A stretch of 64,000 nucleotides of DNA from Eubacteriaceae bacterium (lineage in GTDB: Bacteria > Bacillota > Clostridia > Lachnospirales > Lachnospiraceae). Where the stretch lies: the NCBI GenBank assembly GCA_902362455.1, contig CABIWJ010000006.1, forward strand, positions 1,495 through 65,494. Direction: 5' to 3'. The position numbers and the translations under genes are program-made. Each line of letters begins with the position of its first letter. Within the stretch, counting starts at the first letter, position 1. Below the pieces are notes generated by a model. It did not search any database. It saw only the letters and a program-made list of their open reading frames with translations, and was not told the origin of the DNA. This document shows positions 1 through 64,000 of this stretch, piece by piece.

Positions 1-104
1 AGGGCAAACATACAGAAATGTATGGACGCAAAGCCAGGAGTCTACGGGTAGTTATTGAGGAAAGAAAGTTGTTAGTATAATAATACCTAAGATAGTTCGG
101 TTGC
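1..104 (+). promoter_or_regulatory. c-di-GMP-I (GEMM-I) riboswitch, copy 1
   Basis: Matches the GEMM-I class: a GGGCAAAC start, a short hairpin closed by an AGAA-type loop (CATAC/GTATG), the conserved GGACGCAAAGCC joint, and a 3' part ending in AAGATAGTTCGGTTGC. The 5' end may be cut by the window edge. A terminator hairpin follows directly and shares the final GC of the aptamer, so control by transcription termination is likely. Downstream are a lipoprotein gene and a truncated hydrolase gene. The class is recognised from conserved sequence; ligand binding and the direction of switching are inferred. Confidence 0.85.
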
Positions 105-129
105 ATAACGTATTCGTTATGCTTTTTTT
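103..129 (+). terminator. Riboswitch-linked intrinsic terminator, copy 1
   Basis: An 8-bp perfect stem (GCATAACG/CGTTATGC) with a TATT loop is followed by seven T. It sits directly behind the c-di-GMP aptamer and before the lipoprotein gene, as expected for an expression platform. Confidence 0.85.
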
Positions 130-219
130 ATTTTAAAATAAAAAGCATAAAAGGTGTAAAGGAGGGCAGAAGATATTAATACAAAAGAAAAGGAAAATAA
201 ATATTATAGGAGGAAATGA

Positions 220-999
220 ATGAAAAAGATAAAAAAATGTATGATAGCAATAGTCGTATTTGCAATGGTAATTATAAGTTCTACAAGTTGTGAAAGTAAG
301 CCGATTATGGATGAGGATAAATGTGCAGAAGTGGCATTGGAATATATGAAAAATAAATATCAGAAAGATTTTGAGGTAACATATAGCCAAGAAAAGAAAA
401 GAATTATAGGAAGAGCTGGATATGCAGAAGTAGATGTTAGAGTTAAAGGAAAAGAAAAAGAATATCGAATTATGATGTGTCCAGATGGTTATGATGATTC
501 AGATAAAGATGGATATTATGATTCTTACATAGTAATATCGGATGATTATATGTGTGATATTGTTAATAATAAAATTAAAGTTGAATTGGACAGTAATGTT
601 AAGAATGTAATAGTTAATAAATTTATTAGTGATATATATATAACAGAACGAAACATATCAAAAATAGAAGGATTTTGGGGTTTTTCAAGCGATTTCAGTT
701 TTAATGAGAAAAATAATACTTTGGATGGTTTATTAAAAAATGAAAATGTATATATAACATATAGAATTGAAATTCCTGAAAATGAATTTAGTATGGATTA
801 TGAAAAGAATATTACAGAAATATTAAAGCCTAAAATATCAGAAGATATAATATCGATTTCTTTAGTATCATATCCGGAAGAAACTTATTTAAAAAGAGAA
901 AAAATATATAAAGAAAAAGGATATGAAGAAATTGGCGGATTGATTGGAACAGATGAAATCGATTTTTTTATAGAGGAGGAAACAAATGAGTCTAAGTAA
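220..999 (+). CDS. Putative lipoprotein, copy 1
   Basis: A 259-residue exported lipoprotein of unknown family. The N-terminus has a basic start (MKKIKK), a hydrophobic stretch and a lipobox-like STSC, so Cys24 is the likely lipidated residue. The rest is acidic and shows no motif I recognise. A clear AGGAGG precedes the start. Its 3' end overlaps the next gene by 14 bp, and that gene's GAGGAGG lies inside this frame, so the two are probably translationally coupled. It is a diverged duplicate of the protein at 1850-2626; N- and C-terminal parts are best conserved. Its repeated pairing with the hydrolase suggests a partner role (surface anchor, chaperone or immunity protein), but this is inference. 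Confidence 0.8.
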   Translation: MKKIKKCMIAIVVFAMVIISSTSCESKPIMDEDKCAEVALEYMKNKYQKDFEVTYSQEKKRIIGRAGYAEVDVRVKGKEKEYRIMMCPDGYDDSDKDGYYDSYIVISDDYMCDIVNNKIKVELDSNVKNVIVNKFISDIYITERNISKIEGFWGFSSDFSFNEKNNTLDGLLKNENVYITYRIEIPENEFSMDYEKNITEILKPKISEDIISISLVSYPEETYLKREKIYKEKGYEEIGGLIGTDEIDFFIEEETNESK

Positions 1000-1570
1000 T
1001 GAACAATTATTATATTTATCAGCATTAGCATACTATAATGTTGATACTGTAGATGTGAGTAATAAAAATGTTAAAAATATTATAAATGGTGTAAGGAAAG
1101 GTGAAAAAACAACTTGTTTTGATGGAGCAGCAGGATATAGCGATAAAGAACTTGGAATGGATAAAATTATAGCATTTATAGAAAATGATAGTGAATTAAT
1201 GAAATTACAAATGGTATATCCTAGTGGTATTGATAATACTACATCATCAGTATGTTTTGTAAATACAGAAACGTCAGAAGTTTATGTTGTATATTGCGAC
1301 AATTATATAGATAGTCCTTATGAGTATAAAGATGAAAATGGAAACATTAATAGTAATTCTACATGGATTAGTAATATGAAAGGGGCAGTTGAGTGTGATA
1401 CAGTAGAGCAAAAACTTGCAGTAGAGTTTTATAATAATGCTATAAGTGCTGCCAGAAATGTATTAAATAATGTGGATGGAGATATAGATATAACTGTATG
1501 TGGACACTCGACAGGTGGAAATCAGGCACAGTATGTGACAATTGCGTATGAAAAGAAGTATTGGAAATGA
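986..1570 (+). pseudogene. Truncated alpha/beta-hydrolase-like gene (RTX protein head only)
   Basis: A 194-codon reading frame closely similar to the first ~190 residues of the 1424-residue RTX protein at 2613. It retains the nucleophile-elbow-like GHSTGG near residue 173 but stops about 15 residues later, so the downstream catalytic residues, EF-hand-like region, RTX repeats and C-terminal export region are missing. Similarity to the full copy ends close to 1555, and the last codons (KYWK) come from other sequence. It keeps a start and ribosome binding site and could still be translated, but an active or secreted product is unlikely. Confidence 0.75.
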
Positions 1571-1578
1571 AAAAAATG

Positions 1579-1607
1579 TTGAAAAAAGTAAGTTAATAAA
1601 TTATACT
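1579..1607 (+). promoter_or_regulatory. Sigma-A promoter for the second riboswitch unit
   Basis: TTGAAA and TATACT are separated by exactly 17 bp, with transcription expected to begin about 15 bp before the aptamer. It lies in the short segment between the two tandem units. The equivalent region of the first unit is outside the window. Confidence 0.7.
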
Positions 1608-1628
1608 GTAAATGTAAAAGAGAGATAA

Positions 1629-1733
1629 AGGGCAAACATACAGAAATGTATGGACGCAAAGCCAGGAGTCTACGGGTAGTTATTGAGGAAAGTAAGTTGT
1701 TAGTATAATAAATACCTAAGATAGTTCGGTTGC
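1629..1733 (+). promoter_or_regulatory. c-di-GMP-I (GEMM-I) riboswitch, copy 2
   Basis: Nearly identical to copy 1, with one inserted A in a variable arm and a G-to-T-type change in a loop. It keeps the GGGCAAAC start, the GACGCAAAGCC joint and the TTCGGTTGC end. It controls the full operon lipoprotein - RTX protein - ABC transporter - membrane fusion protein. The complete 5' end and a good promoter upstream make this the copy most likely to be functional. Confidence 0.88.
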
Positions 1734-1758
1734 ATAACGTATTCGTTATGCTTTTTTT
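1732..1758 (+). terminator. Riboswitch-linked intrinsic terminator, copy 2
   Basis: The same 8-bp GCATAACG/CGTTATGC stem with TATT loop and seven T follows the second aptamer. About 90 bp separate it from the lipoprotein start. Confidence 0.85.
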
Positions 1759-1849
1759 AATTTTAAAATAAAAAGCATAAAAGAAGTAAAGGAGGGCAGA
1801 AGATATTAATACAAAAGAAAAGGAAAATAAATATTATAGGAGGAAATGA

Positions 1850-2626
1850 ATGAAAAAGATAAAAAAAAGTATGTTAATAGTGGCGATATTTTCAGTAGTA
1901 ATTATAAGTGCTACAGGGTGTGATAAAAAAACAGTAATGAATGCAGACAAGTGTGCAGAAGTGGCTCTTGAATATATGGAGAATAAATACCAAAAAGACT
2001 TTGAAGTAGTAGATAGTAGGCAAATGAGAAAATATATTGGTTCAGATAATTATGCAAGAGTTATAGTTAAAATTAAAGGTGAAGAAGAAGAGTATTGGAT
2101 TATATTATATCCAGACGGAGATAAAGATATAGATAATGATGGATATTATGATTCTTACAAAGTAATATCAGATGACTATATGAGTGAATTGGTAAAACAA
2201 AATATTTTGAAAAGAGAATTTGATACTTTATCTAATGAAATGGGAGTTAATAGATATATTAGTGATATATCTGTATATGAAATATGTCAAATAAAAGGTT
2301 TTTGCGGTTTTGCAAGTAGCTTTTATATTGAAAGTGAAAATAATACTTTAGATGGATTATTAAAAAATGCAAATGTATGTATATCATATAGAATTGAAGT
2401 TCCTGAAAATGAATTTAATCAGGATTATGAAAAGTATTTTAAGAAAATATTAAAGTCTAAAATGTCAGATGATAGCATATCTATTTCAATAGTATCCTAT
2501 CCAGAAGAAACATATTTAGAAAGAGAAAAAATATATAAAGAAAAAGGATATGAAGAAATTGGAGGATTGATTGGAACAGATGAAATAGATTTTTTTATAG
2601 AGGAGGAAACAAATGAGTCTAAGTAA
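1850..2626 (+). CDS. Putative lipoprotein, copy 2
   Basis: A 258-residue paralogue of the protein at 220-999. It has a lipobox (SATGC), with Cys24 as probable lipidation site, and no recognised domain. AGGAGG precedes the start. The gene overlaps the RTX protein gene by 14 bp and carries that gene's ribosome binding site, giving strong coupling. Together with the following three genes it forms one riboswitch-controlled operon. Divergence is greatest in the middle of the protein (residues about 110-160), which would fit partner-specific recognition, but no function can be assigned. Confidence 0.85.
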   Translation: MKKIKKSMLIVAIFSVVIISATGCDKKTVMNADKCAEVALEYMENKYQKDFEVVDSRQMRKYIGSDNYARVIVKIKGEEEEYWIILYPDGDKDIDNDGYYDSYKVISDDYMSELVKQNILKREFDTLSNEMGVNRYISDISVYEICQIKGFCGFASSFYIESENNTLDGLLKNANVCISYRIEVPENEFNQDYEKYFKKILKSKMSDDSISISIVSYPEETYLEREKIYKEKGYEEIGGLIGTDEIDFFIEEETNESK

Positions 2627-5600
2627 TGAACAGTTATTATATTTATCAGCATTAACATATTACAATATTGATACTGTAGATGTGAGTAATAAAAACGTTA
2701 AAAGTATTATAAATGATATAAAGAAAGTTGAAAAAACAACATGTTTTGATGGGATAGCAGGATATACAGATAAAGAACTTGGAATGGATAAAATTATATC
2801 ATTTATAGAAAATGATAGTGAGTTAATGAATTTACAACTGATATATCCTGACAAAAAAGATACTACTACATCATCAGTTTGCTTTATTAATAAGGACACA
2901 TCAGAAGTATACGTAGTTTTTTGTGGAAATTATATTGATAGTCCCTATATAGTAAGAGATGATGATGGGAAACAGATAAATATAAGTGAATGGACAGAAA
3001 ATGTTAAAGGTTCATGTGTATCAGATACGGAGTCGCCAAAAAGAGAATTAAAATTTTATGAAGATGCTATTAATGCGGCAAGAAAAGAATTGAATAATAT
3101 TGATGGAGATATAGATATAACTGTATGTGGACATTCAACAGGTGGAAATCAGGCACAGTATGTGACGATTGCGTATGAGAAGAATCAGGGTAAAAATTAT
3201 TTACAGAATAATGATATTGATAGATGTGTTTCGTTTGATGGACAAGGTTTTTCAAACGAATTTATAAATAAATATAAGGAAGATATTGAAAAAAAATCAG
3301 ATAAAATAATATGTTATGAACCAACAGTAAGTTTTGTGGGATCCTTATTAAAGAGTCTTCCAGGTATAAAAAAGAAATATATAAACATTGGAAGTCCGAA
3401 TTCATTTGGAGTTGGCTATCATATGCCAGCAGAATTGTTAGATGAAAATGGTAATTTTAAGGAGGAGGGAGATTCAAGTTTTGTTAGCCGTTTAATAAAA
3501 TCAATATCATCAAAATCTGTATTTATTGCAAATAATATATTTAATATAAATATGGAAAATGCAAGTGATGGAATTGGGAAGTTTATTGATGAAATGATGG
3601 CAGAGGGGAATGATGCAGAGGTCTCATGGAACAAATTAATAAACAATGAAGATGTTAAAGAATATTTGTATGTAGCTAGTGGAGTATTTTATTATGATAC
3701 ATTTTTAAATAACTTAGAATTAAGACAAAATAATGAATTTAATGAACTCGTTAATAAGTATAATGAAGGGATATCAGAAATCAAGGAGTTAATAACGAAT
3801 GGAAAATATTTGCAAGCGTTGTATGAAATTTGTAATATAGTAGATGGTTCAATTATAATTGAATGCGTATCCAAAGGTATATTTGATAAAGTAAATACAG
3901 TATTGGATTTTGGTAAGTCATTTAGTAAAATGGTCATAGACGGATTGTGTAAGTGGACAGAAAATAATAAGTATATTACATTAGATAAGAAATTCAAATG
4001 GAAATCTATTAAGCATTTGTTTGGGTGGTTAGATAAAAGTTATAGACAAGCTTCAGCATCAGTACGTTATATATCAGATCCATTAGTAATTGACCTTGAT
4101 GGAGATGGCTTTGAATTAACTGATGTAGAAAATGGAGTATATTTTGATAATGATAACTACGGGCTTTCAGAGAAGACGCAGTGGGTATCGTCAGACGATG
4201 GATTATTAGCAATCGATTTAAATGGTGACGGAATTATAAATGATGGATCAGAATTGTTTGGAAGTTCAACTGTAATGCCGGATGGTTCAATTGCAAGATT
4301 AGGTTTTGAAGCATTAGCTCAATACGATGAAAATGGTGATGGGATAATAGATGAAAAAGACAGTGCATATTACAGATTACTTGTATGGCAGGATAATAAT
4401 AGAAATGGAATATCAGAAGCGAATGAATTAAAGACATTAAAAGAATTAGGAATAGAATCAATTTCACTTAAGACGGAGGAAATTGATGGTGTAAATACTG
4501 CATATATTAAGTATTTTGATGGACGAAAAAGGAAGATAGGTGAGTTTTCGTTTGATTCAGAATCATATAATACAATAGAAAAAGAATCAGAGCGTATATC
4601 AGAAGATATCGAGAAGATGCCAGATGTAAATGCAATAGGAAATGTAGCATCATTGCATACATTAATGCAGAAAGACACAACAGGCAGATTAGCAGAATAT
4701 GTAAACTTGTTCGCTAAATCAGATAATGATAATGAAAAAAGTGAGATAATAACTAAAATATTATACTTTATAACTGGAGCAGATAATATATCTGGTGGAA
4801 GTCGTGGTGGAAATATTGATGCTAAGAAACTCAGAGTAATAGAGATGTTCATGGGACGTAATTTCATTGGAACAGAAGGAAGTAATCCTGTAAATACAGC
4901 AGCAGATATATTGAATGGCTTGTATAACAATATACATGAACTGTATTATAATCTTTTGAATGCAGAGACAAAACTTAAGGATTATATGGAAATGGTATTT
5001 ATCGAGAATGATGATTATATAAATACAGAAATATTTGATACTTATATGAGTATTTGCATTTCAGAAGGAATAGATGTAAAAGGCATTATAAAAGATATAG
5101 GCAGATATATTGCAGTTATGAATGATAATCAGATTAACTTGGTTAATTATATTCAAAAATATATAGAATATCCTGAAATTATAACAGAATTAAAGAATGT
5201 AATACCATCAAATCTGATAGTTGGTTCAAATGAATCTGATACTATAAATATAAGTAATAATAGCAATGTTACAGTTATAGCGGGAGTTGGAGATGACATA
5301 ATAAATGCCAACGATGGAAACGACTTAGTGTATGCAGGCTCAGGAAACGATACCATTTATGGAGGAGATGGAGACGATACCATTTATGGAGGAGCCGGAG
5401 ATGATATCCTGAATGGAGAAGGCGGAAATGATAAACTCTATGGAGGAGTCGGAAACGACACCCTAAACGGAGGCTATGGAGATGATACATACTACTTTGA
5501 ACTTGGAGATGGAGAAGATACAATCTATGAAGACGGAGAGTATGTCAATGTAGACAGAATAGTTTTCGGAAAGGGAATAAGTCCTGAAAATATATCTTTG

Positions 5601-6887
5601 GAAAGAATAGGAAATGACCTTGTAATAAAATATAGCGAAGTAGATAAATTCACAGTAAAGAACGCCTATGGCTACAAGAAATACTGTGGCTACGGTTATT
5701 ACTTTGTTGAAAAAATAGAATTCAGTGACGGAACAGTATGGAACAAAGATAAACTCATAGAACTTATAAGTATAAAGACAGGAACAGCTGGAAATGATGT
5801 TCTTACAGGATATGAAGGAACAGATGTATATAACAGAAATGAGACATTCTATGCGGGAGCCGGAGACGACATAATAAATGCCAACGATGGAAACGACTTA
5901 GTGTATGCAGGCTCAGGAAACGATACGGTAAATGGAGGAGATGGAGACGATACCATTTATGGAGGAGCCGGAGATGATATCCTGAATGGAGAAGGCGGAA
6001 ATGATAAACTCTATGGAGGAGTCGGAAACGACACCCTAAACGGAGGATATGGAGATGATACATACTACTTTGAACTTGGAGATGGAGAAGATACAATCTA
6101 TGATGACGGAGAGTATGTAAATGGAGACAGAATAGTTTTCGGAAAAGGAATAAATCCATCTGACGTAACGATAGAAAGAGTTGGAAACGATATAATAATC
6201 CGTTACAGTGCCGCAGACCGAATAACAATAAAGAATGCCTATGGCTACAAGAGATACTGTGGCTACGGTTATTACTTTGTTGAAAACATAGAATTCAGTG
6301 ACGGAACAGTATGGAACAAAGATAAACTCATAGAACTTATAAGTATCAAGAATGGAACAGCTGGAAATGATGTTCTTACAGGATATGAAGGAACAGATGT
6401 ATATAACATAAATGAAACATTCTACGGCGGAGTCGGAAATGATACAATCTACGGTGGAGATGGTAATGATACCTATATCTTTGGCAGAGGTGATGGAATA
6501 GACACCATTGTTGATAATTCAGGTAGTAATATATTGTCATTTGAAGAAAATATATCCATAGAAGACCTTATGATGACAAAAAACGGAAATAATCTTGAAG
6601 TAAGTATCAGTGATACTACAGATAAAATTATTCTTAATGATTATTTTATAAATTCTTCATATCAGAACTTTAATGCAGAATTTGCAGATGGAAGTTCATT
6701 AAGTCAGAACGATTTTAGTTCAATAATAAATGGAACATATGTATATGAATCAGCGCTTAAACAGTCAGAACTACTTGTACAGAGCATGGCATCAACATCA
6801 GATGATGGAAATGTTTCAGAGATGGTTAATATAACAACACAGGATAACAATATGACAGATACACAGCTGTTTGTAAGCAATCAATAG
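2613..6887 (+). CDS. Large RTX-repeat protein with alpha/beta-hydrolase-like head
   Basis: A 1424-residue protein predicted to be secreted by the type I system encoded next to it; there is no N-terminal signal peptide. Residues 1 to ~290 resemble lipase-like alpha/beta hydrolases (Mbeg1/DUF2974 type), with GHSTGG at about 173-178 and Ser175 as probable nucleophile. Residues ~490-625 contain EF-hand-like Ca-binding runs (DLDGDGFELTD, DLNGDGIINDGSELFG, DENGDGIIDEKD) as in FrpC-like RTX proteins. Residues ~870-1300 carry glycine/aspartate nonapeptides (GGxGxDxxx), including two nearly identical 191-residue blocks. The last ~100 residues are Ser/Thr/Asn-rich and may hold the export signal. Calcium binding and T1SS export are family knowledge; the substrate of the hydrolase head is unknown. 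A role as adhesin, toxin or surface enzyme is inference. Confidence 0.9.
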   Translation: MSLSNEQLLYLSALTYYNIDTVDVSNKNVKSIINDIKKVEKTTCFDGIAGYTDKELGMDKIISFIENDSELMNLQLIYPDKKDTTTSSVCFINKDTSEVYVVFCGNYIDSPYIVRDDDGKQINISEWTENVKGSCVSDTESPKRELKFYEDAINAARKELNNIDGDIDITVCGHSTGGNQAQYVTIAYEKNQGKNYLQNNDIDRCVSFDGQGFSNEFINKYKEDIEKKSDKIICYEPTVSFVGSLLKSLPGIKKKYINIGSPNSFGVGYHMPAELLDENGNFKEEGDSSFVSRLIKSISSKSVFIANNIFNINMENASDGIGKFIDEMMAEGNDAEVSWNKLINNEDVKEYLYVASGVFYYDTFLNNLELRQNNEFNELVNKYNEGISEIKELITNGKYLQALYEICNIVDGSIIIECVSKGIFDKVNTVLDFGKSFSKMVIDGLCKWTENNKYITLDKKFKWKSIKHLFGWLDKSYRQASASVRYISDPLVIDLDGDGFELTDVENGVYFDNDNYGLSEKTQWVSSDDGLLAIDLNGDGIINDGSELFGSSTVMPDGSIARLGFEALAQYDENGDGIIDEKDSAYYRLLVWQDNNRNGISEANELKTLKELGIESISLKTEEIDGVNTAYIKYFDGRKRKIGEFSFDSESYNTIEKESERISEDIEKMPDVNAIGNVASLHTLMQKDTTGRLAEYVNLFAKSDNDNEKSEIITKILYFITGADNISGGSRGGNIDAKKLRVIEMFMGRNFIGTEGSNPVNTAADILNGLYNNIHELYYNLLNAETKLKDYMEMVFIENDDYINTEIFDTYMSICISEGIDVKGIIKDIGRYIAVMNDNQINLVNYIQKYIEYPEIITELKNVIPSNLIVGSNESDTINISNNSNVTVIAGVGDDIINANDGNDLVYAGSGNDTIYGGDGDDTIYGGAGDDILNGEGGNDKLYGGVGNDTLNGGYGDDTYYFELGDGEDTIYEDGEYVNVDRIVFGKGISPENISLERIGNDLVIKYSEVDKFTVKNAYGYKKYCGYGYYFVEKIEFSDGTVWNKDKLIELISIKTGTAGNDVLTGYEGTDVYNRNETFYAGAGDDIINANDGNDLVYAGSGNDTVNGGDGDDTIYGGAGDDILNGEGGNDKLYGGVGNDTLNGGYGDDTYYFELGDGEDTIYDDGEYVNGDRIVFGKGINPSDVTIERVGNDIIIRYSAADRITIKNAYGYKRYCGYGYYFVENIEFSDGTVWNKDKLIELISIKNGTAGNDVLTGYEGTDVYNINETFYGGVGNDTIYGGDGNDTYIFGRGDGIDTIVDNSGSNILSFEENISIEDLMMTKNGNNLEVSISDTTDKIILNDYFINSSYQNFNAEFADGSSLSQNDFSSIINGTYVYESALKQSELLVQSMASTSDDGNVSEMVNITTQDNNMTDTQLFVSNQ
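5290..6435 (+). repeat. In-frame tandem duplication of a 573-bp RTX block
   Basis: Sequence from about 5290 recurs from about 5863 with an offset of 573 bp (191 codons). Each block holds the nonapeptide array, a 'DDTYYFELGDGEDTIY' segment and a ~95-residue linker ending in TGYEGTDVYN. Long stretches are identical at the DNA level, so the copy is recent or kept alike by recombination. A third, short nonapeptide stretch follows at about 6415-6510. Confidence 0.9.
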
Positions 6888-6905
6888 AATAATGGGGGTA
6901 CAAAA

Positions 6906-9023
6906 GTGGAAAATATAATAAACAGTGGAATGGCTTCATTTCTGACAATGACACATTTGCTCAATGTAAATGTGTCTAAGGAACAGTTGAATCATATTCT
7001 CTCCTTAAATGTAGGGGATATGACTGAAATAGAAATGATGACAGCCGCAAGATTGTTAAAGATAAAGGGAAAAATTAAGGAACTGAAATATGAACAGTTA
7101 GAAGAATTGAATGTTCCTGTAATATGTAAAGCTAAAGATGATACATATTTTATTGTTGGAAAAACAGATAATAATAAGGTGATGATTCTAAAAGCAAATA
7201 AGCCACCAAAATTAATATCTGTAGAAGAGTTCAGAGATATTTTTTCGGGAACAGTTATTCTGCTTAGTAATAAAAGCATTATTGATAAAGAGGCTGTGTT
7301 TGGTTTCAAGTGGTTTATTCCGACAATATTAAAATATAAGAAAGAATTTATAGAAGTATTGGTGGCAGTTTTTGTTATTCAGATATTAGGAATTCTGACA
7401 CCGCTTGTAACACAGGTCATAGTTGATAAAGTTCTGGTACATAGGACTTTGTCAACGCTTTATGTGCTGGTGATAGGTTTATTCTTAGGGTATGTATTTG
7501 AAATGATAATAGGTCTGGCAAAAAGTTATGTATTTACACATACAACTAACAGAATTGATGTAATGTTAAGTGACAAATTATTTAAACATCTTTTTGCATT
7601 ACCACTTAGATATTTTGAATCAAGACGTACGGGTGAAACGGTAGCAAGAGTAAGAGAATTAGATAGTATAAGGTCCTTTCTGACAGGAACACCTCTATCA
7701 TCGTTGATAGATTTATTCTTCATTATAATTTATATAATAATTCTTTTCTTTTATAGTGTGCCATTAACATTTGTAGTAATTGCATCTATGCCGGTTTTTG
7801 CAATATTATCAATTATTGTAACTCCATTATTCAAACAGAGACTTGATGAGAAATTTAACGCAGGCGCAGAAACACAATCATATCTTGTGGAATGTATCAC
7901 AGGCGTTCAGACAATTAAGTCATTTGCCTTAGAACCTAAAGTTGAAAAGAAATGGGGAAGTCTTCAGGCTGATTATGTTAAAGCAGGATATAAGACTTCA
8001 ATGGTTGCAGGTACAGCTAATACACTTGGACAGTTTATACAGAAAACATTTGATTTATTAATTCTTTTTATGGGAGCTAAGTATGTAATGGCTGGTAGAT
8101 TTACGGTAGGTGAATTAGTTGCTTTCAGAATGTTATCAGGCAGAGTAAGTGGTCCTGTATTACGATTTGTCCAATTGTGGCAGGAGTATCAGCAGGCATC
8201 AATGTCTGTTAAGAGAATAGGTGATATTTTTAATACATCAACAGAACCAAGAGTTGATATAAATAAGTTGTCGCTTCCATCAATTAAAGGCAGAATTACT
8301 TTCGAGAAAGTGAAGTTCAGATATAGAATTGATGCACCGGAAGTAATTAAAAATATAAGTTTTGATATTGAACCGGGACAGATTATAGGAGTAGTGGGAA
8401 GGAGCGGTTCAGGTAAAAGTACCATTTCGAAACTTATACAAAGATTATATATTCCGGAAAGTGGAAAGATAATGGTAGATGGCGTTGATATATCTTTAGT
8501 CGACCCGGCATGGCTTAGAAGACAAATAGGTGTGGTTCTGCAGGAAAATTTTATGTTTAATGGAAGTATTGCAGAAAATATATCGATACATTGTCCTGGG
8601 GTATCTATGGAAAAGATTATTGCTGCTGCGAAAATAGCAGGTGCAAATGATTTTATTATGCATATGCAAAATGGCTATGATACTATGATTGGCGAAAAGG
8701 GTGTTGGCTTATCAGGAGGACAGAAACAGCGGATTGCAATTGCAAGAGCTATAATTAGTAATCCTAGAATACTTATATTTGATGAAGCGACTTCGGCACT
8801 TGATTATGAATCAGAAAGTATTATTCAGAATAATTTACAGGAAATATGTAAGGGCAGAACTGTATTAATAATTGCACATAGATTGTCAACACTTAAAGAT
8901 GCTAATAAGATTATGGTAATAGATAATGGCGAACTTGTTGAATTCGATACTAAAGAGAAGTTAATGAGTAACCAGGGACTTTATTATTATCTGTATAATA
9001 TGCAGAAAGAGGGAAGAGTTTAA
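6906..9023 (+). CDS. HlyB-type type I secretion ABC transporter
   Basis: A 705-residue fused membrane-ATPase exporter. Residues 1 to ~125 match the C39-peptidase-like domain of HlyB: the catalytic Cys is absent (the start reads SGMASFLTM), so it should bind rather than cleave its substrate, as in RTX exporters. A six-helix exporter domain (~150-430) and a nucleotide-binding domain follow, with Walker A GRSGSGKST at ~498, signature LSGGQKQR at ~601, Walker B ILIFDEATSALD and a switch His in IIAHRLST. Translation starts at GTG behind a GGGG-type site, 18 bp after the RTX gene. It ends in a 1-bp overlap with the HlyD-like gene. The neighbouring RTX protein is its obvious cargo. Confidence 0.93.
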   Translation: MENIINSGMASFLTMTHLLNVNVSKEQLNHILSLNVGDMTEIEMMTAARLLKIKGKIKELKYEQLEELNVPVICKAKDDTYFIVGKTDNNKVMILKANKPPKLISVEEFRDIFSGTVILLSNKSIIDKEAVFGFKWFIPTILKYKKEFIEVLVAVFVIQILGILTPLVTQVIVDKVLVHRTLSTLYVLVIGLFLGYVFEMIIGLAKSYVFTHTTNRIDVMLSDKLFKHLFALPLRYFESRRTGETVARVRELDSIRSFLTGTPLSSLIDLFFIIIYIIILFFYSVPLTFVVIASMPVFAILSIIVTPLFKQRLDEKFNAGAETQSYLVECITGVQTIKSFALEPKVEKKWGSLQADYVKAGYKTSMVAGTANTLGQFIQKTFDLLILFMGAKYVMAGRFTVGELVAFRMLSGRVSGPVLRFVQLWQEYQQASMSVKRIGDIFNTSTEPRVDINKLSLPSIKGRITFEKVKFRYRIDAPEVIKNISFDIEPGQIIGVVGRSGSGKSTISKLIQRLYIPESGKIMVDGVDISLVDPAWLRRQIGVVLQENFMFNGSIAENISIHCPGVSMEKIIAAAKIAGANDFIMHMQNGYDTMIGEKGVGLSGGQKQRIAIARAIISNPRILIFDEATSALDYESESIIQNNLQEICKGRTVLIIAHRLSTLKDANKIMVIDNGELVEFDTKEKLMSNQGLYYYLYNMQKEGRV

Positions 9024-10114
9024 TGAGAAAAGAAATGCTTAATTATGTGAAGAAATATAGTAGAAAAAGAGATAGAAACCTTAAGTATGATTTTATGCCT
9101 GAGCTTCTTGAAATAATTGAGAAACCGGCACATATAGGTGGAAAGGTTATTATCTGGAGCATATTTACATTGCTTGTAGTAACCATTATATGGGCTTCAG
9201 TATCTAAAATCGATGTCGTATCTACGACAGGAGGAACAGTTAATCCAAAAGGAAGTGTTATCAATGTTCAGGCTAAGCAGGACGGCGTGGTAAATGAGGT
9301 TCTGGTAAGTAATGGTCAGTATGTGCATAAAGGTGATATTTTGGTTAAAATAGATTCCTCATACGATAATATAGATGTTGAAAATCTGTCTGCACAAAAG
9401 AAATTGCTAGAAGAAGAAAATAAAATATATCAGATGATATTAGATAATCAGGATATAAGTTCAATTGATATAAATCAATACGATGAAAGTATGAAGAATA
9501 CAATTAATTATATAGTTACACAGGAAAAGTATATAGCAAAAACGAATGAAGGTTCAATTGTTGATAACAAAGAACAACATAATCTGTCTGTACTTTCTAA
9601 AATAGCTGACAATGATGAGAAGATTTCTGAGATTGATAACAGTATTAAAAAGGCAGAGAATATTCTGGATAATAAAATACTTCATTCAGAAACTGATGGA
9701 TATGTAACGAATATGCAGGAGGGACTTACAGGAAATGTCGTTGGAACAGGAAATGTTCTGATGAATATTATACCTGATAATACACCTATGGAGTTAACCT
9801 GTTATGTGAAAAACAGTGATATTGCAGACTTGAAGATTGGTAAAGCGGCAGTTATTAAATTAGAGGCATATCCATATTCGGAATATGGTACATTAACAGG
9901 AAAGATAACTTACATATCGGCAGGCGCAGTATCAACAGATGAAGTTAAGAATGTATATGTTGTAAAGCTTAGCATAGAAAATAATAATGATAAGATTAAA
10001 TTACTCCCGGGAATGACTGCAACCGTAGAATTTGATTTAGGAAAAAGAAGTATTATGAAATACTTTCTTGATCCTATAACCGGAGCTTTAAAAAATACAG
10101 CCAGGGAAAAGTAA
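9023..10114 (+). CDS. HlyD-type membrane fusion protein
   Basis: A 363-residue periplasmic-adaptor-type protein. It has a cytoplasmic N-terminus, one TM helix (about residues 42-62, IIWSIFTLLVVTIIWASV), a split biotinyl-lipoyl-like domain (GSVINVQAKQDGVVNEV... and KILHSETDGYVTNM), a short coiled-coil between about 120 and 220, and a beta-barrel end. It is shorter than HlyD (about 478 residues), mainly in the coiled-coil, which fits a cell without outer membrane or TolC. It overlaps the ABC transporter gene by one base and closes the operon. Confidence 0.9.
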   Translation: MRKEMLNYVKKYSRKRDRNLKYDFMPELLEIIEKPAHIGGKVIIWSIFTLLVVTIIWASVSKIDVVSTTGGTVNPKGSVINVQAKQDGVVNEVLVSNGQYVHKGDILVKIDSSYDNIDVENLSAQKKLLEEENKIYQMILDNQDISSIDINQYDESMKNTINYIVTQEKYIAKTNEGSIVDNKEQHNLSVLSKIADNDEKISEIDNSIKKAENILDNKILHSETDGYVTNMQEGLTGNVVGTGNVLMNIIPDNTPMELTCYVKNSDIADLKIGKAAVIKLEAYPYSEYGTLTGKITYISAGAVSTDEVKNVYVVKLSIENNNDKIKLLPGMTATVEFDLGKRSIMKYFLDPITGALKNTAREK

Positions 10115-10191
10115 TAAGAATAATCTTATTATAATGTTATAATAATACGATTTAGCGACAGGCGTAAATTACATATTCAAGGACAATCTTA

Positions 10192-11163
10192 TTATAATGT
10201 CATAAGAATACCAGCCCATGTAAGTCCACCACCAAAACCAGCTAAAGCAATAAGGTCGCCAGGTTTTACGGTTCCGTTATGTAATACCTCATCTAAGAGG
10301 ATTGCCACACTTGCAGCTGAAGTATTGCCATATTTATCAAGATTAACAGGGAAAATATCATCGCTAAGATGTAATCTTTTAGCGGCAAACTGAATAATAC
10401 GTTTATTTGCCTGATGTAGTAATATTTTGTTAAAATCTTTTATTTCTATTCCGGATTTTGTTGATAATGATTCAATAATTTCCGGGATTTTTCTTGTGGC
10501 AAATTTGAATACTTCCTGACCATTCATATGGACATAAGGAGAGGTATAATTATTTTGAATAAAAGGGTTAATTAGTGGAGCATTTCCACAGGTTAATACA
10601 TCGCCTTTACTTCCGTCTGAACCATGTTCTAAACATAGTATGCCACGTTTATCTGAATGGGAAACACCTAATATGGCAGCACCGGCCCCATCACCGAATA
10701 ATACACAGGTACCTCTGTCAGTCCAGTCAATTATTTTAGAAAGTGTTTCAGCACCTATTATAAGAGCATGCTTAATTAATCCAGAGCAAATGAAAGCATG
10801 GGCCGTCTGTAATCCATACATAAATCCGGTGCAGGCAGCATTTATATCATAACACATAGCATTTATGGCACCGGTTGCAGCCTGGACTTTGCATGCTGTA
10901 CTTGGCATTTTTCCATCAGGAGTTAATGTGGCTACAATAATTAAATCTATATCCTCCGGTGAGATATGGGAGTCTTTAATAGCTTTTATAGCGGCTTTAA
11001 TTGATAATGTGGCAGTTGTATCACTATTTGAAATTCTTCGTTCTGAGATGCCGGTTCTGTCAGTAATCCATTCATCACTTGTATCGACAATGGTGCTAAA
11101 ATATTTATTTGTTACAATATTTGCAGGAACAGCAGAACCTGTTCCTAATATATATGATGTCAT
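10192..11163 (-). CDS. fabH: 3-oxoacyl-ACP synthase III (FabH)
   Basis: This 323-residue protein condenses acetyl-CoA with malonyl-ACP and starts type II fatty acid synthesis. The catalytic triad is visible: Cys in NAACTGFMYGL, His in LLHQANKRI and Asn in GNTSAASV, plus the glycine-rich C-terminal GFGGGLTWAG. Length is normal for the family. A GGAG ribosome binding site precedes the start, and a TATAAT (minus strand, 11198-11203) stands ~35 bp upstream with only a weak -35. It stands alone, convergent with the HlyD-like gene, and not in a fab cluster. Confidence 0.93.
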   Translation of the reverse strand: MTSYILGTGSAVPANIVTNKYFSTIVDTSDEWITDRTGISERRISNSDTTATLSIKAAIKAIKDSHISPEDIDLIIVATLTPDGKMPSTACKVQAATGAINAMCYDINAACTGFMYGLQTAHAFICSGLIKHALIIGAETLSKIIDWTDRGTCVLFGDGAGAAILGVSHSDKRGILCLEHGSDGSKGDVLTCGNAPLINPFIQNNYTSPYVHMNGQEVFKFATRKIPEIIESLSTKSGIEIKDFNKILLHQANKRIIQFAAKRLHLSDDIFPVNLDKYGNTSAASVAILLDEVLHNGTVKPGDLIALAGFGGGLTWAGILMTL

Positions 11164-11248
11164 AAGCTTTCTCCGTTCATAAAATATACGTTATTTAATT
11201 ATACACCGAAAATAAGGATATCTTGCATAAAAATAAAATAAAAAGTAC

Positions 11249-11294
11249 GATAAGCAGTAGGATAAACAGTAAGATAAGCAGTAAGATAAACAGG
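11249..11294. repeat. 12-bp tandem repeat between fabH and amylase gene
   Basis: Almost four copies of GATAAGCAGTAA/GATAAACAGTAA-type 12-mers alternate G and A at one position. They lie in the 270-bp gap between two minus-strand genes. No coding or regulatory role is apparent. Confidence 0.7.
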
Positions 11295-11433
11295 CTGAAG
11301 TAATTAATACATTTACAAATAACAGGGGCAGAATAATTATAAGACAATAAACAGGATTATAATAAATCAGGCTCGTTACCCGGTCTATATATGATGTTGT
11401 TTCATATATAAAATGGATAAAGAGCCTATATTT

Positions 11434-12846
11434 TTATTCTGAAAGAATAATATAATATTCAAAAGGTTTTAGAGTGTTGAGGTCTTTAGTATTAAGAGTA
11501 GTTTTCTCATCATTGATAATTCCTGTTGAATCACCATTTAATAAGATGTTGCCTTTAGAAATCTTCTTATCATATTTAACTGTCTGTTCTTTATTAGAAA
11601 GATTAACAACAACTGTAATCTTCTTACCATTTTTAACACGTTCGTAAGATAATATGCTCTTGTTATCGTTCGTAATCATTCTGACTTTACCGCCGGCTAA
11701 TCCTGTATAAAGAGGTTCATTCTCAGTCTTTATTGTACAGAAATCAGTAAGGAGTTTCTCGTATTTATAATCGCCAAAATCAATATTATCCTTTTCGAAG
11801 AACTCAAGGGAAATATCTGAATCTTCTTCATTACCTGAATATATAAGAGGAAGTCCCTCAGCAGTAAATACTACAGTATATAAAGCACCAAGAGATTCTT
11901 CGCCGAAACGGTCAGCAAGTGTTCCGTCATAAGTATTTTTATCGTGGTTATCGATGAAATTCATCTTAAAAGCTCCGTAAGGGAGGTCCTTTTTGATGTA
12001 GCTTTCTAATTTGTCAGCAGTATTTGGAACTGATGATGCTAACTTGAGTGCATCATATAATTCGAAATTATAGTTACTGTCAAATGCTTTGTTAAGAAGT
12101 GAATCACTGTTTGTACCATCTTCTGCAACCATATAGATAGGTTTAACCTTATCTAATTCAGTACGTGCCTGTTCCCAGAAGTCAAGTGGTACACCCTGTG
12201 CATAATCGCATCTGAAACCATCAACACCGATATCATCTATCCAGAATTTCATGGCATCAATCATAGCAGTTCTCATATCATTATTTGTATAATCTAATTG
12301 TGCTACGTCATTCCAGTCTGTATTAAGAGGTGAAATGATATTACCATTTTCATCTTTAGCATAATATTCAGAGTGTTCAGTAATCCAGGTATGGTCCCAG
12401 CCTGTATGATTAGCAACCCAGTCTAAGATAACGTGGAAGCCCATTTCGTGAGCTTTATTTACTAATTCCTTGAATTCATCAAGAGTACCGAATTCATTGT
12501 TTACTTCTTTATAATCTCTTATAGAATAATAAGAACCGAGAGTACCTTTTTTATTAAGCTCGGAAATAGGATAGATAGGCATAAACCAGAGTGTATTGAC
12601 ACCCATATTTTTAAGTCTTTCTAAATGACTTGAAAATGCGGCAAATGTACCCTCATTTGTATATTGACGTACATTAACTTCATAGATTATGGCTGTATCT
12701 ATCCAGTCAGCCTGCGTACGCTCGCCTATTACCACTTCATCTTCTTTAAAAGTTTCTTTCTTAGAAGAATTACCACAGCCTGCTAAGGACAGAACCATAG
12801 AAGTGGCTAATGATAATGCAATAAATGATTTAAAAATCTTTCTCAT
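11434..12846 (-). CDS. Secreted GH13 alpha-amylase-family lipoprotein
   Basis: A 470-residue glycoside hydrolase family 13 protein with a signal peptide and lipobox LAGC (Cys24), so probably anchored on the outer membrane face and acting on alpha-glucans. Conserved GH13 regions are present: DWVANHTGWDH, GFRCDYAQ with the nucleophile Asp, VAEDG with the acid/base Glu, and FIDNHDKN with the third Asp. A C-terminal beta-sandwich of about 80 residues follows. Substrate specificity cannot be read. The region just upstream of the start has an imperfect palindrome TGTGTTGCCTGCCACACA at about 12918-12935 that could be an operator; this is a guess. Confidence 0.9.
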   Translation of the reverse strand: MRKIFKSFIALSLATSMVLSLAGCGNSSKKETFKEDEVVIGERTQADWIDTAIIYEVNVRQYTNEGTFAAFSSHLERLKNMGVNTLWFMPIYPISELNKKGTLGSYYSIRDYKEVNNEFGTLDEFKELVNKAHEMGFHVILDWVANHTGWDHTWITEHSEYYAKDENGNIISPLNTDWNDVAQLDYTNNDMRTAMIDAMKFWIDDIGVDGFRCDYAQGVPLDFWEQARTELDKVKPIYMVAEDGTNSDSLLNKAFDSNYNFELYDALKLASSVPNTADKLESYIKKDLPYGAFKMNFIDNHDKNTYDGTLADRFGEESLGALYTVVFTAEGLPLIYSGNEEDSDISLEFFEKDNIDFGDYKYEKLLTDFCTIKTENEPLYTGLAGGKVRMITNDNKSILSYERVKNGKKITVVVNLSNKEQTVKYDKKISKGNILLNGDSTGIINDEKTTLNTKDLNTLKPFEYYIILSE

Positions 12847-13297
12847 ATCTTGTATTGTCTCCAGTCTGCAGGCTATAGATATTTTGTTAAATTAAGTTGT
12901 TATAAAAGACAATTTTGTGTTGCCTGCCACACAATTGTCAGGTAACTTTAAGTATACCGAACAGTTGAGAAATGGGCAAGTTATATTCTTGAAAATATGT
13001 ATATTTTATTTGCAATTATACTCTTGGAAAAATATATATTTTATTTGTGAAAATATATGTTTTTTTATTTGTGTTTTAATCGGAGTTTAATGATAAAATA
13101 TTATTGACAGTACCAGTTAATAATATTACAATTCAATTTGGCTGACTTAACGAGATTAATAGTCTTATGGATATTTTCAGGTATGTGAATCCGTTATGTA
13201 AAAACGCAAGATGGAAAATGAATTTTGAAAATAAATTTTACATCAGTTTATTAATAGAATTTGCTGTGGCATAGATAAACCAGAAAGGAATTTTGAG
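12847..13297. other. Divergent intergenic region between amylase gene and potA
   Basis: About 450 bp without a gene. It contains leader DNA for both neighbours. Between about 12985 and 13078 an AT-rich motif resembling GAAAATAT(G)TATATTTTATTTG occurs three times at roughly 30-35-bp spacing; its role is unknown. A strong promoter for potA follows (separate entry). About 165 bp of 5' leader lie between that promoter and potA, in which I see no known riboswitch. Confidence 0.6.
13104..13132 (+). promoter_or_regulatory. Sigma-A promoter of the pot-fol operon
   Basis: A consensus TTGACA and TACAAT are separated by 17 bp. It points towards potA and is the best promoter seen before the pot genes, with a leader of about 160 nt. 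Confidence 0.75.
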
Positions 13298-14371
13298 ATG
13301 ACAAAAAGACTTATAGATTTAGTTGATATTTCAAAATCATACGGTGACAATTTAATTCTTGATGAATTAAATCTGTATATAAGAGAGAATGAATTTCTAA
13401 CATTATTAGGACCAAGTGGTTGCGGTAAGACTACGACCCTTAGAATCATAGGTGGGTTTGAACAGCCAGATAATGGAAAAGTTGTTTTTGATGGGAAAGA
13501 TATTACAAAGCTTCCGCCCAATAAGAGACAGTTAAATACAGTATTTCAGAAATATGCCTTATTTACACATATGACAATAGCTGAAAATATAGCATTTGGA
13601 TTAAAGATAAAGAAGAAAAGCAAACAATATATTGATGACAAGATTAAATATGCTTTAAAGCTTGTTAACCTTGATGGATATGAAAACAGAATGGCAGATT
13701 CATTAAGTGGTGGACAACAACAGCGAATTGCAATAGCCAGAGCCATTGTTAACGAGCCTAAGGTTTTGTTACTTGATGAACCATTAGGAGCATTGGATTT
13801 GAAACTCCGTCAGGAGATGCAGTATGAACTTATCAGATTAAAGAATGAACTTGGAATTACATTTATATATGTAACACATGACCAGGAAGAAGCACTTACT
13901 ATGTCTGATACAATCGTGGTTATGAATCAGGGATATATACAGCAGATTGGTACACCGGAAGATATATATAATGAGCCTGAGAACGCATTTGTGGCGGATT
14001 TCATTGGTGACAGCAATATTATCTCTGCTACTATGATAGAAGATAAAGTTGTAGAGATACTTGGAACAAAGTTCAAATGTGTGGATACAGGTTTTGGTAA
14101 TAATAAACCTGTGGATGCAGTTATAAGACCTGAGGACGTGGAATTAGTTGAAAAAGGAAAAGGAATAATAGATGGCAGGGTCACACATCTCATATTTAAG
14201 GGAGTTCATTACGAGATGGAGGTTATGGCTAATGGTTATGAATGGTTAGTGCATAGTACAACATTTGAGCCGGTTGGAACGGAAGTAGGTATAACTGTTG
14301 ATCCATTCAATATTCAGATAATGCATAAGCCTGAATCAGAAGATGAGGAGGCAGTACCAATTGAAGAATAA
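13298..14371 (+). CDS. potA: Spermidine/putrescine ABC transporter ATPase (PotA)
   Basis: A 357-residue ATPase of the polyamine importer. It shows Walker [11 protein letters not shown] near residue 39, a Q-loop, signature LSGGQQQR, Walker [13 protein letters not shown] and the switch His in THDQEEA, followed by a C-terminal TOBE-like regulatory domain (about 240-340). Length fits PotA. It heads potA-potB-potCD. GGAATTTTGAG-type spacing gives only a modest ribosome binding site. Its end overlaps potB by 11 bp. Confidence 0.93.
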
Positions 14372-15212
14372 AGAAAAAAAGGATAGGGCACTTAGCGCCT
14401 CATTCAAGAATACATTAATGGCGGGACCTTATATTGTATGGATAATTGCTTTCATAGTAATTCCGTTAGTCTTTGTATTCTATTATGGATTTACTGATGC
14501 AAATGGACATTTTACTTTCGATAATGTTGCCGTAATTGCACAGAAAGAATATTATAATGCATTGATTTTATCTATAATCCTTGCAGTTATAAGTACATTG
14601 GTATGTCTGTTACTTGCGTATCCGTTAGCACTTATTCTTAGAAATATGCATATGAAGAAGAATAGTTTTATTGTATTTGTATTCATTATGCCGATGTGGA
14701 TGAATTTTCTGTTGAGAACTTATGCATGGCAGGCAATATTAGATATAAATGGTGTACTTGATCATCTGTTGAATACACTGCATTTACCATATTTTAATAT
14801 AATTAATACTCCGGCAGCAATAGTATTAGGTATGGTATATGACTTTTTGCCATTTATGGTCTTACCTATATATAATGTATTAGTTAAAATCGATGACAAT
14901 ACGATAAATGCGGCAAGAGATTTAGGAGCAGATTACTTCCAGACACTTAGAAAAGTAATTCTGCCACTCAGCTTTCCGGGAATTGCAAGTGGAATAATTA
15001 TGGTATTTGTTCCTGCACTTACTACTTTCGTTGTATCAGACATTTTAGGTGGAGGTAAACTATTACTTATCGGTAATCTTGTGGAAAATAAGGTTAAAGC
15101 AGATAACATTAATTTAGGTGCGGGACTTTCACTTATACTTATGATATTCATTGTTTTAAATATGTTATTTACGGCAAAATACGATAAGGGTGAAGGAGGA
15201 AATGTATTATAA
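14361..15212 (+). CDS. potB: Spermidine/putrescine ABC transporter permease (PotB)
   Basis: A 283-residue inner-membrane permease with six predicted helices and the EAA-like loop ([20 protein letters not shown]) that contacts PotA. I place the start at the TTG at 14361: the GAGGAGG at 14345-14351 lies 9 bases before it. The upstream in-frame ATG at 14343 would put this ribosome binding site inside the gene. The TTG start gives [11 protein letters not shown]. The gene overlaps potA by 11 bp and potCD by one base, so translation of the three is coupled. Confidence 0.9.
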
Positions 15213-17077
15213 TGAAAAATGCAGCAAAGAAAATATACTTAGCACTTATAATTCTGTTTCTATATCTTCCGATTATTGTACTTATTGTGGCATCATTTAA
15301 TGATTCTAAGATACTTGGAACATGGAAAGGTTTTACTTTTAAATGGTATAAACAGTTTTTTGCAAATGACTCAATAATGAATGCATTAAAGACAACACTT
15401 GTATTAGCAGTAATATCAGCATTTATAGCAACGGTGATAGGAGTAGTTGCCTGTCTTGCCATAAACAGAATGAAGAAAGTGCCAAGAGCAATACTTACAA
15501 GTATAACAAATATTCCAATGTTAAATGCAGAAATAGTAACAGGTCTTGCATTTATGTTATTATTTATCGGAATTGGTGTATCGCTTAGTTTTTCGACAGT
15601 TCTTATAGCGCATATAACGTTTTGTATTCCATATGCAGTATTAAGTATTATGCCTAAGGTTAAGCAGATGGATAACAGTATGTATGAAGCGGCCCTTGAC
15701 TTAGGAGCATCTAAGACATTAGCATTTTTCAAGGTTACATTACCAGATATAATGCCGGGTGTTTTGTCAGGTTTCTTTATGTCATTTACAATGTCATTAG
15801 ATGACTTTATAATTACACATTTCACAAGAGGTTCAGGCTTTGATACATTGTCTACAAAGATTTATACCGAAGTAAGAAAAGGTATAAAACCAGAGATGTA
15901 TGCATTGTCAACGTTATTATTTGTTACAGTATTTGTGTTACTTCTATTGATTAATAAGACACCGGCTAAGAAGAAAGTCGTAACGAAGAGAGCAGAAATT
16001 ATAAATAAATGTATGCAATATGCGACAATCGTGGTAATTATAGCATTAGTTGCAGTAAGTACAGTATATTCTGTAAAGAATATATTTGCCAAGAACACAT
16101 ACAAAGAAGAAATATATGTATACAACTGGGGCGAATATTTAGATCCAGAAGTAATTGATATGTTTGAAAAAGAGACAGGCATCAAGGTTAATTATGAAGA
16201 GTTTGAAACAAATGAAGAGATGTATACAATAATTGCCAAAGGTGCAAGAACATATGATGTTGTATGTCCGTCTGATTATATGATTCAGAAAATGATTGAA
16301 AATAATCTGCTTGCAGAAATAGATTATTCAAATGTTCCTAATATTTCTAATATGGGTAAACAGTATATGGAAAGTGCTGAGGGCTTTGATCCGGGTAATA
16401 AATACAGTGTTCCATATTGCTGGGGAACAGTTGGAATTATGTATAATACTAAGATGGTAGATGAGAAAGTAGACAGCTGGTCAATATTATTTAATGATAA
16501 ATATAAGAACAACATTCTTATGCAGAATAGTGTAAGAGATGCATATTGTGTAGCACTTTCAAGTCTCGGCTACAGTATTAATACTTTAGATGAAAATGAG
16601 ATTAAGGAAGCCACTGATTTATTAATCAAACAAAAGCCTCTTGTACAGGCGTATGTTATAGATCAGGTCAGAGACAAGATGATTAAGAATGCAGCCGCAA
16701 TCGGAGTTATCTATTCAGGCGAGGCTATCTATATGCAGAGAGAAAATCCAGATTTGGAATATGTTGTTCCAAAAGAGGGCTCTAATGTATGGATAGATGG
16801 CTGGGTTATTCCTAAGAACTGTACCAATAAATCAGGAGCAGAAGCATGGATTAATTTCTTGTGCAGACCAGATATTGCACTTATGAATTTTGATTATATA
16901 ACATATTCAACACCAAATGATGCTGCGAGAAATCTTATAGAAGATGAAGAAATCAGAAATAGTGAGATTGCATTTCCAGATGAATCAATCTTAGAAAGAT
17001 GCAAGGTATATAATTATCTTGGCACAGACGGTGACAAGTTATATGATAAATACTGGACTAAGGTAGGTGCGGAATAA
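15212..17077 (+). CDS. potCD: Fused polyamine permease and binding protein (PotC-PotD)
   Basis: A 621-residue fusion. Residues 1 to ~260 are PotC: six membrane helices and an EAA loop (EAALDLGASKTLAFFKVTLP). A further helix at about 270-290 (ATIVVIIALVAVSTVYSV) leads out of the cell, and residues ~305-621 are PotD, starting at YNWGEYLDPEVIDMFEKETG. The substrate-binding protein is thus tethered to the permease instead of being a separate lipoprotein. Such fusions are known in Clostridia. It overlaps potB and folC by one base each. Confidence 0.92.
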   Translation: MKNAAKKIYLALIILFLYLPIIVLIVASFNDSKILGTWKGFTFKWYKQFFANDSIMNALKTTLVLAVISAFIATVIGVVACLAINRMKKVPRAILTSITNIPMLNAEIVTGLAFMLLFIGIGVSLSFSTVLIAHITFCIPYAVLSIMPKVKQMDNSMYEAALDLGASKTLAFFKVTLPDIMPGVLSGFFMSFTMSLDDFIITHFTRGSGFDTLSTKIYTEVRKGIKPEMYALSTLLFVTVFVLLLLINKTPAKKKVVTKRAEIINKCMQYATIVVIIALVAVSTVYSVKNIFAKNTYKEEIYVYNWGEYLDPEVIDMFEKETGIKVNYEEFETNEEMYTIIAKGARTYDVVCPSDYMIQKMIENNLLAEIDYSNVPNISNMGKQYMESAEGFDPGNKYSVPYCWGTVGIMYNTKMVDEKVDSWSILFNDKYKNNILMQNSVRDAYCVALSSLGYSINTLDENEIKEATDLLIKQKPLVQAYVIDQVRDKMIKNAAAIGVIYSGEAIYMQRENPDLEYVVPKEGSNVWIDGWVIPKNCTNKSGAEAWINFLCRPDIALMNFDYITYSTPNDAARNLIEDEEIRNSEIAFPDESILERCKVYNYLGTDGDKLYDKYWTKVGAE

Positions 17078-18369
17078 TGAACTATGAAGAATCAAGAAAA
17101 TATATACAGGACGCTTCCTCAAGGGGAAGTGTCTTAGGTCTTGACAATATTGTTAACCTGATGAATAAGTTGGGTAATGTGCAGGACCGTTTAAAGGTTG
17201 TGCATATTGCCGGGACTAATGGCAAGGGTTCAACTTCTGCATATATTACTCAGATATTAATTGAAGCAGGCTATACAGTGGGAAGATACACATCGCCTGC
17301 TGTTTTTGATTATATGGAAATGTTTACCATAAATAATATTAATATTTCTGAAGATGAATATGCAGTAAATATGACAATAATAAAGAAAGCAATTGATGAA
17401 ATGGAAGCAGAACATATGACACTTCCCACACCATTTGAAATCGAGACAGCATTAGCTTATCTGTATTTCTACAGAAATAAATGTGATATAGCAATAATCG
17501 AAACTGGAATGGGCGGACGACTGGATGCTACTAATATAGTAAAATCTCCACTTGTAAGTGTTCTTACTTCAATAAGTAAAGACCATTCAAGATTCCTTGG
17601 CGAAACACTTGAAGAGATAACATTTAATAAAGCGGGAATAATTAAGAAAAATTGTCCGGTGGTAAGTGCGATTCAGTGTGATGAGGTGGCTAAGGTTATT
17701 AAAGAAGAGGCAATTAAGAATAATTCTAAGCTTATTGTATGTAATGAGCTTCAGAATGTAAGATTTAATAATGATAAAACATATGGAAGATATGTTGGAA
17801 TTAGTAATGAGTTTAATGTAGAGACATCAATGCTTGGTACGTTTCAGATACATAATATCCCTACCGCAATTGAGACTATATTAGCATTAAAATCAGAGGG
17901 TTTCTTTATCTATAAAGAGAATATTGAAAATGGAATTAAAAATGCATCTATTAGTGGAAGATGTGAAAGAATAAATGATACACCTGCGATATATATTGAT
18001 GGCGGACATAATCCGGGAGCAGCATTTAATCTTAAGAATACTCTGGAAATGTATTTTACAAATAAGAAATTAGTATATATAATAGGAGTATTAGCTGATA
18101 AAGACTACGATACAGTTCTGTCTGTTACGGGAGGGCTTGCAAATCATATAATAACTGTGACACCACCTGATAATGCAAGGTCATTAGACGGCAGAGAATT
18201 ATTAAAGACAGCATTAAAGTATAATACTTCGGCAGAATATGCAGATGATTTAGAAAAGGCAGTTAACCGTGGCATTGAATGTGCCGGTGATGACGGAGTA
18301 TTATTTGTATTTGGTTCATTATCGTATTTAGGCAGAATTAAGGAAATAGTAAGAAGTAAGAAAGGATAA
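17077..18369 (+). CDS. folC: Folylpolyglutamate synthase / dihydrofolate synthase (FolC)
   Basis: A 430-residue Mur-ligase-family enzyme that adds glutamate to dihydropteroate or folates. The ATP loop [11 protein letters not shown] is at about 44-54; DGGHNPGA and the C-terminal [12 protein letters not shown] are typical. Length is normal. Its start overlaps the stop of potCD by one base, so it is transcribed with the polyamine genes, and it leads into folE, folP and folB-folK. Confidence 0.93.
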
Positions 18370-18377
18370 GACTTCCA

Positions 18378-18932
18378 ATGATAGATAAGACAAAGATAGA
18401 AGAGGGTGTAAGATTATTGCTTGAGGGAATGGGAGAAGATGTGAACAGAGAGGGATTGCTAGATACACCTAAGAGAGTTGCTAAGATGTACGAAGAGATT
18501 TATGGTGGTTTAGAAGAAGATGCAGCCACACATTTATCAAGAACATTTACAAGTACATCAGTTGATATGGTAATAGAGAAAGATATTACATTTTATTCAA
18601 CCTGTGAGCACCATTTGTTACCATTTTATGGAGTGGTGCATATTGCATATATTCCAGATGGCAAGGTTGTCGGACTCAGTAAATTAGCAAGAACTGTTGA
18701 GGTATTTGCAAGACGTCCACAGATTCAGGAACAGATGACAGCCCAGATAGCAGAGGCCATTATGAATTATTTATCACCAAAAGGTGTAATGGTTAAAGTA
18801 GAAGCAGAGCATATGTGTATGTCGATGCGAGGTGTCAAAAAGCCGGGAAGTAAGACTGTTACATTGTATGCTTTAGGTGAATTTAAGGATAATAAAGAGG
18901 CGAGGCAGGAATTTCTAGATAGTGTTAAGTAG
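18378..18932 (+). CDS. folE: GTP cyclohydrolase I (FolE)
   Basis: A 184-residue first enzyme of folate synthesis, GTP to 7,8-dihydroneopterin triphosphate. The zinc and active-site motif [10 protein letters not shown] and the second Cys in [12 protein letters not shown] are present, so this is the zinc-dependent type IA. It starts 9 bp after folC. A structured repeat element separates it from folP. Confidence 0.95.
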
Positions 18933-18936
18933 ACAC

Positions 18937-19094
18937 CTGCGGAAATGGAGATAGTGCGAAAGAATTGCACTGATGTGCCAATTCTTTCGCACAGCTAAAT
19001 GTGTTGCAGGCATCACATTTAGCATTTATCGCAGAGCCAAATCTGACATTTGGCTCGCGATTCCTCCGGCACTTTGTGTCTGCGGAAATGGAGA
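18937..19094 (+). repeat. Structured intergenic element, copy 1 (before folP)
   Basis: About 140 bp that fold into four stems: a 14-bp hairpin GTGCGAAAGAATTG/CAATTCTTTCGCAC (18954-18992), GCTAAATGTG/CACATTTAGC, AGCCAAAT/ATTTGGCT, and a last stem next to the ribosome binding site. A CCTCC in the last stem can pair with the GGAG before folP. The 15-mer CTGCGGAAATGGAGA stands at both ends (18937 and 19080), like a target-site duplication that includes the ribosome binding site. Four other full copies and one partial copy occur in the window. Confidence 0.85.
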
Positions 19095-19099
19095 AGATT

Positions 19100-19915
19100 A
19101 TGAGAATTGGAAATAAGAATTTTGATGTTGAACATAAGACCTATATAATGGGCATATTGAATTGTACGCCTGATTCGTTTTCGGATGGTGGAAAATATAA
19201 TGATATAGACAGAGCTATTAAACACGTAGAAGAAATGATACGTGATGGTGCAGATATAATTGATGTCGGTGGTGAATCTACAAGACCGGGTTATACAATT
19301 ATACCTGATGAAGAAGAAATTGAAAGAGTAGTTCCGGTTATAGAGAAGATAAAGGCTAATTTTGATATTCCTGTTTCAATTGATACATATAAGAGCAAGG
19401 TAGCAGATGCAGCAGTAATAGCAGGTGCAGATCTGGTAAATGACATCTGGGGCTGTAAGTATGATAAGAAGATTGCAGATGTTATAGCAAAGAGAGATGT
19501 TGCGTGTTGTCTTATGCATAACAGAGATTTAGAGAAGAATCCTTATGGAAATGATGTAATGTATGATGTGTTAACTGATTTACAGGAAAGTATAGATATT
19601 GCACTTAAAGCAGGAGTTGCGAAGAACAAGATTATTACTGATCCGGGAATAGGCTTTGGTAAAACATTGCAGGATAATCTTAATGTTATGAATAATGTGG
19701 ACTGGCTTAAGGAATTAGGATACCCAATATTATTAGGAACTTCTAAGAAGTCGATGATTGGACTTACTTTAGATGTACCAAAAGATGAGCGGCTAGAGGG
19801 AACACTTGTTACAACAGTTATGGGCGTTATGAAAGGTTGCGCATTTATAAGAGTTCATGATGTATTAGAGAATAAGAGAGCAGTTGTTATGACAGAAGCA
19901 ATATTGTCGGCATAA
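19100..19915 (+). CDS. folP: Dihydropteroate synthase (FolP)
   Basis: A 271-residue enzyme that joins p-aminobenzoate to the pterin pyrophosphate; the sulfonamide target. Family motifs: GILNCTPDSFSDGGKY, DIIDVGGESTRPG, VSIDTYK, NDIWG and the C-terminal RVHDV. I place the start at ATG 19100 because GGAG lies 6-7 bases before it. Longer frames run into the upstream repeat element and are not credible. Confidence 0.94.
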   Translation: MRIGNKNFDVEHKTYIMGILNCTPDSFSDGGKYNDIDRAIKHVEEMIRDGADIIDVGGESTRPGYTIIPDEEEIERVVPVIEKIKANFDIPVSIDTYKSKVADAAVIAGADLVNDIWGCKYDKKIADVIAKRDVACCLMHNRDLEKNPYGNDVMYDVLTDLQESIDIALKAGVAKNKIITDPGIGFGKTLQDNLNVMNNVDWLKELGYPILLGTSKKSMIGLTLDVPKDERLEGTLVTTVMGVMKGCAFIRVHDVLENKRAVVMTEAILSA

Positions 19916-19940
19916 CAAGTTGCCACTTTGCAAACAAGTT

Positions 19941-20086
19941 GCCGGAAAAAGTGCGAAGATAATGCCGATGCACCAATTCTTTCACACAGCTAAATGTGTC
20001 GCAGGCGTCACATTTAGCCATATCGCAGAGCAAAATCTGAAATTTTGCTCGCGATTCCTCCGACGTAAACGTCTGCGGAAAAGGAG
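19941..20086 (+). repeat. Structured intergenic element, copy 2 (before folB-folK)
   Basis: The second copy, between folP and folB-folK. Hairpin 1 is degraded (GTGCGAAGAT...ATTCTTTCACAC), but hairpin 2 (GCTAAATGTG/CACATTTAGC) is kept. Hairpin 3 has changed on both sides to GAGCAAAAT/ATTTTGCTC, and the last stem to GACGT/ACGTC. The element ends in GCGGAAAAGGAG, the ribosome binding site of the next gene. The left copy of the flank reads GCCGGAAAAAG, so a duplication is only partly visible. Confidence 0.8.
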
Positions 20087-20095
20087 AAATAAGAT

Positions 20096-20896
20096 ATGGA
20101 TAAAATTGTAATTAAAGATTTAGAAGTATTTGGAAAACATGGTGTATATAAAGAGGAAAATGTTTTAGGACAGAAATTCTTAGTAAGTGCCGAGATTTCA
20201 TTAAGTACAAGAAAAGCAGGAATTACTGATGCATTAGAATTATCAGTTGATTATGGTAAGGTATGCCAGTTTATTAATGAATTTATGCAGAAAAATACAT
20301 TTAAACTGATAGAGGCCGCAGCAGAACATCTTGTATTAGGAATATTTGCACATTTTGAATTAATACAGAGTGTTAAAGTTACAATTAAGAAACCATGGGC
20401 TCCTATAGGACTTCCACTTGATTATGTGGCAGTAGAAATTGAGAGAAGCTGGCACAGGGCATATGTGGCATTAGGCTCTAATATGGGAGATAAACTTAAA
20501 TATTTAGAAGATGCTGTAAAAGCCATTGAAAATGATGTTAATTGTAAATTACTTAAGATTTCAGATATTATAGTGACGGAACCATATGGCCCGGTAGAAC
20601 AGGACGATTTCTTAAATGGCTGTATGATGATTGACACACTTTATACACCGCAGGAATTATTAAGATTTCTACAGAAGTTAGAGAGTGAAGCAAATCGTGT
20701 ACGAGAAGTACATTGGGGACCTAGAACATTAGATTTAGATATTCTTCTATATGATGATTTGGTTACCTCAGATGATGAACTTACAATTCCACATCCTGAG
20801 ATGCATAAGAGAGCATTTGTTCTTGAACCATTGAAACAGATTGCACCAAATGCAATTCATCCACTCTTACACCAGAGAATACGCGATATGATATAG
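20096..20896 (+). CDS. folB-folK: Fused dihydroneopterin aldolase and HPPK (FolB-FolK)
   Basis: A 266-residue bifunctional enzyme. Residues 1 to ~118 are FolB, which cleaves dihydroneopterin (LEVFGKHGVYKEEN, with Lys in VTIKKPWAP). Residues ~122-266 are FolK, which pyrophosphorylates hydroxymethyl-dihydropterin: YVALGSNMGDK, GPVEQDDFLNG, GPRTLDLDILLYDD, IPHPEMHKRAFVLEPL. The two steps are consecutive, so the fusion may channel substrate. It completes a cluster folC-folE-folP-folBK; folA and the aminobenzoate genes are not in the window. Confidence 0.94.
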   Translation: MDKIVIKDLEVFGKHGVYKEENVLGQKFLVSAEISLSTRKAGITDALELSVDYGKVCQFINEFMQKNTFKLIEAAAEHLVLGIFAHFELIQSVKVTIKKPWAPIGLPLDYVAVEIERSWHRAYVALGSNMGDKLKYLEDAVKAIENDVNCKLLKISDIIVTEPYGPVEQDDFLNGCMMIDTLYTPQELLRFLQKLESEANRVREVHWGPRTLDLDILLYDDLVTSDDELTIPHPEMHKRAFVLEPLKQIAPNAIHPLLHQRIRDMI

Positions 20897-21069
20897 TGGT
20901 GCAAACAAAAAAACAAGCACCGCTGAAAGCGGTATTTGTTTTTTGGACACCACTATCGAACGAACCTCCTGCGATAGCAGGAGATAAAGCGCGAAGCGCG
21001 GGTTCGTGAGATAACTAAAGGTGAAAAAACAAGTAGCAGAAAGCACATTTGTTTTTTTGGCACCACTAA
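20894..21069 (+). repeat. Hairpin-rich repeat region with two terminator-like copies
   Basis: A stem TAGTGGTG/CACCACTA (20894-20901 with 20948-20955) encloses A-rich and T-rich arms around a small CCGCT/AGCGG hairpin. A second, related hairpin at about 21027-21068 ends in the same TTTGTTTTTT..CACCACTA. Between them are TCCTGC/GCAGGA, GCGCG/CGCG and CGAACC/GGTTCG stems. The arms resemble intrinsic terminators and probably end the folate transcript. The direct repetition suggests a mobile or amplified sequence. It does not match the T-box motif. Confidence 0.65.
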
Positions 21070-21119
21070 GCTAATAAAAAGGAAAGGATATCACACAGGA
21101 TTGTGATTAAGGTACAGAC

Positions 21120-22253
21120 GTGAATCTAGATTTGAATGAGATAAGACAGCAGATTGATGAGATAGATTCATCAATTGTAGATATGTTTGAAAAACGTATG
21201 GAGTTATGTAAAAACGTAGCTTTATATAAAATAGAAAATGGAAAAAAAGTTTTAGATAAACAAAGAGAAAATGAGAAGATAGCAAAAGTAGTTGAATTGG
21301 CTGATAATGATTTTAATAAGCATGGTGTAGAAGAATTATTTACACAGATTATGGCTATAAGCAGAAAATTACAGTATCAGTTATTGAATCAGAATGGAAA
21401 AAGTGATGATATCGGCTTTAAAAAAGTTGATAAATTAGACATTCAGAATGCAACAGTAGTATATCAGGGTGTTCCTGGTGCATATAGCTATCAGGCTATG
21501 ATTAATTATTTTGGAAAAGATGTTAATAACTTTAATGTTAAAACATTTAAAGAAGCAATGGAAAGCATAAGGGACGGTAAAGCTGATTATGCAGTACTTC
21601 CTATAGAGAATTCCACAGCAGGAAGTGTAAGCGATGTATATGATTTGCTGGTAGAATTTGATAATTATATAGTTGATTATACAGATGTTATAGTAAGACA
21701 CGCATTGCTTGGAACTCAAGATGCTACAATTGATGATATTAAGACTGTATATTCACATCCACAGGGATTAATGCAGTGTCATAAGTTCTTAGAAGAACAT
21801 AAAGAATGGCAGCAGATAGCACAGGCGAATACAGCAGGAAGTGCTAAAAAAGTTGTAGAAGAGAATATTAAGTCACAGGCAGCAATTGCCAGTACAGTTG
21901 CAGCAGAGATTTACGGATTAAAGGTACTTGAAGAAAATATCAGTTATAATGATAAGAATACCACAAGATTTATCATTGTAAGCAAGAACAAAATATATAC
22001 TGAAGATGCTACTAAAGTGTGCGTATGTTTTGAACTCCCACATTCATGTGGTACATTATACAATATGCTTTCACACTTTATATATAATGGTCTGAATCTT
22101 ACAGGTATAGAATCACGACCTATTGAGGGCAAGAAATGGGAATACAGATTCTTCGTTGAATTTGATGGTAAATTTGATGAAGCGGGAACATTAAACGCAT
22201 TAAGAGGATTGACTGAAGAAGCTAATTCAGTGAAAATATTAGGAAACTATTAA
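21120..22253 (+). CDS. pheA: Chorismate mutase / prephenate dehydratase (P-protein)
   Basis: A 377-residue bifunctional enzyme converting chorismate through prephenate to phenylpyruvate. Residues 1 to ~90 are an AroQ-type chorismate mutase (LNEIRQQIDEIDSSIVDMFEKR). Residues ~110-285 are prephenate dehydratase (YQGVPGAYSYQA, LPIENSTAGSV, NTTRFIIVS). The end is an ACT domain for phenylalanine feedback, including GIESRPIEGKKWEYRFFVEF. It starts with GTG behind AAGG. It stands between the folate cluster and an ATPase gene. Confidence 0.94.
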   Translation: MNLDLNEIRQQIDEIDSSIVDMFEKRMELCKNVALYKIENGKKVLDKQRENEKIAKVVELADNDFNKHGVEELFTQIMAISRKLQYQLLNQNGKSDDIGFKKVDKLDIQNATVVYQGVPGAYSYQAMINYFGKDVNNFNVKTFKEAMESIRDGKADYAVLPIENSTAGSVSDVYDLLVEFDNYIVDYTDVIVRHALLGTQDATIDDIKTVYSHPQGLMQCHKFLEEHKEWQQIAQANTAGSAKKVVEENIKSQAAIASTVAAEIYGLKVLEENISYNDKNTTRFIIVSKNKIYTEDATKVCVCFELPHSCGTLYNMLSHFIYNGLNLTGIESRPIEGKKWEYRFFVEFDGKFDEAGTLNALRGLTEEANSVKILGNY

Positions 22254-22270
22254 AACAGAGGTGATATTGC

Positions 22271-23599
22271 ATGAATATGAATTTAAGAATTAATGCAGGA
22301 AAGTTGATGATTTACAAGAATTTTAAACATCAGGAGTTATTTGATAACTTTGAATGGCTGATTAATAATGCTGATGATGAGTATTACAATGATGAGGACA
22401 AGATAGCCTTATTATATGAGTGTGTGAATGAATTGTTAGAACTGGCTAACTCTTACGGCTTTGAGGGAAATCTGTATCATAATTTTCTGGGCTTTTTACT
22501 GGCAAATAATGAGAATGCATTTTCTACATCATGTGAGATAATTGGTGCACCAGAGGGCAGTATTAATGGTATTGCGATACATGATTTTGAGATTTTCAAG
22601 CAGTTAATGGATTATGATATGACTGAAATAGATAAGGCTCTTAACGTAGATGCAATTTCGATGATTAGTGATTATAAAAATGGTGGAAGAACAAGTAAGG
22701 TATTCAATAAACGTGTAAGAGACAGAATATGTGAACTTACAAGAGAATTAGAGAAGGCAGCAGATGTAGCAGAGTATTATAAATATGTAACAGATTTCTA
22801 TAAGTCATATGGTGTTGGTAAATTTGGCCTTAATAAGGCATTCAGAATTGTTGGAAATGAAGCAGGAGAAGCACAGATTGTACCGATAACAAGTATTGAA
22901 CATATTTACCTTGATGACCTGGTAGGATATGAGCTTCAGAAGAAAAAACTTACTGACAATACGGAAGCATTTATTGAGGGCAGAAAGGCTAATAATGCAT
23001 TATTATTCGGTGATAGTGGAACAGGTAAGTCTTCAAGTATAAAGGCAATACTTAATGAATATTATGATAGAGGACTTAGAATGATAGAAGTGTATAAACA
23101 TCAGTTCGGGGCATTATCTGAGGTTATAGAAACTATCAAGGACAGAAATTATAAATTCATAATATATATGGATGATTTATCGTTTGAGGATTTTGAAATT
23201 GAATATAAATATTTAAAAGCTATTATTGAGGGTGGCTTAGGAAAGAAACCAGATAATGTGCTTATCTATGCAACATCTAACAGACGACATCTGGTTAAAG
23301 AGAGTTTTGAGGATAATGAGGGAATGTCAAGTGGATTACATACATCAGATACAGTTCAGGAGAAGCTTTCACTTGTCGCAAGATTCGGAGTATCTATTTA
23401 CTACTCTGCACCAAGTAAGAAAGAATTTCAGAACATTGTTACAACGCTTGCAGAGAAATATAATATTCATATGGACGAAGAAAAACTTAAATTAGAAGCA
23501 AATAAATGGGAATTAAGTCATGGTGGTTTATCAGGAAGAACAGCACAGCAATTTATAAATTATTTACTGGGATTTAACATAGACGAAACTAAAAATTAA
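22271..23599 (+). CDS. DUF815-family AAA ATPase
   Basis: A 442-residue predicted ATPase of the DUF815 family. Residues ~215-440 hold the AAA core: Walker A LLFGDSGTGKSSS near 242, Walker B IIYMDDLSFE, sensor-like YATSNRRHL. The first ~210 residues are helical and family-specific. Members are widespread in Firmicutes and their cellular role is not established to my knowledge. The gene starts 17 bp after pheA and may be cotranscribed; no functional link is evident. Confidence 0.88.
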   Translation: MNMNLRINAGKLMIYKNFKHQELFDNFEWLINNADDEYYNDEDKIALLYECVNELLELANSYGFEGNLYHNFLGFLLANNENAFSTSCEIIGAPEGSINGIAIHDFEIFKQLMDYDMTEIDKALNVDAISMISDYKNGGRTSKVFNKRVRDRICELTRELEKAADVAEYYKYVTDFYKSYGVGKFGLNKAFRIVGNEAGEAQIVPITSIEHIYLDDLVGYELQKKKLTDNTEAFIEGRKANNALLFGDSGTGKSSSIKAILNEYYDRGLRMIEVYKHQFGALSEVIETIKDRNYKFIIYMDDLSFEDFEIEYKYLKAIIEGGLGKKPDNVLIYATSNRRHLVKESFEDNEGMSSGLHTSDTVQEKLSLVARFGVSIYYSAPSKKEFQNIVTTLAEKYNIHMDEEKLKLEANKWELSHGGLSGRTAQQFINYLLGFNIDETKN

Positions 23600-23795
23600 G
23601 AATATGTATCTATAATTAACTTGTTGCGGAGTAGTTTGTGAGTGTCAAGTCAGGACAAATTACTTTTTGCATCTGACATTATGTCATAGGACTATTTGTT
23701 TCTGGACGTGAGCAGATAGTCATTAAGACATAAGTAAGCTTAATATAAGAGCTTGCAATATTTCCTTGAGACAATCGTTCAGAAATGAGGTATTT
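23600..23795 (+). other. Intergenic leader before ppx with hairpin
   Basis: About 195 bp. A TGACAT/ATGTCA palindrome (about 23673-23686) and a hairpin GACTAT/ATAGTC (23690-23721) lie close together. This may be a structured leader or terminator, but it has no T-run and matches no RNA class I know. Confidence 0.3.
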
Positions 23796-25319
23796 ATGTA
23801 TAAATTGATAGCAGCTATTGATGTTGGTTCATATGAACTAGAAATGAAGATATATGAGTTATCACCTAAGAAAGGTATAACCATGATTAATCATGTAAGA
23901 CATATAATTGAAATCGGTAAAGATACCTATATAAATGGTAAGGTCGATTTCAAACATATCGATGAGGTATGCGAAATCCTTTATAATTTTACAAAGATTA
24001 TGAAAGAATATCAGGTAGATGATTACATAGCATATACTACAAGTTCAATCAGAGAAGCAGATAATCAGGATATTATCTTAGACCGTATAAAAGTAAAGAC
24101 AGGAATAGAGGTTAAGATTTTAAGTAACTCAGAACAGAGATTTTTAGGATATAAGGCACTTTCAGTACAATCTGAATTCTTCTCGTTTATACAGGAGGGA
24201 ACAGCGATTGTGGATGTGGGCGCAGGCAGCATACAGATATCATTATTTGATAAAGATTCGCTAGTTACAACCCAGAATATTAAGCTTGGTTCACTTAGAA
24301 TAAGAGAGTTATTATACAGACTCAGTAATGACAGACAGCATTTTAACAGACTTATAGAAGAGTTAATTAACAATGATATACAGACATTTAAAAAGTTGTT
24401 TCTTAAGGACAGAAGTATTAAGAATATTATTGCTGTTGGAGATTATATCGGATATTTTGCAAAGGAAAATGGTAAGCAGCTTAAATTTATGAACAGGGAA
24501 GAATTTAAGAACAGATTTGAACTGATGATGAATAAAAATGTTGAGGAAATCTCTAAGGAAATCGGAATTACTGATGAACAGGCATCAATTTTAATGCCTT
24601 GTATTCAGGTATACAGTAAGTTAATTAAAGAGACAGATACGAATAACATATGGTTTGCGGGAGTGGACTTATGTGACGGTATTGTTGCAGAATATGCAAT
24701 TAATACAAAGATGATTAAGATAGAGCATGATTTTGAAAAGGATATAATCAATGCAGCAAAAATCATATCAAAGAGATATAGGGCAAATCAGAATCACATA
24801 GCAATTCTTGAGAAAAATGTTGTGACTATATTTGATGCGATGAAGAAGTACCATGGCCTTGGTAAAAGAGAGAGAATATTGTTGCAATTATGTGCGATTC
24901 TTCATGATTGTGGTAAATATATCAGTATGAGCCAGCCGGGAGAGGCCTCATATAACATTATAATGTCATCAGAGATTATTGGATTGTCTCATAAGGAACG
25001 TCAGATAATTGCAAATGTTGTTAAACATAATACAGAGGATTTCTTTGATGATAATGATGAACAATATGAGGGTGATAAATCAGATTATCTTACAGTAATC
25101 AAGTTAGTAGCTATTCTAAGGGTGGCAAATGCAATGGATAGGAGCCATAAGCAGAAATTCAAAGATTCTAAGGCAGTAGTTAAGGATAATACACTCGTGA
25201 TTACTACATATGCACATGATGATATAACACTTGAAAAGGGCTTATTTAAGAGAAAAGCAGACTTTTTCGAAGAAGTGTATGGCATAAAACCTGTATTAAA
25301 GCAGAAAAAGGAGGCGTAG
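23796..25319 (+). CDS. ppx: Exopolyphosphatase/GppA-type phosphatase with HD domain
   Basis: A 507-residue Ppx/GppA protein. Residues 1 to ~300 form the actin-like fold (AAIDVGSYELEMKIYEL; AIVDVGAGSIQISLF), and residues ~330-507 an HD-type domain (LCAILHDCGKYI). It hydrolyses polyphosphate or pppGpp; the choice cannot be read from sequence. I chose ATG 23796 because GAGG lies 6-7 bases upstream; an extension of ten codons lacks a site. It is followed after 3 bp by ppk, giving a synthesis/breakdown pair. Confidence 0.9.
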   Translation: MYKLIAAIDVGSYELEMKIYELSPKKGITMINHVRHIIEIGKDTYINGKVDFKHIDEVCEILYNFTKIMKEYQVDDYIAYTTSSIREADNQDIILDRIKVKTGIEVKILSNSEQRFLGYKALSVQSEFFSFIQEGTAIVDVGAGSIQISLFDKDSLVTTQNIKLGSLRIRELLYRLSNDRQHFNRLIEELINNDIQTFKKLFLKDRSIKNIIAVGDYIGYFAKENGKQLKFMNREEFKNRFELMMNKNVEEISKEIGITDEQASILMPCIQVYSKLIKETDTNNIWFAGVDLCDGIVAEYAINTKMIKIEHDFEKDIINAAKIISKRYRANQNHIAILEKNVVTIFDAMKKYHGLGKRERILLQLCAILHDCGKYISMSQPGEASYNIIMSSEIIGLSHKERQIIANVVKHNTEDFFDDNDEQYEGDKSDYLTVIKLVAILRVANAMDRSHKQKFKDSKAVVKDNTLVITTYAHDDITLEKGLFKRKADFFEEVYGIKPVLKQKKEA

Positions 25320-25322
25320 ACT

Positions 25323-27431
25323 ATGGCAGTTCAGAATGAATATACGAAACCTGAATATTATAAGAACAGAGAATTAAGCTGGTTACAGTTTAACGAAAGA
25401 ATTCTCTTAGAAGCAAAAGATAAAACCAACAGATTATTTGAAAGACTTAAATTCTTAAGTATAACAGCATCTAATTTAGATGAGTTCTTTATGGTAAGAG
25501 TAGCTTCTCTAAAAGATATGGTAGATGCAAAGTTTACAAAACCTGACCTTGCAGGAATGAAGCCAAAGGAACAGCTAGTAGAAATATTAAAAGAAACTCA
25601 TGAATTTATGGGAAGACAGTATTCTGCATTTAACCGTTCATTACTGCCGCTCCTTGATAAAGAGGGACTTACAATATTAACAGCACATGAACAGATGAAT
25701 GAGGTACAGTGTAAATTCGTAGATGATTATTTTGACGAAACGATTTATCCAATTCTTACACCAATGGCAGTAGATTCCGCCAGACCATTTCCTCTTATAA
25801 GAAATAAATCATTGAATATTTGTGTTCTGTTAAAGGGTAAAGATGAAGAGAATTATGCAACGGTACAAGTGCCTGCAGTAGTAAGCAGAATTGTGGAACT
25901 TCCATCAGATAATGGCAGAACAGTAATTCTGTTAGAGCAGATTATTGAGAGAAATATTGATAAATTATTCAGTAATCATAAGGTAATCTGTGCATATCCA
26001 TACAGAATTACAAGAAATGCAGATTTATCAATTGATGAAGACGATGCAGCAGATTTATTAGAGGAGATTCAGAAGCAATTAAAGAAACGTCAGAGAGGCG
26101 AAGCAATAAGACTTGAGATTGAGGACAAATGCGATAAGAATATCATTAAGTTCTTAAAGAGAGAATTAAATGTCGGTGATGAAAGTATATATAAGATTTC
26201 AGGACCGATTGATTTAACTTTTTTAATGAAGCTATATGGTATGGAAGGTTTTGAGTACCTTAAAGATGAGAAATATATTCCTGTACAGTCAGCGATGATT
26301 AATGATGACGAGGATATATTTACACAGATAAGCAGAAATGATATCTTATTACATCATCCATATGAATCATTTGATCCGGTAGTAGATTTCGTAAGACAGG
26401 CAGCAAATGATGAAAATGTTCTTGCAATTAAACAGACTCTTTACAGAGTAAGTGGCAATTCGCCAATTATAGCATCTTTAGCTAAGGCAGCAGACAATGG
26501 TAAACAGGTAACTGTATTAGTAGAGTTAAAAGCCAGATTTGATGAAGAGAATAATATTCAGTGGGCTAAGAAATTAGAAAAATCAGGCTGTCATGTTATA
26601 TATGGACTTATGGGACTTAAAACCCACAGTAAGATTACCCTAGTAGTAAGAAAGGAAGATGAGGGTATTAAAAGATATGTTCATCTTGGTACAGGTAACT
26701 ATAATGATGCAACTGCTAAATTGTATACAGATATGGGATTACTTACCTGTAATGAGGCAATTGGTGAAGATGCAACAGCAGTATTCAATATGATTTCTGG
26801 TTATAGTGAACCTAAACAGTGGAATAAATTAAGTCTTGCACCATATTGGTTAAGAGATAGATTTTTATATCTGATAAGAAGAGAAGCAATGTATGCAAAA
26901 GAAGGCAGAAAGGCATTTATTACAGCTAAGATGAATTCGCTATGTGATAAGGAGATAATTGCTGCTCTATATGAGGCATCAAGTGCAGGTGTTGAGATTA
27001 ATTTGATTGTTCGAGGTATATGTTGTCTAAAGACAGGGATTCCTGGTATAAGTGAGAATATTCATGTGCGTTCGATTGTCGGAACGTTCCTTGAACACAG
27101 CCGTATATTCTATTTTGGCAATGGAGGAAATGAAGAGGTATATATGGCAAGTGCAGACTGGATGCCACGTAATCTTGATAAACGTGTGGAAATATTATTC
27201 CCTGTTGAAGATGAAAGATTAAAGACTGAAGTAATTAATATATTAAATATCCAGCTTGCAGATACTCTTAAGGCACATATACTTGTTGGCGACCAATACG
27301 AGAAGGTTGACAAAAGAGGTAAGGAACTGTTATCATCTCAGATGTATTTCTGTGAACTTGCGAAAGACAGAAAGAAGAAAAAGAACGAAAGCAAGGAGAG
27401 ACTTTTTGTGAGTAGGGAGATGAAGGAGTAA
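25323..27431 (+). CDS. ppk: Polyphosphate kinase 1
   Basis: A 702-residue enzyme that makes polyphosphate from ATP. Features of PPK1 include NRELSWLQFNERIL at the start, SASRPF-like DSARPFPLIRNK, the histidines in GLKTHSKITLVVR and HLGTGNYND, and the C-terminal phospholipase-D-like fold. Length is normal. GGAGG precedes the start. It is coupled to ppx. With relA a few kilobases downstream, the region holds both polyphosphate and ppGpp metabolism. Confidence 0.95.
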   Translation: MAVQNEYTKPEYYKNRELSWLQFNERILLEAKDKTNRLFERLKFLSITASNLDEFFMVRVASLKDMVDAKFTKPDLAGMKPKEQLVEILKETHEFMGRQYSAFNRSLLPLLDKEGLTILTAHEQMNEVQCKFVDDYFDETIYPILTPMAVDSARPFPLIRNKSLNICVLLKGKDEENYATVQVPAVVSRIVELPSDNGRTVILLEQIIERNIDKLFSNHKVICAYPYRITRNADLSIDEDDAADLLEEIQKQLKKRQRGEAIRLEIEDKCDKNIIKFLKRELNVGDESIYKISGPIDLTFLMKLYGMEGFEYLKDEKYIPVQSAMINDDEDIFTQISRNDILLHHPYESFDPVVDFVRQAANDENVLAIKQTLYRVSGNSPIIASLAKAADNGKQVTVLVELKARFDEENNIQWAKKLEKSGCHVIYGLMGLKTHSKITLVVRKEDEGIKRYVHLGTGNYNDATAKLYTDMGLLTCNEAIGEDATAVFNMISGYSEPKQWNKLSLAPYWLRDRFLYLIRREAMYAKEGRKAFITAKMNSLCDKEIIAALYEASSAGVEINLIVRGICCLKTGIPGISENIHVRSIVGTFLEHSRIFYFGNGGNEEVYMASADWMPRNLDKRVEILFPVEDERLKTEVINILNIQLADTLKAHILVGDQYEKVDKRGKELLSSQMYFCELAKDRKKKKNESKERLFVSREMKE

Positions 27432-27659
27432 ACTTTTGAGTAGAACGAAAAAAGCAAAGCATAAAAAAAGGAATAAATATTGAAAAATATTGAAGGTATC
27501 ATACCAATGGTGTGGTAACTTTTGTGTTGTGAAAAAAAATAAGGTAACAAATACAAAATGTTAAAAATAATATATAAAATGATAATTTAATTCAATGGTT
27601 ATGGTAGGATAGTAGTTATAATGTGAAAATGATGTAGTTTAAATAAAGAAATATTTTAT

Positions 27660-27688
27660 TTGACAATATAGGATATATCCTATAAAAT
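27660..27688 (+). promoter_or_regulatory. Promoter with 18-bp palindromic operator
   Basis: TTGACA (27660-27665) and TAAAAT (27683-27688) are 17 bp apart. The spacer is almost filled by the perfect palindrome TATAGGATATATCCTATA (27667-27684). The second gene downstream encodes a helix-turn-helix domain, so autorepression at this site is likely, as in toxin-antitoxin operons. The site and promoter are seen; the regulator is inferred. Confidence 0.75.
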
Positions 27689-27714
27689 ATAAAAGAGACA
27701 AAGGAGGAGTTAAT

Positions 27715-27969
27715 ATGCCGGTTATATCAAGATTTCATGGGATTACAATAAAAATGTATTTACGTCAGAAAGAACATAATCCACCGCATATTCATGCCAT
27801 ATATGAAGACTGTGTTGGAATGTTTTCATTAATTGATGGAGAAATGTTTGAAGGTGATATTCCGAGTAAGGGACAACAAATGGTAAAGGAATTTATTAAG
27901 CATTACAGAAGTAAATTGCTTGAAATGTGGGAAACACAAGATTTTGAAAAATTGCCACCTGTTGAATAA
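27715..27969 (+). CDS. DUF4160 family protein
   Basis: An 84-residue protein of the DUF4160 family: MPVISRFHGITIKMY, then EHNPPHIHAIYED typical of the family. No enzymatic motif is evident. A strong GGAGGAG precedes it. DUF4160 genes are often paired with DUF2442 genes, as here, and the pair has been suggested to be a toxin-antitoxin-like module; activity has not been shown here. Confidence 0.85.
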   Translation: MPVISRFHGITIKMYLRQKEHNPPHIHAIYEDCVGMFSLIDGEMFEGDIPSKGQQMVKEFIKHYRSKLLEMWETQDFEKLPPVE

Positions 27970-27998
27970 TAAATAGTAAATGGAAAGGATTGATAAGT

Positions 27999-28469
27999 AT
28001 GACTAACAGGATTGTATCTGTAAAAACAATGGAAAATATGAATTTAGTAGTATACTTCCAAAATGGTGTAGAAAAAAAGTACAATATAAGAAGGTTATAC
28101 AATAGTTTTCCTCAATTAAGAGAATTAGAATTAGATAAAAGTTTATTTGAAAAAGTTATTGTTGATGTTGGAGGGTATGGAATATCGTGGAATGATGAAT
28201 TAGATATAGATGCAGAAGAAATCTGGGAAAATGGCATTGAAACAGGTTCACATAAAGTTAGTATATTATCAAAATTAGGATATGATGTGGCAAGGGCAAG
28301 AGAGCTAAAACATATGACACAAAAGGAACTTTCAAAAATAACGGGGATATATCAGTCAGATATTAGTAAAATTGAAAGAGGTATTGCAAATCCATCTGTG
28401 GCTACATTAAAGAGAATTGCTGATGGAATGAATATGGAGTTAAAAATCGAATTTATAAATATTAAATGA
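27999..28469 (+). CDS. DUF2442-HTH (Xre-type) fusion regulator
   Basis: A 156-residue protein: residues 1 to ~80 are DUF2442 (NMNLVVYFQNGVEKKYNIRRLY...), and residues ~95-150 an Xre/Cro helix-turn-helix (LKHMTQKELSKITGIYQSDISKIERG). ATG 27999 is preferred, because GGAAAGG is 10 bases upstream; a TTG three codons earlier is too close to it. It follows the DUF4160 gene by 29 bp. It is the likely repressor acting at the palindrome before the operon, and would be the antitoxin if the pair is a toxin-antitoxin module. Confidence 0.88.
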   Translation: MTNRIVSVKTMENMNLVVYFQNGVEKKYNIRRLYNSFPQLRELELDKSLFEKVIVDVGGYGISWNDELDIDAEEIWENGIETGSHKVSILSKLGYDVARARELKHMTQKELSKITGIYQSDISKIERGIANPSVATLKRIADGMNMELKIEFINIK

Positions 28470-28509
28470 TGATTTAGGTGGTAATAATATTTGTAATGAG
28501 ATTAGAATA

Positions 28510-28562
28510 AAACACTAATTGTGCTATATGAACAAGATAAAGCCAACAATTAGTGTTTTTTT
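28510..28562 (+). terminator. Intrinsic terminator after the DUF4160/DUF2442 pair
   Basis: A 12-bp stem AACACTAATTGT/ACAATTAGTGTT encloses a ~21-nt loop and is followed by a T-run. It separates the pair from relA. Confidence 0.85.
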
Positions 28563-28587
28563 CGTGCATGCCTTAATAGTAAAAATA

Positions 28588-28616
28588 TTGCATTTTGAGG
28601 TAAAACTTATTATAAT
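28588..28616 (+). promoter_or_regulatory. Sigma-A promoter of relA operon
   Basis: TTGCAT and a perfect TATAAT with 17 bp between them, about 95 bp before the relA start and after the preceding terminator. Confidence 0.7.
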
Positions 28617-28712
28617 ATTCTGATATATAGACTTTTGTACTTGTAACAGTATATAGCGAGAATCAAATATTGTAGTCTGATATAAAAAATCTAACAGAAC
28701 TGAGGCGATACC

Positions 28713-31094
28713 ATGAAGCAGGAAAATATTAGCACTGAACTCAAAGACACAGTAACATTAGAAGATAAAGTAGACGGTAAAACAGGAAAAAGTGACGATA
28801 GTAATACAGCTAATAATACAGAAGGTAATACTCAGGGCAGAATGGTCGACGGACATCTTGTTAAAGAGACGTCAGAGTTTGATGACCCTGATGAAATGTT
28901 TAACAGTCTTATAAGCGGAATTCATAAATATCATCCATCTACAGATACTACAATGGTTGAGAAGGCTTATAAGATTGCATATAATGCCCATAAGGGACAG
29001 AAACGTAAATCAGGAGAGCCTTACATTATTCACCCTGTTGCGGTTGCAATAATTTTAGCAGAATTAGAGTTAGATAAGGAAACTATTGTTGCCGGTCTGT
29101 TACATGATGTTGTTGAAGATACTGTTATGACAACAGAAGATATTACAAAAGAGTTCGGAGAAGAAGTTGCACTTTTAGTAGATGGTGTTACGAAATTAAC
29201 CCAGTTATCATATGAGCATGATAAGGTAGAGCTTCAGGCAGAGAATTTAAGAAAGATGTTTCTTGCTATGGCAAAGGATATAAGAGTAATTCTTATCAAA
29301 CTTGCCGACAGACTTCATAATATGCGAACAATGCAGTATCAGTCACCTGAGAAACAGATTGAGAAATCGCGAGAGACAATGGAGATATATGCTCCAATTG
29401 CACAGCGACTTGGTATTTCTAAGATTAAGATAGAGTTAGATGATTTATCACTTAAATATTTAGAACCTGATATTTATAAAGATTTATCAGAAAAAATTGC
29501 AATAAAACAATCAACAAGAGAGAAATTCATAGAAGAAATCGTATCAGAAGTCGGTGAACAGATTTCAAAAGCAGGAATAGAAGCTAAGATAGACGGACGT
29601 GTAAAGCATTTATTCAGCATTTACAGGAAAATGGTTAACCAGAATAAAACACTTGACCAGATATATGATTTATTTGCAGTAAGAATTATCGTGGATACGG
29701 TAAAGGACTGTTATGCGGCACTTGGTATAATTCATGAGATGTATAAACCGATTCCGGGAAGATTTAAAGATTATATTGCTATGCCTAAACAGAATATGTA
29801 TCAGTCACTTCATACTACACTTATTGGTCCATCGGGTCTGCCTTTTGAGATACAGATTAGAACATTTGAAATGCACAGAACTGCTGAATATGGTATCGCA
29901 GCACATTGGAAATACAAGGAAAATGCAGAGGGTAAGAACCCACAGGAGACTGAAGAGGAGAAACTTAGCTGGTTAAGACAGATTCTTGAATGGCAGAGAG
30001 ATATGTCAGATAACAGAGAATTTATGAGTCTGCTTAAGAATGATTTAGACTTATTCTCTGAAAATGTATTCTGCTTCACACCATCAGGTGATGTTATGAA
30101 CCTGCCACGTGGTTCAACACCTATTGATTTCGCATACGCAATCCATAGCGCAGTAGGTAATAAGATGGTTGGTGCAAGAGTAAATGGTAAGATGGTTCCG
30201 ATAGATTACCAGATACAGAATGGTGACAGAATAGAGATTATTACTTCACAGAATTCAAAAGGACCTAGCAGGGACTGGTTAAATGTTGTTAAGAGCACAC
30301 AGGCTAAAAATAAGATTAATCAGTGGTTCCGTTCAGAACTTAAAGAGGATAATATAGCAAAAGGCAAGGAAATGCTTGAAAAATACTGCAAGTCCAAATC
30401 GATTGTTCTAAGTGATTTATCTAAAGCTGAATTTACTGATAAAGTAATGCGTAAATATGGTTTCAGAGATTGGGACTCAGTACTTGCAGCATTAGGTCAT
30501 GGAGGCCTTAAGGAAGGACAGGTAATTAATAAACTTGTAGAGGAATATGAGAAGAAGCATAAGAAAGAAGTTACGGATGAAGAGATTCTTGAGGCAGTTT
30601 CAGAAGCCAAGGAAAAACCTGTTGTATCTAAATCTAAAGGTGGAATAACAGTTAAAGGCATTCATGATGTTGCAGTAAGATTTTCAAAATGCTGCAGTCC
30701 TGTTCCGGGTGATGAAATCGTTGGTTTCATTACGAGAGGAAGAGGTGTATCAATTCATAGAACAGATTGTGTAAATATTCTTAATATGCCTGAGATAGAA
30801 AGAAGCAGACTTATAGAAGCAGAATGGCAGAAGTCTGATGATTCATCGGCTGAGAAAGATAAATATATGGCAGAAATTAAGATATATGCTAATAACAGAA
30901 CCGGTATACTTGCAGATTTATCAAAGATTACAACCGAGCGAAACATTGATGTTACAAGTATGAATGTAAGAACAAATAAACAGGGACTTGCAACGATTTC
31001 TATGGCATTTGAGATAGGAAGCGTGGAAGAACTTAAGAAACTTGTTGATAATATGAGAAAAGTTGAAAGCATTATAGATATTGAGAGAAATTAA
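28713..31094 (+). CDS. relA: Bifunctional (p)ppGpp synthetase/hydrolase (RelA/SpoT)
   Basis: A 793-residue Rel protein making and breaking (p)ppGpp. After a ~70-residue acidic, Asn/Thr-rich N-terminal extension come the HD hydrolase domain (GLLHDVVEDT), the synthetase domain (RVKHLFSIYRKM; GRFKDYIAMPKQNMYQSLHTT), TGS domain (FCFTPSGDVMNLPRGSTPIDFAY), a Cys-containing region (SKCCSPVPGDEIVG) and a C-terminal ACT domain. All key motifs look intact. The N-terminal extension is longer than in most Rel proteins. It heads a run of genes that continues to the DUF1294 fusion. Confidence 0.95.
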   Translation: MKQENISTELKDTVTLEDKVDGKTGKSDDSNTANNTEGNTQGRMVDGHLVKETSEFDDPDEMFNSLISGIHKYHPSTDTTMVEKAYKIAYNAHKGQKRKSGEPYIIHPVAVAIILAELELDKETIVAGLLHDVVEDTVMTTEDITKEFGEEVALLVDGVTKLTQLSYEHDKVELQAENLRKMFLAMAKDIRVILIKLADRLHNMRTMQYQSPEKQIEKSRETMEIYAPIAQRLGISKIKIELDDLSLKYLEPDIYKDLSEKIAIKQSTREKFIEEIVSEVGEQISKAGIEAKIDGRVKHLFSIYRKMVNQNKTLDQIYDLFAVRIIVDTVKDCYAALGIIHEMYKPIPGRFKDYIAMPKQNMYQSLHTTLIGPSGLPFEIQIRTFEMHRTAEYGIAAHWKYKENAEGKNPQETEEEKLSWLRQILEWQRDMSDNREFMSLLKNDLDLFSENVFCFTPSGDVMNLPRGSTPIDFAYAIHSAVGNKMVGARVNGKMVPIDYQIQNGDRIEIITSQNSKGPSRDWLNVVKSTQAKNKINQWFRSELKEDNIAKGKEMLEKYCKSKSIVLSDLSKAEFTDKVMRKYGFRDWDSVLAALGHGGLKEGQVINKLVEEYEKKHKKEVTDEEILEAVSEAKEKPVVSKSKGGITVKGIHDVAVRFSKCCSPVPGDEIVGFITRGRGVSIHRTDCVNILNMPEIERSRLIEAEWQKSDDSSAEKDKYMAEIKIYANNRTGILADLSKITTERNIDVTSMNVRTNKQGLATISMAFEIGSVEELKKLVDNMRKVESIIDIERN

Positions 31095-31097
31095 ATA

Positions 31098-31243
31098 GGA
31101 GTTCAACGTGAAAAATCAAATTGATATGACGATTTTTCACACAGCTAAATGTATCGCAGGCGCCACATTTAGCTCTTATCGCAGAGCCAAATCTGACATT
31201 TGGCTCGTGATTCCTCCGACGTGAACGTCTGCGGAATGGAGTT
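31098..31243 (+). repeat. Structured intergenic element, copy 3 (before MBL gene)
   Basis: The third copy. Hairpin 1 is GTGAAAAATC/GATTTTTCAC, hairpin 2 GCTAAATGT/ACATTTAGC, hairpin 3 AGCCAAAT/ATTTGGCT and the last stem GACGT/ACGTC followed by GCGGAATGGAG. A short flank GGAGTT occurs at both ends 140 bp apart. It sits between relA and the metallo-hydrolase gene. Confidence 0.82.
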
Positions 31244-31247
31244 TAGT

Positions 31248-31874
31248 ATGAAAAATTTAGAAATTACGAAGATAATAGTCGGACCAGTAAGGACAAACTG
31301 TTATCTTGTAAGAAGAGTTGACAGTGATAAAGTTATAATAATTGATCCAGGTGATGAGGCTCAAGTAATTGAAAGAAGGATTCTTACTAAGACATTAAAG
31401 CCGATTGCGATACTTCTCACACATGGACATTTCGACCATATAGGTGCAGTAGATACATTAAGAACACGTTTTGGTATTAAGTCGTATATGCTTGAACAGG
31501 AGAAAGATGTAATTAGCGGCGAAGCAAATCTTGGCAGGGCATTTGGAATACCAACAACAGGACATGCAGATATACTTGTTAATGAAGGAGATGAAATAAC
31601 ACTTGATGAGATAACATTTAAGGTTATTCATACACCCGGACATACAATAGGAAGCTGCTGCTACTTAGTTGAAGCTGAAAAGGTATTATTTAGTGGTGAT
31701 ACACTATTCTATCATTCACATGGAAGAACTGATTTTCCAACAGGAAGTGAATCGGCAATTATACGTTCAATTACAGAAAAATTATTAGTATTAGACAGTA
31801 ATATAGTAGTATATCCGGGACATGAAATGGATACTACAATAGGTCAGGAAAAGGCATTATATGATTTTTATTAA
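31248..31874 (+). CDS. Metallo-beta-lactamase-fold hydrolase (glyoxalase II-like)
   Basis: A 208-residue MBL-fold protein with the metal motif THGHFDHIGA, later ligands in HTPGHTIGSCCY, FSGDTLF and VYPGHEMDT. These fit the YqgX/GloB-like subgroup of Firmicutes, which acts on thioesters; the substrate is unproven. ATG 31248 is chosen because the GGAG supplied by the upstream element lies 7 bases before it. The 16-codon upstream extension lies inside that element. The 3' end overlaps hemZ by 14 bp. In Firmicutes this gene is often near relA. Confidence 0.9.
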   Translation: MKNLEITKIIVGPVRTNCYLVRRVDSDKVIIIDPGDEAQVIERRILTKTLKPIAILLTHGHFDHIGAVDTLRTRFGIKSYMLEQEKDVISGEANLGRAFGIPTTGHADILVNEGDEITLDEITFKVIHTPGHTIGSCCYLVEAEKVLFSGDTLFYHSHGRTDFPTGSESAIIRSITEKLLVLDSNIVVYPGHEMDTTIGQEKALYDFY

Positions 31875-33990
31875 ATATATAGACAAATTTGATTTCGAAT
31901 ACGATATACAGGGAATAGTAAGGTCATTTTATCCGGGCGAGGAAATGTGTACGGATAAGTCAGAACGATTAAATGATGCAAGACTTATATTAGAATGTGA
32001 TTTTAATTCTGAAAGTTTGGAAATTAAACTGTTAGAGAAATTAAATGATACACAATTTAAGCCGGTAACAATTGAAAAGTTCAAGGCAGCAACAGACTTA
32101 AATGGTAAGTATGACCGTAAAGAGACTAAGAATATTCTTAAGAGAAAACTTTATGATATATTGCATAATTATTCGGGGAAAGAATTATTATGGGGAACAT
32201 TATCAGGTATTCGTCCTACAAAAATAACTTCGGAATTATTAGAAAATGGAATGTCCGATGAAGAGGCAGTTCATTTTATGAAAGAGAATTATTATCTGTC
32301 AGATATTAAGGCAAAAGAAAGTGTGAAAATCTCAAGAAATGAACTAAATATTCTTGATGAGATGGATTATAAGAACGGATATAGTCTATATGTTGGCATA
32401 CCATTTTGCCCTAGTACATGCTTATATTGTTCATTTACGTCTAATCCGCTTTCAAGATTCAGGAATAAAATTGACAGTTATTTAGATGCAGTCTGCAAGG
32501 AAATAGAGTTTTGTAAAAATGCATTTGCACATAAGAAGATTTCTACTATATATGTTGGTGGAGGGACACCTACGACATTAGAACCTTATCAGTTAGAAAA
32601 ATTATTAGGAAAGATAGAAGAATGTTTCGATGTCCGCAAATTATATGAATTTACGGTTGAAGCGGGCAGACCTGACAGTATTACAAGAGAGAAGCTTGCA
32701 GTAATTAAGAAGCATGGAGTTACCAGAATATCTATTAATCCCCAGACCATGAAAGATGAGACACTTAAGATAATAGGAAGACATCATACTGTAGAGCAGT
32801 TCATTAATGCCTATAAAATGGCAAGAGAAGAGGGATTTGACAACATTAATATGGATTTTATATTAGGACTTCCTGATGAAAATGCAGACGATATAAGATA
32901 TAATATGAAAATGGTTGAGGAGCTTAAACCTGACAGCCTTACGATTCACTCGCTTGCACTTAAGAGGGCAGCAAGACTAAATATTTTCAAGGACAAATAT
33001 AAGGATTATGCATTTGAAAATAGTGAAGAAATTATGGAAATCACTAAAGAAACAGCCAAGAGACTTGATTTAGAACCATATTATCTGTATAGACAGAAGA
33101 ATATGACAGGTAACCTTGAAAATGTTGGATATGCAAGAAAGTCAAGAGAGGGTATATATAATATCCTGATTATGGAAGAGAAACAGACAATCCTTGCAGT
33201 AGGTGCAGGTGCTTCTACGAAAATGGTATTTCCTGACGGAAAGCGTATTGAGAGAATTGAAAATGTCAAAGATGTTGATTTATATATAGAGAAAATTGAT
33301 GAAATGATTGAAAGAAAGAACAGATTTATTCAGGAAAATGAATGTTTCAAAAATGCTTCTGTTGAAGAAGATGATGATATCAATAAAGAAGATGATAATG
33401 ATATCCAAAATGCTGCTGATGAAATTATAGACTTTAATATAAATTCTATACCAGAAGCATTGATGCATGGAATATGTGTAAGCAATCTTGCCTATGATAT
33501 TGGCAAAGAATTAGGGTTAGATGATAAATATTGTAATATGCTTGCGATGGCAGGTATGGTACACGATATAGGAAAAGTTAAGGTATACGCATATTTATAT
33601 GGTGGAGATGATACCTTGAATGTAGAAAAATTAAAATATATAAGGATGCATTCTAAATTAGGATATGATATACTGTCTGAAAAAGGTTTTTCTAATGATG
33701 TATTAGATGCGGTATTATATCACCATGAGAATTATGATGGCAGCGGCTATCCGGAGAATTTAGCAGGTGAAAATATTCCGTTGTCAGCAAGGATACTAAG
33801 AGTCAGTGATGTATTTGCGGCATTAATATCTAACAGAACATACAGAAAAGCATTTGATTTCAATACGGCAATTGAACTTATGATTGATGAAGTCAAGAAT
33901 TTTGACATGAAGATATTTCTTGCATTTATGCGAGTAATTCATAATGTTGATATAAATAAAATCACGAGAAAGGAAGATAGAGAAGAATGA
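31861..33990 (+). CDS. hemZ: HemZ-like radical SAM protein fused to HD-GYP domain
   Basis: A 709-residue two-part protein. Residues 1 to ~490 match HemZ (coproporphyrinogen III oxidase-like), with the radical SAM cluster motif [10 protein letters not shown] near 182-190 and YVGGGTPT; a family-specific N-terminal region precedes it. After an acidic linker (~490-530) residues ~535-700 are an HD-GYP domain: [13 protein letters not shown] (HD at ~568), [17 protein letters not shown] (~621) and [25 protein letters not shown] proteins hydrolyse c-di-GMP or related dinucleotides. HemZ is normally about 480-500 residues with no such tail, so the fusion is unusual. The gene overlaps both neighbours, which argues against an assembly artefact. 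Confidence 0.9.
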
Positions 33991-35246
33991 TTACACAGGC
34001 ACCAAGAGGTACACAGGATTGGTACGGAGAGAGTATGCATGAGCGTACCGTAATTGAAAAAATATGTAGAGATGTAGCTAAAAGATATAATATTAAAGAG
34101 ATAATTACACCTGTATTTGAACATACAGTATTATTCCAGAGAGGCGTTGGAGAGACAACTGACGTAGTACAGAAAGAAATGTATACATTTGTTGATAAAG
34201 GCGACAGAAGCATAACTCTTAAACCAGAAGGGACAGCAGGTGCAATAAGAGCATATCTTGAACATAATATGTATGCTGAACCTGCACCAACTAAGTTATT
34301 CTATGTAACACCTGCATTCAGATATGAGAAGCCACAGAGTGGACGTCTTAGACAGCATCACCAGTTTGGTGTAGAAATAGTAGGCTCGAAGAGTCCTATG
34401 GTAGAAGTTGAACTTATATCACTCGTATCGACAATTATAAGAGAATTAGGATTGAAAGATGCAAAATTACACATTAACAGTATCGGTTGTGCTAATTGCA
34501 GAAAGACATATAATGAAGCATTACTTGCATATTTAAAACAGCATGAGGATTGCCTGTGTGAAACATGTAGAGAGAGAATGGTCAAGAATCCTTTAAGAGT
34601 AATTGACTGTAAAGTAGAAACATGTAAGAAGATTGTTGCCGATGCACCAAGAACAATTGATTATCTTGATGATGAATGTAAGGCACATTTTGAAGAATTA
34701 CAGTCTATACTTACAGCACTTAATATTCCATATGAAATCGATACAGGAATAGTAAGAGGACTTGATTATTATACTAAGACAGTATTTGAGTTCGTTAATT
34801 CAGAAGGCTTTACATTATGTGGCGGCGGAAGATATGACGGACTTGTTCATGAAATAGATGAGAAACAGGATATACCATCGGCAGGCTTTGGCATGGGTAT
34901 CGAGAGAATCAGATATTTTCTTGATAAAGAGGGTGTTACGCTTGAACCTGAAGAACCAGTTGCATTATATGTAGGTATTCTTGGTAAAGAAGCTAAGGCT
35001 AAGGCATATAGTATTGTTAATAATCTTAGAAACAGTGGAATTGTTGTAGAAACAGATTATATGGACAGAAGTGTTAAAGCACAGATGAAATATGCTAATA
35101 AGATAGGTGCTAAATACACAGTCATTATCGGCGAAAATGAGATAAATGAAAACAGTGCTAATGTTAAATGTATGGAAGATGGAGAACAGACAAATATTTC
35201 GCTTGACGAAATTGCAAATTTCATAAAAAGAAAGGAAGAAAAATAA
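33987..35246 (+). CDS. hisS: Histidyl-tRNA synthetase
   Basis: A 419-residue class II synthetase. Motifs include [44 protein letters not shown] (motif 2), the histidine signature [15 protein letters not shown] and motif 3 [11 protein letters not shown]-terminal anticodon-binding domain follows. It overlaps hemZ by 4 bp (ATGA) and precedes aspS by one base, the common hisS-aspS pair of Firmicutes. Confidence 0.96.
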
Positions 35247-35247
35247 A

Positions 35248-37056
35248 ATGGCTGAGTCAATGAAAGGACTTAAAAGAAGTCACAGATGTACAGAATTATC
35301 TGAAAAAAATATAGGCGAAACAGTTACAGTAATGGGCTGGGCTGCTAAGAGAAGAAATCTAGGAAGTCTTATATTCGTAGATTTAAGAGACCGTTCAGGT
35401 ATTTTGCAAATTGTATTTGATGAAAATGATGTTAAGGCTGAGGGCTTTGCTAAGGCAGAGACAATAAGAAGCGAATATGTAATAGCAGTAGAGGGAAGAG
35501 TTGAGAAACGTGGTGGTGCAGTTAATGAGAATCTTGCAACAGGTAAGATTGAAATAAGAGCAACATCATTAAGAATACTCTCAGAATCACTTACACCACC
35601 ATTTCCAATTGAAGATGGTCTGACTGTTAAAGATGAATTAAGATTAAAATACAGATATCTTGATTTAAGAAGACCTCATATACAGAAAAATCTTATCTTA
35701 AGAAGTAAGGTTACAACATTAGTACGTTCATTTATGGCAGAAGAAGGCTTCTTAGAGATAGAGACACCTATACTTACTAAGAGTACACCTGAGGGAGCAA
35801 GAGATTATCTTGTGCCTAGCCGTATTCACCCTGGTAATTTCTATGCATTACCACAGTCACCACAGTTATTTAAACAGTTATTAATGTGCTCAGGCTATGA
35901 CAGATATTTACAGATTGCTAAATGTTTCAGAGATGAAGATTTAAGAGCGGACAGACAGCCTGAATTCACACAGATAGATATGGAATTATCATTTGTAGAT
36001 ATTGATGATGTTATAGATGTAAATGAAAGACTTTTAGCAAAATTATGGAAAGAAATCTTAGGTGTAGAGATTAAGATACCATTTAAGAGAATGACATGGC
36101 AGGAAGCAATGGACAGATTCGGTTCAGACAAGCCTGATACGAGATTTGGTTTTGAACTTAAAGATATCTCAGATGTTGTTAAAGACTGTGGATTTTCAGT
36201 ATTTACAAGTGCATTGGAAAATGGCGGTTCTGTTCGTGGTATCAATGCTAATGGTCAGGGATCAATGCCAAGAAAGAAGATAGATGCATTAGTTGAATTT
36301 GCAAAAGGTTATGGTGCAAAAGGTCTTGCTTATCTTGCAATCAATGAAGATGGAACATATAAGTCATCATTTGCTAAATTTATGACAGAGGAAGAATTAG
36401 CCGCCATCGTTGATAGAATGGAGGGTAAACCTGGAGATTTACTCTTATTTGCAGCAGATAAGAATAAGATAGTTTATGCCGTACTTGGTGCATTAAGATG
36501 TGAAATTGCTGATAAATTAGGTTTGCTTGATAAAGACACATATAACTTCTTATGGATTACAGAATTCCCATTATTTGAGTATTCTGATGAAGAAGAAAGA
36601 TATGTTGCAATGCATCACCCATTCACAATGCCAATGGAAGAGGACATTGATTTAGTAGAAACAGATCCGGGTAAAGCAAGAGCTAAAGCATATGATATCG
36701 TACTTAATGGTACAGAGCTGGGTGGTGGTAGTGTAAGAATACATCAGGATGATATTCAGGAAATGATGTTCAGAGCATTAGGGTTCACTACAGAAGAAGC
36801 ATATGAGAAATTCGGTTTCCTCTTAAATGCATTCAAATATGGTGTTCCACCACACGCAGGTCTTGCATTTGGTCTTGACAGACTTATAATGCATATGGCT
36901 AAGGAAGATAATATTCGTGACGTAATCGCATTTCCAAAGGTTAAAGATGCATCTTGTCTCTTAACTGATGCACCTAATGTAGTTGACCAGAAGCAGTTAG
37001 ACGAATTATATATTGCAAGCACATATAAGGAAGATAAAGATAAAGAAGCTGAATAA
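35248..37056 (+). CDS. aspS: Aspartyl-tRNA synthetase
   Basis: A 602-residue bacterial-type AspRS: N-terminal OB fold (VTVMGWAAKRRNLGSLIFVDLRDRSG), motif 2 FRDEDLRADRQPEFTQID, an inserted GAD domain (about 290-410) and motif 3 GLAFGLDRLIMHM. Length and motifs are normal. No asparagine-specific features stand out; whether it is discriminating cannot be read. It lies 1 bp after hisS and 3 bp before the next gene. Confidence 0.96.
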   Translation: MAESMKGLKRSHRCTELSEKNIGETVTVMGWAAKRRNLGSLIFVDLRDRSGILQIVFDENDVKAEGFAKAETIRSEYVIAVEGRVEKRGGAVNENLATGKIEIRATSLRILSESLTPPFPIEDGLTVKDELRLKYRYLDLRRPHIQKNLILRSKVTTLVRSFMAEEGFLEIETPILTKSTPEGARDYLVPSRIHPGNFYALPQSPQLFKQLLMCSGYDRYLQIAKCFRDEDLRADRQPEFTQIDMELSFVDIDDVIDVNERLLAKLWKEILGVEIKIPFKRMTWQEAMDRFGSDKPDTRFGFELKDISDVVKDCGFSVFTSALENGGSVRGINANGQGSMPRKKIDALVEFAKGYGAKGLAYLAINEDGTYKSSFAKFMTEEELAAIVDRMEGKPGDLLLFAADKNKIVYAVLGALRCEIADKLGLLDKDTYNFLWITEFPLFEYSDEEERYVAMHHPFTMPMEEDIDLVETDPGKARAKAYDIVLNGTELGGGSVRIHQDDIQEMMFRALGFTTEEAYEKFGFLLNAFKYGVPPHAGLAFGLDRLIMHMAKEDNIRDVIAFPKVKDASCLLTDAPNVVDQKQLDELYIASTYKEDKDKEAE

Positions 37057-37059
37057 GAA

Positions 37060-37896
37060 ATGAAGAAATTTATATTAATATATCTGATAGTGATTAATAT
37101 CATTGCATTTGCAATGATGGGAATTGACAAAAGTAAAGCTATTAAGAGAAGATGGCGTATTCCGGAAAAATCGTTATTTCTTTCAGCTATATTAGGTGGA
37201 AGCATCGGAGCAATTGCAGGAATGCAGTTATTCAGACATAAGACAAAGCACACTAAATTCGTCATAGGTATGCCTGCGATATTAATATTACAGATTGTGA
37301 TAATTGTGGCTGTATCTACGACAGGTTGTGGAAAGAGCAGCAATAATAATGGCAGTTCTGTGGATAAAACAGTATATGAGATTAGTGGTGATGGCTCATT
37401 TATGCCGACAGGTTTCAGTCTGGCTGGTGAAAGTTTTGAATTACCATGTACACTTGATGATTTTGCGAAGATTAATTATGTGGTAAATGCGGACTTAGGT
37501 GTATTTGATATATCAGATTTACAACCCGAAGAGGACGAGAGAATGATTCAGCTTATTGAGAATTATGATACTATAAATGTCTATCTTAAGAATGACAGTG
37601 ATACGGTTAAAAGTATACAGGAATGTCAGGTATATGGACTAAGAATTGCAGATAATGTGTCAGACAATACGAAAACAGATGATAAATCAGGGAATTCCGG
37701 CTACAGAGATTTTAAACTTTCTAACGGAATAGGATTAGGCATACCATTTGAGGCAGTAATAGAGTTCTATAAAGACAGGGAATGTGAAGTTGACAATGGA
37801 GAATTTCCAGAGTTATCTTATACTGAAAATGGAATGACTATTACTTATGATGGATTAGACGGCGTAGTTAAGGGAATTTCAATCATTCCGTCTTAG
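37060..37896 (+). CDS. DUF1294 membrane protein with extracellular C-terminal domain
   Basis: A 278-residue protein. Residues 1 to ~95 match DUF1294 (MMGIDKSKAIKRRWRIPEKSLF..GGSIGAIAGMQLFRHKT), with membrane helices at about 3-21 and 72-90. The second ends in STTGCGKSS, which looks like a lipobox in mid-protein. The following ~180 residues are acidic and probably outside the cell; they resemble small lipoproteins of this family of bacteria, but I do not recognise the domain. Ordinary DUF1294 proteins end after ~90 residues, so this looks like a fusion of a DUF1294 gene with a lipoprotein. It is the last gene of the relA-aspS run; its 3' end overlaps the opposite gene by 18 bp. Confidence 0.8.
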   Translation: MKKFILIYLIVINIIAFAMMGIDKSKAIKRRWRIPEKSLFLSAILGGSIGAIAGMQLFRHKTKHTKFVIGMPAILILQIVIIVAVSTTGCGKSSNNNGSSVDKTVYEISGDGSFMPTGFSLAGESFELPCTLDDFAKINYVVNADLGVFDISDLQPEEDERMIQLIENYDTINVYLKNDSDTVKSIQECQVYGLRIADNVSDNTKTDDKSGNSGYRDFKLSNGIGLGIPFEAVIEFYKDRECEVDNGEFPELSYTENGMTITYDGLDGVVKGISIIPS

Positions 37897-38322
37897 ATGC
37901 CAGCCTAACAATAATAATTTTTCATATAACAGACCTACAGTAAACCATGCAGGGGCATAATCCAGACGGATTATGCCTTTTATATTATATTTGGCTTTGC
38001 TATAATCCCAAGGACAAATATTATGCTTTTTAAGATTTAATCCACTTACATATTCAACTACAAAGATTAATCCTGTATATATACAGCCACGAAAAAAGAA
38101 ATTAAGATTCTTAATTAATTTACTGATAGGTTTAATTAAAAAAGCCATACCATAAATTGGAAACATAATAAGTGACGTATTACAAGATAATTTTTTATCG
38201 TTATTTAGAAAGTTAATCATACCTGTCCATACTACCTCTAAACACCAGCCGGTAATTCCGCATTTAATAAAATCACTTTCATTTTCATATACTTTATTTA
38301 GAATTTTGGTATTATTCTTCAT
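37879..38322 (-). CDS. CmpB-like putative ABC-transporter-type membrane protein
   Basis: A 147-residue membrane protein with about four helices. It resembles the PF06541 family ('putative ABC transporter type IV'): KCGITGWCLEVVWTGM, a middle YGMAFLI, NICPWDYSKAKYNIKG and PAWFTVGLLYEKL. Function unknown. Start chosen at the second Met (38322), because the GGAG supplied by a repeat remnant would otherwise lie within the first codons. It converges with the DUF1294 gene with an 18-bp overlap. Confidence 0.75.
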   Translation of the reverse strand: MKNNTKILNKVYENESDFIKCGITGWCLEVVWTGMINFLNNDKKLSCNTSLIMFPIYGMAFLIKPISKLIKNLNFFFRGCIYTGLIFVVEYVSGLNLKKHNICPWDYSKAKYNIKGIIRLDYAPAWFTVGLLYEKLLLLGWHLRRND

Positions 38323-38368
38323 ACTAATCTCCATTCCGCAGACGTACTTGCCGGAGAAATCCGCTCAT
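38323..38368 (-). repeat. Partial structured element (3' end only)
   Basis: On the minus strand this reads GAGCGGATTTCTCCGGCA..CGTCTGCGGAATGGAGATTAGT, the same as the last stem and ribosome-binding end of the dispersed element (compare copy 5 before ilvD). The hairpins 1-3 are missing. It supplies the ribosome binding site for the CmpB-like gene. Confidence 0.7.
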
Positions 38369-38450
38369 ATATTTTTAAGAACAAAATATTTACTATGGTA
38401 AAAGTATGGATTATTTTAGAAAGTTTATACCTTATATTTGTATACATTTG

Positions 38451-38985
38451 ATATTTAAAACTCAAACTTAGCACATATATAATAGAATCAAATCATCTGT
38501 ATTAAGCGAATTTGCATATATAAATATCGAAACTTTTGTAAGAATTGCTAATTTGTAGATATCTTTTTCGGCTCTTTTGATTATTTGAGTTCATTCAATG
38601 CCATACACTTAAACCGATTTGTCCGTCTATGCCACACACTTGATTTATGACGTATCGTGTGCAAGTTATATGCCGTCAGATGCAAATGGTCGGTGCAGTA
38701 AATCACCGTTCAAGCGAAGCGCGTTTGATTAGCTGCACCGTAATAGACTTTGCAGATGACGGCATTTACTTGCACTAGATAAAGGAATTATGAAAGCGTG
38801 TGTCATAGACGGACATCTCGGCTTAAGTGTATGTCTGTTGAATGTACACAAAATTTGAGCCGAAAAAAGATATCTTACAAATTTACACAATTCTTACAAG
38901 GTATTTCGATATTTATATCTGTCAAATTTACTTTAACAGATGGATAATGCTACATATATATGTGCTAAGTTTGAGTTTGAAATCT
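38451..38985. repeat. 535-bp imperfect palindrome (giant inverted repeat)
   Basis: Two arms of ~265 bp, centred near 38717, are imperfect reverse complements of each other. Outer arm: CTCAAACTTAGCACATATAT at 38461-38480 with its exact complement at 38956-38975. Middle: TCTTTTTCGGCTC and TCCGTCTATG blocks recur inverted as GAGCCGAAAAAAGA and CATAGACGGA. Inner: CGGTGCAG at 38691-38698 with CTGCACCG at 38733-38740. No credible gene lies inside. It fills the divergent gap between the CmpB-like gene and tgt. It could be a foldback transposon/MITE or a very long hairpin RNA. Confidence 0.85.
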
Positions 38986-39106
38986 AAAAAACCTATAAAA
39001 TCTAAAGTGGCAACTTGCAATAGATTAAGAAATAAGATATACTATCAACTGTGTGTTCAGAAAATGAACAAAGTATAATGTGCTATGAAAATAGAACGGA
39101 GAAATT

Positions 39107-40255
39107 ATGAGTAAGAATTACAAATTAATAAATATGGATGGAAAGGCTAAACGTGGAGAGTTTACTACCGTTCATGGCGTGATACAGACACCTGTATTTA
39201 TGAATGTAGGAACAGCGGCAGCTATTAAAGGCGCTGTATCTACAATGGATTTACAACAGATAAAGACTCAGGTAGAATTGTCTAATACATATCATCTTCA
39301 TGTGAGACCGGGAGATGATGTGGTTAAGAAGATGGGTGGCCTGCATAAATTTATGGTATGGGATAAACCTATTCTTACTGATTCGGGTGGTTTTCAGGTA
39401 TTCTCACTTGCAGGTTTAAGAAAGATTAAGGAAGAGGGTGTATATTTTAACTCTCATGTAGATGGCCGTAAGATTTTTATGGGACCTGAACAGAGTATGC
39501 AGATACAGTCTAATTTAGCTTCTACAATTGCTATGGCATTTGATGAATGTGCACCAAGTACCGCTGATGAGAAATATATAAGAAATTCAGTAGAGAGAAC
39601 TACAAGATGGCTTAAGCGTTGCAAAGAAGAGATGAAAAGACTTAACAGCCTTGATGATACCATTAATAAACATCAAATGCTATTCGGAATAAATCAGGGT
39701 GGTGTCTTTGAAAATATTCGAAAAGAACATGCAGATATTATTTCAGAACTTGATTTGGACGGATATGCAGTAGGTGGTCTCGCAGTAGGTGAAACGCATG
39801 AAGAGATGTATAGAATATTAGATGAAGTAGTACCACATCTTCCTACAGATAAGCCAACATATCTGATGGGTGTGGGCACTCCGGCTAATATATTAGAGGC
39901 AGTTGACAGAGGTATTGACTTCTTTGATTGTGTATACCCAAGCAGAAACGGAAGACATGGACATGTATATACTAACAGAGGTAAGATTAATCTGTTTAAT
40001 GCTAAATATGAATTAGACTCAAAACCTATTGAAGAGGGCTGCGATTGTCCGGCCTGCAGAACTTATAGCAGAGCATATATAAGACATTTACTTAAAGCTA
40101 AGGAAATGCTTGGAATGAGATTATGCGTACTTCATAATCTGTATTTCTATAATACAATGATGGAAGAGATAAGAGATGCTATCGAGAATAACCGATATAA
40201 AGAATATAAGAAGCAGAAATTAGAGGGCTTTTTAGAAAATGATAATAACAAATAG
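39107..40255 (+). CDS. tgt: tRNA-guanine transglycosylase (Tgt)
   Basis: A 382-residue enzyme that exchanges guanine 34 for the queuosine precursor in GUN tRNAs. Motifs: catalytic region DSGGFQVFSL, GLAVGE, the second Asp region FDCVYPSRNGRHG and zinc site CDCPAC..CVLHN. Length is normal. A TATAAT at 39074-39079 lies close upstream with no convincing -35, and GGAG precedes the start. It is followed by yajC after 24 bp, a common arrangement. Confidence 0.95.
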   Translation: MSKNYKLINMDGKAKRGEFTTVHGVIQTPVFMNVGTAAAIKGAVSTMDLQQIKTQVELSNTYHLHVRPGDDVVKKMGGLHKFMVWDKPILTDSGGFQVFSLAGLRKIKEEGVYFNSHVDGRKIFMGPEQSMQIQSNLASTIAMAFDECAPSTADEKYIRNSVERTTRWLKRCKEEMKRLNSLDDTINKHQMLFGINQGGVFENIRKEHADIISELDLDGYAVGGLAVGETHEEMYRILDEVVPHLPTDKPTYLMGVGTPANILEAVDRGIDFFDCVYPSRNGRHGHVYTNRGKINLFNAKYELDSKPIEEGCDCPACRTYSRAYIRHLLKAKEMLGMRLCVLHNLYFYNTMMEEIRDAIENNRYKEYKKQKLEGFLENDNNK

Positions 40256-40279
40256 AAATTATTTTAGGAGGAATTATTT

Positions 40280-40615
40280 ATGAACACAGCATTAGCAATG
40301 TTAGCAGCAGAGAAAACAGCTTCGGCAGGACAGGGAATCGTTATGATTCTTGGATATGTAATCGTATTTGGTGCATTTATCTATTTCTTAATGATAAGAC
40401 CACAGAAGAAACAGCAGGCACAGATGAATACATTATTATCATCATTAGAGATTGGTGACAGTGTATTAACAACAAGTGGTTTCTATGGTGTTGTAATAGA
40501 TATTAATGATGATGTGGTTATCGTAGAATTCGGTAATAACAAGAACTGCAGAATACCAATGCAGAAAGCTGCAATCGTTGATGTAGAAAAAGCAGCAGAT
40601 GGTATTGAAAAATAA
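40280..40615 (+). CDS. yajC: Preprotein translocase accessory subunit YajC
   Basis: A 111-residue single-pass membrane protein of the Sec-associated YajC family. The helix at about 20-40 (IVMILGYVIVFGAFIYFLM) leads into IRPQKKQQAQMNTLLSSLEIGDSVLTTSGFYGVV, the family's cytoplasmic part. AGGAGG precedes the start. No secD/secF gene follows in this window. Confidence 0.93.
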   Translation: MNTALAMLAAEKTASAGQGIVMILGYVIVFGAFIYFLMIRPQKKQQAQMNTLLSSLEIGDSVLTTSGFYGVVIDINDDVVIVEFGNNKNCRIPMQKAAIVDVEKAADGIEK

Positions 40616-40760
40616 AAACAAATGTATTATAATCCTAGATGGTTGATAAATGACTTATTGCAGTTGTTATTTATAGCAGGCATTTAGAAACTACAGAAAA
40701 TATAATAGATTTATATTTATGTAGAAATATTTATATTAAAATTTATATGAGATATGAAGT

Positions 40761-40885
40761 CTTCAGGGCATGGTGAGATTCCATACCGGCGGTAAAGCCC
40801 GCGAGCTGATACATTTACGTAGAAGCATGATTCGGTGAGACAATTGTTAATTCCGAAGCCGACAGTAAAGTCTGGATGAGAGAAG
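40761..40885 (+). promoter_or_regulatory. FMN riboswitch (RFN element)
   Basis: Shows the RFN landmarks in order: CTTCAGGGCATGGTGAGATT, ACCGGCGGTAAAGCCCGCGAGC, a variable arm, GATTCGGTGAGA, TTCCGAAGCCGACAGTAAAG and TCTGGATGAGAGAAG closing the P1 stem. It lies upstream of ribD and a terminator follows, so riboflavin synthesis should be shut off by FMN. Confidence 0.97.
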
Positions 40886-40917
40886 AACTTAATATATGCA
40901 GGTAATGTGATACTAAG

Positions 40918-40970
40918 TACCCCTGATGACTAGGCAGTTTATAGCTATTAGTTGTCAGGGGTTTTGCTTT
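40918..40970 (+). terminator. FMN-riboswitch terminator
   Basis: The stem CCCCTGATGACTA / TTAGTTGTCAGGGG with a T-rich tail (TTTTGCTTT) follows the aptamer by about 30 nt, matching termination-type FMN control. Beyond it ~155 bp of leader run to ribD, with nothing else recognised. Confidence 0.9.
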
Positions 40971-41126
40971 GTGCACACATTTTTCTATAAGGAAATGTCA
41001 TGTAAAGTGATGTAATGACGTACAGTCATATAAAAGTAGTGCAGAAAAAGTGGCACAGAAAAGGCAGTGTATAATATCGCAATCGATATTTACAGATATG
41101 TATTTAAACGGATAAGGAGGATTGCA

Positions 41127-42203
41127 ATGGACGAGAAATATATGAGAAGAGCGATAGAGCTTGCTAAGTCTGCAATGGGACATACTTCACCTAATCCGAT
41201 GGTAGGCTGTGTGGTTGTTAAAGATGGAAGAATAATCAGCGAGGCTTGTCATGAAAGATATGGAGAATTTCATGCTGAAAGAAATGCATTGTTAAGATGC
41301 AAGGAAGATACTAAAGGTGCTGAATTATATGTTACATTAGAGCCATGCTGCCATTATGGTAAGACACCACCATGCACAGAGATAATTATTGAAAAAGGAA
41401 TCAGTAAAGTATATGTGGGCAGTATGGACAGCAATCCGTTAGTATCAGGTCATGGTGTGGAAATACTAAGACAACATGGAATTGAAGTCGAATGTGGTAT
41501 CTTAGAAGATGAATGTATTAAGATGAATGAAATATTTTTCCATTACATCAGTACAAAGACACCATTTGTAGCAGCTAAATATGCAATGACATTAGATGGT
41601 AAGATTGCAGCATACACAGGTAATTCTAAATGGGTTACATCTGAGCAGTCAAGACTTCATGTTCAACAGCTTAGAAAAAAATATTCAGGAATTATGGTTG
41701 GGATAAATACGGTTTTAGCCGATAATCCAATGCTGAATTGCAGAATAGAGGAGGGAGTTAATCCTGTAAGGATAATTCTTGATTCGAATTTAAGAATACC
41801 TGAAGATTGTAATATCGTTAATACCGCTAATGATATCAAAACAATTATAGCATACTGTAAATGTGAAGAAGCTAAGCTCGAAAGATTAAGTGAAAAAGGC
41901 ATCACATTTATTAAGACTAAGGGTGAAAGAGTTGATTTGAAAGAATTAATGATTAAACTTGGTGAAATGAAGATAGACAGTGTGCTTATTGAGGGCGGTG
42001 CAAGTGTAAATGCTGCCGCATTCGAAAGTGGTATTGTAAATAAAGTGTATGCATATATTGCACCAAAGATTATTATGGGAGAAAATGCAAAATCTCCGAT
42101 TGGTGGCAAGGGAATTGCACTTATGAAAGATGCAATTAATCTAGAAGATATAACGGTAACAAATATAGAAAACGATATTCTTATAGAGGGATATGTAAGA
42201 TAG
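41127..42203 (+). CDS. ribD: Riboflavin deaminase/reductase (RibD)
   Basis: A 358-residue bifunctional enzyme. Residues 1 to ~145 are the pyrimidine deaminase (HAERNAL and PCCHYGKTPPCTE zinc motifs), and residues ~150-358 the reductase (PFVAAKYAMTLDGKIA). A strong AAGGAGG 6 bases upstream fixes the start at ATG 41127. First gene after the FMN riboswitch. Its stop codon lies inside the left flank of a repeat element. Confidence 0.95.
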   Translation: MDEKYMRRAIELAKSAMGHTSPNPMVGCVVVKDGRIISEACHERYGEFHAERNALLRCKEDTKGAELYVTLEPCCHYGKTPPCTEIIIEKGISKVYVGSMDSNPLVSGHGVEILRQHGIEVECGILEDECIKMNEIFFHYISTKTPFVAAKYAMTLDGKIAAYTGNSKWVTSEQSRLHVQQLRKKYSGIMVGINTVLADNPMLNCRIEEGVNPVRIILDSNLRIPEDCNIVNTANDIKTIIAYCKCEEAKLERLSEKGITFIKTKGERVDLKELMIKLGEMKIDSVLIEGGASVNAAAFESGIVNKVYAYIAPKIIMGENAKSPIGGKGIALMKDAINLEDITVTNIENDILIEGYVR

Positions 42204-42360
42204 AATATCTTCGGAAAGGATAGTGCGAAAAATCGAATTGATATGTCGATTTTTCACACAGTTAATTAGTATCACAGGTGATACTAATTAGCGTTTATCG
42301 CAGAGCCAAATCTGAAATTTGGCCCGCGTTTCCTGCGATATAGAATATCTTCGGAAAGGA
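42200..42360 (+). repeat. Structured intergenic element, copy 4 (before ribE)
   Basis: The fourth copy, inside the rib operon. Identical 21-mers (ATAGAATATCTTCGG plus AAAGGA) stand at 42200-42220 and 42340-42360, a clear target-type duplication that includes the ribosome binding site of ribE. Hairpin 1 is GAAAAATCGA/TCGATTTTTC. Hairpin 2 has a different sequence from the other copies but pairs perfectly (TAATTAGTATCAC/GTGATACTAATTA), which is strong covariation. Hairpin 3 is GCCAAAT/ATTTGGC. Confidence 0.88.
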
Positions 42361-42366
42361 GAAGAG

Positions 42367-43035
42367 ATGTTTACAGGTCTTGTAGAAGAAATCGGTACTG
42401 TTAACCGTATCAATATGGGAAATAATTCAGGAACTATTGATATAAAGACAGGAAAAATTCTTAATAATACAAAAATCGGTGACAGTATTGCTGTTAACGG
42501 AGTGTGTCTTACGGTAACAAAGTTAAAAGGAGACACATTTGAAGCAGATGTTATGGCTGAAACCTTCAGGAGAAGTTCACTTGGTAAACTTAAGGCGAAA
42601 TCACACGTTAATCTTGAAAGAGCCATGGCTGCTGATGGAAGATTTGGGGGACATATTGTATCAGGACATATTGATGGGACAGGAACCGTATCAGAGATAA
42701 AGCCTGAAGAAAATGCAATATGGTATACCATATCGGCTGATAAGAAGATTTTAAGATATATAGTCGAAAAAGGTTCAATTGCCATTGACGGAATAAGCCT
42801 TACTGTGGCATATGTTGATGATAAATGCTTCAAAGTATCTATAATTCCACATACGAAAAGTGAAACAATTCTTCAATATAAATCAGCTGGAGATATAGTT
42901 AATCTCGAATGTGATATCATTGGTAAATATGTTGAAAGGCTTATGACATTTAAAGAAGATAGTGAAAGCGGCAATCAAGACAGCAGTAAAGGTAGTAATG
43001 TAACATTAGAACTGCTTGCAAGATGCGGCTTTTAG
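42367..43035 (+). CDS. ribE: Riboflavin synthase, alpha subunit
   Basis: A 222-residue enzyme that dismutates two lumazines to riboflavin. It has the family start MFTGLVEEIGTV and two repeated barrels, each with SIAVNGVCLTVT or SIAIDGISLTVA. The C-terminal ~20 residues (Ser/Asn-rich, then VTLELLARCGF) are ordinary. GGAG precedes the start; that site is part of the right flank of the upstream repeat. Confidence 0.95.
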   Translation: MFTGLVEEIGTVNRINMGNNSGTIDIKTGKILNNTKIGDSIAVNGVCLTVTKLKGDTFEADVMAETFRRSSLGKLKAKSHVNLERAMAADGRFGGHIVSGHIDGTGTVSEIKPEENAIWYTISADKKILRYIVEKGSIAIDGISLTVAYVDDKCFKVSIIPHTKSETILQYKSAGDIVNLECDIIGKYVERLMTFKEDSESGNQDSSKGSNVTLELLARCGF

Positions 43036-43112
43036 GCATATTAATTTATAGAAAGGAATAACCACTGTTAGTATAGATATAAAATACTAATCAGATTATT
43101 AAGGTGAAAATA

Positions 43113-44312
43113 ATGAAAGAAATAGGAACAATACCTCAGGCGTTAGAAGATTTAAAGAATGGTAAAGTTATATTAGTTATCGATGATCCTGACAGAGAAA
43201 ATGAGGGAGATTTGATATGTGCAGCAGAATTTGCAACACAGGAAAATGTTAATTTTATGGCATCTGATGCAAAAGGACTTATCTGTATGCCAATGAGCAA
43301 AGAATGGTGCCAGAAACTCGATTTACAGCAGATGGTAAGTGTAAATACTGACAATCATTCTACTGCCTTTACGGTTTCAATAGACCATGTAGATACAACA
43401 ACAGGTATTTCAGCATATGAACGTTCATATACAGCAATGAAAACAGTAGAAGATGGTGCTAAGCCTGAAGATTTCAGACGTCCTGGTCATATGTTTCCAC
43501 TTGAAGCAAGAGAGGGTGGCGTATTAAAAAGAGCAGGACATACAGAGGCTACTGTAGATCTTGTGACATTAGCAGGGCTTAAACCGGTTGGTTTATGCTG
43601 TGAAATAATGCGTGAAGACGGAACAATGATGAGAACAACAGAATTGTTACAATTTGCTGATGAACATAATCTCACAGTTATTACAATTGCAGATTTGATT
43701 AAATACAGATTAGAAATGGGTGGACTTGTTAAGAAAGAGGCAAAAGCAAAACTACCAACTAAATATGGTGAATTTGTTATACATGGATATGAAGAAGTAT
43801 TGACAGGACATCACCACGTTGCACTTACAATGGGTGATATATCAAACGGAGAGCCTGTATTATGCCGCGTTCATTCAGAGTGTCTTACAGGTGATGTATT
43901 CGGTTCAGCAAGATGTGATTGTGGCGAACAGTTAGAAGAAGCTATGAAAATGATTGCTAAAGAGGGAAGAGGAATTTTAGTCTATTTAAGACAGGAGGGA
44001 AGAGGAATCGGTCTTATTAATAAGTTAAAAGCCTATGAACTTCAGGAAAAGGGATATGATACTGTTGAAGCAAATGTTAAATTAGGCTTTGCACCTGATT
44101 TGAGAGATTATGGAATCGGAGCAGAGATACTATATGATTTGGGTGCAAAACATCTTAGATTACTTACCAATAACCCAACTAAGATATCAGGTTTGTCAGG
44201 ATATGGAATTACAATTGATGAACGTGTTCCAATTGAAATTAAAGCCGGTAAATATGATTTATTCTATCTGAAAACAAAACAAGAGAAAATGCATCATATG
44301 ACAAACTATTAA
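43113..44312 (+). CDS. ribBA: DHBP synthase / GTP cyclohydrolase II (RibBA)
   Basis: A 399-residue bifunctional enzyme feeding both branches of riboflavin synthesis. Residues 1 to ~200 are RibB ([37 protein letters not shown]). Residues ~205-399 are RibA with zinc cysteines in [15 protein letters not shown] and [17 protein letters not shown] prefer ATG 43113; the GTG three codons earlier overlaps the AAGG site. Confidence 0.96.
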
Positions 44313-44348
44313 TAAAATTATATTAGATTAGAAAGAAGGAAAAAGATT

Positions 44349-44816
44349 ATGAAGATTTTAGAAGGAAATGTAGTAGGCACAGGCGCAAGAATAGGAATGG
44401 TTGCAGCAAGATTTAATGAATTTATTGTATCAAAACTTGTATCAGGTGCAGAAGATGCTCTTGTTCGTCATGGTGTAGATAGTGATAGTATTACACTTGC
44501 ATGGGTTCCAGGAGCATATGAGATTCCTGTTATAGCTAAGAAAATGGCAGAAAGCGGAAGATATGATGCTATTATCTGTTTAGGAGCAGTTATCAAAGGT
44601 TCTACAAGTCATTATGATTTAGTATGTAACGAAGTCAGCAAAGGAATTGCCGCAGTCAGCTTAGAAACAGGTGTACCTGTATTATTTGGAGTTATTACAA
44701 CAGATAATATTGAGCAGGCAATTGAGAGAGCAGGAACAAAGGCAGGTAACAAGGGTTATGATGTTGCCTGCTCTGCAATAGAAATGATTAACCTTATTAA
44801 AGGTGGATTAAAATAA
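44349..44816 (+). CDS. ribH: 6,7-dimethyl-8-ribityllumazine synthase
   Basis: A 155-residue enzyme making the lumazine precursor of riboflavin; members form icosahedral or pentameric assemblies. Motifs: [35 protein letters not shown] with the catalytic His, and [17 protein letters not shown]. Last gene of the riboflavin operon. No terminator was seen directly behind it. Confidence 0.96.
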
Positions 44817-44843
44817 GAGAAACAAAATATACTAAATAACAGA

Positions 44844-44915
44844 ATGGATATGATAAATGGTCCAATCTGGAATAAAATTATACAATATGCACTTTTAATA
44901 GCGGCAACTTCCTAA
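44844..44915 (+). pseudogene. N-terminal remnant of a MATE-family transporter gene
   Basis: A 23-codon frame reading MDMINGPIWNKIIQYALLIA followed by ATS and a stop. This matches the typical start of MATE efflux proteins (MDMTxGPLWKKIxxFALP). The rest of the gene is gone. A second orphan coding-like stretch ending VTFVNGK-stop follows at about 44949-45012. Both lie just before the GC-rich island, so the island's arrival or a deletion may have removed the gene. Confidence 0.6.
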
Positions 44916-45025
44916 TCCTTAGTGAAACAGAGTTATAGTAAATAACATTTATTGACTTTGATGATGTTATAAATATTGATTCTGAAAACGTCACATTTGT
45001 AAATGGTAAATAAAAATTTTAATTG

Positions 45026-45061
45026 TGTGAAACCAGTAGACAAAAAATCTACTGGTTTCAT
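45026..45061. terminator. Hairpin, possible bidirectional terminator
   Basis: A 12-bp stem GAAACCAGTAGA/TCTACTGGTTTC with a CAAAAAA loop. The T-run is poor on the plus strand. On the minus strand it follows the gene remnant at 45100 and is trailed by a T-containing stretch. It marks the left edge of the island region. Confidence 0.45.
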
Positions 45062-45099
45062 CATGTTCAAAATTATCTAAGATAATGGATTTTTTTAAA

Positions 45100-45390
45100 T
45101 TATAGGATTTTCTGCTCCATAGAAGTCCATTGAAATTGAGTATTTGCATCATACCATCGATTGCTTATCATTAACTCTGTATCGTTATCGAGGCGGACTT
45201 TCTGGAAGTTGTAACCCTTATTCATAAAATACTGACCCAGTTTCATCCTCATGATATGTTCCGCATTTGCCGTATGGAATGCGTTGTCTGACTTTGACGG
45301 TGTACTTCGGCAGTAGTACAAAAATGGATATTCAGCATTTTGTAGGAAGTCAGTTACTTTCTGGTGGAAAGGCTGATATTTGTAACCAGT
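45100..45390 (-). pseudogene. 5'-truncated unknown gene fragment
   Basis: About 97 codons on the minus strand end in WYDANTQFQWTSMEQKIL, and include EHIMRMKLGQYFMNKGYNF. It looks like real coding sequence, but I do not recognise the family. The open frame continues further upstream only as antisense of the relaxase fragment, so the true 5' part is missing. Moderate GC content, between host and island. Confidence 0.45.
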
Positions 45391-45399
45391 AACAGCACA

Positions 45400-45835
45400 A
45401 GTATCCGCAGCTTTAAGATAGCCGCGGATAACGGCAACGATTACGCCGAATGCCGTCTCGGTAAAATCTATCTTTACGGCAAAGATGTTCCGAGAGATAG
45501 CGATAAGGCGATGTACTATCTTCATCTTGCCGCCGATCATGACAATCAATATGCCGCACAGCTCATCCACAGCATTAAGGTAAACGGCAATTGGACGGCG
45601 GCACTTGCCTCTCTTCGCCTGCTCGGACACATGGCTCGTATCATCCAAAACCACTTGGAGGACGAGCGCAAAAGCAGAGGAAACAGCATCGACCGCAAGC
45701 TGCGCCGGCAGACAGACTTGGTCGCACTCCTGCAAAGTCAGGGCGAACACTTAAAACGCTCCGGCAAGGAATATGAGTGGTGTTCTGTGCGCCAGAGAAG
45801 CGGCACATCGTGTCGGTATTCAATGTAATTCAAGA
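45400..45835 (+). pseudogene. Conjugation remnant: relaxase C-terminus with Sel1 repeats plus primase piece
   Basis: The frame starts without a proper beginning: SFKIAADNGNDYAECRLGKIYLYGKDVPRDSDKAMYY is a Sel1-like repeat region as found at the C-terminus of relaxases in Firmicutes integrative elements. After NSIDRKLRR it switches to QTDLVALLQSQGEHLKRSGKEYEW, which resembles the N-terminus of DUF3991/toprim primases of such elements, and then ends. Two separate deletions have probably joined unrelated genes. Family assignments are from memory of typical element proteins, so moderately sure. Confidence 0.6.
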
Positions 45836-46065
45836 GCTACTCGCTCCGTCCAAAAAGAAAGGCAAGAATCAGTTTCAGCAGCTGATGGAGTTACTGCCGA
45901 ACGAGCATAAGGCAAAATGGTTTGCGGGTGCGGCACTGAACACCACCGAACAGAGTATGGCAAGTGTTATGAGTACGGCACTGTCAAGGCTCAACGCTTT
46001 CCACGACACCGAGTTAGAGCAACTCCTGTGCTTCGACACTGAAATCGATGCTGAAACCTTCGTGC
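45810..46065 (+). pseudogene. Fragment of VirD4/TraG-like coupling protein
   Basis: About 85 codons (VSVFNVIQELLAPSKKKGKN... to LLCFDTEIDAETF) match an internal part of TraG/VirD4-like conjugal coupling ATPases. The stretch is cut on both sides: the ATP-binding motifs are missing, and after DAETF the frame turns into unrelated sequence ending VYNVLH. Overlaps the relaxase/primase remnant in another frame. Confidence 0.65.
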
Positions 46066-46148
46066 TAAGTCGTCCGTGTCGACTTGCTTTTATTCGGATA
46101 TTCGTATATAATGTATTGCATTGAGTATTATCCATGCGGAGGTGCGGT

Positions 46149-46323
46149 ATGAACGGGATCAAGGGCTATATCTCCATTCGGGGGGGTGCCCTACCGTTGT
46201 GGCGTGTCGGAGCGGCGGGTCAATCAGTATTGCGTCGAGGGGCGGATCTCTGGCGAGTCCCAGTTCGGGCGTTCATGGGCGATTCCGGAAAATGCGGAAA
46301 AGCCGTCCGACCTGTGCTTTTAG
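46149..46323 (+). pseudogene. Frameshifted small HTH protein gene
   Basis: The frame from ATG 46149 reads MNGIKGYISIR, runs into seven G (46180-46186), and the family sequence continues in the frame VPYRCGVSERRVNQYCVEGRISG followed by FGRSWAIPENAEKPSD, ending at TAG 46321. The two halves together match short helix-turn-helix proteins common in Firmicutes mobile elements. A frameshift at the G run breaks it, or it is a sequencing error in a homopolymer. Confidence 0.6.
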
Positions 46324-46412
46324 GAACAGCACCGCGATCCCGGCAGGACAAGCACCTGACGGATCCCTTCAGCATTGGAATTGGAAGCATCCGCAAAAAG
46401 GAGGTGAGTGCG

Positions 46413-46961
46413 ATGGCCTGCGATGAAACCCTATACCGCCAATATCTTAGCGGCGACGACGCTGGGCTGGAAGCCCTGATGAAAAAATACGGCGCCCCCC
46501 TGACCCTGTATATCGACGGCTATCTGCACGACGTTCACGAGTCAGAAGAGCTGATGCTGGACGTTTTCGCCTATCTGTTCACGAAAAAGCCCCGAATCCG
46601 GGAAGGCGGCCTCAAGGCGTATCTGTATAAGGCGGCGCGGCACATGGCGTTGCGCCATAAGAGCAGGAGGAAGCCCCTGTTCAGCCTCGATGCACTGACC
46701 GACGAGCCGGAGGGACGGCTGCTGGTGGAGGAGGTTATACGGACGGAGGAGCGAAACCGCACCCTGCACTTCTGCATGAGCGAAATGAACCCGGACTATC
46801 GGGAAGTCCTCTATCTCACCTATTTTGAGGATATGAGCTACGCACAGGTGGCGGAGGTCACGGGAAAAACGGTAAAACAGATCACCAACATGGTGTATCG
46901 CGGAAAGAAAAGCCTGCGAAGGCTACTGGAACGGGAGGGAATCACAAATGCGGAGTCATGA
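46413..46961 (+). CDS. ECF-type RNA polymerase sigma factor
   Basis: A 182-residue sigma-70 family protein. Region 2 spans about residues 15-85 (LEALMKKYGAPLTLYIDGYLHDVHESEELMLDVFAYLF) and region 4 about 125-175 (MNPDYREVLYLTYFEDMSYAQVAEVTGKTVKQITNMVYRGK). GGAGGTGAG before ATG 46413 fixes the start; the longer open frame upstream belongs to debris. It overlaps the next gene by 14 bp and heads a four-gene membrane/protease cluster. Probably controls the genes behind it. Confidence 0.92.
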   Translation: MACDETLYRQYLSGDDAGLEALMKKYGAPLTLYIDGYLHDVHESEELMLDVFAYLFTKKPRIREGGLKAYLYKAARHMALRHKSRRKPLFSLDALTDEPEGRLLVEEVIRTEERNRTLHFCMSEMNPDYREVLYLTYFEDMSYAQVAEVTGKTVKQITNMVYRGKKSLRRLLEREGITNAES

Positions 46962-47310
46962 AGAGCGCGTCGCGGAGACAAAGCGGCGCATTGAAAAAAT
47001 TGAGCGGGAAAAACGGCTGCGGCGCAATACGGTCACCATGGCTTCTACCGTGGTGGCGTGCCTTGCGCTACTCATCGGCGCGTCCTTCGCCATGCCCGGC
47101 ATTGCCGCAAGCATCCAGGCAGGCGACTATGCGGGCTTTGGAACGGCGGCCAGTATGTACGGCGTTGGCGCGGCTTTGGGATACATTGTTATCGGGTTGC
47201 TGGCCTTTCTTCTCGGTGTGTGCGTGACCGTTCTGTGCTTCCGGCTGCGGCAGATGAGCCGTGAGGACGGGCAGGACAAGGAAAGCGAGGATGCACATGG
47301 AGCTGATTGA
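46948..47310 (+). CDS. Small two-TM protein, paralogue 1 (possible anti-sigma)
   Basis: A 120-residue protein with a charged, probably helical N-terminus (HEERVAETKRRIEKIERE), TM helices at about 29-51 and 74-97, and a charged tail. It overlaps the sigma gene by 14 bp, the usual place of an anti-sigma factor. It is a paralogue of the protein at 48709: both end the second helix with V/A-x-x-LCFRLR. It has no zinc-binding anti-sigma motif, so the role is inferred from position. Confidence 0.8.
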   Translation: MRSHEERVAETKRRIEKIEREKRLRRNTVTMASTVVACLALLIGASFAMPGIAASIQAGDYAGFGTAASMYGVGAALGYIVIGLLAFLLGVCVTVLCFRLRQMSREDGQDKESEDAHGAD

Positions 47311-47923
47311 GAACCTGTTGCAACTGCTGGTCACGTTCGTCGGCGCGCTGCTTTCCGGCATATCCTACCGGACAAGCCGCAGGCAGGCGTTTTTTCTGCT
47401 ACTGTGCTTTTATGGCTGCTTTGCCCTCGGTGCGCTCTACTGGACGCTGTACCTGCTGCTGTTCGATACCACGCCGCAGGTCTTTTATGTGTCGGAGTTC
47501 GGCTGGGTAGCCAGCGTAATTTTTCTGCACATTTTACAGGCCACGCTCTCCGACACGGAGGAACGCGCCTTCCGCTGCCGCAGGGCATGGCTTGCACCTA
47601 TGTTCGGCGTGCCGCTGCTGGCGTTCTACTGTGTTTTCGGGGACATTCTCTCCAACCTTATCTGGTGCGGCATGATGATATGGCTCTCCTTCTGCGCCAT
47701 TCGAGGGCTTGCCTATGCGAAAACGCAGATGGGCGCGTCGCGGAATATGCGGTGGTTTCACATCGGCGTGCTGTGCTTTGTGTTCGCTGAGTATCTGCTT
47801 TGGACGGCGGGCTGCTTCTGGCCAGATACCTCACCGGCGAGCCCAACCTTCTGGTGCGATATGCTGCTGACGCTTGCGATTCTGGGGTTGCTGCCCGCCA
47901 CGAGAAAGGCGGTGGAAGCATGA
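47297..47923 (+). CDS. Multi-pass membrane protein, unknown
   Basis: A 208-residue protein with six to seven hydrophobic segments and no recognised motif (LLQLLVTFVGALLSGISYRTS; FLLLCFYGCFALGALYWTLYLLLF; CDMLLTLAILGLLPATRK). ATG 47297 lies 5-8 bases behind GCGAGG; two upstream in-frame codons are too near. It starts inside the preceding gene and ends in an ATGA overlap with the protease gene, so the four genes are translated as a coupled set. A sensor role in the sigma pathway is possible but not shown. Confidence 0.75.
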   Translation: MELIENLLQLLVTFVGALLSGISYRTSRRQAFFLLLCFYGCFALGALYWTLYLLLFDTTPQVFYVSEFGWVASVIFLHILQATLSDTEERAFRCRRAWLAPMFGVPLLAFYCVFGDILSNLIWCGMMIWLSFCAIRGLAYAKTQMGASRNMRWFHIGVLCFVFAEYLLWTAGCFWPDTSPASPTFWCDMLLTLAILGLLPATRKAVEA

Positions 47924-48549
47924 CCTATATCGAAAATATCTTCCTCTGCATGGTATCTCCCCTGTTGGTGGCCGCATTGTGCATGGGCAGGCGGCAGCTC
48001 CGCTTCTTCCTGTTTAGCATTGCCGGGATGGGTGTGTGTCTGCTTTCAGCCTATATCAACACCTTCCTTGCGGCGGTGTGTCAGGCGGACGCCCTTGCCG
48101 CCACGGCGGAGATCGCACCGGTGGTGGAGGAAATGATGAAGCTGCTGCCGCTGGTGTTCTATCTTCTGGTGTTCGAGCCGGAGGGGGATAAAATCAAAAG
48201 TGCAGCAATAACAGTATCCCTCGCCTTTGCCACCTTTGAAAATGTGTGCTATCTCATCCAGAACGGCGCTGACCGATTCTCCTTCATCTTCTTCCGTGGC
48301 TTTGGCACGGGAGCCATGCACGTCCTCTGCGGTCTGATTGTGGGCGGAGGGCTTGCCTACACATGGCGGCGGACGTGGCTGAAGGTCGCGGGCACCTGCG
48401 GACTGTTGGGCGCGGCCATTACCCTCCACGCCATCTATAATCTGCTGATCGCTTACGGCGGCACGACGCAGTACATCGCCTACGCCCTGCCGGTGCTGCT
48501 GGTGGTGGCGGGAAGGCTATCCGTTTTCCGATTATCACGGAAGCAATAA
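47920..48549 (+). CDS. PrsW-like intramembrane protease
   Basis: A 209-residue polytopic membrane protein with the PrsW family signatures: an EE-x-x-K motif (VVEEMMKLLP), FATFENVCY, and later His residues in the helices (GAMHVLCGLIVGG; ITLHAIYNLL). PrsW of Bacillus subtilis starts regulated proteolysis of the anti-sigma factor RsiW. Placed in one operon with an ECF sigma factor, a similar function is likely here. A terminator follows at 48564-48600. Confidence 0.85.
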   Translation: MTYIENIFLCMVSPLLVAALCMGRRQLRFFLFSIAGMGVCLLSAYINTFLAAVCQADALAATAEIAPVVEEMMKLLPLVFYLLVFEPEGDKIKSAAITVSLAFATFENVCYLIQNGADRFSFIFFRGFGTGAMHVLCGLIVGGGLAYTWRRTWLKVAGTCGLLGAAITLHAIYNLLIAYGGTTQYIAYALPVLLVVAGRLSVFRLSRKQ

Positions 48550-48563
48550 CTGAATATCCATTC

Positions 48564-48600
48564 CTTGAGAGTTGCTTTTTGGCGACTCTCAATTTTTTTT
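48564..48600 (+). terminator. Intrinsic terminator after the sigma/protease operon
   Basis: A stem TTGAGAGT..GC / GC..ACTCTCAA around a TTTTTG loop, followed by eight T. It closes the sigma-PrsW operon and separates it from the small protein/giant protein operon. Confidence 0.9.
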
Positions 48601-48618
48601 GAAAAATTTTGCGTTTTG

Positions 48619-48660
48619 GGTGAGAGTTTTTTCGATTTTTTGTACCTATATAAGTGAAGG
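48619..48660 (+). promoter_or_regulatory. Candidate ECF-type promoter for giant protein operon
   Basis: The sequence between the terminator and the next start has no good sigma-A promoter; instead GAGAGTTTTTTCGA stands ahead of ACCTATATAAGTGAAGG. The layout with a T-rich spacer could be recognised by the cluster's own ECF sigma factor. No second copy was found before the sigma gene. Suggestive only. Confidence 0.35.
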
Positions 48661-48708
48661 GGTTTTTAAGCCGTATTTCAAAGAATCCAGAGAGGAGGTT
48701 CAAACGAT

Positions 48709-49062
48709 ATGTACGATACTGCAAGACGGGTCGCACTCGTCAAGCAGCGGGTGCGGGAAAACACCCGCCGAAGGCAGCGGTGCGATGCAATAAGCCTCTC
48801 CGCAGCGTGTATGCTGTTGTGCGCAGCACTGACGCAGGCGGTGGACGCATTTGCAGTGCAGGGACAGACCGCCGCATGGGGCAGCTTCGGCACGATGCTG
48901 CTGCGGGAGGACGCAGGCGGCTATGTGCTGGTGGGCGTCGTCTCCTTTGCTGCGGCGACAGCGATCACTGCACTGTGCTTTCGGCTCAGAAATAGAGAAA
49001 ACCATAGAAAAGGCGGAGCGGATAAGTCCGCCCGACACGAAAAGGAGGAGAAAAACCAATGA
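48709..49062 (+). CDS. Small two-TM protein, paralogue 2
   Basis: A 117-residue protein with charged N-terminus (VALVKQRVRENTRRRQR), TM helices at about 27-47 and 74-96, and a Lys/Glu-rich tail. It is related to the protein at 46948-47310 in arrangement and in the second helix (ALCFRLRN against VLCFRLRQ). GGAGG precedes the start. It ends in an ATGA overlap with the giant surface protein gene. The two paralogues head or follow different operons, suggesting that each pairs with a different partner. Confidence 0.8.
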   Translation: MYDTARRVALVKQRVRENTRRRQRCDAISLSAACMLLCAALTQAVDAFAVQGQTAAWGSFGTMLLREDAGGYVLVGVVSFAAATAITALCFRLRNRENHRKGGADKSARHEKEEKNQ

Positions 49063-52000
49063 AAAAACGAATACTCAGTATCCTGTTACTGTGCTGCATG
49101 TTGCTGAACATGCTGCCAACAGCGGCGTTTGCATCGGTGAGCGATTCGCTGGACAACACACCTGAGGAAAATCAGGCGATTTTGGAGCAGCTCTCCGCCT
49201 TGACCGGCGGTAGCAACGACCAAGTGCTTTCCATGCTGAACGCTTTGGGGCTACTGGATGAAGCCGGCAATTTAAAGGTGGATCAAACCATCACGCTGGA
49301 CGGCCAGGTGTTGACACTGGCGGCTGTCATGGAGCTGCTGGAAAATCCCGCCACGGATCTCACTCGTATAGCCGACGTGGATGGGACTCCGGTGGCACTG
49401 GGCGATTTGAAGACCATGATCCAAATCGAACAGGAGCTGCAGTGGATCAAGGACACCTATTTCTCCGGCAGGGAGTTTACCGGGGAAGCTCTGGAGAATC
49501 TCAATAGCCTGATGGAGCAGCTGGAGCTGCAGGGCATCAGTTTGCGGTATTCCGCCTCTGCCACAGCGCCTGAGGGCGTTGAGACGGTGGATATGAGCGG
49601 CATGATGAGACAAACGCTGGGGAGAGAAGCATACAACAACAAATGGGACTCCGGGACTTTTGCTGTATACAGCGGAAAACCGGTCGGCTTTTCCTACCGC
49701 ATTAAAAAAGGCCAGCTCAGCAAGTATATCACCGATGTGAAGGTCTCGATATACGGGACGAGTGGGGTCAAGCAAAGCGACGGGTCCTACAAGCTGACCT
49801 ATCAGTATGACAGCCCGAATTCCATTTTAAGTGGGTGTAAAATCACTGTCGAGGTTACAACCGAAGGAAGTAACCCAGGCTGGCTCAAGGATTCTTATTC
49901 CTATGGCGACCTGCTGGGGATGATCGAATTTTACGATGCGGAAAATCTGGTGTTCTATGACGGCGCCGGTTATGCCGACCACTGCCAGCTCAAGCTAATA
50001 AAGACGGTTGACGCCCCCGCAATAAAAACATCAATGACCGCGCCGAACTATGAAAAAACACTCAAAAATACAGACACATTATATGCGGATATGTATATTC
50101 CTTTGCTGGCAGATGGATACAATGCCGGCGACGGTGCCAACAATCAGGACTTCGTTGCGCTAAGCGATACCATCGGAATTCTGGAGGGTGCCCGCAATTC
50201 GGTGCTTCCCGGCGGCTCCTCCCCATTTTATCAGCCATACCAAATCGACGCCAGCATCAGGTTTGAGTGGAATGGCAAAGCAGATGCCTATACCGGCAAT
50301 GCGCCGTATGGCTGGTATAAAAACCGACCCTATGCCCCGTTCTATCTGACGGAGTACAAGCTCAATGGAACATCTCTGGAGCTCAGCAGCGAAAGAATGA
50401 GTGCGCTGAACTGTACGATTCAAAAGGACAGTACGGTCAGCATCTCCCTGCAGTCTACCACGCAAAACAGAGGGGATCAGCGGTACTATCTGCCCTTCGA
50501 GCTGTATCTGAGGAATGTAAATGGCGACCAACAAAATACCTCCGCCACCACCAAGACCAGCAACGCCACCACCAGGCTGTTGGACACGGACGCTCCCACC
50601 ATTCAAAGCGTCACGGCCCCGGCAGGAATCTATGCCAGAGGACAGCATGTGCCCATCACAGTTACCTTTAACGAGTTCGTGGATCTTAGGAACGCCCGCG
50701 TGACCATCAATGGCAAAGAGTATACCGCCGCTGAGCTTTCCATGAACGACTACGGTGTCACGGCAATGCTCTGGTACCCGGTGCAGGATATGGATGCCAC
50801 CACGGTCACCGTCAATGGTATGACAGGTGTGAAAGATGTTTTCGGCCATCCGCTGGATACCACACAATATCCAAGCGAGCCGATTACTGGCGTTACGCTG
50901 AAGAGCGTCTTGATGCGCAATGCTCCAACTGCACTGACCGCCGTCTACGACAACGGCAAGGCATCGTTCACGATGAACGCCAACATGGAGCAGGCCTACA
51001 AGACCGTATACAGCAATTATCACACCCGGGAAGGAACAGAGCCGAAGGAAGCTCCTTTCCGCCTCGAGCTGAGGTACGACTCCGCGACTGAACCAATCCA
51101 TCTGCAGGTCTATCTGGACACAGAGAAGGAAGCCTTCACCATTAGCGACTATGCAATCGCACTCGCGGTTTACACCCGCACCTATACGGTGATGCTGCAG
51201 GCCAACGAGGGCACGAAAGACGCTCCTAACTGGGTGAATGTTCTTCCACTGACCCGGCAGTTCAAGGTGCCAAAGAAAGTTTCCGTGAGCACGGTGAACG
51301 TCGTCCCAGAAGAGAATGACGTCGACTATACGATTTCCCTCGCCGAAGCCGCCCGCCCTACGCTTAGGGCAGAGGTTTTGGGGGCAGGCGATGTGCCGGC
51401 AAGCTACACCACCGGTAAATGGAGCAGCAGTGACCCGCGCATTGCCACCATCGACGAGGATACCGGCGTTGTTACCACCACAGGAACCGAGGTGGGAACC
51501 GTCACCTTTACCTTTACGGCGGACAACGGGACTGAGGACACTGCCGATGATGTGACGGGCCAGTCAAAGTCCTATACCGTGACGGCAGGCAATTCCCTGG
51601 CACTGGTGATTCCCGGCGGCTCGTCCATCGTGACACGGGTAAATCAGCCCGCCACCGTGCTGTGGAGCTCCAACGTCGCGCTGATGGCACCGAACAAAGA
51701 ATTCAATTACAAGATTGACCTGTATGAGGGCAACTACGCGAATGAGGCGGCGCTGAGAGGCCGCGATCCCGTTGCGACTTATACCGCCGGCAAGGATAAA
51801 AACAGCGTGCGGATCCCGGAGAATGTGCTCTCTAAGCTCTCCAACGGCAATACCCCTGCCTACACGGTATTGGTATCCATGCCGCACCCCAACGCAAAGG
51901 GTGAGAACGTCCGCCTGTCGGCACTTGCCTGGATCATCGTGCAGGCACCACCTGCCACGGCCAAGCTGACACCGCCACAGAGCATTTACCTCAAGGATAC

Positions 52001-55000
52001 CGACGGCGCCGTCAATATCAACTGGTCGGTGGAAAACGCCACTGATGGGGCCTCTCAACAGTCCACGCTGACCATTACCCGGGTCACAGAGGACAACAAC
52101 ACCCAAGTGGTGGCCCGTGAGCGCCTGTCCGATACCTCCGGAAGATTCTCCCTGTCATTACAGAGTGTGAAAGCCGGCAATCTAAAGGACACTTATCAAG
52201 TGGTTTTGAGCGTGGAGAACCCTGGTGAGGAATCTCCAAGCACCGACTCCTTCCCACTGTATGTCTACGATGCCGACGCACTGAAGGTGCAGGACGACAA
52301 AGGAAACACGATTTCTAAGATGACCATGGACAATACCTCCAAGGTCAGCGACAGCCTGCCCACCGATACAGCTGAAATTTTGCAGCTGCGCCAGGAGTTG
52401 GGGCTGATCGAGTACATAGGCATCAACTATGACGAGTACGGATGGAACTCCTTTAAAGATGGAATCCGGTGGCTCTCCAGCAACAACAATGCCATTTCCG
52501 TCAACTACAAGCAGGGAGGACTGTATGAGGACATCAGAAACTTCTCCTTTGATTCCTACCTTCCCGAAACCAAAATGGCGCTGTCCGGCTTGGCCAACGG
52601 CACCGCAACCGTCACGGCTACCCATGCCGCCACGGGCATGAGTGCCACCGTACAGGTGACAGCGAAAACACTGAAAAATAAGTTCTATCTCTTCCAGCTG
52701 ACGCCTGCAGCAGAAACTACTCTGCAATACACCGACGGCAAAGGTGTGTCCAAAACGGTCACGACCAACAGTGAAGGCGTGCTGGCACTTTACGAACCCA
52801 ACGGAATCGCAAGTGAGGTGTCTCTACGGTCCGGCTCCGGCGCGGATATTTATCTGGGCACCATCTATAAAGAAAATCTGCGTTCCGGCGAGCGGGATGC
52901 CACAAAACTGCAGCTTTATCCTTTGAATACCTTCAGCCTTCGGCGAGTCGCCCGGGCATCTGTGACGCTCATCACGCCGGGCGGCGATCCGCTGGCGAAC
53001 AAGACGGTGACCGTTCGCGGCGGTGTTTATAAAAACGGAGGCTACTGCGAGACAGCTCAGCTGGGCTCCAGGGCAGGAGCACTTGTCAGCGGCATCACCG
53101 GCGACACCTATACCACGGATGCGGCGGGAAATATAACTGTCTATCTGGATTCCACCCAGTTCTGGTCGGCCGAAAAGGGCGAGAGTAACACCACGGCGCT
53201 TTCCGCTCTGGATCAGCTGGAGTACATTCTGGAGATCAGCGCAATTGACGGCGACAAGTACTATCCGCTGTTGCTGACCGTCAACGGCAAGCTGGGCGTG
53301 GACGATGTAATGCGTACCGCAGAGGGCGTTGTCTCTCTGGAACGCGTGCCGAAGGGGGAGAAAAACAAACCCTTCATTGTGGCGCAAAGCGTTGATTACG
53401 GTCTTGCAAACGGCCAGAAAGTGGATGTCCGCAACTCGATTGGGAAGATTGGCCCTAACAGCAGCTTTAAAACAGCAATCCTGCACACCACTATGTTCCT
53501 CTGGGGCGAGGATATTGCCAATGCGAAGAATTACAGTCTCAAGTTGGCAGACGAATACGGCGTTCTTCCTGCCGCCCAGAGCAGCAGTACCACGCAGTAT
53601 CCCTTCTCATCCATCCCCGTAGTGGAAAACGATCTGACCCTCACCGAGGCCACCATGACCACCTCCGGATGGATCGCCGACGGCAAGGATGTGGGTATGA
53701 AAACGCAGCTGAGCCTGAACGGCAGCCTGCTGCAAGAGAAAATAATGCCCTTCCGGGTCGTTGATCTGACCCGAGTGCCAAAGGTGACAGAGGATGACCG
53801 CGTTACCGGTATTCTGGCGACGATGAAGGACTCCAGTGGAGTGAATGATGTTGACTTTGGCGGAGTGGGCGATAGTAACATTCTCAAGGTGCTGACCGGG
53901 CGGCTGGATGATCTGAGCGGTCCGGTGGACACATCCGTGTTCAAAATGATTATCACCCCTAGCGAAGATCCATCCGTGTTCCGTGCCATGATTTGGGCCG
54001 GGTACAATACACTGGAGATGGAGGACATGGACTATTCCGAGGACGGCGTGGCCTTGGGTGCGAATGTGCTAACGCAGAACCTGGAAGTGGGCGTGCCCGG
54101 GACCGGGGATCTGAGTCAGATGGCCAAGGGCACCTATAATCCAAATGGAGAGTACAAAGCCAACTCCATGGCCGGCAAGGTCACCAACACGGATCTCAAC
54201 TTGCAGTTGGAGGGCTTTTACGAAGCGGAAATCCGCTATAACGCCGAAAAAAAGGAGTGGGAGGTTTTCACCGTAGGTGGCGGCTTTACCGCCGGCATTG
54301 GCGTGGGCTTCACCTTCAGCGTGAACGCCATGGCTGGACCCGTGCCGTTGACAGCAACCTTTGAGCTGGGTGGTGCCATTCAGCTGGATTTCCGTACCGC
54401 AGTGCGCTACGGCCAGCAGGGCGAGGGTACAGAGCTTGCCTGGAGCGATCCCACAGCCACGGCAGTGAATGACTTTTTGACCACGCTGCGTATCAACGCC
54501 TATGTCCACGCGTTTGGCGGCATTGGCTTTGACTATTCGGTCGTGGCACTGAAGATCGGCCTATTCGGCAATTTGGATGTGGACAGTCAGAATAAGTTCC
54601 TTTCCCGCACCTATCTTGCCGACGAGACAAAGCGCCAGATCAACGGTCAGGCCCTGGGAATCAAAAGCGAAGTGGGAATCAAATTTGTGGCAACCTTCCT
54701 GTTTATCTCCTACGAGGCGGTGATCGCCTCCGGAACCCTTGAAGGTACCAAGACTTTTAATGACTGGAAAACAATCGACAACTATTGGAATAACGCCACC
54801 AGTGGGCTGAGCCTTGCCTCGCTACGGATGGCAGCGGCTCAGAGCGGAATGCAGGTAGCTTCTGGCAGTGCAACGCTCCAAAGCCGGGACTATCTGGAGC
54901 AATATGCCCGTACTTGGGGCCAACCCCAGCAGCGGATGATGCTGTTCTCTCTGAACTCAACCAGTGGGCTGGAAAACATCCAGACCAATGCTAACCCTAC

Positions 55001-58000
55001 ATCCTATCCACAGATCAGCGATGACGGGAAGGTATTGGCCTACATCAACGACGGCAACAGCAGCAGTATTTACGATAGCCGGGCGCATTTCTCCACCCTC
55101 AATGGCGGCGTCTATACTCTCTCTAGTGAAATTGACGCTCCAGCAGAGTTCCCAGGCTACGGCGACACGAGCATTTCTTTGTCTGGCACTGGCAGCTTCG
55201 CGGCGGCGGCTTGGGTTCGCATGGGCACTAACCTTCCGGGTAAAAATGCCGGTGATCCCGTGACATTGGAAGAGCAAAACCTGCTGATGAACAGCACGGA
55301 GATCGTAGTGTCCGTCTATGACGGCACAACCTGGACTTCCACCCGCCTAACCAACGACGGCACGCCAGATCTGGCCCCAGTCACGGCAGTGGGCGGCGAC
55401 GGCAAGGCCATCGTGTTCTGGCGCAGCGTCTACACCCCAGATCCCGGTACGCAGGGCAGCAACTTGCTGAACTTCACGACCAGAGATTGTATCATGTACT
55501 GTTGCTATGACAGGAATAATGGCACCTGGAGCGAGTCCAAAATGCTTTATAATGGTGCTACTGGCAGCGTGAAGGCGTTGCAGGCGGCCATGCTGCCCGA
55601 CGGAACAGCTATGGCGGTTTACTCGCTGGACCGCAGCGGAACCGGAGATACCTCCGCCTACGAGATTGCCTATTGTACCGTGGCTGCTGACGGAACTCCT
55701 GGTACAGCCATGCTGGCGACCTGTGACAGCAATCTTGACGAAAACCCCCAGGTCGTTGCAGCCAACTTCGGCAGCGGGGATGACCGATTTGTCATCGGTT
55801 GGCACAGTATCCGAGACGGCAGCAGCGATATTCAGCTGTTGGCTGTGGACGGAAGCGGCACCATGTCCAACAGTTTCCCAGGCTCTTTGTCTGCCCTGAC
55901 CAGCAGCGGCAACGCCGTCGTGGGCGGAGACTTCCGCTTCGCTTCCCTCAGCGGGGATCATCGCAGCCTCAATGATCTTACCATTGTCTGGAATGAGACT
56001 GTCAATGACGTCAACGGCGCGGTAAATCACGGCATTTTGAAGGCGGCCAAGCTGCGCTATGCTACAAATACCTACACTCTCTCCGCACCGTTGGAACTGG
56101 CAGAACTGCCGGATCGCACGCTGGCTGACCACTTTGATGCCTATGTCAGCGACAGCAATCAGGTGCAGGCTGTCATTCAGGCTACCTTCTATGACGATGA
56201 AAATCCGCAGGTAATCGGCGGCGTGACCGTTCCGGGTGAGAAAACGAACCTCTATACCGTTACCTCTGATTTTGTCACCGATGCGGTGGCAGTGGAACAG
56301 ATCGGTGTGGATTATGCAACGCTGGCGTTGAACAGCCTGACACCTATTCGCTTTACCATCCGCAACACCGGGCTGAACGATGTGACAAACCTAAAGGTCA
56401 GCATTGGCAGCGGGGAAACCGCCACCCTTACGGAAACACTGCTGCCAAATGAAAGCACCACCCTTACCGTCTGGCACCATGTGGGGAACCTCGTGACCAA
56501 CCCGAGCTATACCATCACCGCCGCCAGCGGCATCAACGAAAAAGGCACAGTGTATCTGGATTATCCCGACATTGGGATCTCGCAAATGGAAGTGATTGCG
56601 GAGAGCGCCGGCAAGCGTACGGTGCGCATGACCCTCTATAATTCCTCTGCCGCCACTCTGGCTGGCAAAAAGGGTCGCGAGGTGAAGCTTGCGTTCTATG
56701 CGGATGATCTGCATACCAAACATGCAGAGGTAGCCTGCACCACAAACGGCGTATCGGTTCGCGATAATGAAATCACCATTTCCGAAGACAGCGCCCTCGC
56801 CCGCATCGATCAGGGAACCTTTACACTGGACCTGACCTATGATCTGGGCAAGTATATGAACTCTATTGGCAAAACAGAGATCCCAAATGTGGGTACCTAT
56901 CTGTACGCCGAGGCGTGGGCGGAAGGTCAGATCGGTGGAACGGGAAGCAATCAGCGCCTGCCGGAGTATGACGGCAGTGACAGCGAGGCCAGCGTCCATA
57001 TGACTGGCGCACTGGCCCGCACCGGAGAGCGGATGACGATGGATGTGACACAGGGAAACGACGGCAACGGTCACAGCACCGCAGCCATTACCCTGCGCAA
57101 CAACTCCCTGCAGTCTCAGACTAGCGCAATGCTGGTGGCCACACTGCTGGATGCTGACGGGACCGTTCTGGAAACGAAAAAGACCAGTATTGGCGGTGCC
57201 ATCTACGGGGAAACCTTCCAGACGGAAACCGTCACCTTCTCCCGGCTTGGCACCCGCGTAGTGGTGCGAGCCGCAGTGCCTGGTAATGACCTTCTGACCT
57301 TTGAAGGTCTGGCAGTGGGACTCGGCGATTTTACCGCCAACGGAACGAACTATACCTATACGCTGCAAAATGATAGCGGAGCAACATCTACGCTAGTCAC
57401 AGCGATGTCTGGAAACGGCGAGCCCGTGAGCATCAACGGACAGGCTATGTCCACCGGCGGCAGCGCAAACGTTGCTATCCCCGACAGCGGCACAACCGAC
57501 ATTGTCGTGGGAATCGGTGCTAAAACCTACACACTGACGATTCTGCGCAATAGCGGCGATGAGCATACTCACAGCTACGGCAGCGAGTGGAAGAACGATG
57601 CAGACAACCATTGGTATGAGTGCTCCTGCGGCGATAAGAAAGATGTTGCAGCACACACCGCAAGCGACTGGATTATTGATACACCGGCAACGGCTACCAC
57701 AAGCGGCTCAAAGCATAAGGAATGCACCGTCTGCGGTTATACGATGACAACCGAAACGATTCCGGCAACCGGCGGCGATGAGCATACTCACAGCTACGGC
57801 AGCGAGTGGAAGAACGATGCAGACAACCACTGGTATGAGTGCTCCTGCGGCGATAAGAAAGATGTTGCAGCACACACCGCAAGCGACTGGATTATTGATA
57901 CACCGGCAACGACTACCACAAGCGGCTCAAAGCATAAGGAATGCACCGTCTGCGGTTATACGATGACAACCGAAACGATTCCGGCAACCGGCGATGAGCA

Positions 58001-58598
58001 TACTCATAGCTACGGCAGCGAGTGGAAGAACGATGCAGACAACCACTGGCATGAGTGCTCCTGCGGCGATAAGAAAGATGTTGCAGCACACACCGCAAGC
58101 GACTGGATTATTGATACACCGGCAACGACTACCACAAGCGGCTTAAAGCATAAGGAATGCACCGTCTGCGGTTATACGATGACAACCGAAACGATTCCGG
58201 CAACCGGCGGCAGTGAACATACTCACAGCTACGGCAGCGAGTGGAAGAACGATGCTACGAACCACTGGCATGAGTGCTCCTGTGGCGATAAGACCGATAA
58301 GGCGGTGCACGACTTCAAGTGGATTGTTGACAAGGAAGCGACCGCAACGCAAAAGGGCTCTAAGCATGAGGAGTGCAAGGTTTGTGGCTACAAGAAGGCA
58401 GCAGTTGAGATTCCGGCTACCGGCTTCACAACAAAACCGATCGATTCTACGCAAACCAACCCGAGCACTGGCGCAGAAAGCACGAAAACCGGTGACAACA
58501 GCAATATGATCCTCTGGATCGCACTGCTGTTTATCAGCGGCGGTGTTCTGAAAGGTGTAAAGGTATTTGATAAAAGGAAAAGACATTACGTCAAATAA
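49059..58598 (+). CDS. Giant exported surface protein, 3179 residues
   Basis: It has a signal peptide (KKRILSILLLCCMLLNMLP, cleavage after AFA ~25). The bulk is a chain of beta-rich modules: an Ig-like segment at ~510-605 (DAPTIQSVTAPAGIYARG), BIG2-like modules at ~745-845 (GKWSSSDPRIATIDEDTGVVTT) and ~1130-1205, a large central region (~1650-1900), repeated propeller-like strands at ~1980-2400 and a CARDB-like module at ~2410-2490. Four ~72-residue His/Cys repeats (2834-3124) follow. The end has TKTGDNSN, a hydrophobic helix (~3149-3168) and KRKRHYVK, a cell-wall sorting-signal layout lacking a true LPxTG. High GC codon use unlike the host. A surface adhesin or sensor role is inference; no catalytic motif was seen. 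Confidence 0.9.
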   Translation: MKKRILSILLLCCMLLNMLPTAAFASVSDSLDNTPEENQAILEQLSALTGGSNDQVLSMLNALGLLDEAGNLKVDQTITLDGQVLTLAAVMELLENPATDLTRIADVDGTPVALGDLKTMIQIEQELQWIKDTYFSGREFTGEALENLNSLMEQLELQGISLRYSASATAPEGVETVDMSGMMRQTLGREAYNNKWDSGTFAVYSGKPVGFSYRIKKGQLSKYITDVKVSIYGTSGVKQSDGSYKLTYQYDSPNSILSGCKITVEVTTEGSNPGWLKDSYSYGDLLGMIEFYDAENLVFYDGAGYADHCQLKLIKTVDAPAIKTSMTAPNYEKTLKNTDTLYADMYIPLLADGYNAGDGANNQDFVALSDTIGILEGARNSVLPGGSSPFYQPYQIDASIRFEWNGKADAYTGNAPYGWYKNRPYAPFYLTEYKLNGTSLELSSERMSALNCTIQKDSTVSISLQSTTQNRGDQRYYLPFELYLRNVNGDQQNTSATTKTSNATTRLLDTDAPTIQSVTAPAGIYARGQHVPITVTFNEFVDLRNARVTINGKEYTAAELSMNDYGVTAMLWYPVQDMDATTVTVNGMTGVKDVFGHPLDTTQYPSEPITGVTLKSVLMRNAPTALTAVYDNGKASFTMNANMEQAYKTVYSNYHTREGTEPKEAPFRLELRYDSATEPIHLQVYLDTEKEAFTISDYAIALAVYTRTYTVMLQANEGTKDAPNWVNVLPLTRQFKVPKKVSVSTVNVVPEENDVDYTISLAEAARPTLRAEVLGAGDVPASYTTGKWSSSDPRIATIDEDTGVVTTTGTEVGTVTFTFTADNGTEDTADDVTGQSKSYTVTAGNSLALVIPGGSSIVTRVNQPATVLWSSNVALMAPNKEFNYKIDLYEGNYANEAALRGRDPVATYTAGKDKNSVRIPENVLSKLSNGNTPAYTVLVSMPHPNAKGENVRLSALAWIIVQAPPATAKLTPPQSIYLKDTDGAVNINWSVENATDGASQQSTLTITRVTEDNNTQVVARERLSDTSGRFSLSLQSVKAGNLKDTYQVVLSVENPGEESPSTDSFPLYVYDADALKVQDDKGNTISKMTMDNTSKVSDSLPTDTAEILQLRQELGLIEYIGINYDEYGWNSFKDGIRWLSSNNNAISVNYKQGGLYEDIRNFSFDSYLPETKMALSGLANGTATVTATHAATGMSATVQVTAKTLKNKFYLFQLTPAAETTLQYTDGKGVSKTVTTNSEGVLALYEPNGIASEVSLRSGSGADIYLGTIYKENLRSGERDATKLQLYPLNTFSLRRVARASVTLITPGGDPLANKTVTVRGGVYKNGGYCETAQLGSRAGALVSGITGDTYTTDAAGNITVYLDSTQFWSAEKGESNTTALSALDQLEYILEISAIDGDKYYPLLLTVNGKLGVDDVMRTAEGVVSLERVPKGEKNKPFIVAQSVDYGLANGQKVDVRNSIGKIGPNSSFKTAILHTTMFLWGEDIANAKNYSLKLADEYGVLPAAQSSSTTQYPFSSIPVVENDLTLTEATMTTSGWIADGKDVGMKTQLSLNGSLLQEKIMPFRVVDLTRVPKVTEDDRVTGILATMKDSSGVNDVDFGGVGDSNILKVLTGRLDDLSGPVDTSVFKMIITPSEDPSVFRAMIWAGYNTLEMEDMDYSEDGVALGANVLTQNLEVGVPGTGDLSQMAKGTYNPNGEYKANSMAGKVTNTDLNLQLEGFYEAEIRYNAEKKEWEVFTVGGGFTAGIGVGFTFSVNAMAGPVPLTATFELGGAIQLDFRTAVRYGQQGEGTELAWSDPTATAVNDFLTTLRINAYVHAFGGIGFDYSVVALKIGLFGNLDVDSQNKFLSRTYLADETKRQINGQALGIKSEVGIKFVATFLFISYEAVIASGTLEGTKTFNDWKTIDNYWNNATSGLSLASLRMAAAQSGMQVASGSATLQSRDYLEQYARTWGQPQQRMMLFSLNSTSGLENIQTNANPTSYPQISDDGKVLAYINDGNSSSIYDSRAHFSTLNGGVYTLSSEIDAPAEFPGYGDTSISLSGTGSFAAAAWVRMGTNLPGKNAGDPVTLEEQNLLMNSTEIVVSVYDGTTWTSTRLTNDGTPDLAPVTAVGGDGKAIVFWRSVYTPDPGTQGSNLLNFTTRDCIMYCCYDRNNGTWSESKMLYNGATGSVKALQAAMLPDGTAMAVYSLDRSGTGDTSAYEIAYCTVAADGTPGTAMLATCDSNLDENPQVVAANFGSGDDRFVIGWHSIRDGSSDIQLLAVDGSGTMSNSFPGSLSALTSSGNAVVGGDFRFASLSGDHRSLNDLTIVWNETVNDVNGAVNHGILKAAKLRYATNTYTLSAPLELAELPDRTLADHFDAYVSDSNQVQAVIQATFYDDENPQVIGGVTVPGEKTNLYTVTSDFVTDAVAVEQIGVDYATLALNSLTPIRFTIRNTGLNDVTNLKVSIGSGETATLTETLLPNESTTLTVWHHVGNLVTNPSYTITAASGINEKGTVYLDYPDIGISQMEVIAESAGKRTVRMTLYNSSAATLAGKKGREVKLAFYADDLHTKHAEVACTTNGVSVRDNEITISEDSALARIDQGTFTLDLTYDLGKYMNSIGKTEIPNVGTYLYAEAWAEGQIGGTGSNQRLPEYDGSDSEASVHMTGALARTGERMTMDVTQGNDGNGHSTAAITLRNNSLQSQTSAMLVATLLDADGTVLETKKTSIGGAIYGETFQTETVTFSRLGTRVVVRAAVPGNDLLTFEGLAVGLGDFTANGTNYTYTLQNDSGATSTLVTAMSGNGEPVSINGQAMSTGGSANVAIPDSGTTDIVVGIGAKTYTLTILRNSGDEHTHSYGSEWKNDADNHWYECSCGDKKDVAAHTASDWIIDTPATATTSGSKHKECTVCGYTMTTETIPATGGDEHTHSYGSEWKNDADNHWYECSCGDKKDVAAHTASDWIIDTPATTTTSGSKHKECTVCGYTMTTETIPATGDEHTHSYGSEWKNDADNHWHECSCGDKKDVAAHTASDWIIDTPATTTTSGLKHKECTVCGYTMTTETIPATGGSEHTHSYGSEWKNDATNHWHECSCGDKTDKAVHDFKWIVDKEATATQKGSKHEECKVCGYKKAAVEIPATGFTTKPIDSTQTNPSTGAESTKTGDNSNMILWIALLFISGGVLKGVKVFDKRKRHYVK
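57561..58430 (+). repeat. Four His/Cys-rich tandem repeats in the giant protein
   Basis: Units begin at about 57561, 57780, 57996 and 58215 (periods 219, 216, 219 bp). The consensus holds EHTHSYGSEWKNDADNHW, then ECSCGDKKDVAAH and KHKECTVCGY, ending in IPATG. Units 1-3 are almost identical in DNA and unit 4 is diverged. The CxCG...CxxCG spacing with His residues looks like a metal-binding mini-domain common in Firmicutes surface proteins. The difference of one codon (GG or G before the next unit) shows unequal exchange. Confidence 0.92.
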
Positions 58599-58641
58599 TC
58601 AAGTATAAGTAACAATTAACGATCCATCACGGAAACATCAC

Positions 58642-58690
58642 AAATACGGCACAGAGGGCATAAAAACCGCTGTGCCGTATTTCTTTCCTT
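58642..58690 (+). terminator. Intrinsic terminator after the giant protein gene
   Basis: A 12-bp stem AATACGGCACAG/CTGTGCCGTATT with a ~15-nt loop and T-rich tail. It closes the island's last operon; base composition returns to AT-rich soon after. Confidence 0.9.
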
Positions 58691-59004
58691 AAGACTGTTT
58701 TTGAAAAATAAGCAATTTCTCGGGCATAACCCAAGATTTTTTTGCCGGATTCCATGTATACTGTGTATATCACACTTATGCATTTTTCATTTTTACCACG
58801 GCAATCGGATACACGGATATCAACAGATACCAAATACAGCGAGGTAATTATGAAAACAAGAGAATACTAAAGAAAAAAAGGGTGTCCTGAAAAAAGGGTG
58901 TCCATTAGGAAAGTGTACAAAATGATATTTCCTAGATATGTTATCCGGTAATTGTTTCCATCCTTTAAAACCAAATTCAGATATCAATTTTTTTTAATTA
59001 GTCA
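58691..59004. other. Right flank of the island, no gene found
   Basis: About 310 bp of mixed composition. It holds a tiny frame MKTREY-stop behind GCGAGG (about 58851) that could be the stub of a lost gene, and two tandem copies of AAAAAAGGGTGTCC (58873-58905). No att-type repeat matching the left side of the island was found by eye. The right edge of the island lies somewhere here. Confidence 0.5.
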
Positions 59005-59033
59005 TTGAAAAATATATTAAAATATTATAAAAT
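59005..59033 (+). promoter_or_regulatory. Candidate promoter for leuB-ilvD-ilvB
   Basis: TTGAAA and TAAAAT with 17 bp between them, in AT-rich DNA. Transcription would start about 20 nt before the leader frame described next. Confidence 0.5.
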
Positions 59034-59058
59034 ATTACCTAATATTCTTCTTATGTAT

Positions 59059-59142
59059 ATGAAGATATGCAATCAGGTAGTGGATATCGACAAAAATTGC
59101 ATAGCAAAACTGCTAGATGTCGCCACAGGGCGACATTTTTAG
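59059..59142 (+). CDS. Candidate leader peptide of leu/ilv attenuator
   Basis: A 27-codon frame with Ile3, Val7, Val8, Ile10, Ile15, Leu18, Leu19 and Val21 (MKICNQVVDIDKNC, then IAKLLDVATGRHF). Eight of 27 residues are branched-chain amino acids, the end products of the genes behind it. Its last codons lie inside a terminator hairpin. No good ribosome binding site is seen, which weakens the case. Confidence 0.4.
   Translation: MKICNQVVDIDKNCIAKLLDVATGRHF
59117..59142 (+). terminator. Terminator/attenuator before leuB
   Basis: ATGTCGCC/GGCGACAT around ACAG, followed by five T. An earlier stem ATGCAAT/ATTGCAT (59067 to about 59101) could compete or act as pause hairpin. It lies between the promoter and leuB, so it must be read through for leuB expression; attenuation by branched-chain amino acid supply is likely. 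Confidence 0.75.
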
Positions 59143-59234
59143 TGTATTTAAAAACAGATGTTAAATATATTAAAAAGTATTTGCATTAACTAAGATAAGA
59201 AGATAATTACAGTACATAGAAAAGAGGGATTTTC

Positions 59235-60320
59235 ATGAATTTCAACATAGCAGTTATGTCCGGTGATGGGATTGGTCCGGAAATTGTTGAAGAAGCAAAA
59301 AAGGTACTTGAAACAGTTGGTAAGAAGTACGGTCACACATTTAATTTTACGGATGTATTAATTGGGGGAATATCCATTGATACATATGGTGAACCACTAA
59401 CAGACGAAGCTATAGAGACAGCTAAGAACAGCGATGCTGTACTATTAGGAGCCGTCGGTGGTGTCGTGGGTAAAGATAAATGGTACGAGCTTGCACCAAA
59501 CTTAAGACCTGAGGCAGGACTACTAAAGATTAGAAAGTCATTGTCATTATATGCTAACTTAAGACCTGCATATCTGTATGAAGAACTTAATGAAGCTTGT
59601 CCTCTTAAAGAAGATATAGCAAAAGCAGGCTTTGATATGGTAGTTGTACGTGAACTTACCGGAGGACTTTACTTTGGAGAGAGATGTACAAAAGAGGTTG
59701 ATGGTAAATTAACAGCAATTGATACACTCACATATACAGAAGACGAGATAAGAAGAATTGCAATAACAGGTTTTGATATTGCAATGAAGAGACGTAAGAA
59801 CGTAATAAGTGTCGATAAGGCAAATGTTTTAGACTCATCAAGATTATGGCAGAAAGTAGTGGCAGAAGTCGCTAAAGATTATCCGGAAGTTAAAGTTACG
59901 AATATGCTTGTAGATAACTGTGCAATGCAGTTAGTAAAAGATCCAAAACAGTTTGATGTAATACTTACAGAGAATATGTTTGGTGATATTTTATCAGATG
60001 AAGCAAGTATGATTACAGGTTCAATCGGTATGCTTCCATCAGCAAGCCTTGGATATAACAAGATGGGATTATATGAGCCAAGTCATGGTGCAGCACCTGA
60101 CATTGCAGGTAAAGATATTGCTAATCCGATAGCAACTATTCTTTCAGCAGCTATGATGTTAAGATATTCATTTGACCTTGATAAAGAAGCTGATGCAGTA
60201 GAAAGTGCAGTTAAACAGGTACTTAAAGATGGTATCAGAACAGTTGATATTATGTCAGAGGGCAACACTCAGGTAGGCTGCAAAGCTATGGGTGATGCAA
60301 TTTGTGAGAGAATAAAATAA
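59235..60320 (+). CDS. leuB: 3-isopropylmalate dehydrogenase (LeuB)
   Basis: A 361-residue NAD-dependent decarboxylating dehydrogenase of leucine synthesis. Motifs: [79 protein letters not shown] and [12 protein letters not shown]. Normal length. GAGGG precedes the start. leuA and leuCD are not in the window. It begins the host-type region after the island. Confidence 0.95.
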
Positions 60321-60335
60321 GATAGTTAGATATCA

Positions 60336-60490
60336 GAATGGAGATTAGTGTGAAAAATACAGATTGATATCTGATTTTTCACACATCTATTTGTGTCGCG
60401 GGCACCACAAATAGCATCTATCGCAGAGCCAAATCTGACATTTGGCTCGCGATTCCTCCGGCACAATGTGCCTGCGGAATGGAGATTAGT
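60336..60490 (+). repeat. Structured intergenic element, copy 5 (before ilvD)
   Basis: The fifth copy. The 14-mer GAATGGAGATTAGT stands at 60336 and at 60477, the right one being the ribosome binding site of ilvD. Hairpin 1 is GTGTGAAAAAT..CAGAT/ATCTG..TTTTTCACAC, hairpin 2 CTATTTGTG/CACAAATAG (both sides changed from other copies), hairpin 3 AGCCAAAT/ATTTGGCT, and the last stem GGCAC/GTGCC. Confidence 0.88.
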
Positions 60491-62161
60491 ATGGATAGAA
60501 GAAGTGATAATGTAACAAAAGGAATGCAGCAGGCTCCTCACCGTTCATTGTTTAATGCATTAGGTATGACAAAGGAAGAATTAGACAGACCATTAGTTGG
60601 TATCGTAAGTTCATATAATGAGATAGTTCCAGGTCATATGAATATAGATAAGATTGCAAATGCAGTTAAAATGGGCGTTGCAATGGCTGGTGGTACACCA
60701 ATTATGTTCCCGGCAATTGCAGTATGTGACGGTATCGCAATGGGACATACAGGAATGAAATATTCACTTGTAACAAGAGATTTAATTGCAGATTCAACAG
60801 AATGTATGGCAATGGCACATCAGTTTGATGCACTTGTTATGATTCCTAACTGCGATAAGAACGTTCCGGGATTATTAATGGCAGCAGCCAGACTTAATAT
60901 TCCTACAGTATTTGTAAGTGGTGGTCCGATGCTTGCAGGTCGAGTTAAAGGATGCAAGACATCATTATCAAGTATGTTCGAGGCAGTAGGTTCTTATGCA
61001 GCAGGAACAATGACACTTGAAGATGTAGAAGAATTTGAAGCAAAAGCATGTCCTACATGTGGTTCATGTTCGGGAATGTATACAGCTAATAGTATGAACT
61101 GTCTTACAGAGGCACTTGGTATGGCGTTACAGGGTAATGGTACAATACCTGCTGTATACTCAGAGAGACTTAAGCTTGCTAAACATGCAGGTATGAAAGT
61201 TATGGAACTTCTTGAGAAGAATATCAGACCGAGAGATATTATGACAGAAGCAGCATTCAGAAATGCTTTAACAGTAGATATGGCACTTGGATGCAGTACA
61301 AACAGTATGCTTCATTTACCAGCTATTGCACACGAAGCAGGCGTTGAATTAAATCTTGATATTGCTAATGAAATCAGTTCAAGAACACCTAACCTCTGCC
61401 ACCTTGCACCAGCAGGTCATACATACATCGAAGAACTCAATGAGGCAGGCGGTGTATATGCTGTAATGAACGAGCTTAATAAGAAAGGCTTATTGAATAC
61501 AGACCTTATGACAGTTACAGGTAAAACAGTCGGTGAAAATATTAAGAATGTTGTTAACAAAGATACAAATGTTATAAGACCAATAGATAATCCATACAGT
61601 GAAGTAGGTGGAATTGCTGTACTTAGAGGTAATCTTGCACCAGACAGCTGTGTAGTTAAACGTTCAGCAGTTGTACCTGAGATGCTTAAGCATGAAGGAC
61701 CAGCAAGAGTATTTGATTGTGAAGAAGATGCAATCGCAGCTATCAAAGGTGGTAAAATCGTTGAAGGTGACGTTGTGGTTATCAGATACGAGGGACCAAA
61801 AGGCGGTCCTGGAATGAGAGAGATGCTCAACCCTACATCTGCAATCGCAGGTATGGGACTTGGTTCAAGTGTAGCACTTATTACTGATGGACGTTTCTCA
61901 GGAGCATCCAGAGGAGCATCAATCGGTCATGTATCCCCAGAGGCAGCAGTAGGAGGCCCAATCGCCTTAGTTGAAGAGGGAGATATCATTAAGATTGATA
62001 TTAATGCAAATAAGATTACACTTGATGTATCAGATGAAGTATTAGCTGATAGAAAAGCAAAATGGCAGCCAAGAGAGCCAAAGGTAACAACAGGATATCT
62101 TGCAAGATATGCATCACTTGTAACTTCAGCAAATACAGGTGCAATTTTAAAAACTAACTAA
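60491..62161 (+). CDS. ilvD: Dihydroxy-acid dehydratase (IlvD)
   Basis: A 556-residue iron-sulfur enzyme of valine/isoleucine synthesis. The cluster cysteines are visible in [10 protein letters not shown] and [30 protein letters not shown] and GRFSGASRG are family marks. I place the start at ATG 60491: the GGAG given by the upstream repeat lies 7 bases before it, while the earlier ATG (60479) overlaps that site. Confidence 0.96.
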
Positions 62162-62237
62162 TCAGAAATATTAAACAATAGAATTCTATATAATATAGAT
62201 TAAATAATGTTATAAAGATACAGAAAGGAAAGTAAAA

Positions 62238-63929
62238 ATGCAGTTAACAGGTTCAGAAATAATTATTGAATGTTTAAAAGAACAGGGCGTTGATACAGTA
62301 TTCGGATACCCTGGTGGAACAATCTTAAATGTATATGATGAATTATATAAACATTCCGACGAAATAACTCACTATTTAACTTCGCATGAGCAGGGAGCTG
62401 CCCATGCAGCAGACGGATATGCACGTTCAACAGGTAAAGTTGGTGTATGTATGGCAACATCAGGTCCGGGTGCAACTAACCTTGTAACAGGTATTGCAAC
62501 AGCTTATATGGATTCAGTACCAATGGTTATAATCACAGCAAATGTTGCAAAGGCAGCACTTGGTAAGGATTCATTCCAGGAGGTTGACATTGTAGGTGTT
62601 ACAATGCCAATTACAAAACATAATTATATGGTACGTGAGGTAGAAAATCTTGCAGACACAATTAGAAAAGCGTTCTATGTAGCTAAATCAGGTCGTCCGG
62701 GTCCTGTTCTTGTAGATATTACTAAGGATGCTACAGCTAATAAGACAGAATATACTTATAAAGAACCAATGAAGATAGAGCGTTCTACAGAGAATATTAC
62801 AGAAGAAGATATTGAAAAAGCAGTTAAATTAATAGAAAAATCTAAGAAACCATATATTTTTGTTGGTGGTGGTGCTGTTATATCAGATGCTTCTGATGAA
62901 TTAAAGGAATTTGTTGAAAAGGTAAATGCTCCTGTATGTGATTCGCTTATGGGCAAAGGCGCATTTGACGGAACTAATCCTTTATATACAGGAATGTTAG
63001 GTATGCATGGAACAAAGACATCTAACTTTGGAGTTACGGAATGTGATTTACTTATTGCAATAGGTGCAAGATTCAGCGACAGAGTAACAGGTAATGCTAA
63101 GAAATTTGCTAAAAATGCAAAAGTTCTTCATATTGACATTGATCCTGCTGAGATTAATAAGAATATCCCTACAACAGCAAGTGTTATAGGTGATGTTAAA
63201 GAAGTTCTTACAAGATTGAATGCAAGATTAACAAAACATGACAGAACAGAATGGATTAATCACATAAATGAATTAAAAGCTACATATCCTTTAACATATA
63301 ATAAAAATGAGTTAAATGGACCATTTATTATGGAAAAGATTTATGAAGTGACAAATGGTGATGCTATTATCACAACAGAAGTTGGCCAGCATCAGATGTG
63401 GGCTGCACAGTATTATAAGTACAGTAAACCAAGAACATTTGTATCATCAGGTGGTGCAGGAACAATGGGATATGGTTTAGGAGCCAGCCTGGGTGCTAAG
63501 CTTGGTAATAAAGATAAAGTCGTTATTAATATAGCAGGTGACGGATGCTTCAGAATGAATATGAATGAGATTGCAACAGCAACAAGATATAATATTCCAA
63601 TCATTGAAGTAATTGTTAATAACCATGTATTAGGTATGGTTAGACAGTGGCAGACATTGTTCTATGGAAAGAGATATTCTAATACAACTCTTAATGATTC
63701 AGTAGATTTTGTCAAATTAGCTGAAGCTATGGGCGCTAAAGCATACAAGGTTACAAAACCAGAAGAATTAGAGCCTGTATTAAAGGAAGCTATTTCACTT
63801 AATATCCCTGTTGTAATTGATTGTCAGATAGGCAGTGATGATAAGGTATTCCCTATGGTTGCACCGAATGCACCAATCAGTGAAGCATTCTCGGCAGAGG
63901 ATTTAGCAGCTAAAGGTCTTGACTGTTAA
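62238..63929 (+). CDS. ilvB: Acetolactate synthase, large subunit
   Basis: A 563-residue thiamine-diphosphate enzyme making acetolactate or acetohydroxybutyrate. It has the catalytic Glu in SHEQGAAHAADGYAR, the FAD/central domain, and the ThDP site GDGCFRMNMNEIATATRYNIPI. Length is normal. The regulatory small subunit is not seen before the window ends. AAAGGAAAG precedes the start. Confidence 0.95.
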   Translation: MQLTGSEIIIECLKEQGVDTVFGYPGGTILNVYDELYKHSDEITHYLTSHEQGAAHAADGYARSTGKVGVCMATSGPGATNLVTGIATAYMDSVPMVIITANVAKAALGKDSFQEVDIVGVTMPITKHNYMVREVENLADTIRKAFYVAKSGRPGPVLVDITKDATANKTEYTYKEPMKIERSTENITEEDIEKAVKLIEKSKKPYIFVGGGAVISDASDELKEFVEKVNAPVCDSLMGKGAFDGTNPLYTGMLGMHGTKTSNFGVTECDLLIAIGARFSDRVTGNAKKFAKNAKVLHIDIDPAEINKNIPTTASVIGDVKEVLTRLNARLTKHDRTEWINHINELKATYPLTYNKNELNGPFIMEKIYEVTNGDAIITTEVGQHQMWAAQYYKYSKPRTFVSSGGAGTMGYGLGASLGAKLGNKDKVVINIAGDGCFRMNMNEIATATRYNIPIIEVIVNNHVLGMVRQWQTLFYGKRYSNTTLNDSVDFVKLAEAMGAKAYKVTKPEELEPVLKEAISLNIPVVIDCQIGSDDKVFPMVAPNAPISEAFSAEDLAAKGLDC

Positions 63930-63988
63930 TATTAAGAGATGTAGAATGAGTTAATATAAGACATTAACACTTTAATGTGATGTAATAT

Positions 63989-64000
63989 AAAAGGAGGACA
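63989..64000 (+). promoter_or_regulatory. Ribosome binding site of the next, unseen gene
   Basis: AAAAGGAGGACA at the window edge is a strong Shine-Dalgarno sequence; the start codon lies outside. A gene continuing the ilv operon is likely. Confidence 0.6.

Follow-up and report, generated by a model that had tools for sequence, protein, structure and literature searches.

The repeated sequence described here is probably a non-autonomous mobile element of about 130 bases, which inserts in the sense orientation between a host gene's Shine-Dalgarno (SD) sequence and its start codon. That the family is mobile and undescribed, as an earlier note on this DNA had suggested, is supported on both counts: mobility by empty sites, SD duplications and a high copy number combined with a patchy distribution, and novelty by the lack of a matching family in Rfam, which rejects a known Rfam family, and of any description in the titles or abstract openings of the open-licence literature.

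The window, i.e., the whole 64-kb stretch of DNA analysed, contains five full copies and one fragment, all immediately 5' of start codons. Direct repeats D6, D7 and D9 jointly find the copies at 18.95, 19.95, 31.1, 42.2 and 60.35 kb, and the minus-strand fragment was found via the inverted pair I1. The copy count and the four hairpins per full copy given in the earlier note were confirmed by this repeat analysis and by a covariance model, with which the five full copies score 128-165 bits; these are self-matches, since the model was trained on 27 copies from genome G001 together with the five window copies. The features are as follows.

18947..18953, plus strand: left SD copy of the folP element; left and right flanks match (CTGCGGAAATGGAGA)
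18954..19089, plus strand: full element 5' of folP with hairpins 1-4, from repeats and covariance model
18954-18992, 18994-19023, 19030-19059 and 19060-19089, plus strand: hairpins 1, 2, 3 and 4 of the folP element
19090..19102, plus strand: right SD, spacer and folP ATG (19100)
19949..20082, plus strand: full element 5' of folB-folK, hairpin 1 decayed
20083..20098, plus strand: SD and folB-folK ATG (20096)
31098..31105, plus strand: left SD copy GGAGTTCA of the element of the metallo-beta-lactamase-fold (MBL) gene
31106..31237, plus strand: full element 5' of the MBL gene (ATG 31248)
38314..38361, minus strand: fragment with hairpin 4, SD and the start of a CmpB-like membrane protein gene
42200..42220, plus strand: left one of two 21-base duplicates; it overlaps the ribD stop codon
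42221..42339, plus strand: element 5' of ribE, comprising hairpins 1-3 plus the left arm of hairpin 4
42340..42360, plus strand: right one of the two 21-base duplicates, which makes up the right arm of hairpin 4 together with part of the ribE SD
60340..60347, plus strand: left SD duplicate GGAGATTA at ilvD
60348..60480, plus strand: full element 5' of ilvD, missing from the G001 ortholog
60481..60493, plus strand: right SD duplicate GGAGATTA, spacer and ilvD ATG (60491)

Several of these sites have counterparts in G001. The site matching the folP copy holds an internally deleted element remnant (G001:C97), the folB-folK site is occupied by a B-type element instead, and a B-type hairpin is found at the CmpB-like gene. 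At the MBL gene, the G001 ortholog (L023) has GGAGTTCA to the left and to the right of the element, and the right copy in the window reads GGAGTTTA. In the ribE copy, the sequences of hairpin 2 and hairpin 4 are replaced on both arms, and the replacement of its stem 2 on both sides, as previously claimed for this fourth copy, is indeed seen.

The stems vary in sequence and yet keep pairing, as had been proposed from the window copies, and the covariation is strong. Among 59 model matches, in an alignment fitted to the model, 39 of 43 pairs show double-sided changes, and 95.9% of the cells pair compared with a shuffled mean of 80.2%, a value that none of 500 shuffles equalled. In the unfitted alignment A2, double changes occur in 21 of 41 predicted pairs. 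The bulged A of hairpin 3 is nearly invariant (163 of 167 model-aligned matches).

In the nearest genome analysed at least 134 model matches were obtained (150 of 1610 candidates scored). Independently of the model, 28 exact occurrences of the hairpin-3 core were counted there, as opposed to zero in the reversed control. Two further genomes have 105 and 54 model matches, and that of isolate 1xD8-48 has one. The carriers are some gut and rumen bacteria: a relaxed core was found in 8 of the 299 Lachnospiraceae genomes searched (298 genera). A draw of 291 genomes from the class included 281 that lie outside this family, and none of these had it.

Comparison of orthologous sites shows presence and absence in both directions. 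The ilvD site is occupied in the window and empty in the G001 ortholog, although the empty site could reflect precise excision. For gatC, the element is present in G001 and the L096 site is empty, and for gatB the situation is the reverse.

The insertion point lies directly after GGRGNNNA, just past the SD, and about 8 bases are duplicated by the insertion (GGAGNNNA), as is clearest for one subfamily. The two sides tend to agree in the SD and the three or four bases that follow it, strongly in copies of the GTG type and weakly in those of the GGTTGAATAAA type. The match score between a copy's own left and right flanks amounts to 9.17 for 58 of 59 matches, compared with 6.62 +/- 0.33 in 20 shuffles, and in another set, for 105 of 108 matches, to 7.72, compared with 6.35 +/- 0.21. 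A test anchored on the SD, which left out 57 of the 131 full copies as lacking GGRG on one side, gave an own-pair excess at positions +4 to +6 (z between 3.2 and 5.2, 55 pairs) and weak signals elsewhere (z up to 2.5). GGRG is present in 34 of the 53 copies of the GTG type, and in 27 of these it starts exactly 8 bases 5' of the element. A loose SD motif is lacking on the left in 20 of 131 copies, 10 of which are among the 39 copies of the GGTTGAATAAA type. This type gives a weak sign of duplication (z at most 2.3), and its right SD may come with the element; in L081 at 660, compared with L141, the right SD looks element-derived and not duplicated. Duplications exceeding 8 bases are seen at ribE (21 bases) and in L203 and L214 (17 bases), and tandem insertion accounts for some but not all of them.

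With respect to the host gene, a sense reading frame starts at the right end in 129 of 167 cases, and an antisense start is found at the left end in 12 of 167. The right SD has a normal distance to the native start codon, 6 in 81 of 105 copies. A spacing of 6 is found for 19 of 31 and 38 of 61 genes of at least 150 codons with the element, as compared with 28 of 122 and 70 of 371 such genes without it.

To explain these observations, we propose that a trans-acting recombinase would recognise the hairpin ends and cut the target at the SD with a stagger of about 8 bases. Judging from the sequences, a gene whose SD is duplicated by the insertion would keep an SD, and could thus still be translated. 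Because of this duplication, insertion would be nearly harmless and the element could build up 5' of many kinds of genes, with effects on translation as a by-product that would vary from site to site. We are evenly divided on a stronger version of this proposal, according to which the element targets the initiation region itself: the machinery would read SD, spacing and start codon and duplicate the SD, and a pseudo-start in the element would rebuild the left initiation site. The 5' arm mostly opens with GTG or TTG; an xTG is found in the 5' arm of 108 of 131 copies, 105 of them with T, G or A as x and 3 with C, and its spacing from the left GGRG is 6 in 40 of the 73 GGRG-bearing copies. The same codons and spacing are consistent with an internal frame that would start at the left SD and be translationally coupled to the host gene, as in MIRUs, which are likewise reported to be mobile and to insert at start codons (PMC12548453). 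However, the end of the frame is not conserved over the 131 copies: 42 have it upstream of hairpin 3, 22 within hairpin 3, 7 within hairpin 4, 17 close to the SD and 33 inside the gene, and for 10 no start was found. A coupled frame is for this element quite improbable, and a conserved leader peptide was rejected on account of the same scatter.

The earlier note had assigned the element a role as a translational control RNA before biosynthetic genes. The description of the targets holds for the window but not for the family: 20 of the 28 G001 target proteins were scanned, 19 gave Pfam hits with unrelated functions, and no common pathway or ligand was found among these downstream genes, which weakens the case for a biosynthetic-gene regulon. 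In a cis-regulatory reading, the CCTCC of hairpin 4 would alternate between the GGAG, thereby occluding the SD, and the right arm of hairpin 4, so as to control a regulon. The CCTCC noted earlier is present in four of the five full window copies, and in the ribE copy it is CCTGC, where TCCT is still complementary to AGGA. The sense orientation immediately 5' of start codons and the covariation of all four stems agree with such a function, and so does the finding that 94 of 141 copies have at least 4 bases complementary to the SD; the remaining 47 lack this complementarity, and 42 of them retain the outer stem of hairpin 4, and a conserved anti-SD switch is weakened accordingly. A shared copy in the pair L081/L141 differs by 0.6%, far less than its flanks (7.6 and 16.3%), and also favours a control role, but the shared MBL and ribE copies diverge at roughly the rate of the neighbouring genes. 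Mismatches of the G-T kind exceed those of the A-C kind in hairpin 2 (15 vs 6 and 23 vs 9), in favour of this reading, but the two kinds are similarly common overall (56 vs 50 and 88 vs 67 cells). The 12 G-T and 0 A-C mismatches in 11 tRNAs constitute a weak control, since the drawing program may show allowed pairs only. Considering also the unrelated targets, the opposite occupancy of gatC and gatB in two species, and orthologs that occur with or without the element, translational control does not stand as a general role, and regulon control of this kind is very unlikely. An incidental effect on the translation of individual host genes is plausible.

As to how a non-autonomous element of this kind would be moved, searches for five enzyme families (Y1, reverse transcriptase, IS256, IS110 and ISL3) revealed none that is present in every element-bearing genome examined, which weakens or rejects all five as a common mobiliser. 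A Y1 transposase gave no match in G001, G021, G022 and G023, and is present in G024 and G025. An IS110 recombinase scored above the cut-off in G217, G082 and G021 and below it in G001 and G116, with none in G023; the sub-cut-off hits fall within open reading frames of roughly 1,410-1,430 residues and may be Cas9 RuvC domains. Reverse transcriptase was matched once each in G001, G217 and G021. A SINE-like retroelement, inserted by target-primed reverse transcription, would fit the occurrence of shortened copies and of duplications longer than 8 bases. By a script threshold, 21 of 152 exact-core copies are without hairpin 1, although it is visible by eye in three of them (L015, L067 and the window folB copy). 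Nine copies begin around the base of hairpin 3 on its 5' side and retain the 3' end, and for at least one, L054, a duplicated GGGGGTAA of its own is seen. Copies lacking the 3' half would escape notice, because the sampling used a core in hairpin 3. Against retrotransposition, no reverse transcriptase was matched in G082, G023 or G116, the last being 99% complete with 54 model matches (as G022), and the length of the GTG-type duplications clusters at 8, which makes this origin highly improbable.

An ordinary MITE, mobilised by a DDE insertion sequence that resides in the genome and shares its ends, is unlikely as well. A size below 200 bases without conserved coding capacity is in line with it, as is the duplication of about 8 bases, which is typical for several DDE families. 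However, the ends are, by reading, two different hairpins and not mutual inverted repeats (5' GTGTGAAAAAT; 3' end reversed ATTCCGCAGAC), IS256-type transposases are lacking in all six and ISL3-type in five of six element-bearing genomes, and no autonomous or two-part copy with the same ends was seen among the end matches listed for about 421 kb, up to four left and eight right ends per strand of each stretch. Many of the 'solo left' end matches look like the reverse strand of the palindromic hairpin 1. Carriage by phages or plasmids is also little supported: the relaxed core has no exact match among IMG/VR contigs, and one G001 copy has no match on plasmids. Three 'Bacteriophage sp.' records match this copy at 74-76%, and at least one of them looks bacterial, because the element precedes what we take to be an enolase-like gene.

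If insertion just past the SD is correct, it would define a new mobile element that occupies the few bases between SD and start codon, with host expression kept by duplication of the site. This would provide a testable answer to how parasitic DNA invades essential-gene operons in compact genomes, and imply a recombinase that senses initiation regions. On the stronger version above, transposition would be self-neutralising, duplicating a functional site instead of avoiding it. At such copy numbers, hairpins and a further potential start site would be added to many mRNAs of these bacteria. The element would also caution that dispersed, covarying structures 5' of genes need not be riboswitch-like regulons.

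In comparison with known repeats, bcr1 of Bacillus cereus is a dispersed, structured chromosomal repeat of similar size; it is not known to target the SD. REP elements are palindromic extragenic repeats, the hairpins of which are recognised as single-stranded DNA by RAYT, a Y1 enzyme. Target duplication is not known as a feature of Y1 transposition, and no Y1 match was found in G001, G021, G022 and G023. MITEs are similar in size (<200 bp), non-coding nature, high copy number and target site duplication, but differ in that the element is without terminal inverted repeats. Like riboswitches and other cis-regulatory RNAs the element has a covarying structure, but there is no Rfam match and no single pathway or ligand. 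The structured repeats of Streptococcus pneumoniae, 125 BOX, which are modular, and 110 RUP in one genome, also produce target site duplications, and together with SPRITE are almost wholly missing from streptococci other than S. mitis (PMC3049150, available part). BOX and RUP have terminal inverted repeats, and for the three families the same part of the source reports no SD targeting in a fixed sense orientation (PMC3049150). YPAL/RU-2 of Yersinia, a 168-bp repeat, resembles the element in its internal, not terminal, inverted repeats and in its target duplications, but these vary from 3 to 26 bp, and the targets span or adjoin dyad symmetry and not the SD, according to the accessible portion of PMC2229807. 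As for MIRUs, the element sits at the translation start region in sense. In the sections available of PMC12548453, the internal ORF of MIRUs is coupled to the gene with a -4 nt spacing, whereas the frame in the element is unconserved; compared with what is described there, the element is further distinguished by its tendency to duplicate the SD and by a body of four covarying hairpins.

As claimed in the earlier note, the window holds five full four-hairpin copies of the repeat and one fragment, each directly 5' of a start codon. The genes behind the full copies are folP, folB-folK, a metallo-beta-lactamase-fold (MBL) gene, ribE and ilvD, and that behind the fragment, on the minus strand, encodes a CmpB-like membrane protein. 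The element has no Rfam match, either at gathering thresholds over the whole window, where an FMN riboswitch and two c-di-GMP-I riboswitches are found, or at permissive thresholds over 18880-20160, and the single match on six loci with other subfamilies is unrelated to it. An earlier description was not found in the open-licence literature, and the element may still be called undescribed. We read it as a new family of small mobile elements, non-autonomous and unusual in their target: they insert in the gap that separates a Shine-Dalgarno sequence from its start codon.

Mobility, also proposed earlier, is borne out by sites that occur with and without the element between relatives. G001, of the genomes compared the nearest to the window, has 22% of sampled words in common with it and aligns at ~92-97% identity around ilvD and across most of 16.3-44.8 kb. 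The element precedes ilvD in the window, whereas the G001 ortholog has a single GGAATGGAGATTATTATG instead. Between G001 and RUG13174, gatC (assigned by Pfam) carries the element in G001 but not in L096, a locus of RUG13174, and for gatB, which we take to be such from sequence likeness, it is RUG13174 that carries it and G001 that does not. A full folP copy in the window corresponds to an internally deleted remnant in G001, and an A-type (main family) copy at folB-folK to one of B-type; ribE and the MBL gene carry the element in both. The element was not found at folP and ilvD in same-genus outgroups, and the ilvD difference might reflect gain or precise loss, the outgroup start regions being too diverged to tell. 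Four further pairs of loci are less clean: L133/L118, with a solo right end; L054/L145, where a short copy faces a tandem; L082/L050; and L081/L141 (site at 660), where the right Shine-Dalgarno looks element-derived.

Other repeats occur in the window. A 515-base, nearly palindromic insertion at 38461-38976, absent at the syntenic site in a G001 contig (G001:C97) and with relatives elsewhere in G001 (L205, L200), is a separate MITE-like mobile element. Two tandem units ~1.63 kb apart at 1-3184 each comprise a c-di-GMP-I riboswitch and a related coding sequence; 27-base repeats at 5257-6473, within a 1424-residue ORF, presumably resemble RTX calcium-binding repeats, and three direct repeats spaced 216-219 bases apart lie at 57554-58288 within a 3179-residue ORF.

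The exact hairpin-3 core, the pattern by which copies were collected, was found at 28 positions in G001, 15 on the plus and 13 on the minus strand, whereas 19 other genomes, including 8 congeneric ones, had none. A covariance model, R1, built from 27 G001 and five window copies, gave 134 matches in G001, 105 in G021, 54 in G022, 24 in G023, 16 in G024 and one in G025, with at most 150 candidates scored per genome; these are not exactly copy counts, since B-type relatives are included, and 2 of 59 matches in the examined stretches come from reading a palindromic copy on the reverse strand. At least 119 stretches with the element were found in a scan of species genomes, the 80 listed being assigned to Lachnospiraceae, Roseburia, Clostridiales, Clostridia, Eubacteriales, unnamed bacteria and two "uncultured Bacteroides sp." assemblies. 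A relaxed core is present in 8 of 299 family genomes (298 genera), and among 291 genomes of the class, 281 of them outside the family, G001 is the sole carrier; these scans use exact patterns, which diverged copies escape. Three CAMECH records (L042, L044, L048) are titled uncultured Bacteroides sp., but their assembly (G022, judged by its coordinates to be that of G116) falls in the family of G001, so that the title looks wrong. MT836788.1 (6634-8068), titled Bacteriophage sp. (UNVERIFIED), carries the element before a gene that we read as enolase, and is therefore probably bacterial DNA.

The element is oriented with respect to the gene. A sense ORF starts at the right end in 46/59 and 83/108 matches, and an antisense start lies at the left end in 12/167 (random positions score 26%, because internal start codons are counted). 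Among 152 non-redundant exact-core copies with flanks, hairpin 1 was found in 131 and, at the script threshold, not in 21. In 101 of the 131, a Shine-Dalgarno-like motif is found no more than 16 bases 5' of hairpin 1, compared with 26 in a control stretch, and in 125 there is one 3' of hairpin 4. GGRG follows hairpin 4 in 120 copies; in 105 of them a start codon then opens an ORF of 40 codons or more, and in 81 of the 105 the spacing is 6. Among GGRG genes of at least 150 codons this spacing is found in 19/31 and 38/61 with the element, versus 28/122 and 70/371 without. On the left, an xTG motif is present in 108/131 copies (58 TTG, 43 GTG, 4 ATG, 3 CTG), and of the 73 copies with GGRG, 40 have it at spacing 6; the frame from it is not conserved.

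The two flanks of a copy resemble each other more closely than do flanks taken from different copies, with match scores of 9.17 versus 6.62 +/- 0.33 (20 shuffles; 58 of 59 G001 and window matches) and 7.72 versus 6.35 +/- 0.21 (105 of 108 other matches). Anchoring on GGRG left 74 of 131 copies usable, and 55 once 19 with an element-end-like left flank were removed; in these 55, own pairs are in excess at +4 to +6 (z 4.5, 3.2, 5.2), and at -8, -4, +8 and +9 the signal is weak (z 2.0 to 2.5). GGRG is present in 34 of 53 copies of the GTG-type subfamily, and stands exactly 8 bases before the element in 27 of those. The corresponding numbers are 24 of 39 and 11 for the GGTTGAATAAA-type, with a weaker signal (z at most 2.3), and 27 of 39 and 8 for other types. 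Judged from these counts and z values, the duplication is clear in the GTG-type and weak in the G021-dominant type, in which the element may often bring the right Shine-Dalgarno itself. AATGGAG is commoner in left flanks than at other G001 Shine-Dalgarno sites (22/34 vs 26/81, p = 0.0018), a count made on the left flanks with GGAG, which 24 of the 58 lack.

Pairing is conserved across copies. Both-sided changes occur at 39 of 43 pairs in the 59 matches from G001 stretches and the window, with 336 double-change cells versus 87 in shuffles, and the signal is lost when the partner is slid; as this alignment was fitted to the model, its counts are biased in the model's favour, and the unfitted alignment A2 has double changes at 21 of 41 pairs. 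A bulged A is found in 163/167 aligned matches. By eye, the B-type family in G001 has hairpin 1 in common with A-type and a different hairpin 3, in which an A again bulges out after the third pair, and the internal loop of its hairpin 4 is similar; at four places in G001 a B copy stands immediately 5' of an A copy before the same gene. Six B-type elements, with other hairpins 3 and 4, are listed here; four of them stand in such a tandem:

L205:7272-7423, B-type element
L205:8197-8341, B-type element
L206:6664-6809, B-type element
L212:15204-15349, B-type element
L209:2080-2221, B-type element
L197:3685-3833, B-type element

Short copies whose start lies close to hairpin 3, at its 5' base (by eye; L050, L054, L059, L035, L039, L073, L083, L103, L105), give the impression that hairpins 3-4 make up a smaller mobile unit, and that in L054 has its own GGGGGTAA duplication (by eye).

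The proposal that a CCTCC-like stretch can pair with the GGAG of the next gene holds for all five window copies, which keep at least 4 complementary bases, but not throughout the family. Such a complement is present in 94 of 141 copies (11 of the 152, without the motif, were dropped) and missing in 47, 42 of which keep the outer stem of hairpin 4, as do 120 of the 141 overall; the ribE copy, with TCCT/AGGA, is not among the 40 of these 47 exceptions that were listed. Genes behind the element in G001 (20 of 28 loci scanned, with a Pfam hit in 19) include acyltransferase, flavodoxin, hydrolase, Phd/YefM antitoxin, GatC, Mur ligase, shikimate kinase, Hsp33, PrmA, peptidase U32, ABC-2 transporters, histidine kinase, glycosyltransferase, NAPRTase, MerR and FliS. 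G-T mismatches are about as frequent as A-C (56 vs 50 in 2394 cells, 88 vs 67 in 4191), as neutral decay of insertions or selection on a DNA hairpin would give. A preference for G-T is seen in hairpin 2 (15 to 6, 23 to 9) but not in hairpin 3 (8 to 9, 6 to 14), and some RNA-level selection is still compatible with these numbers. Between window and G001, the MBL copy has diverged by 4.9% and its gene by 4.6%, the ribE copy by 4.1% and its gene by 3.6%; for the relA end the figure is 3.2%. By contrast, divergence in the L081/L141 copy is 0.6%, and in its flanks 7.6 and 16.3%, for which selection, conversion or parallel insertion could account.

As common mobiliser, five enzyme families were considered and rejected, each lacking in at least one element-bearing genome examined: Y1 (looked for in G001 and G021-G025), and reverse transcriptase, IS256 type, IS110 and ISL3 (in G001, G021, G116, G023, G217 and G082). 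All five are without a match in G023, and four of them in G116, where IS110 gave a hit only below the cut-off. The mobiliser may belong to another enzyme family, or may since have been lost. Compared with known systems, it does not have the terminal inverted repeats that are a criterion for MITEs, nor the coupled ORF that is a feature of MIRU, but in its working it is most like MIRU.
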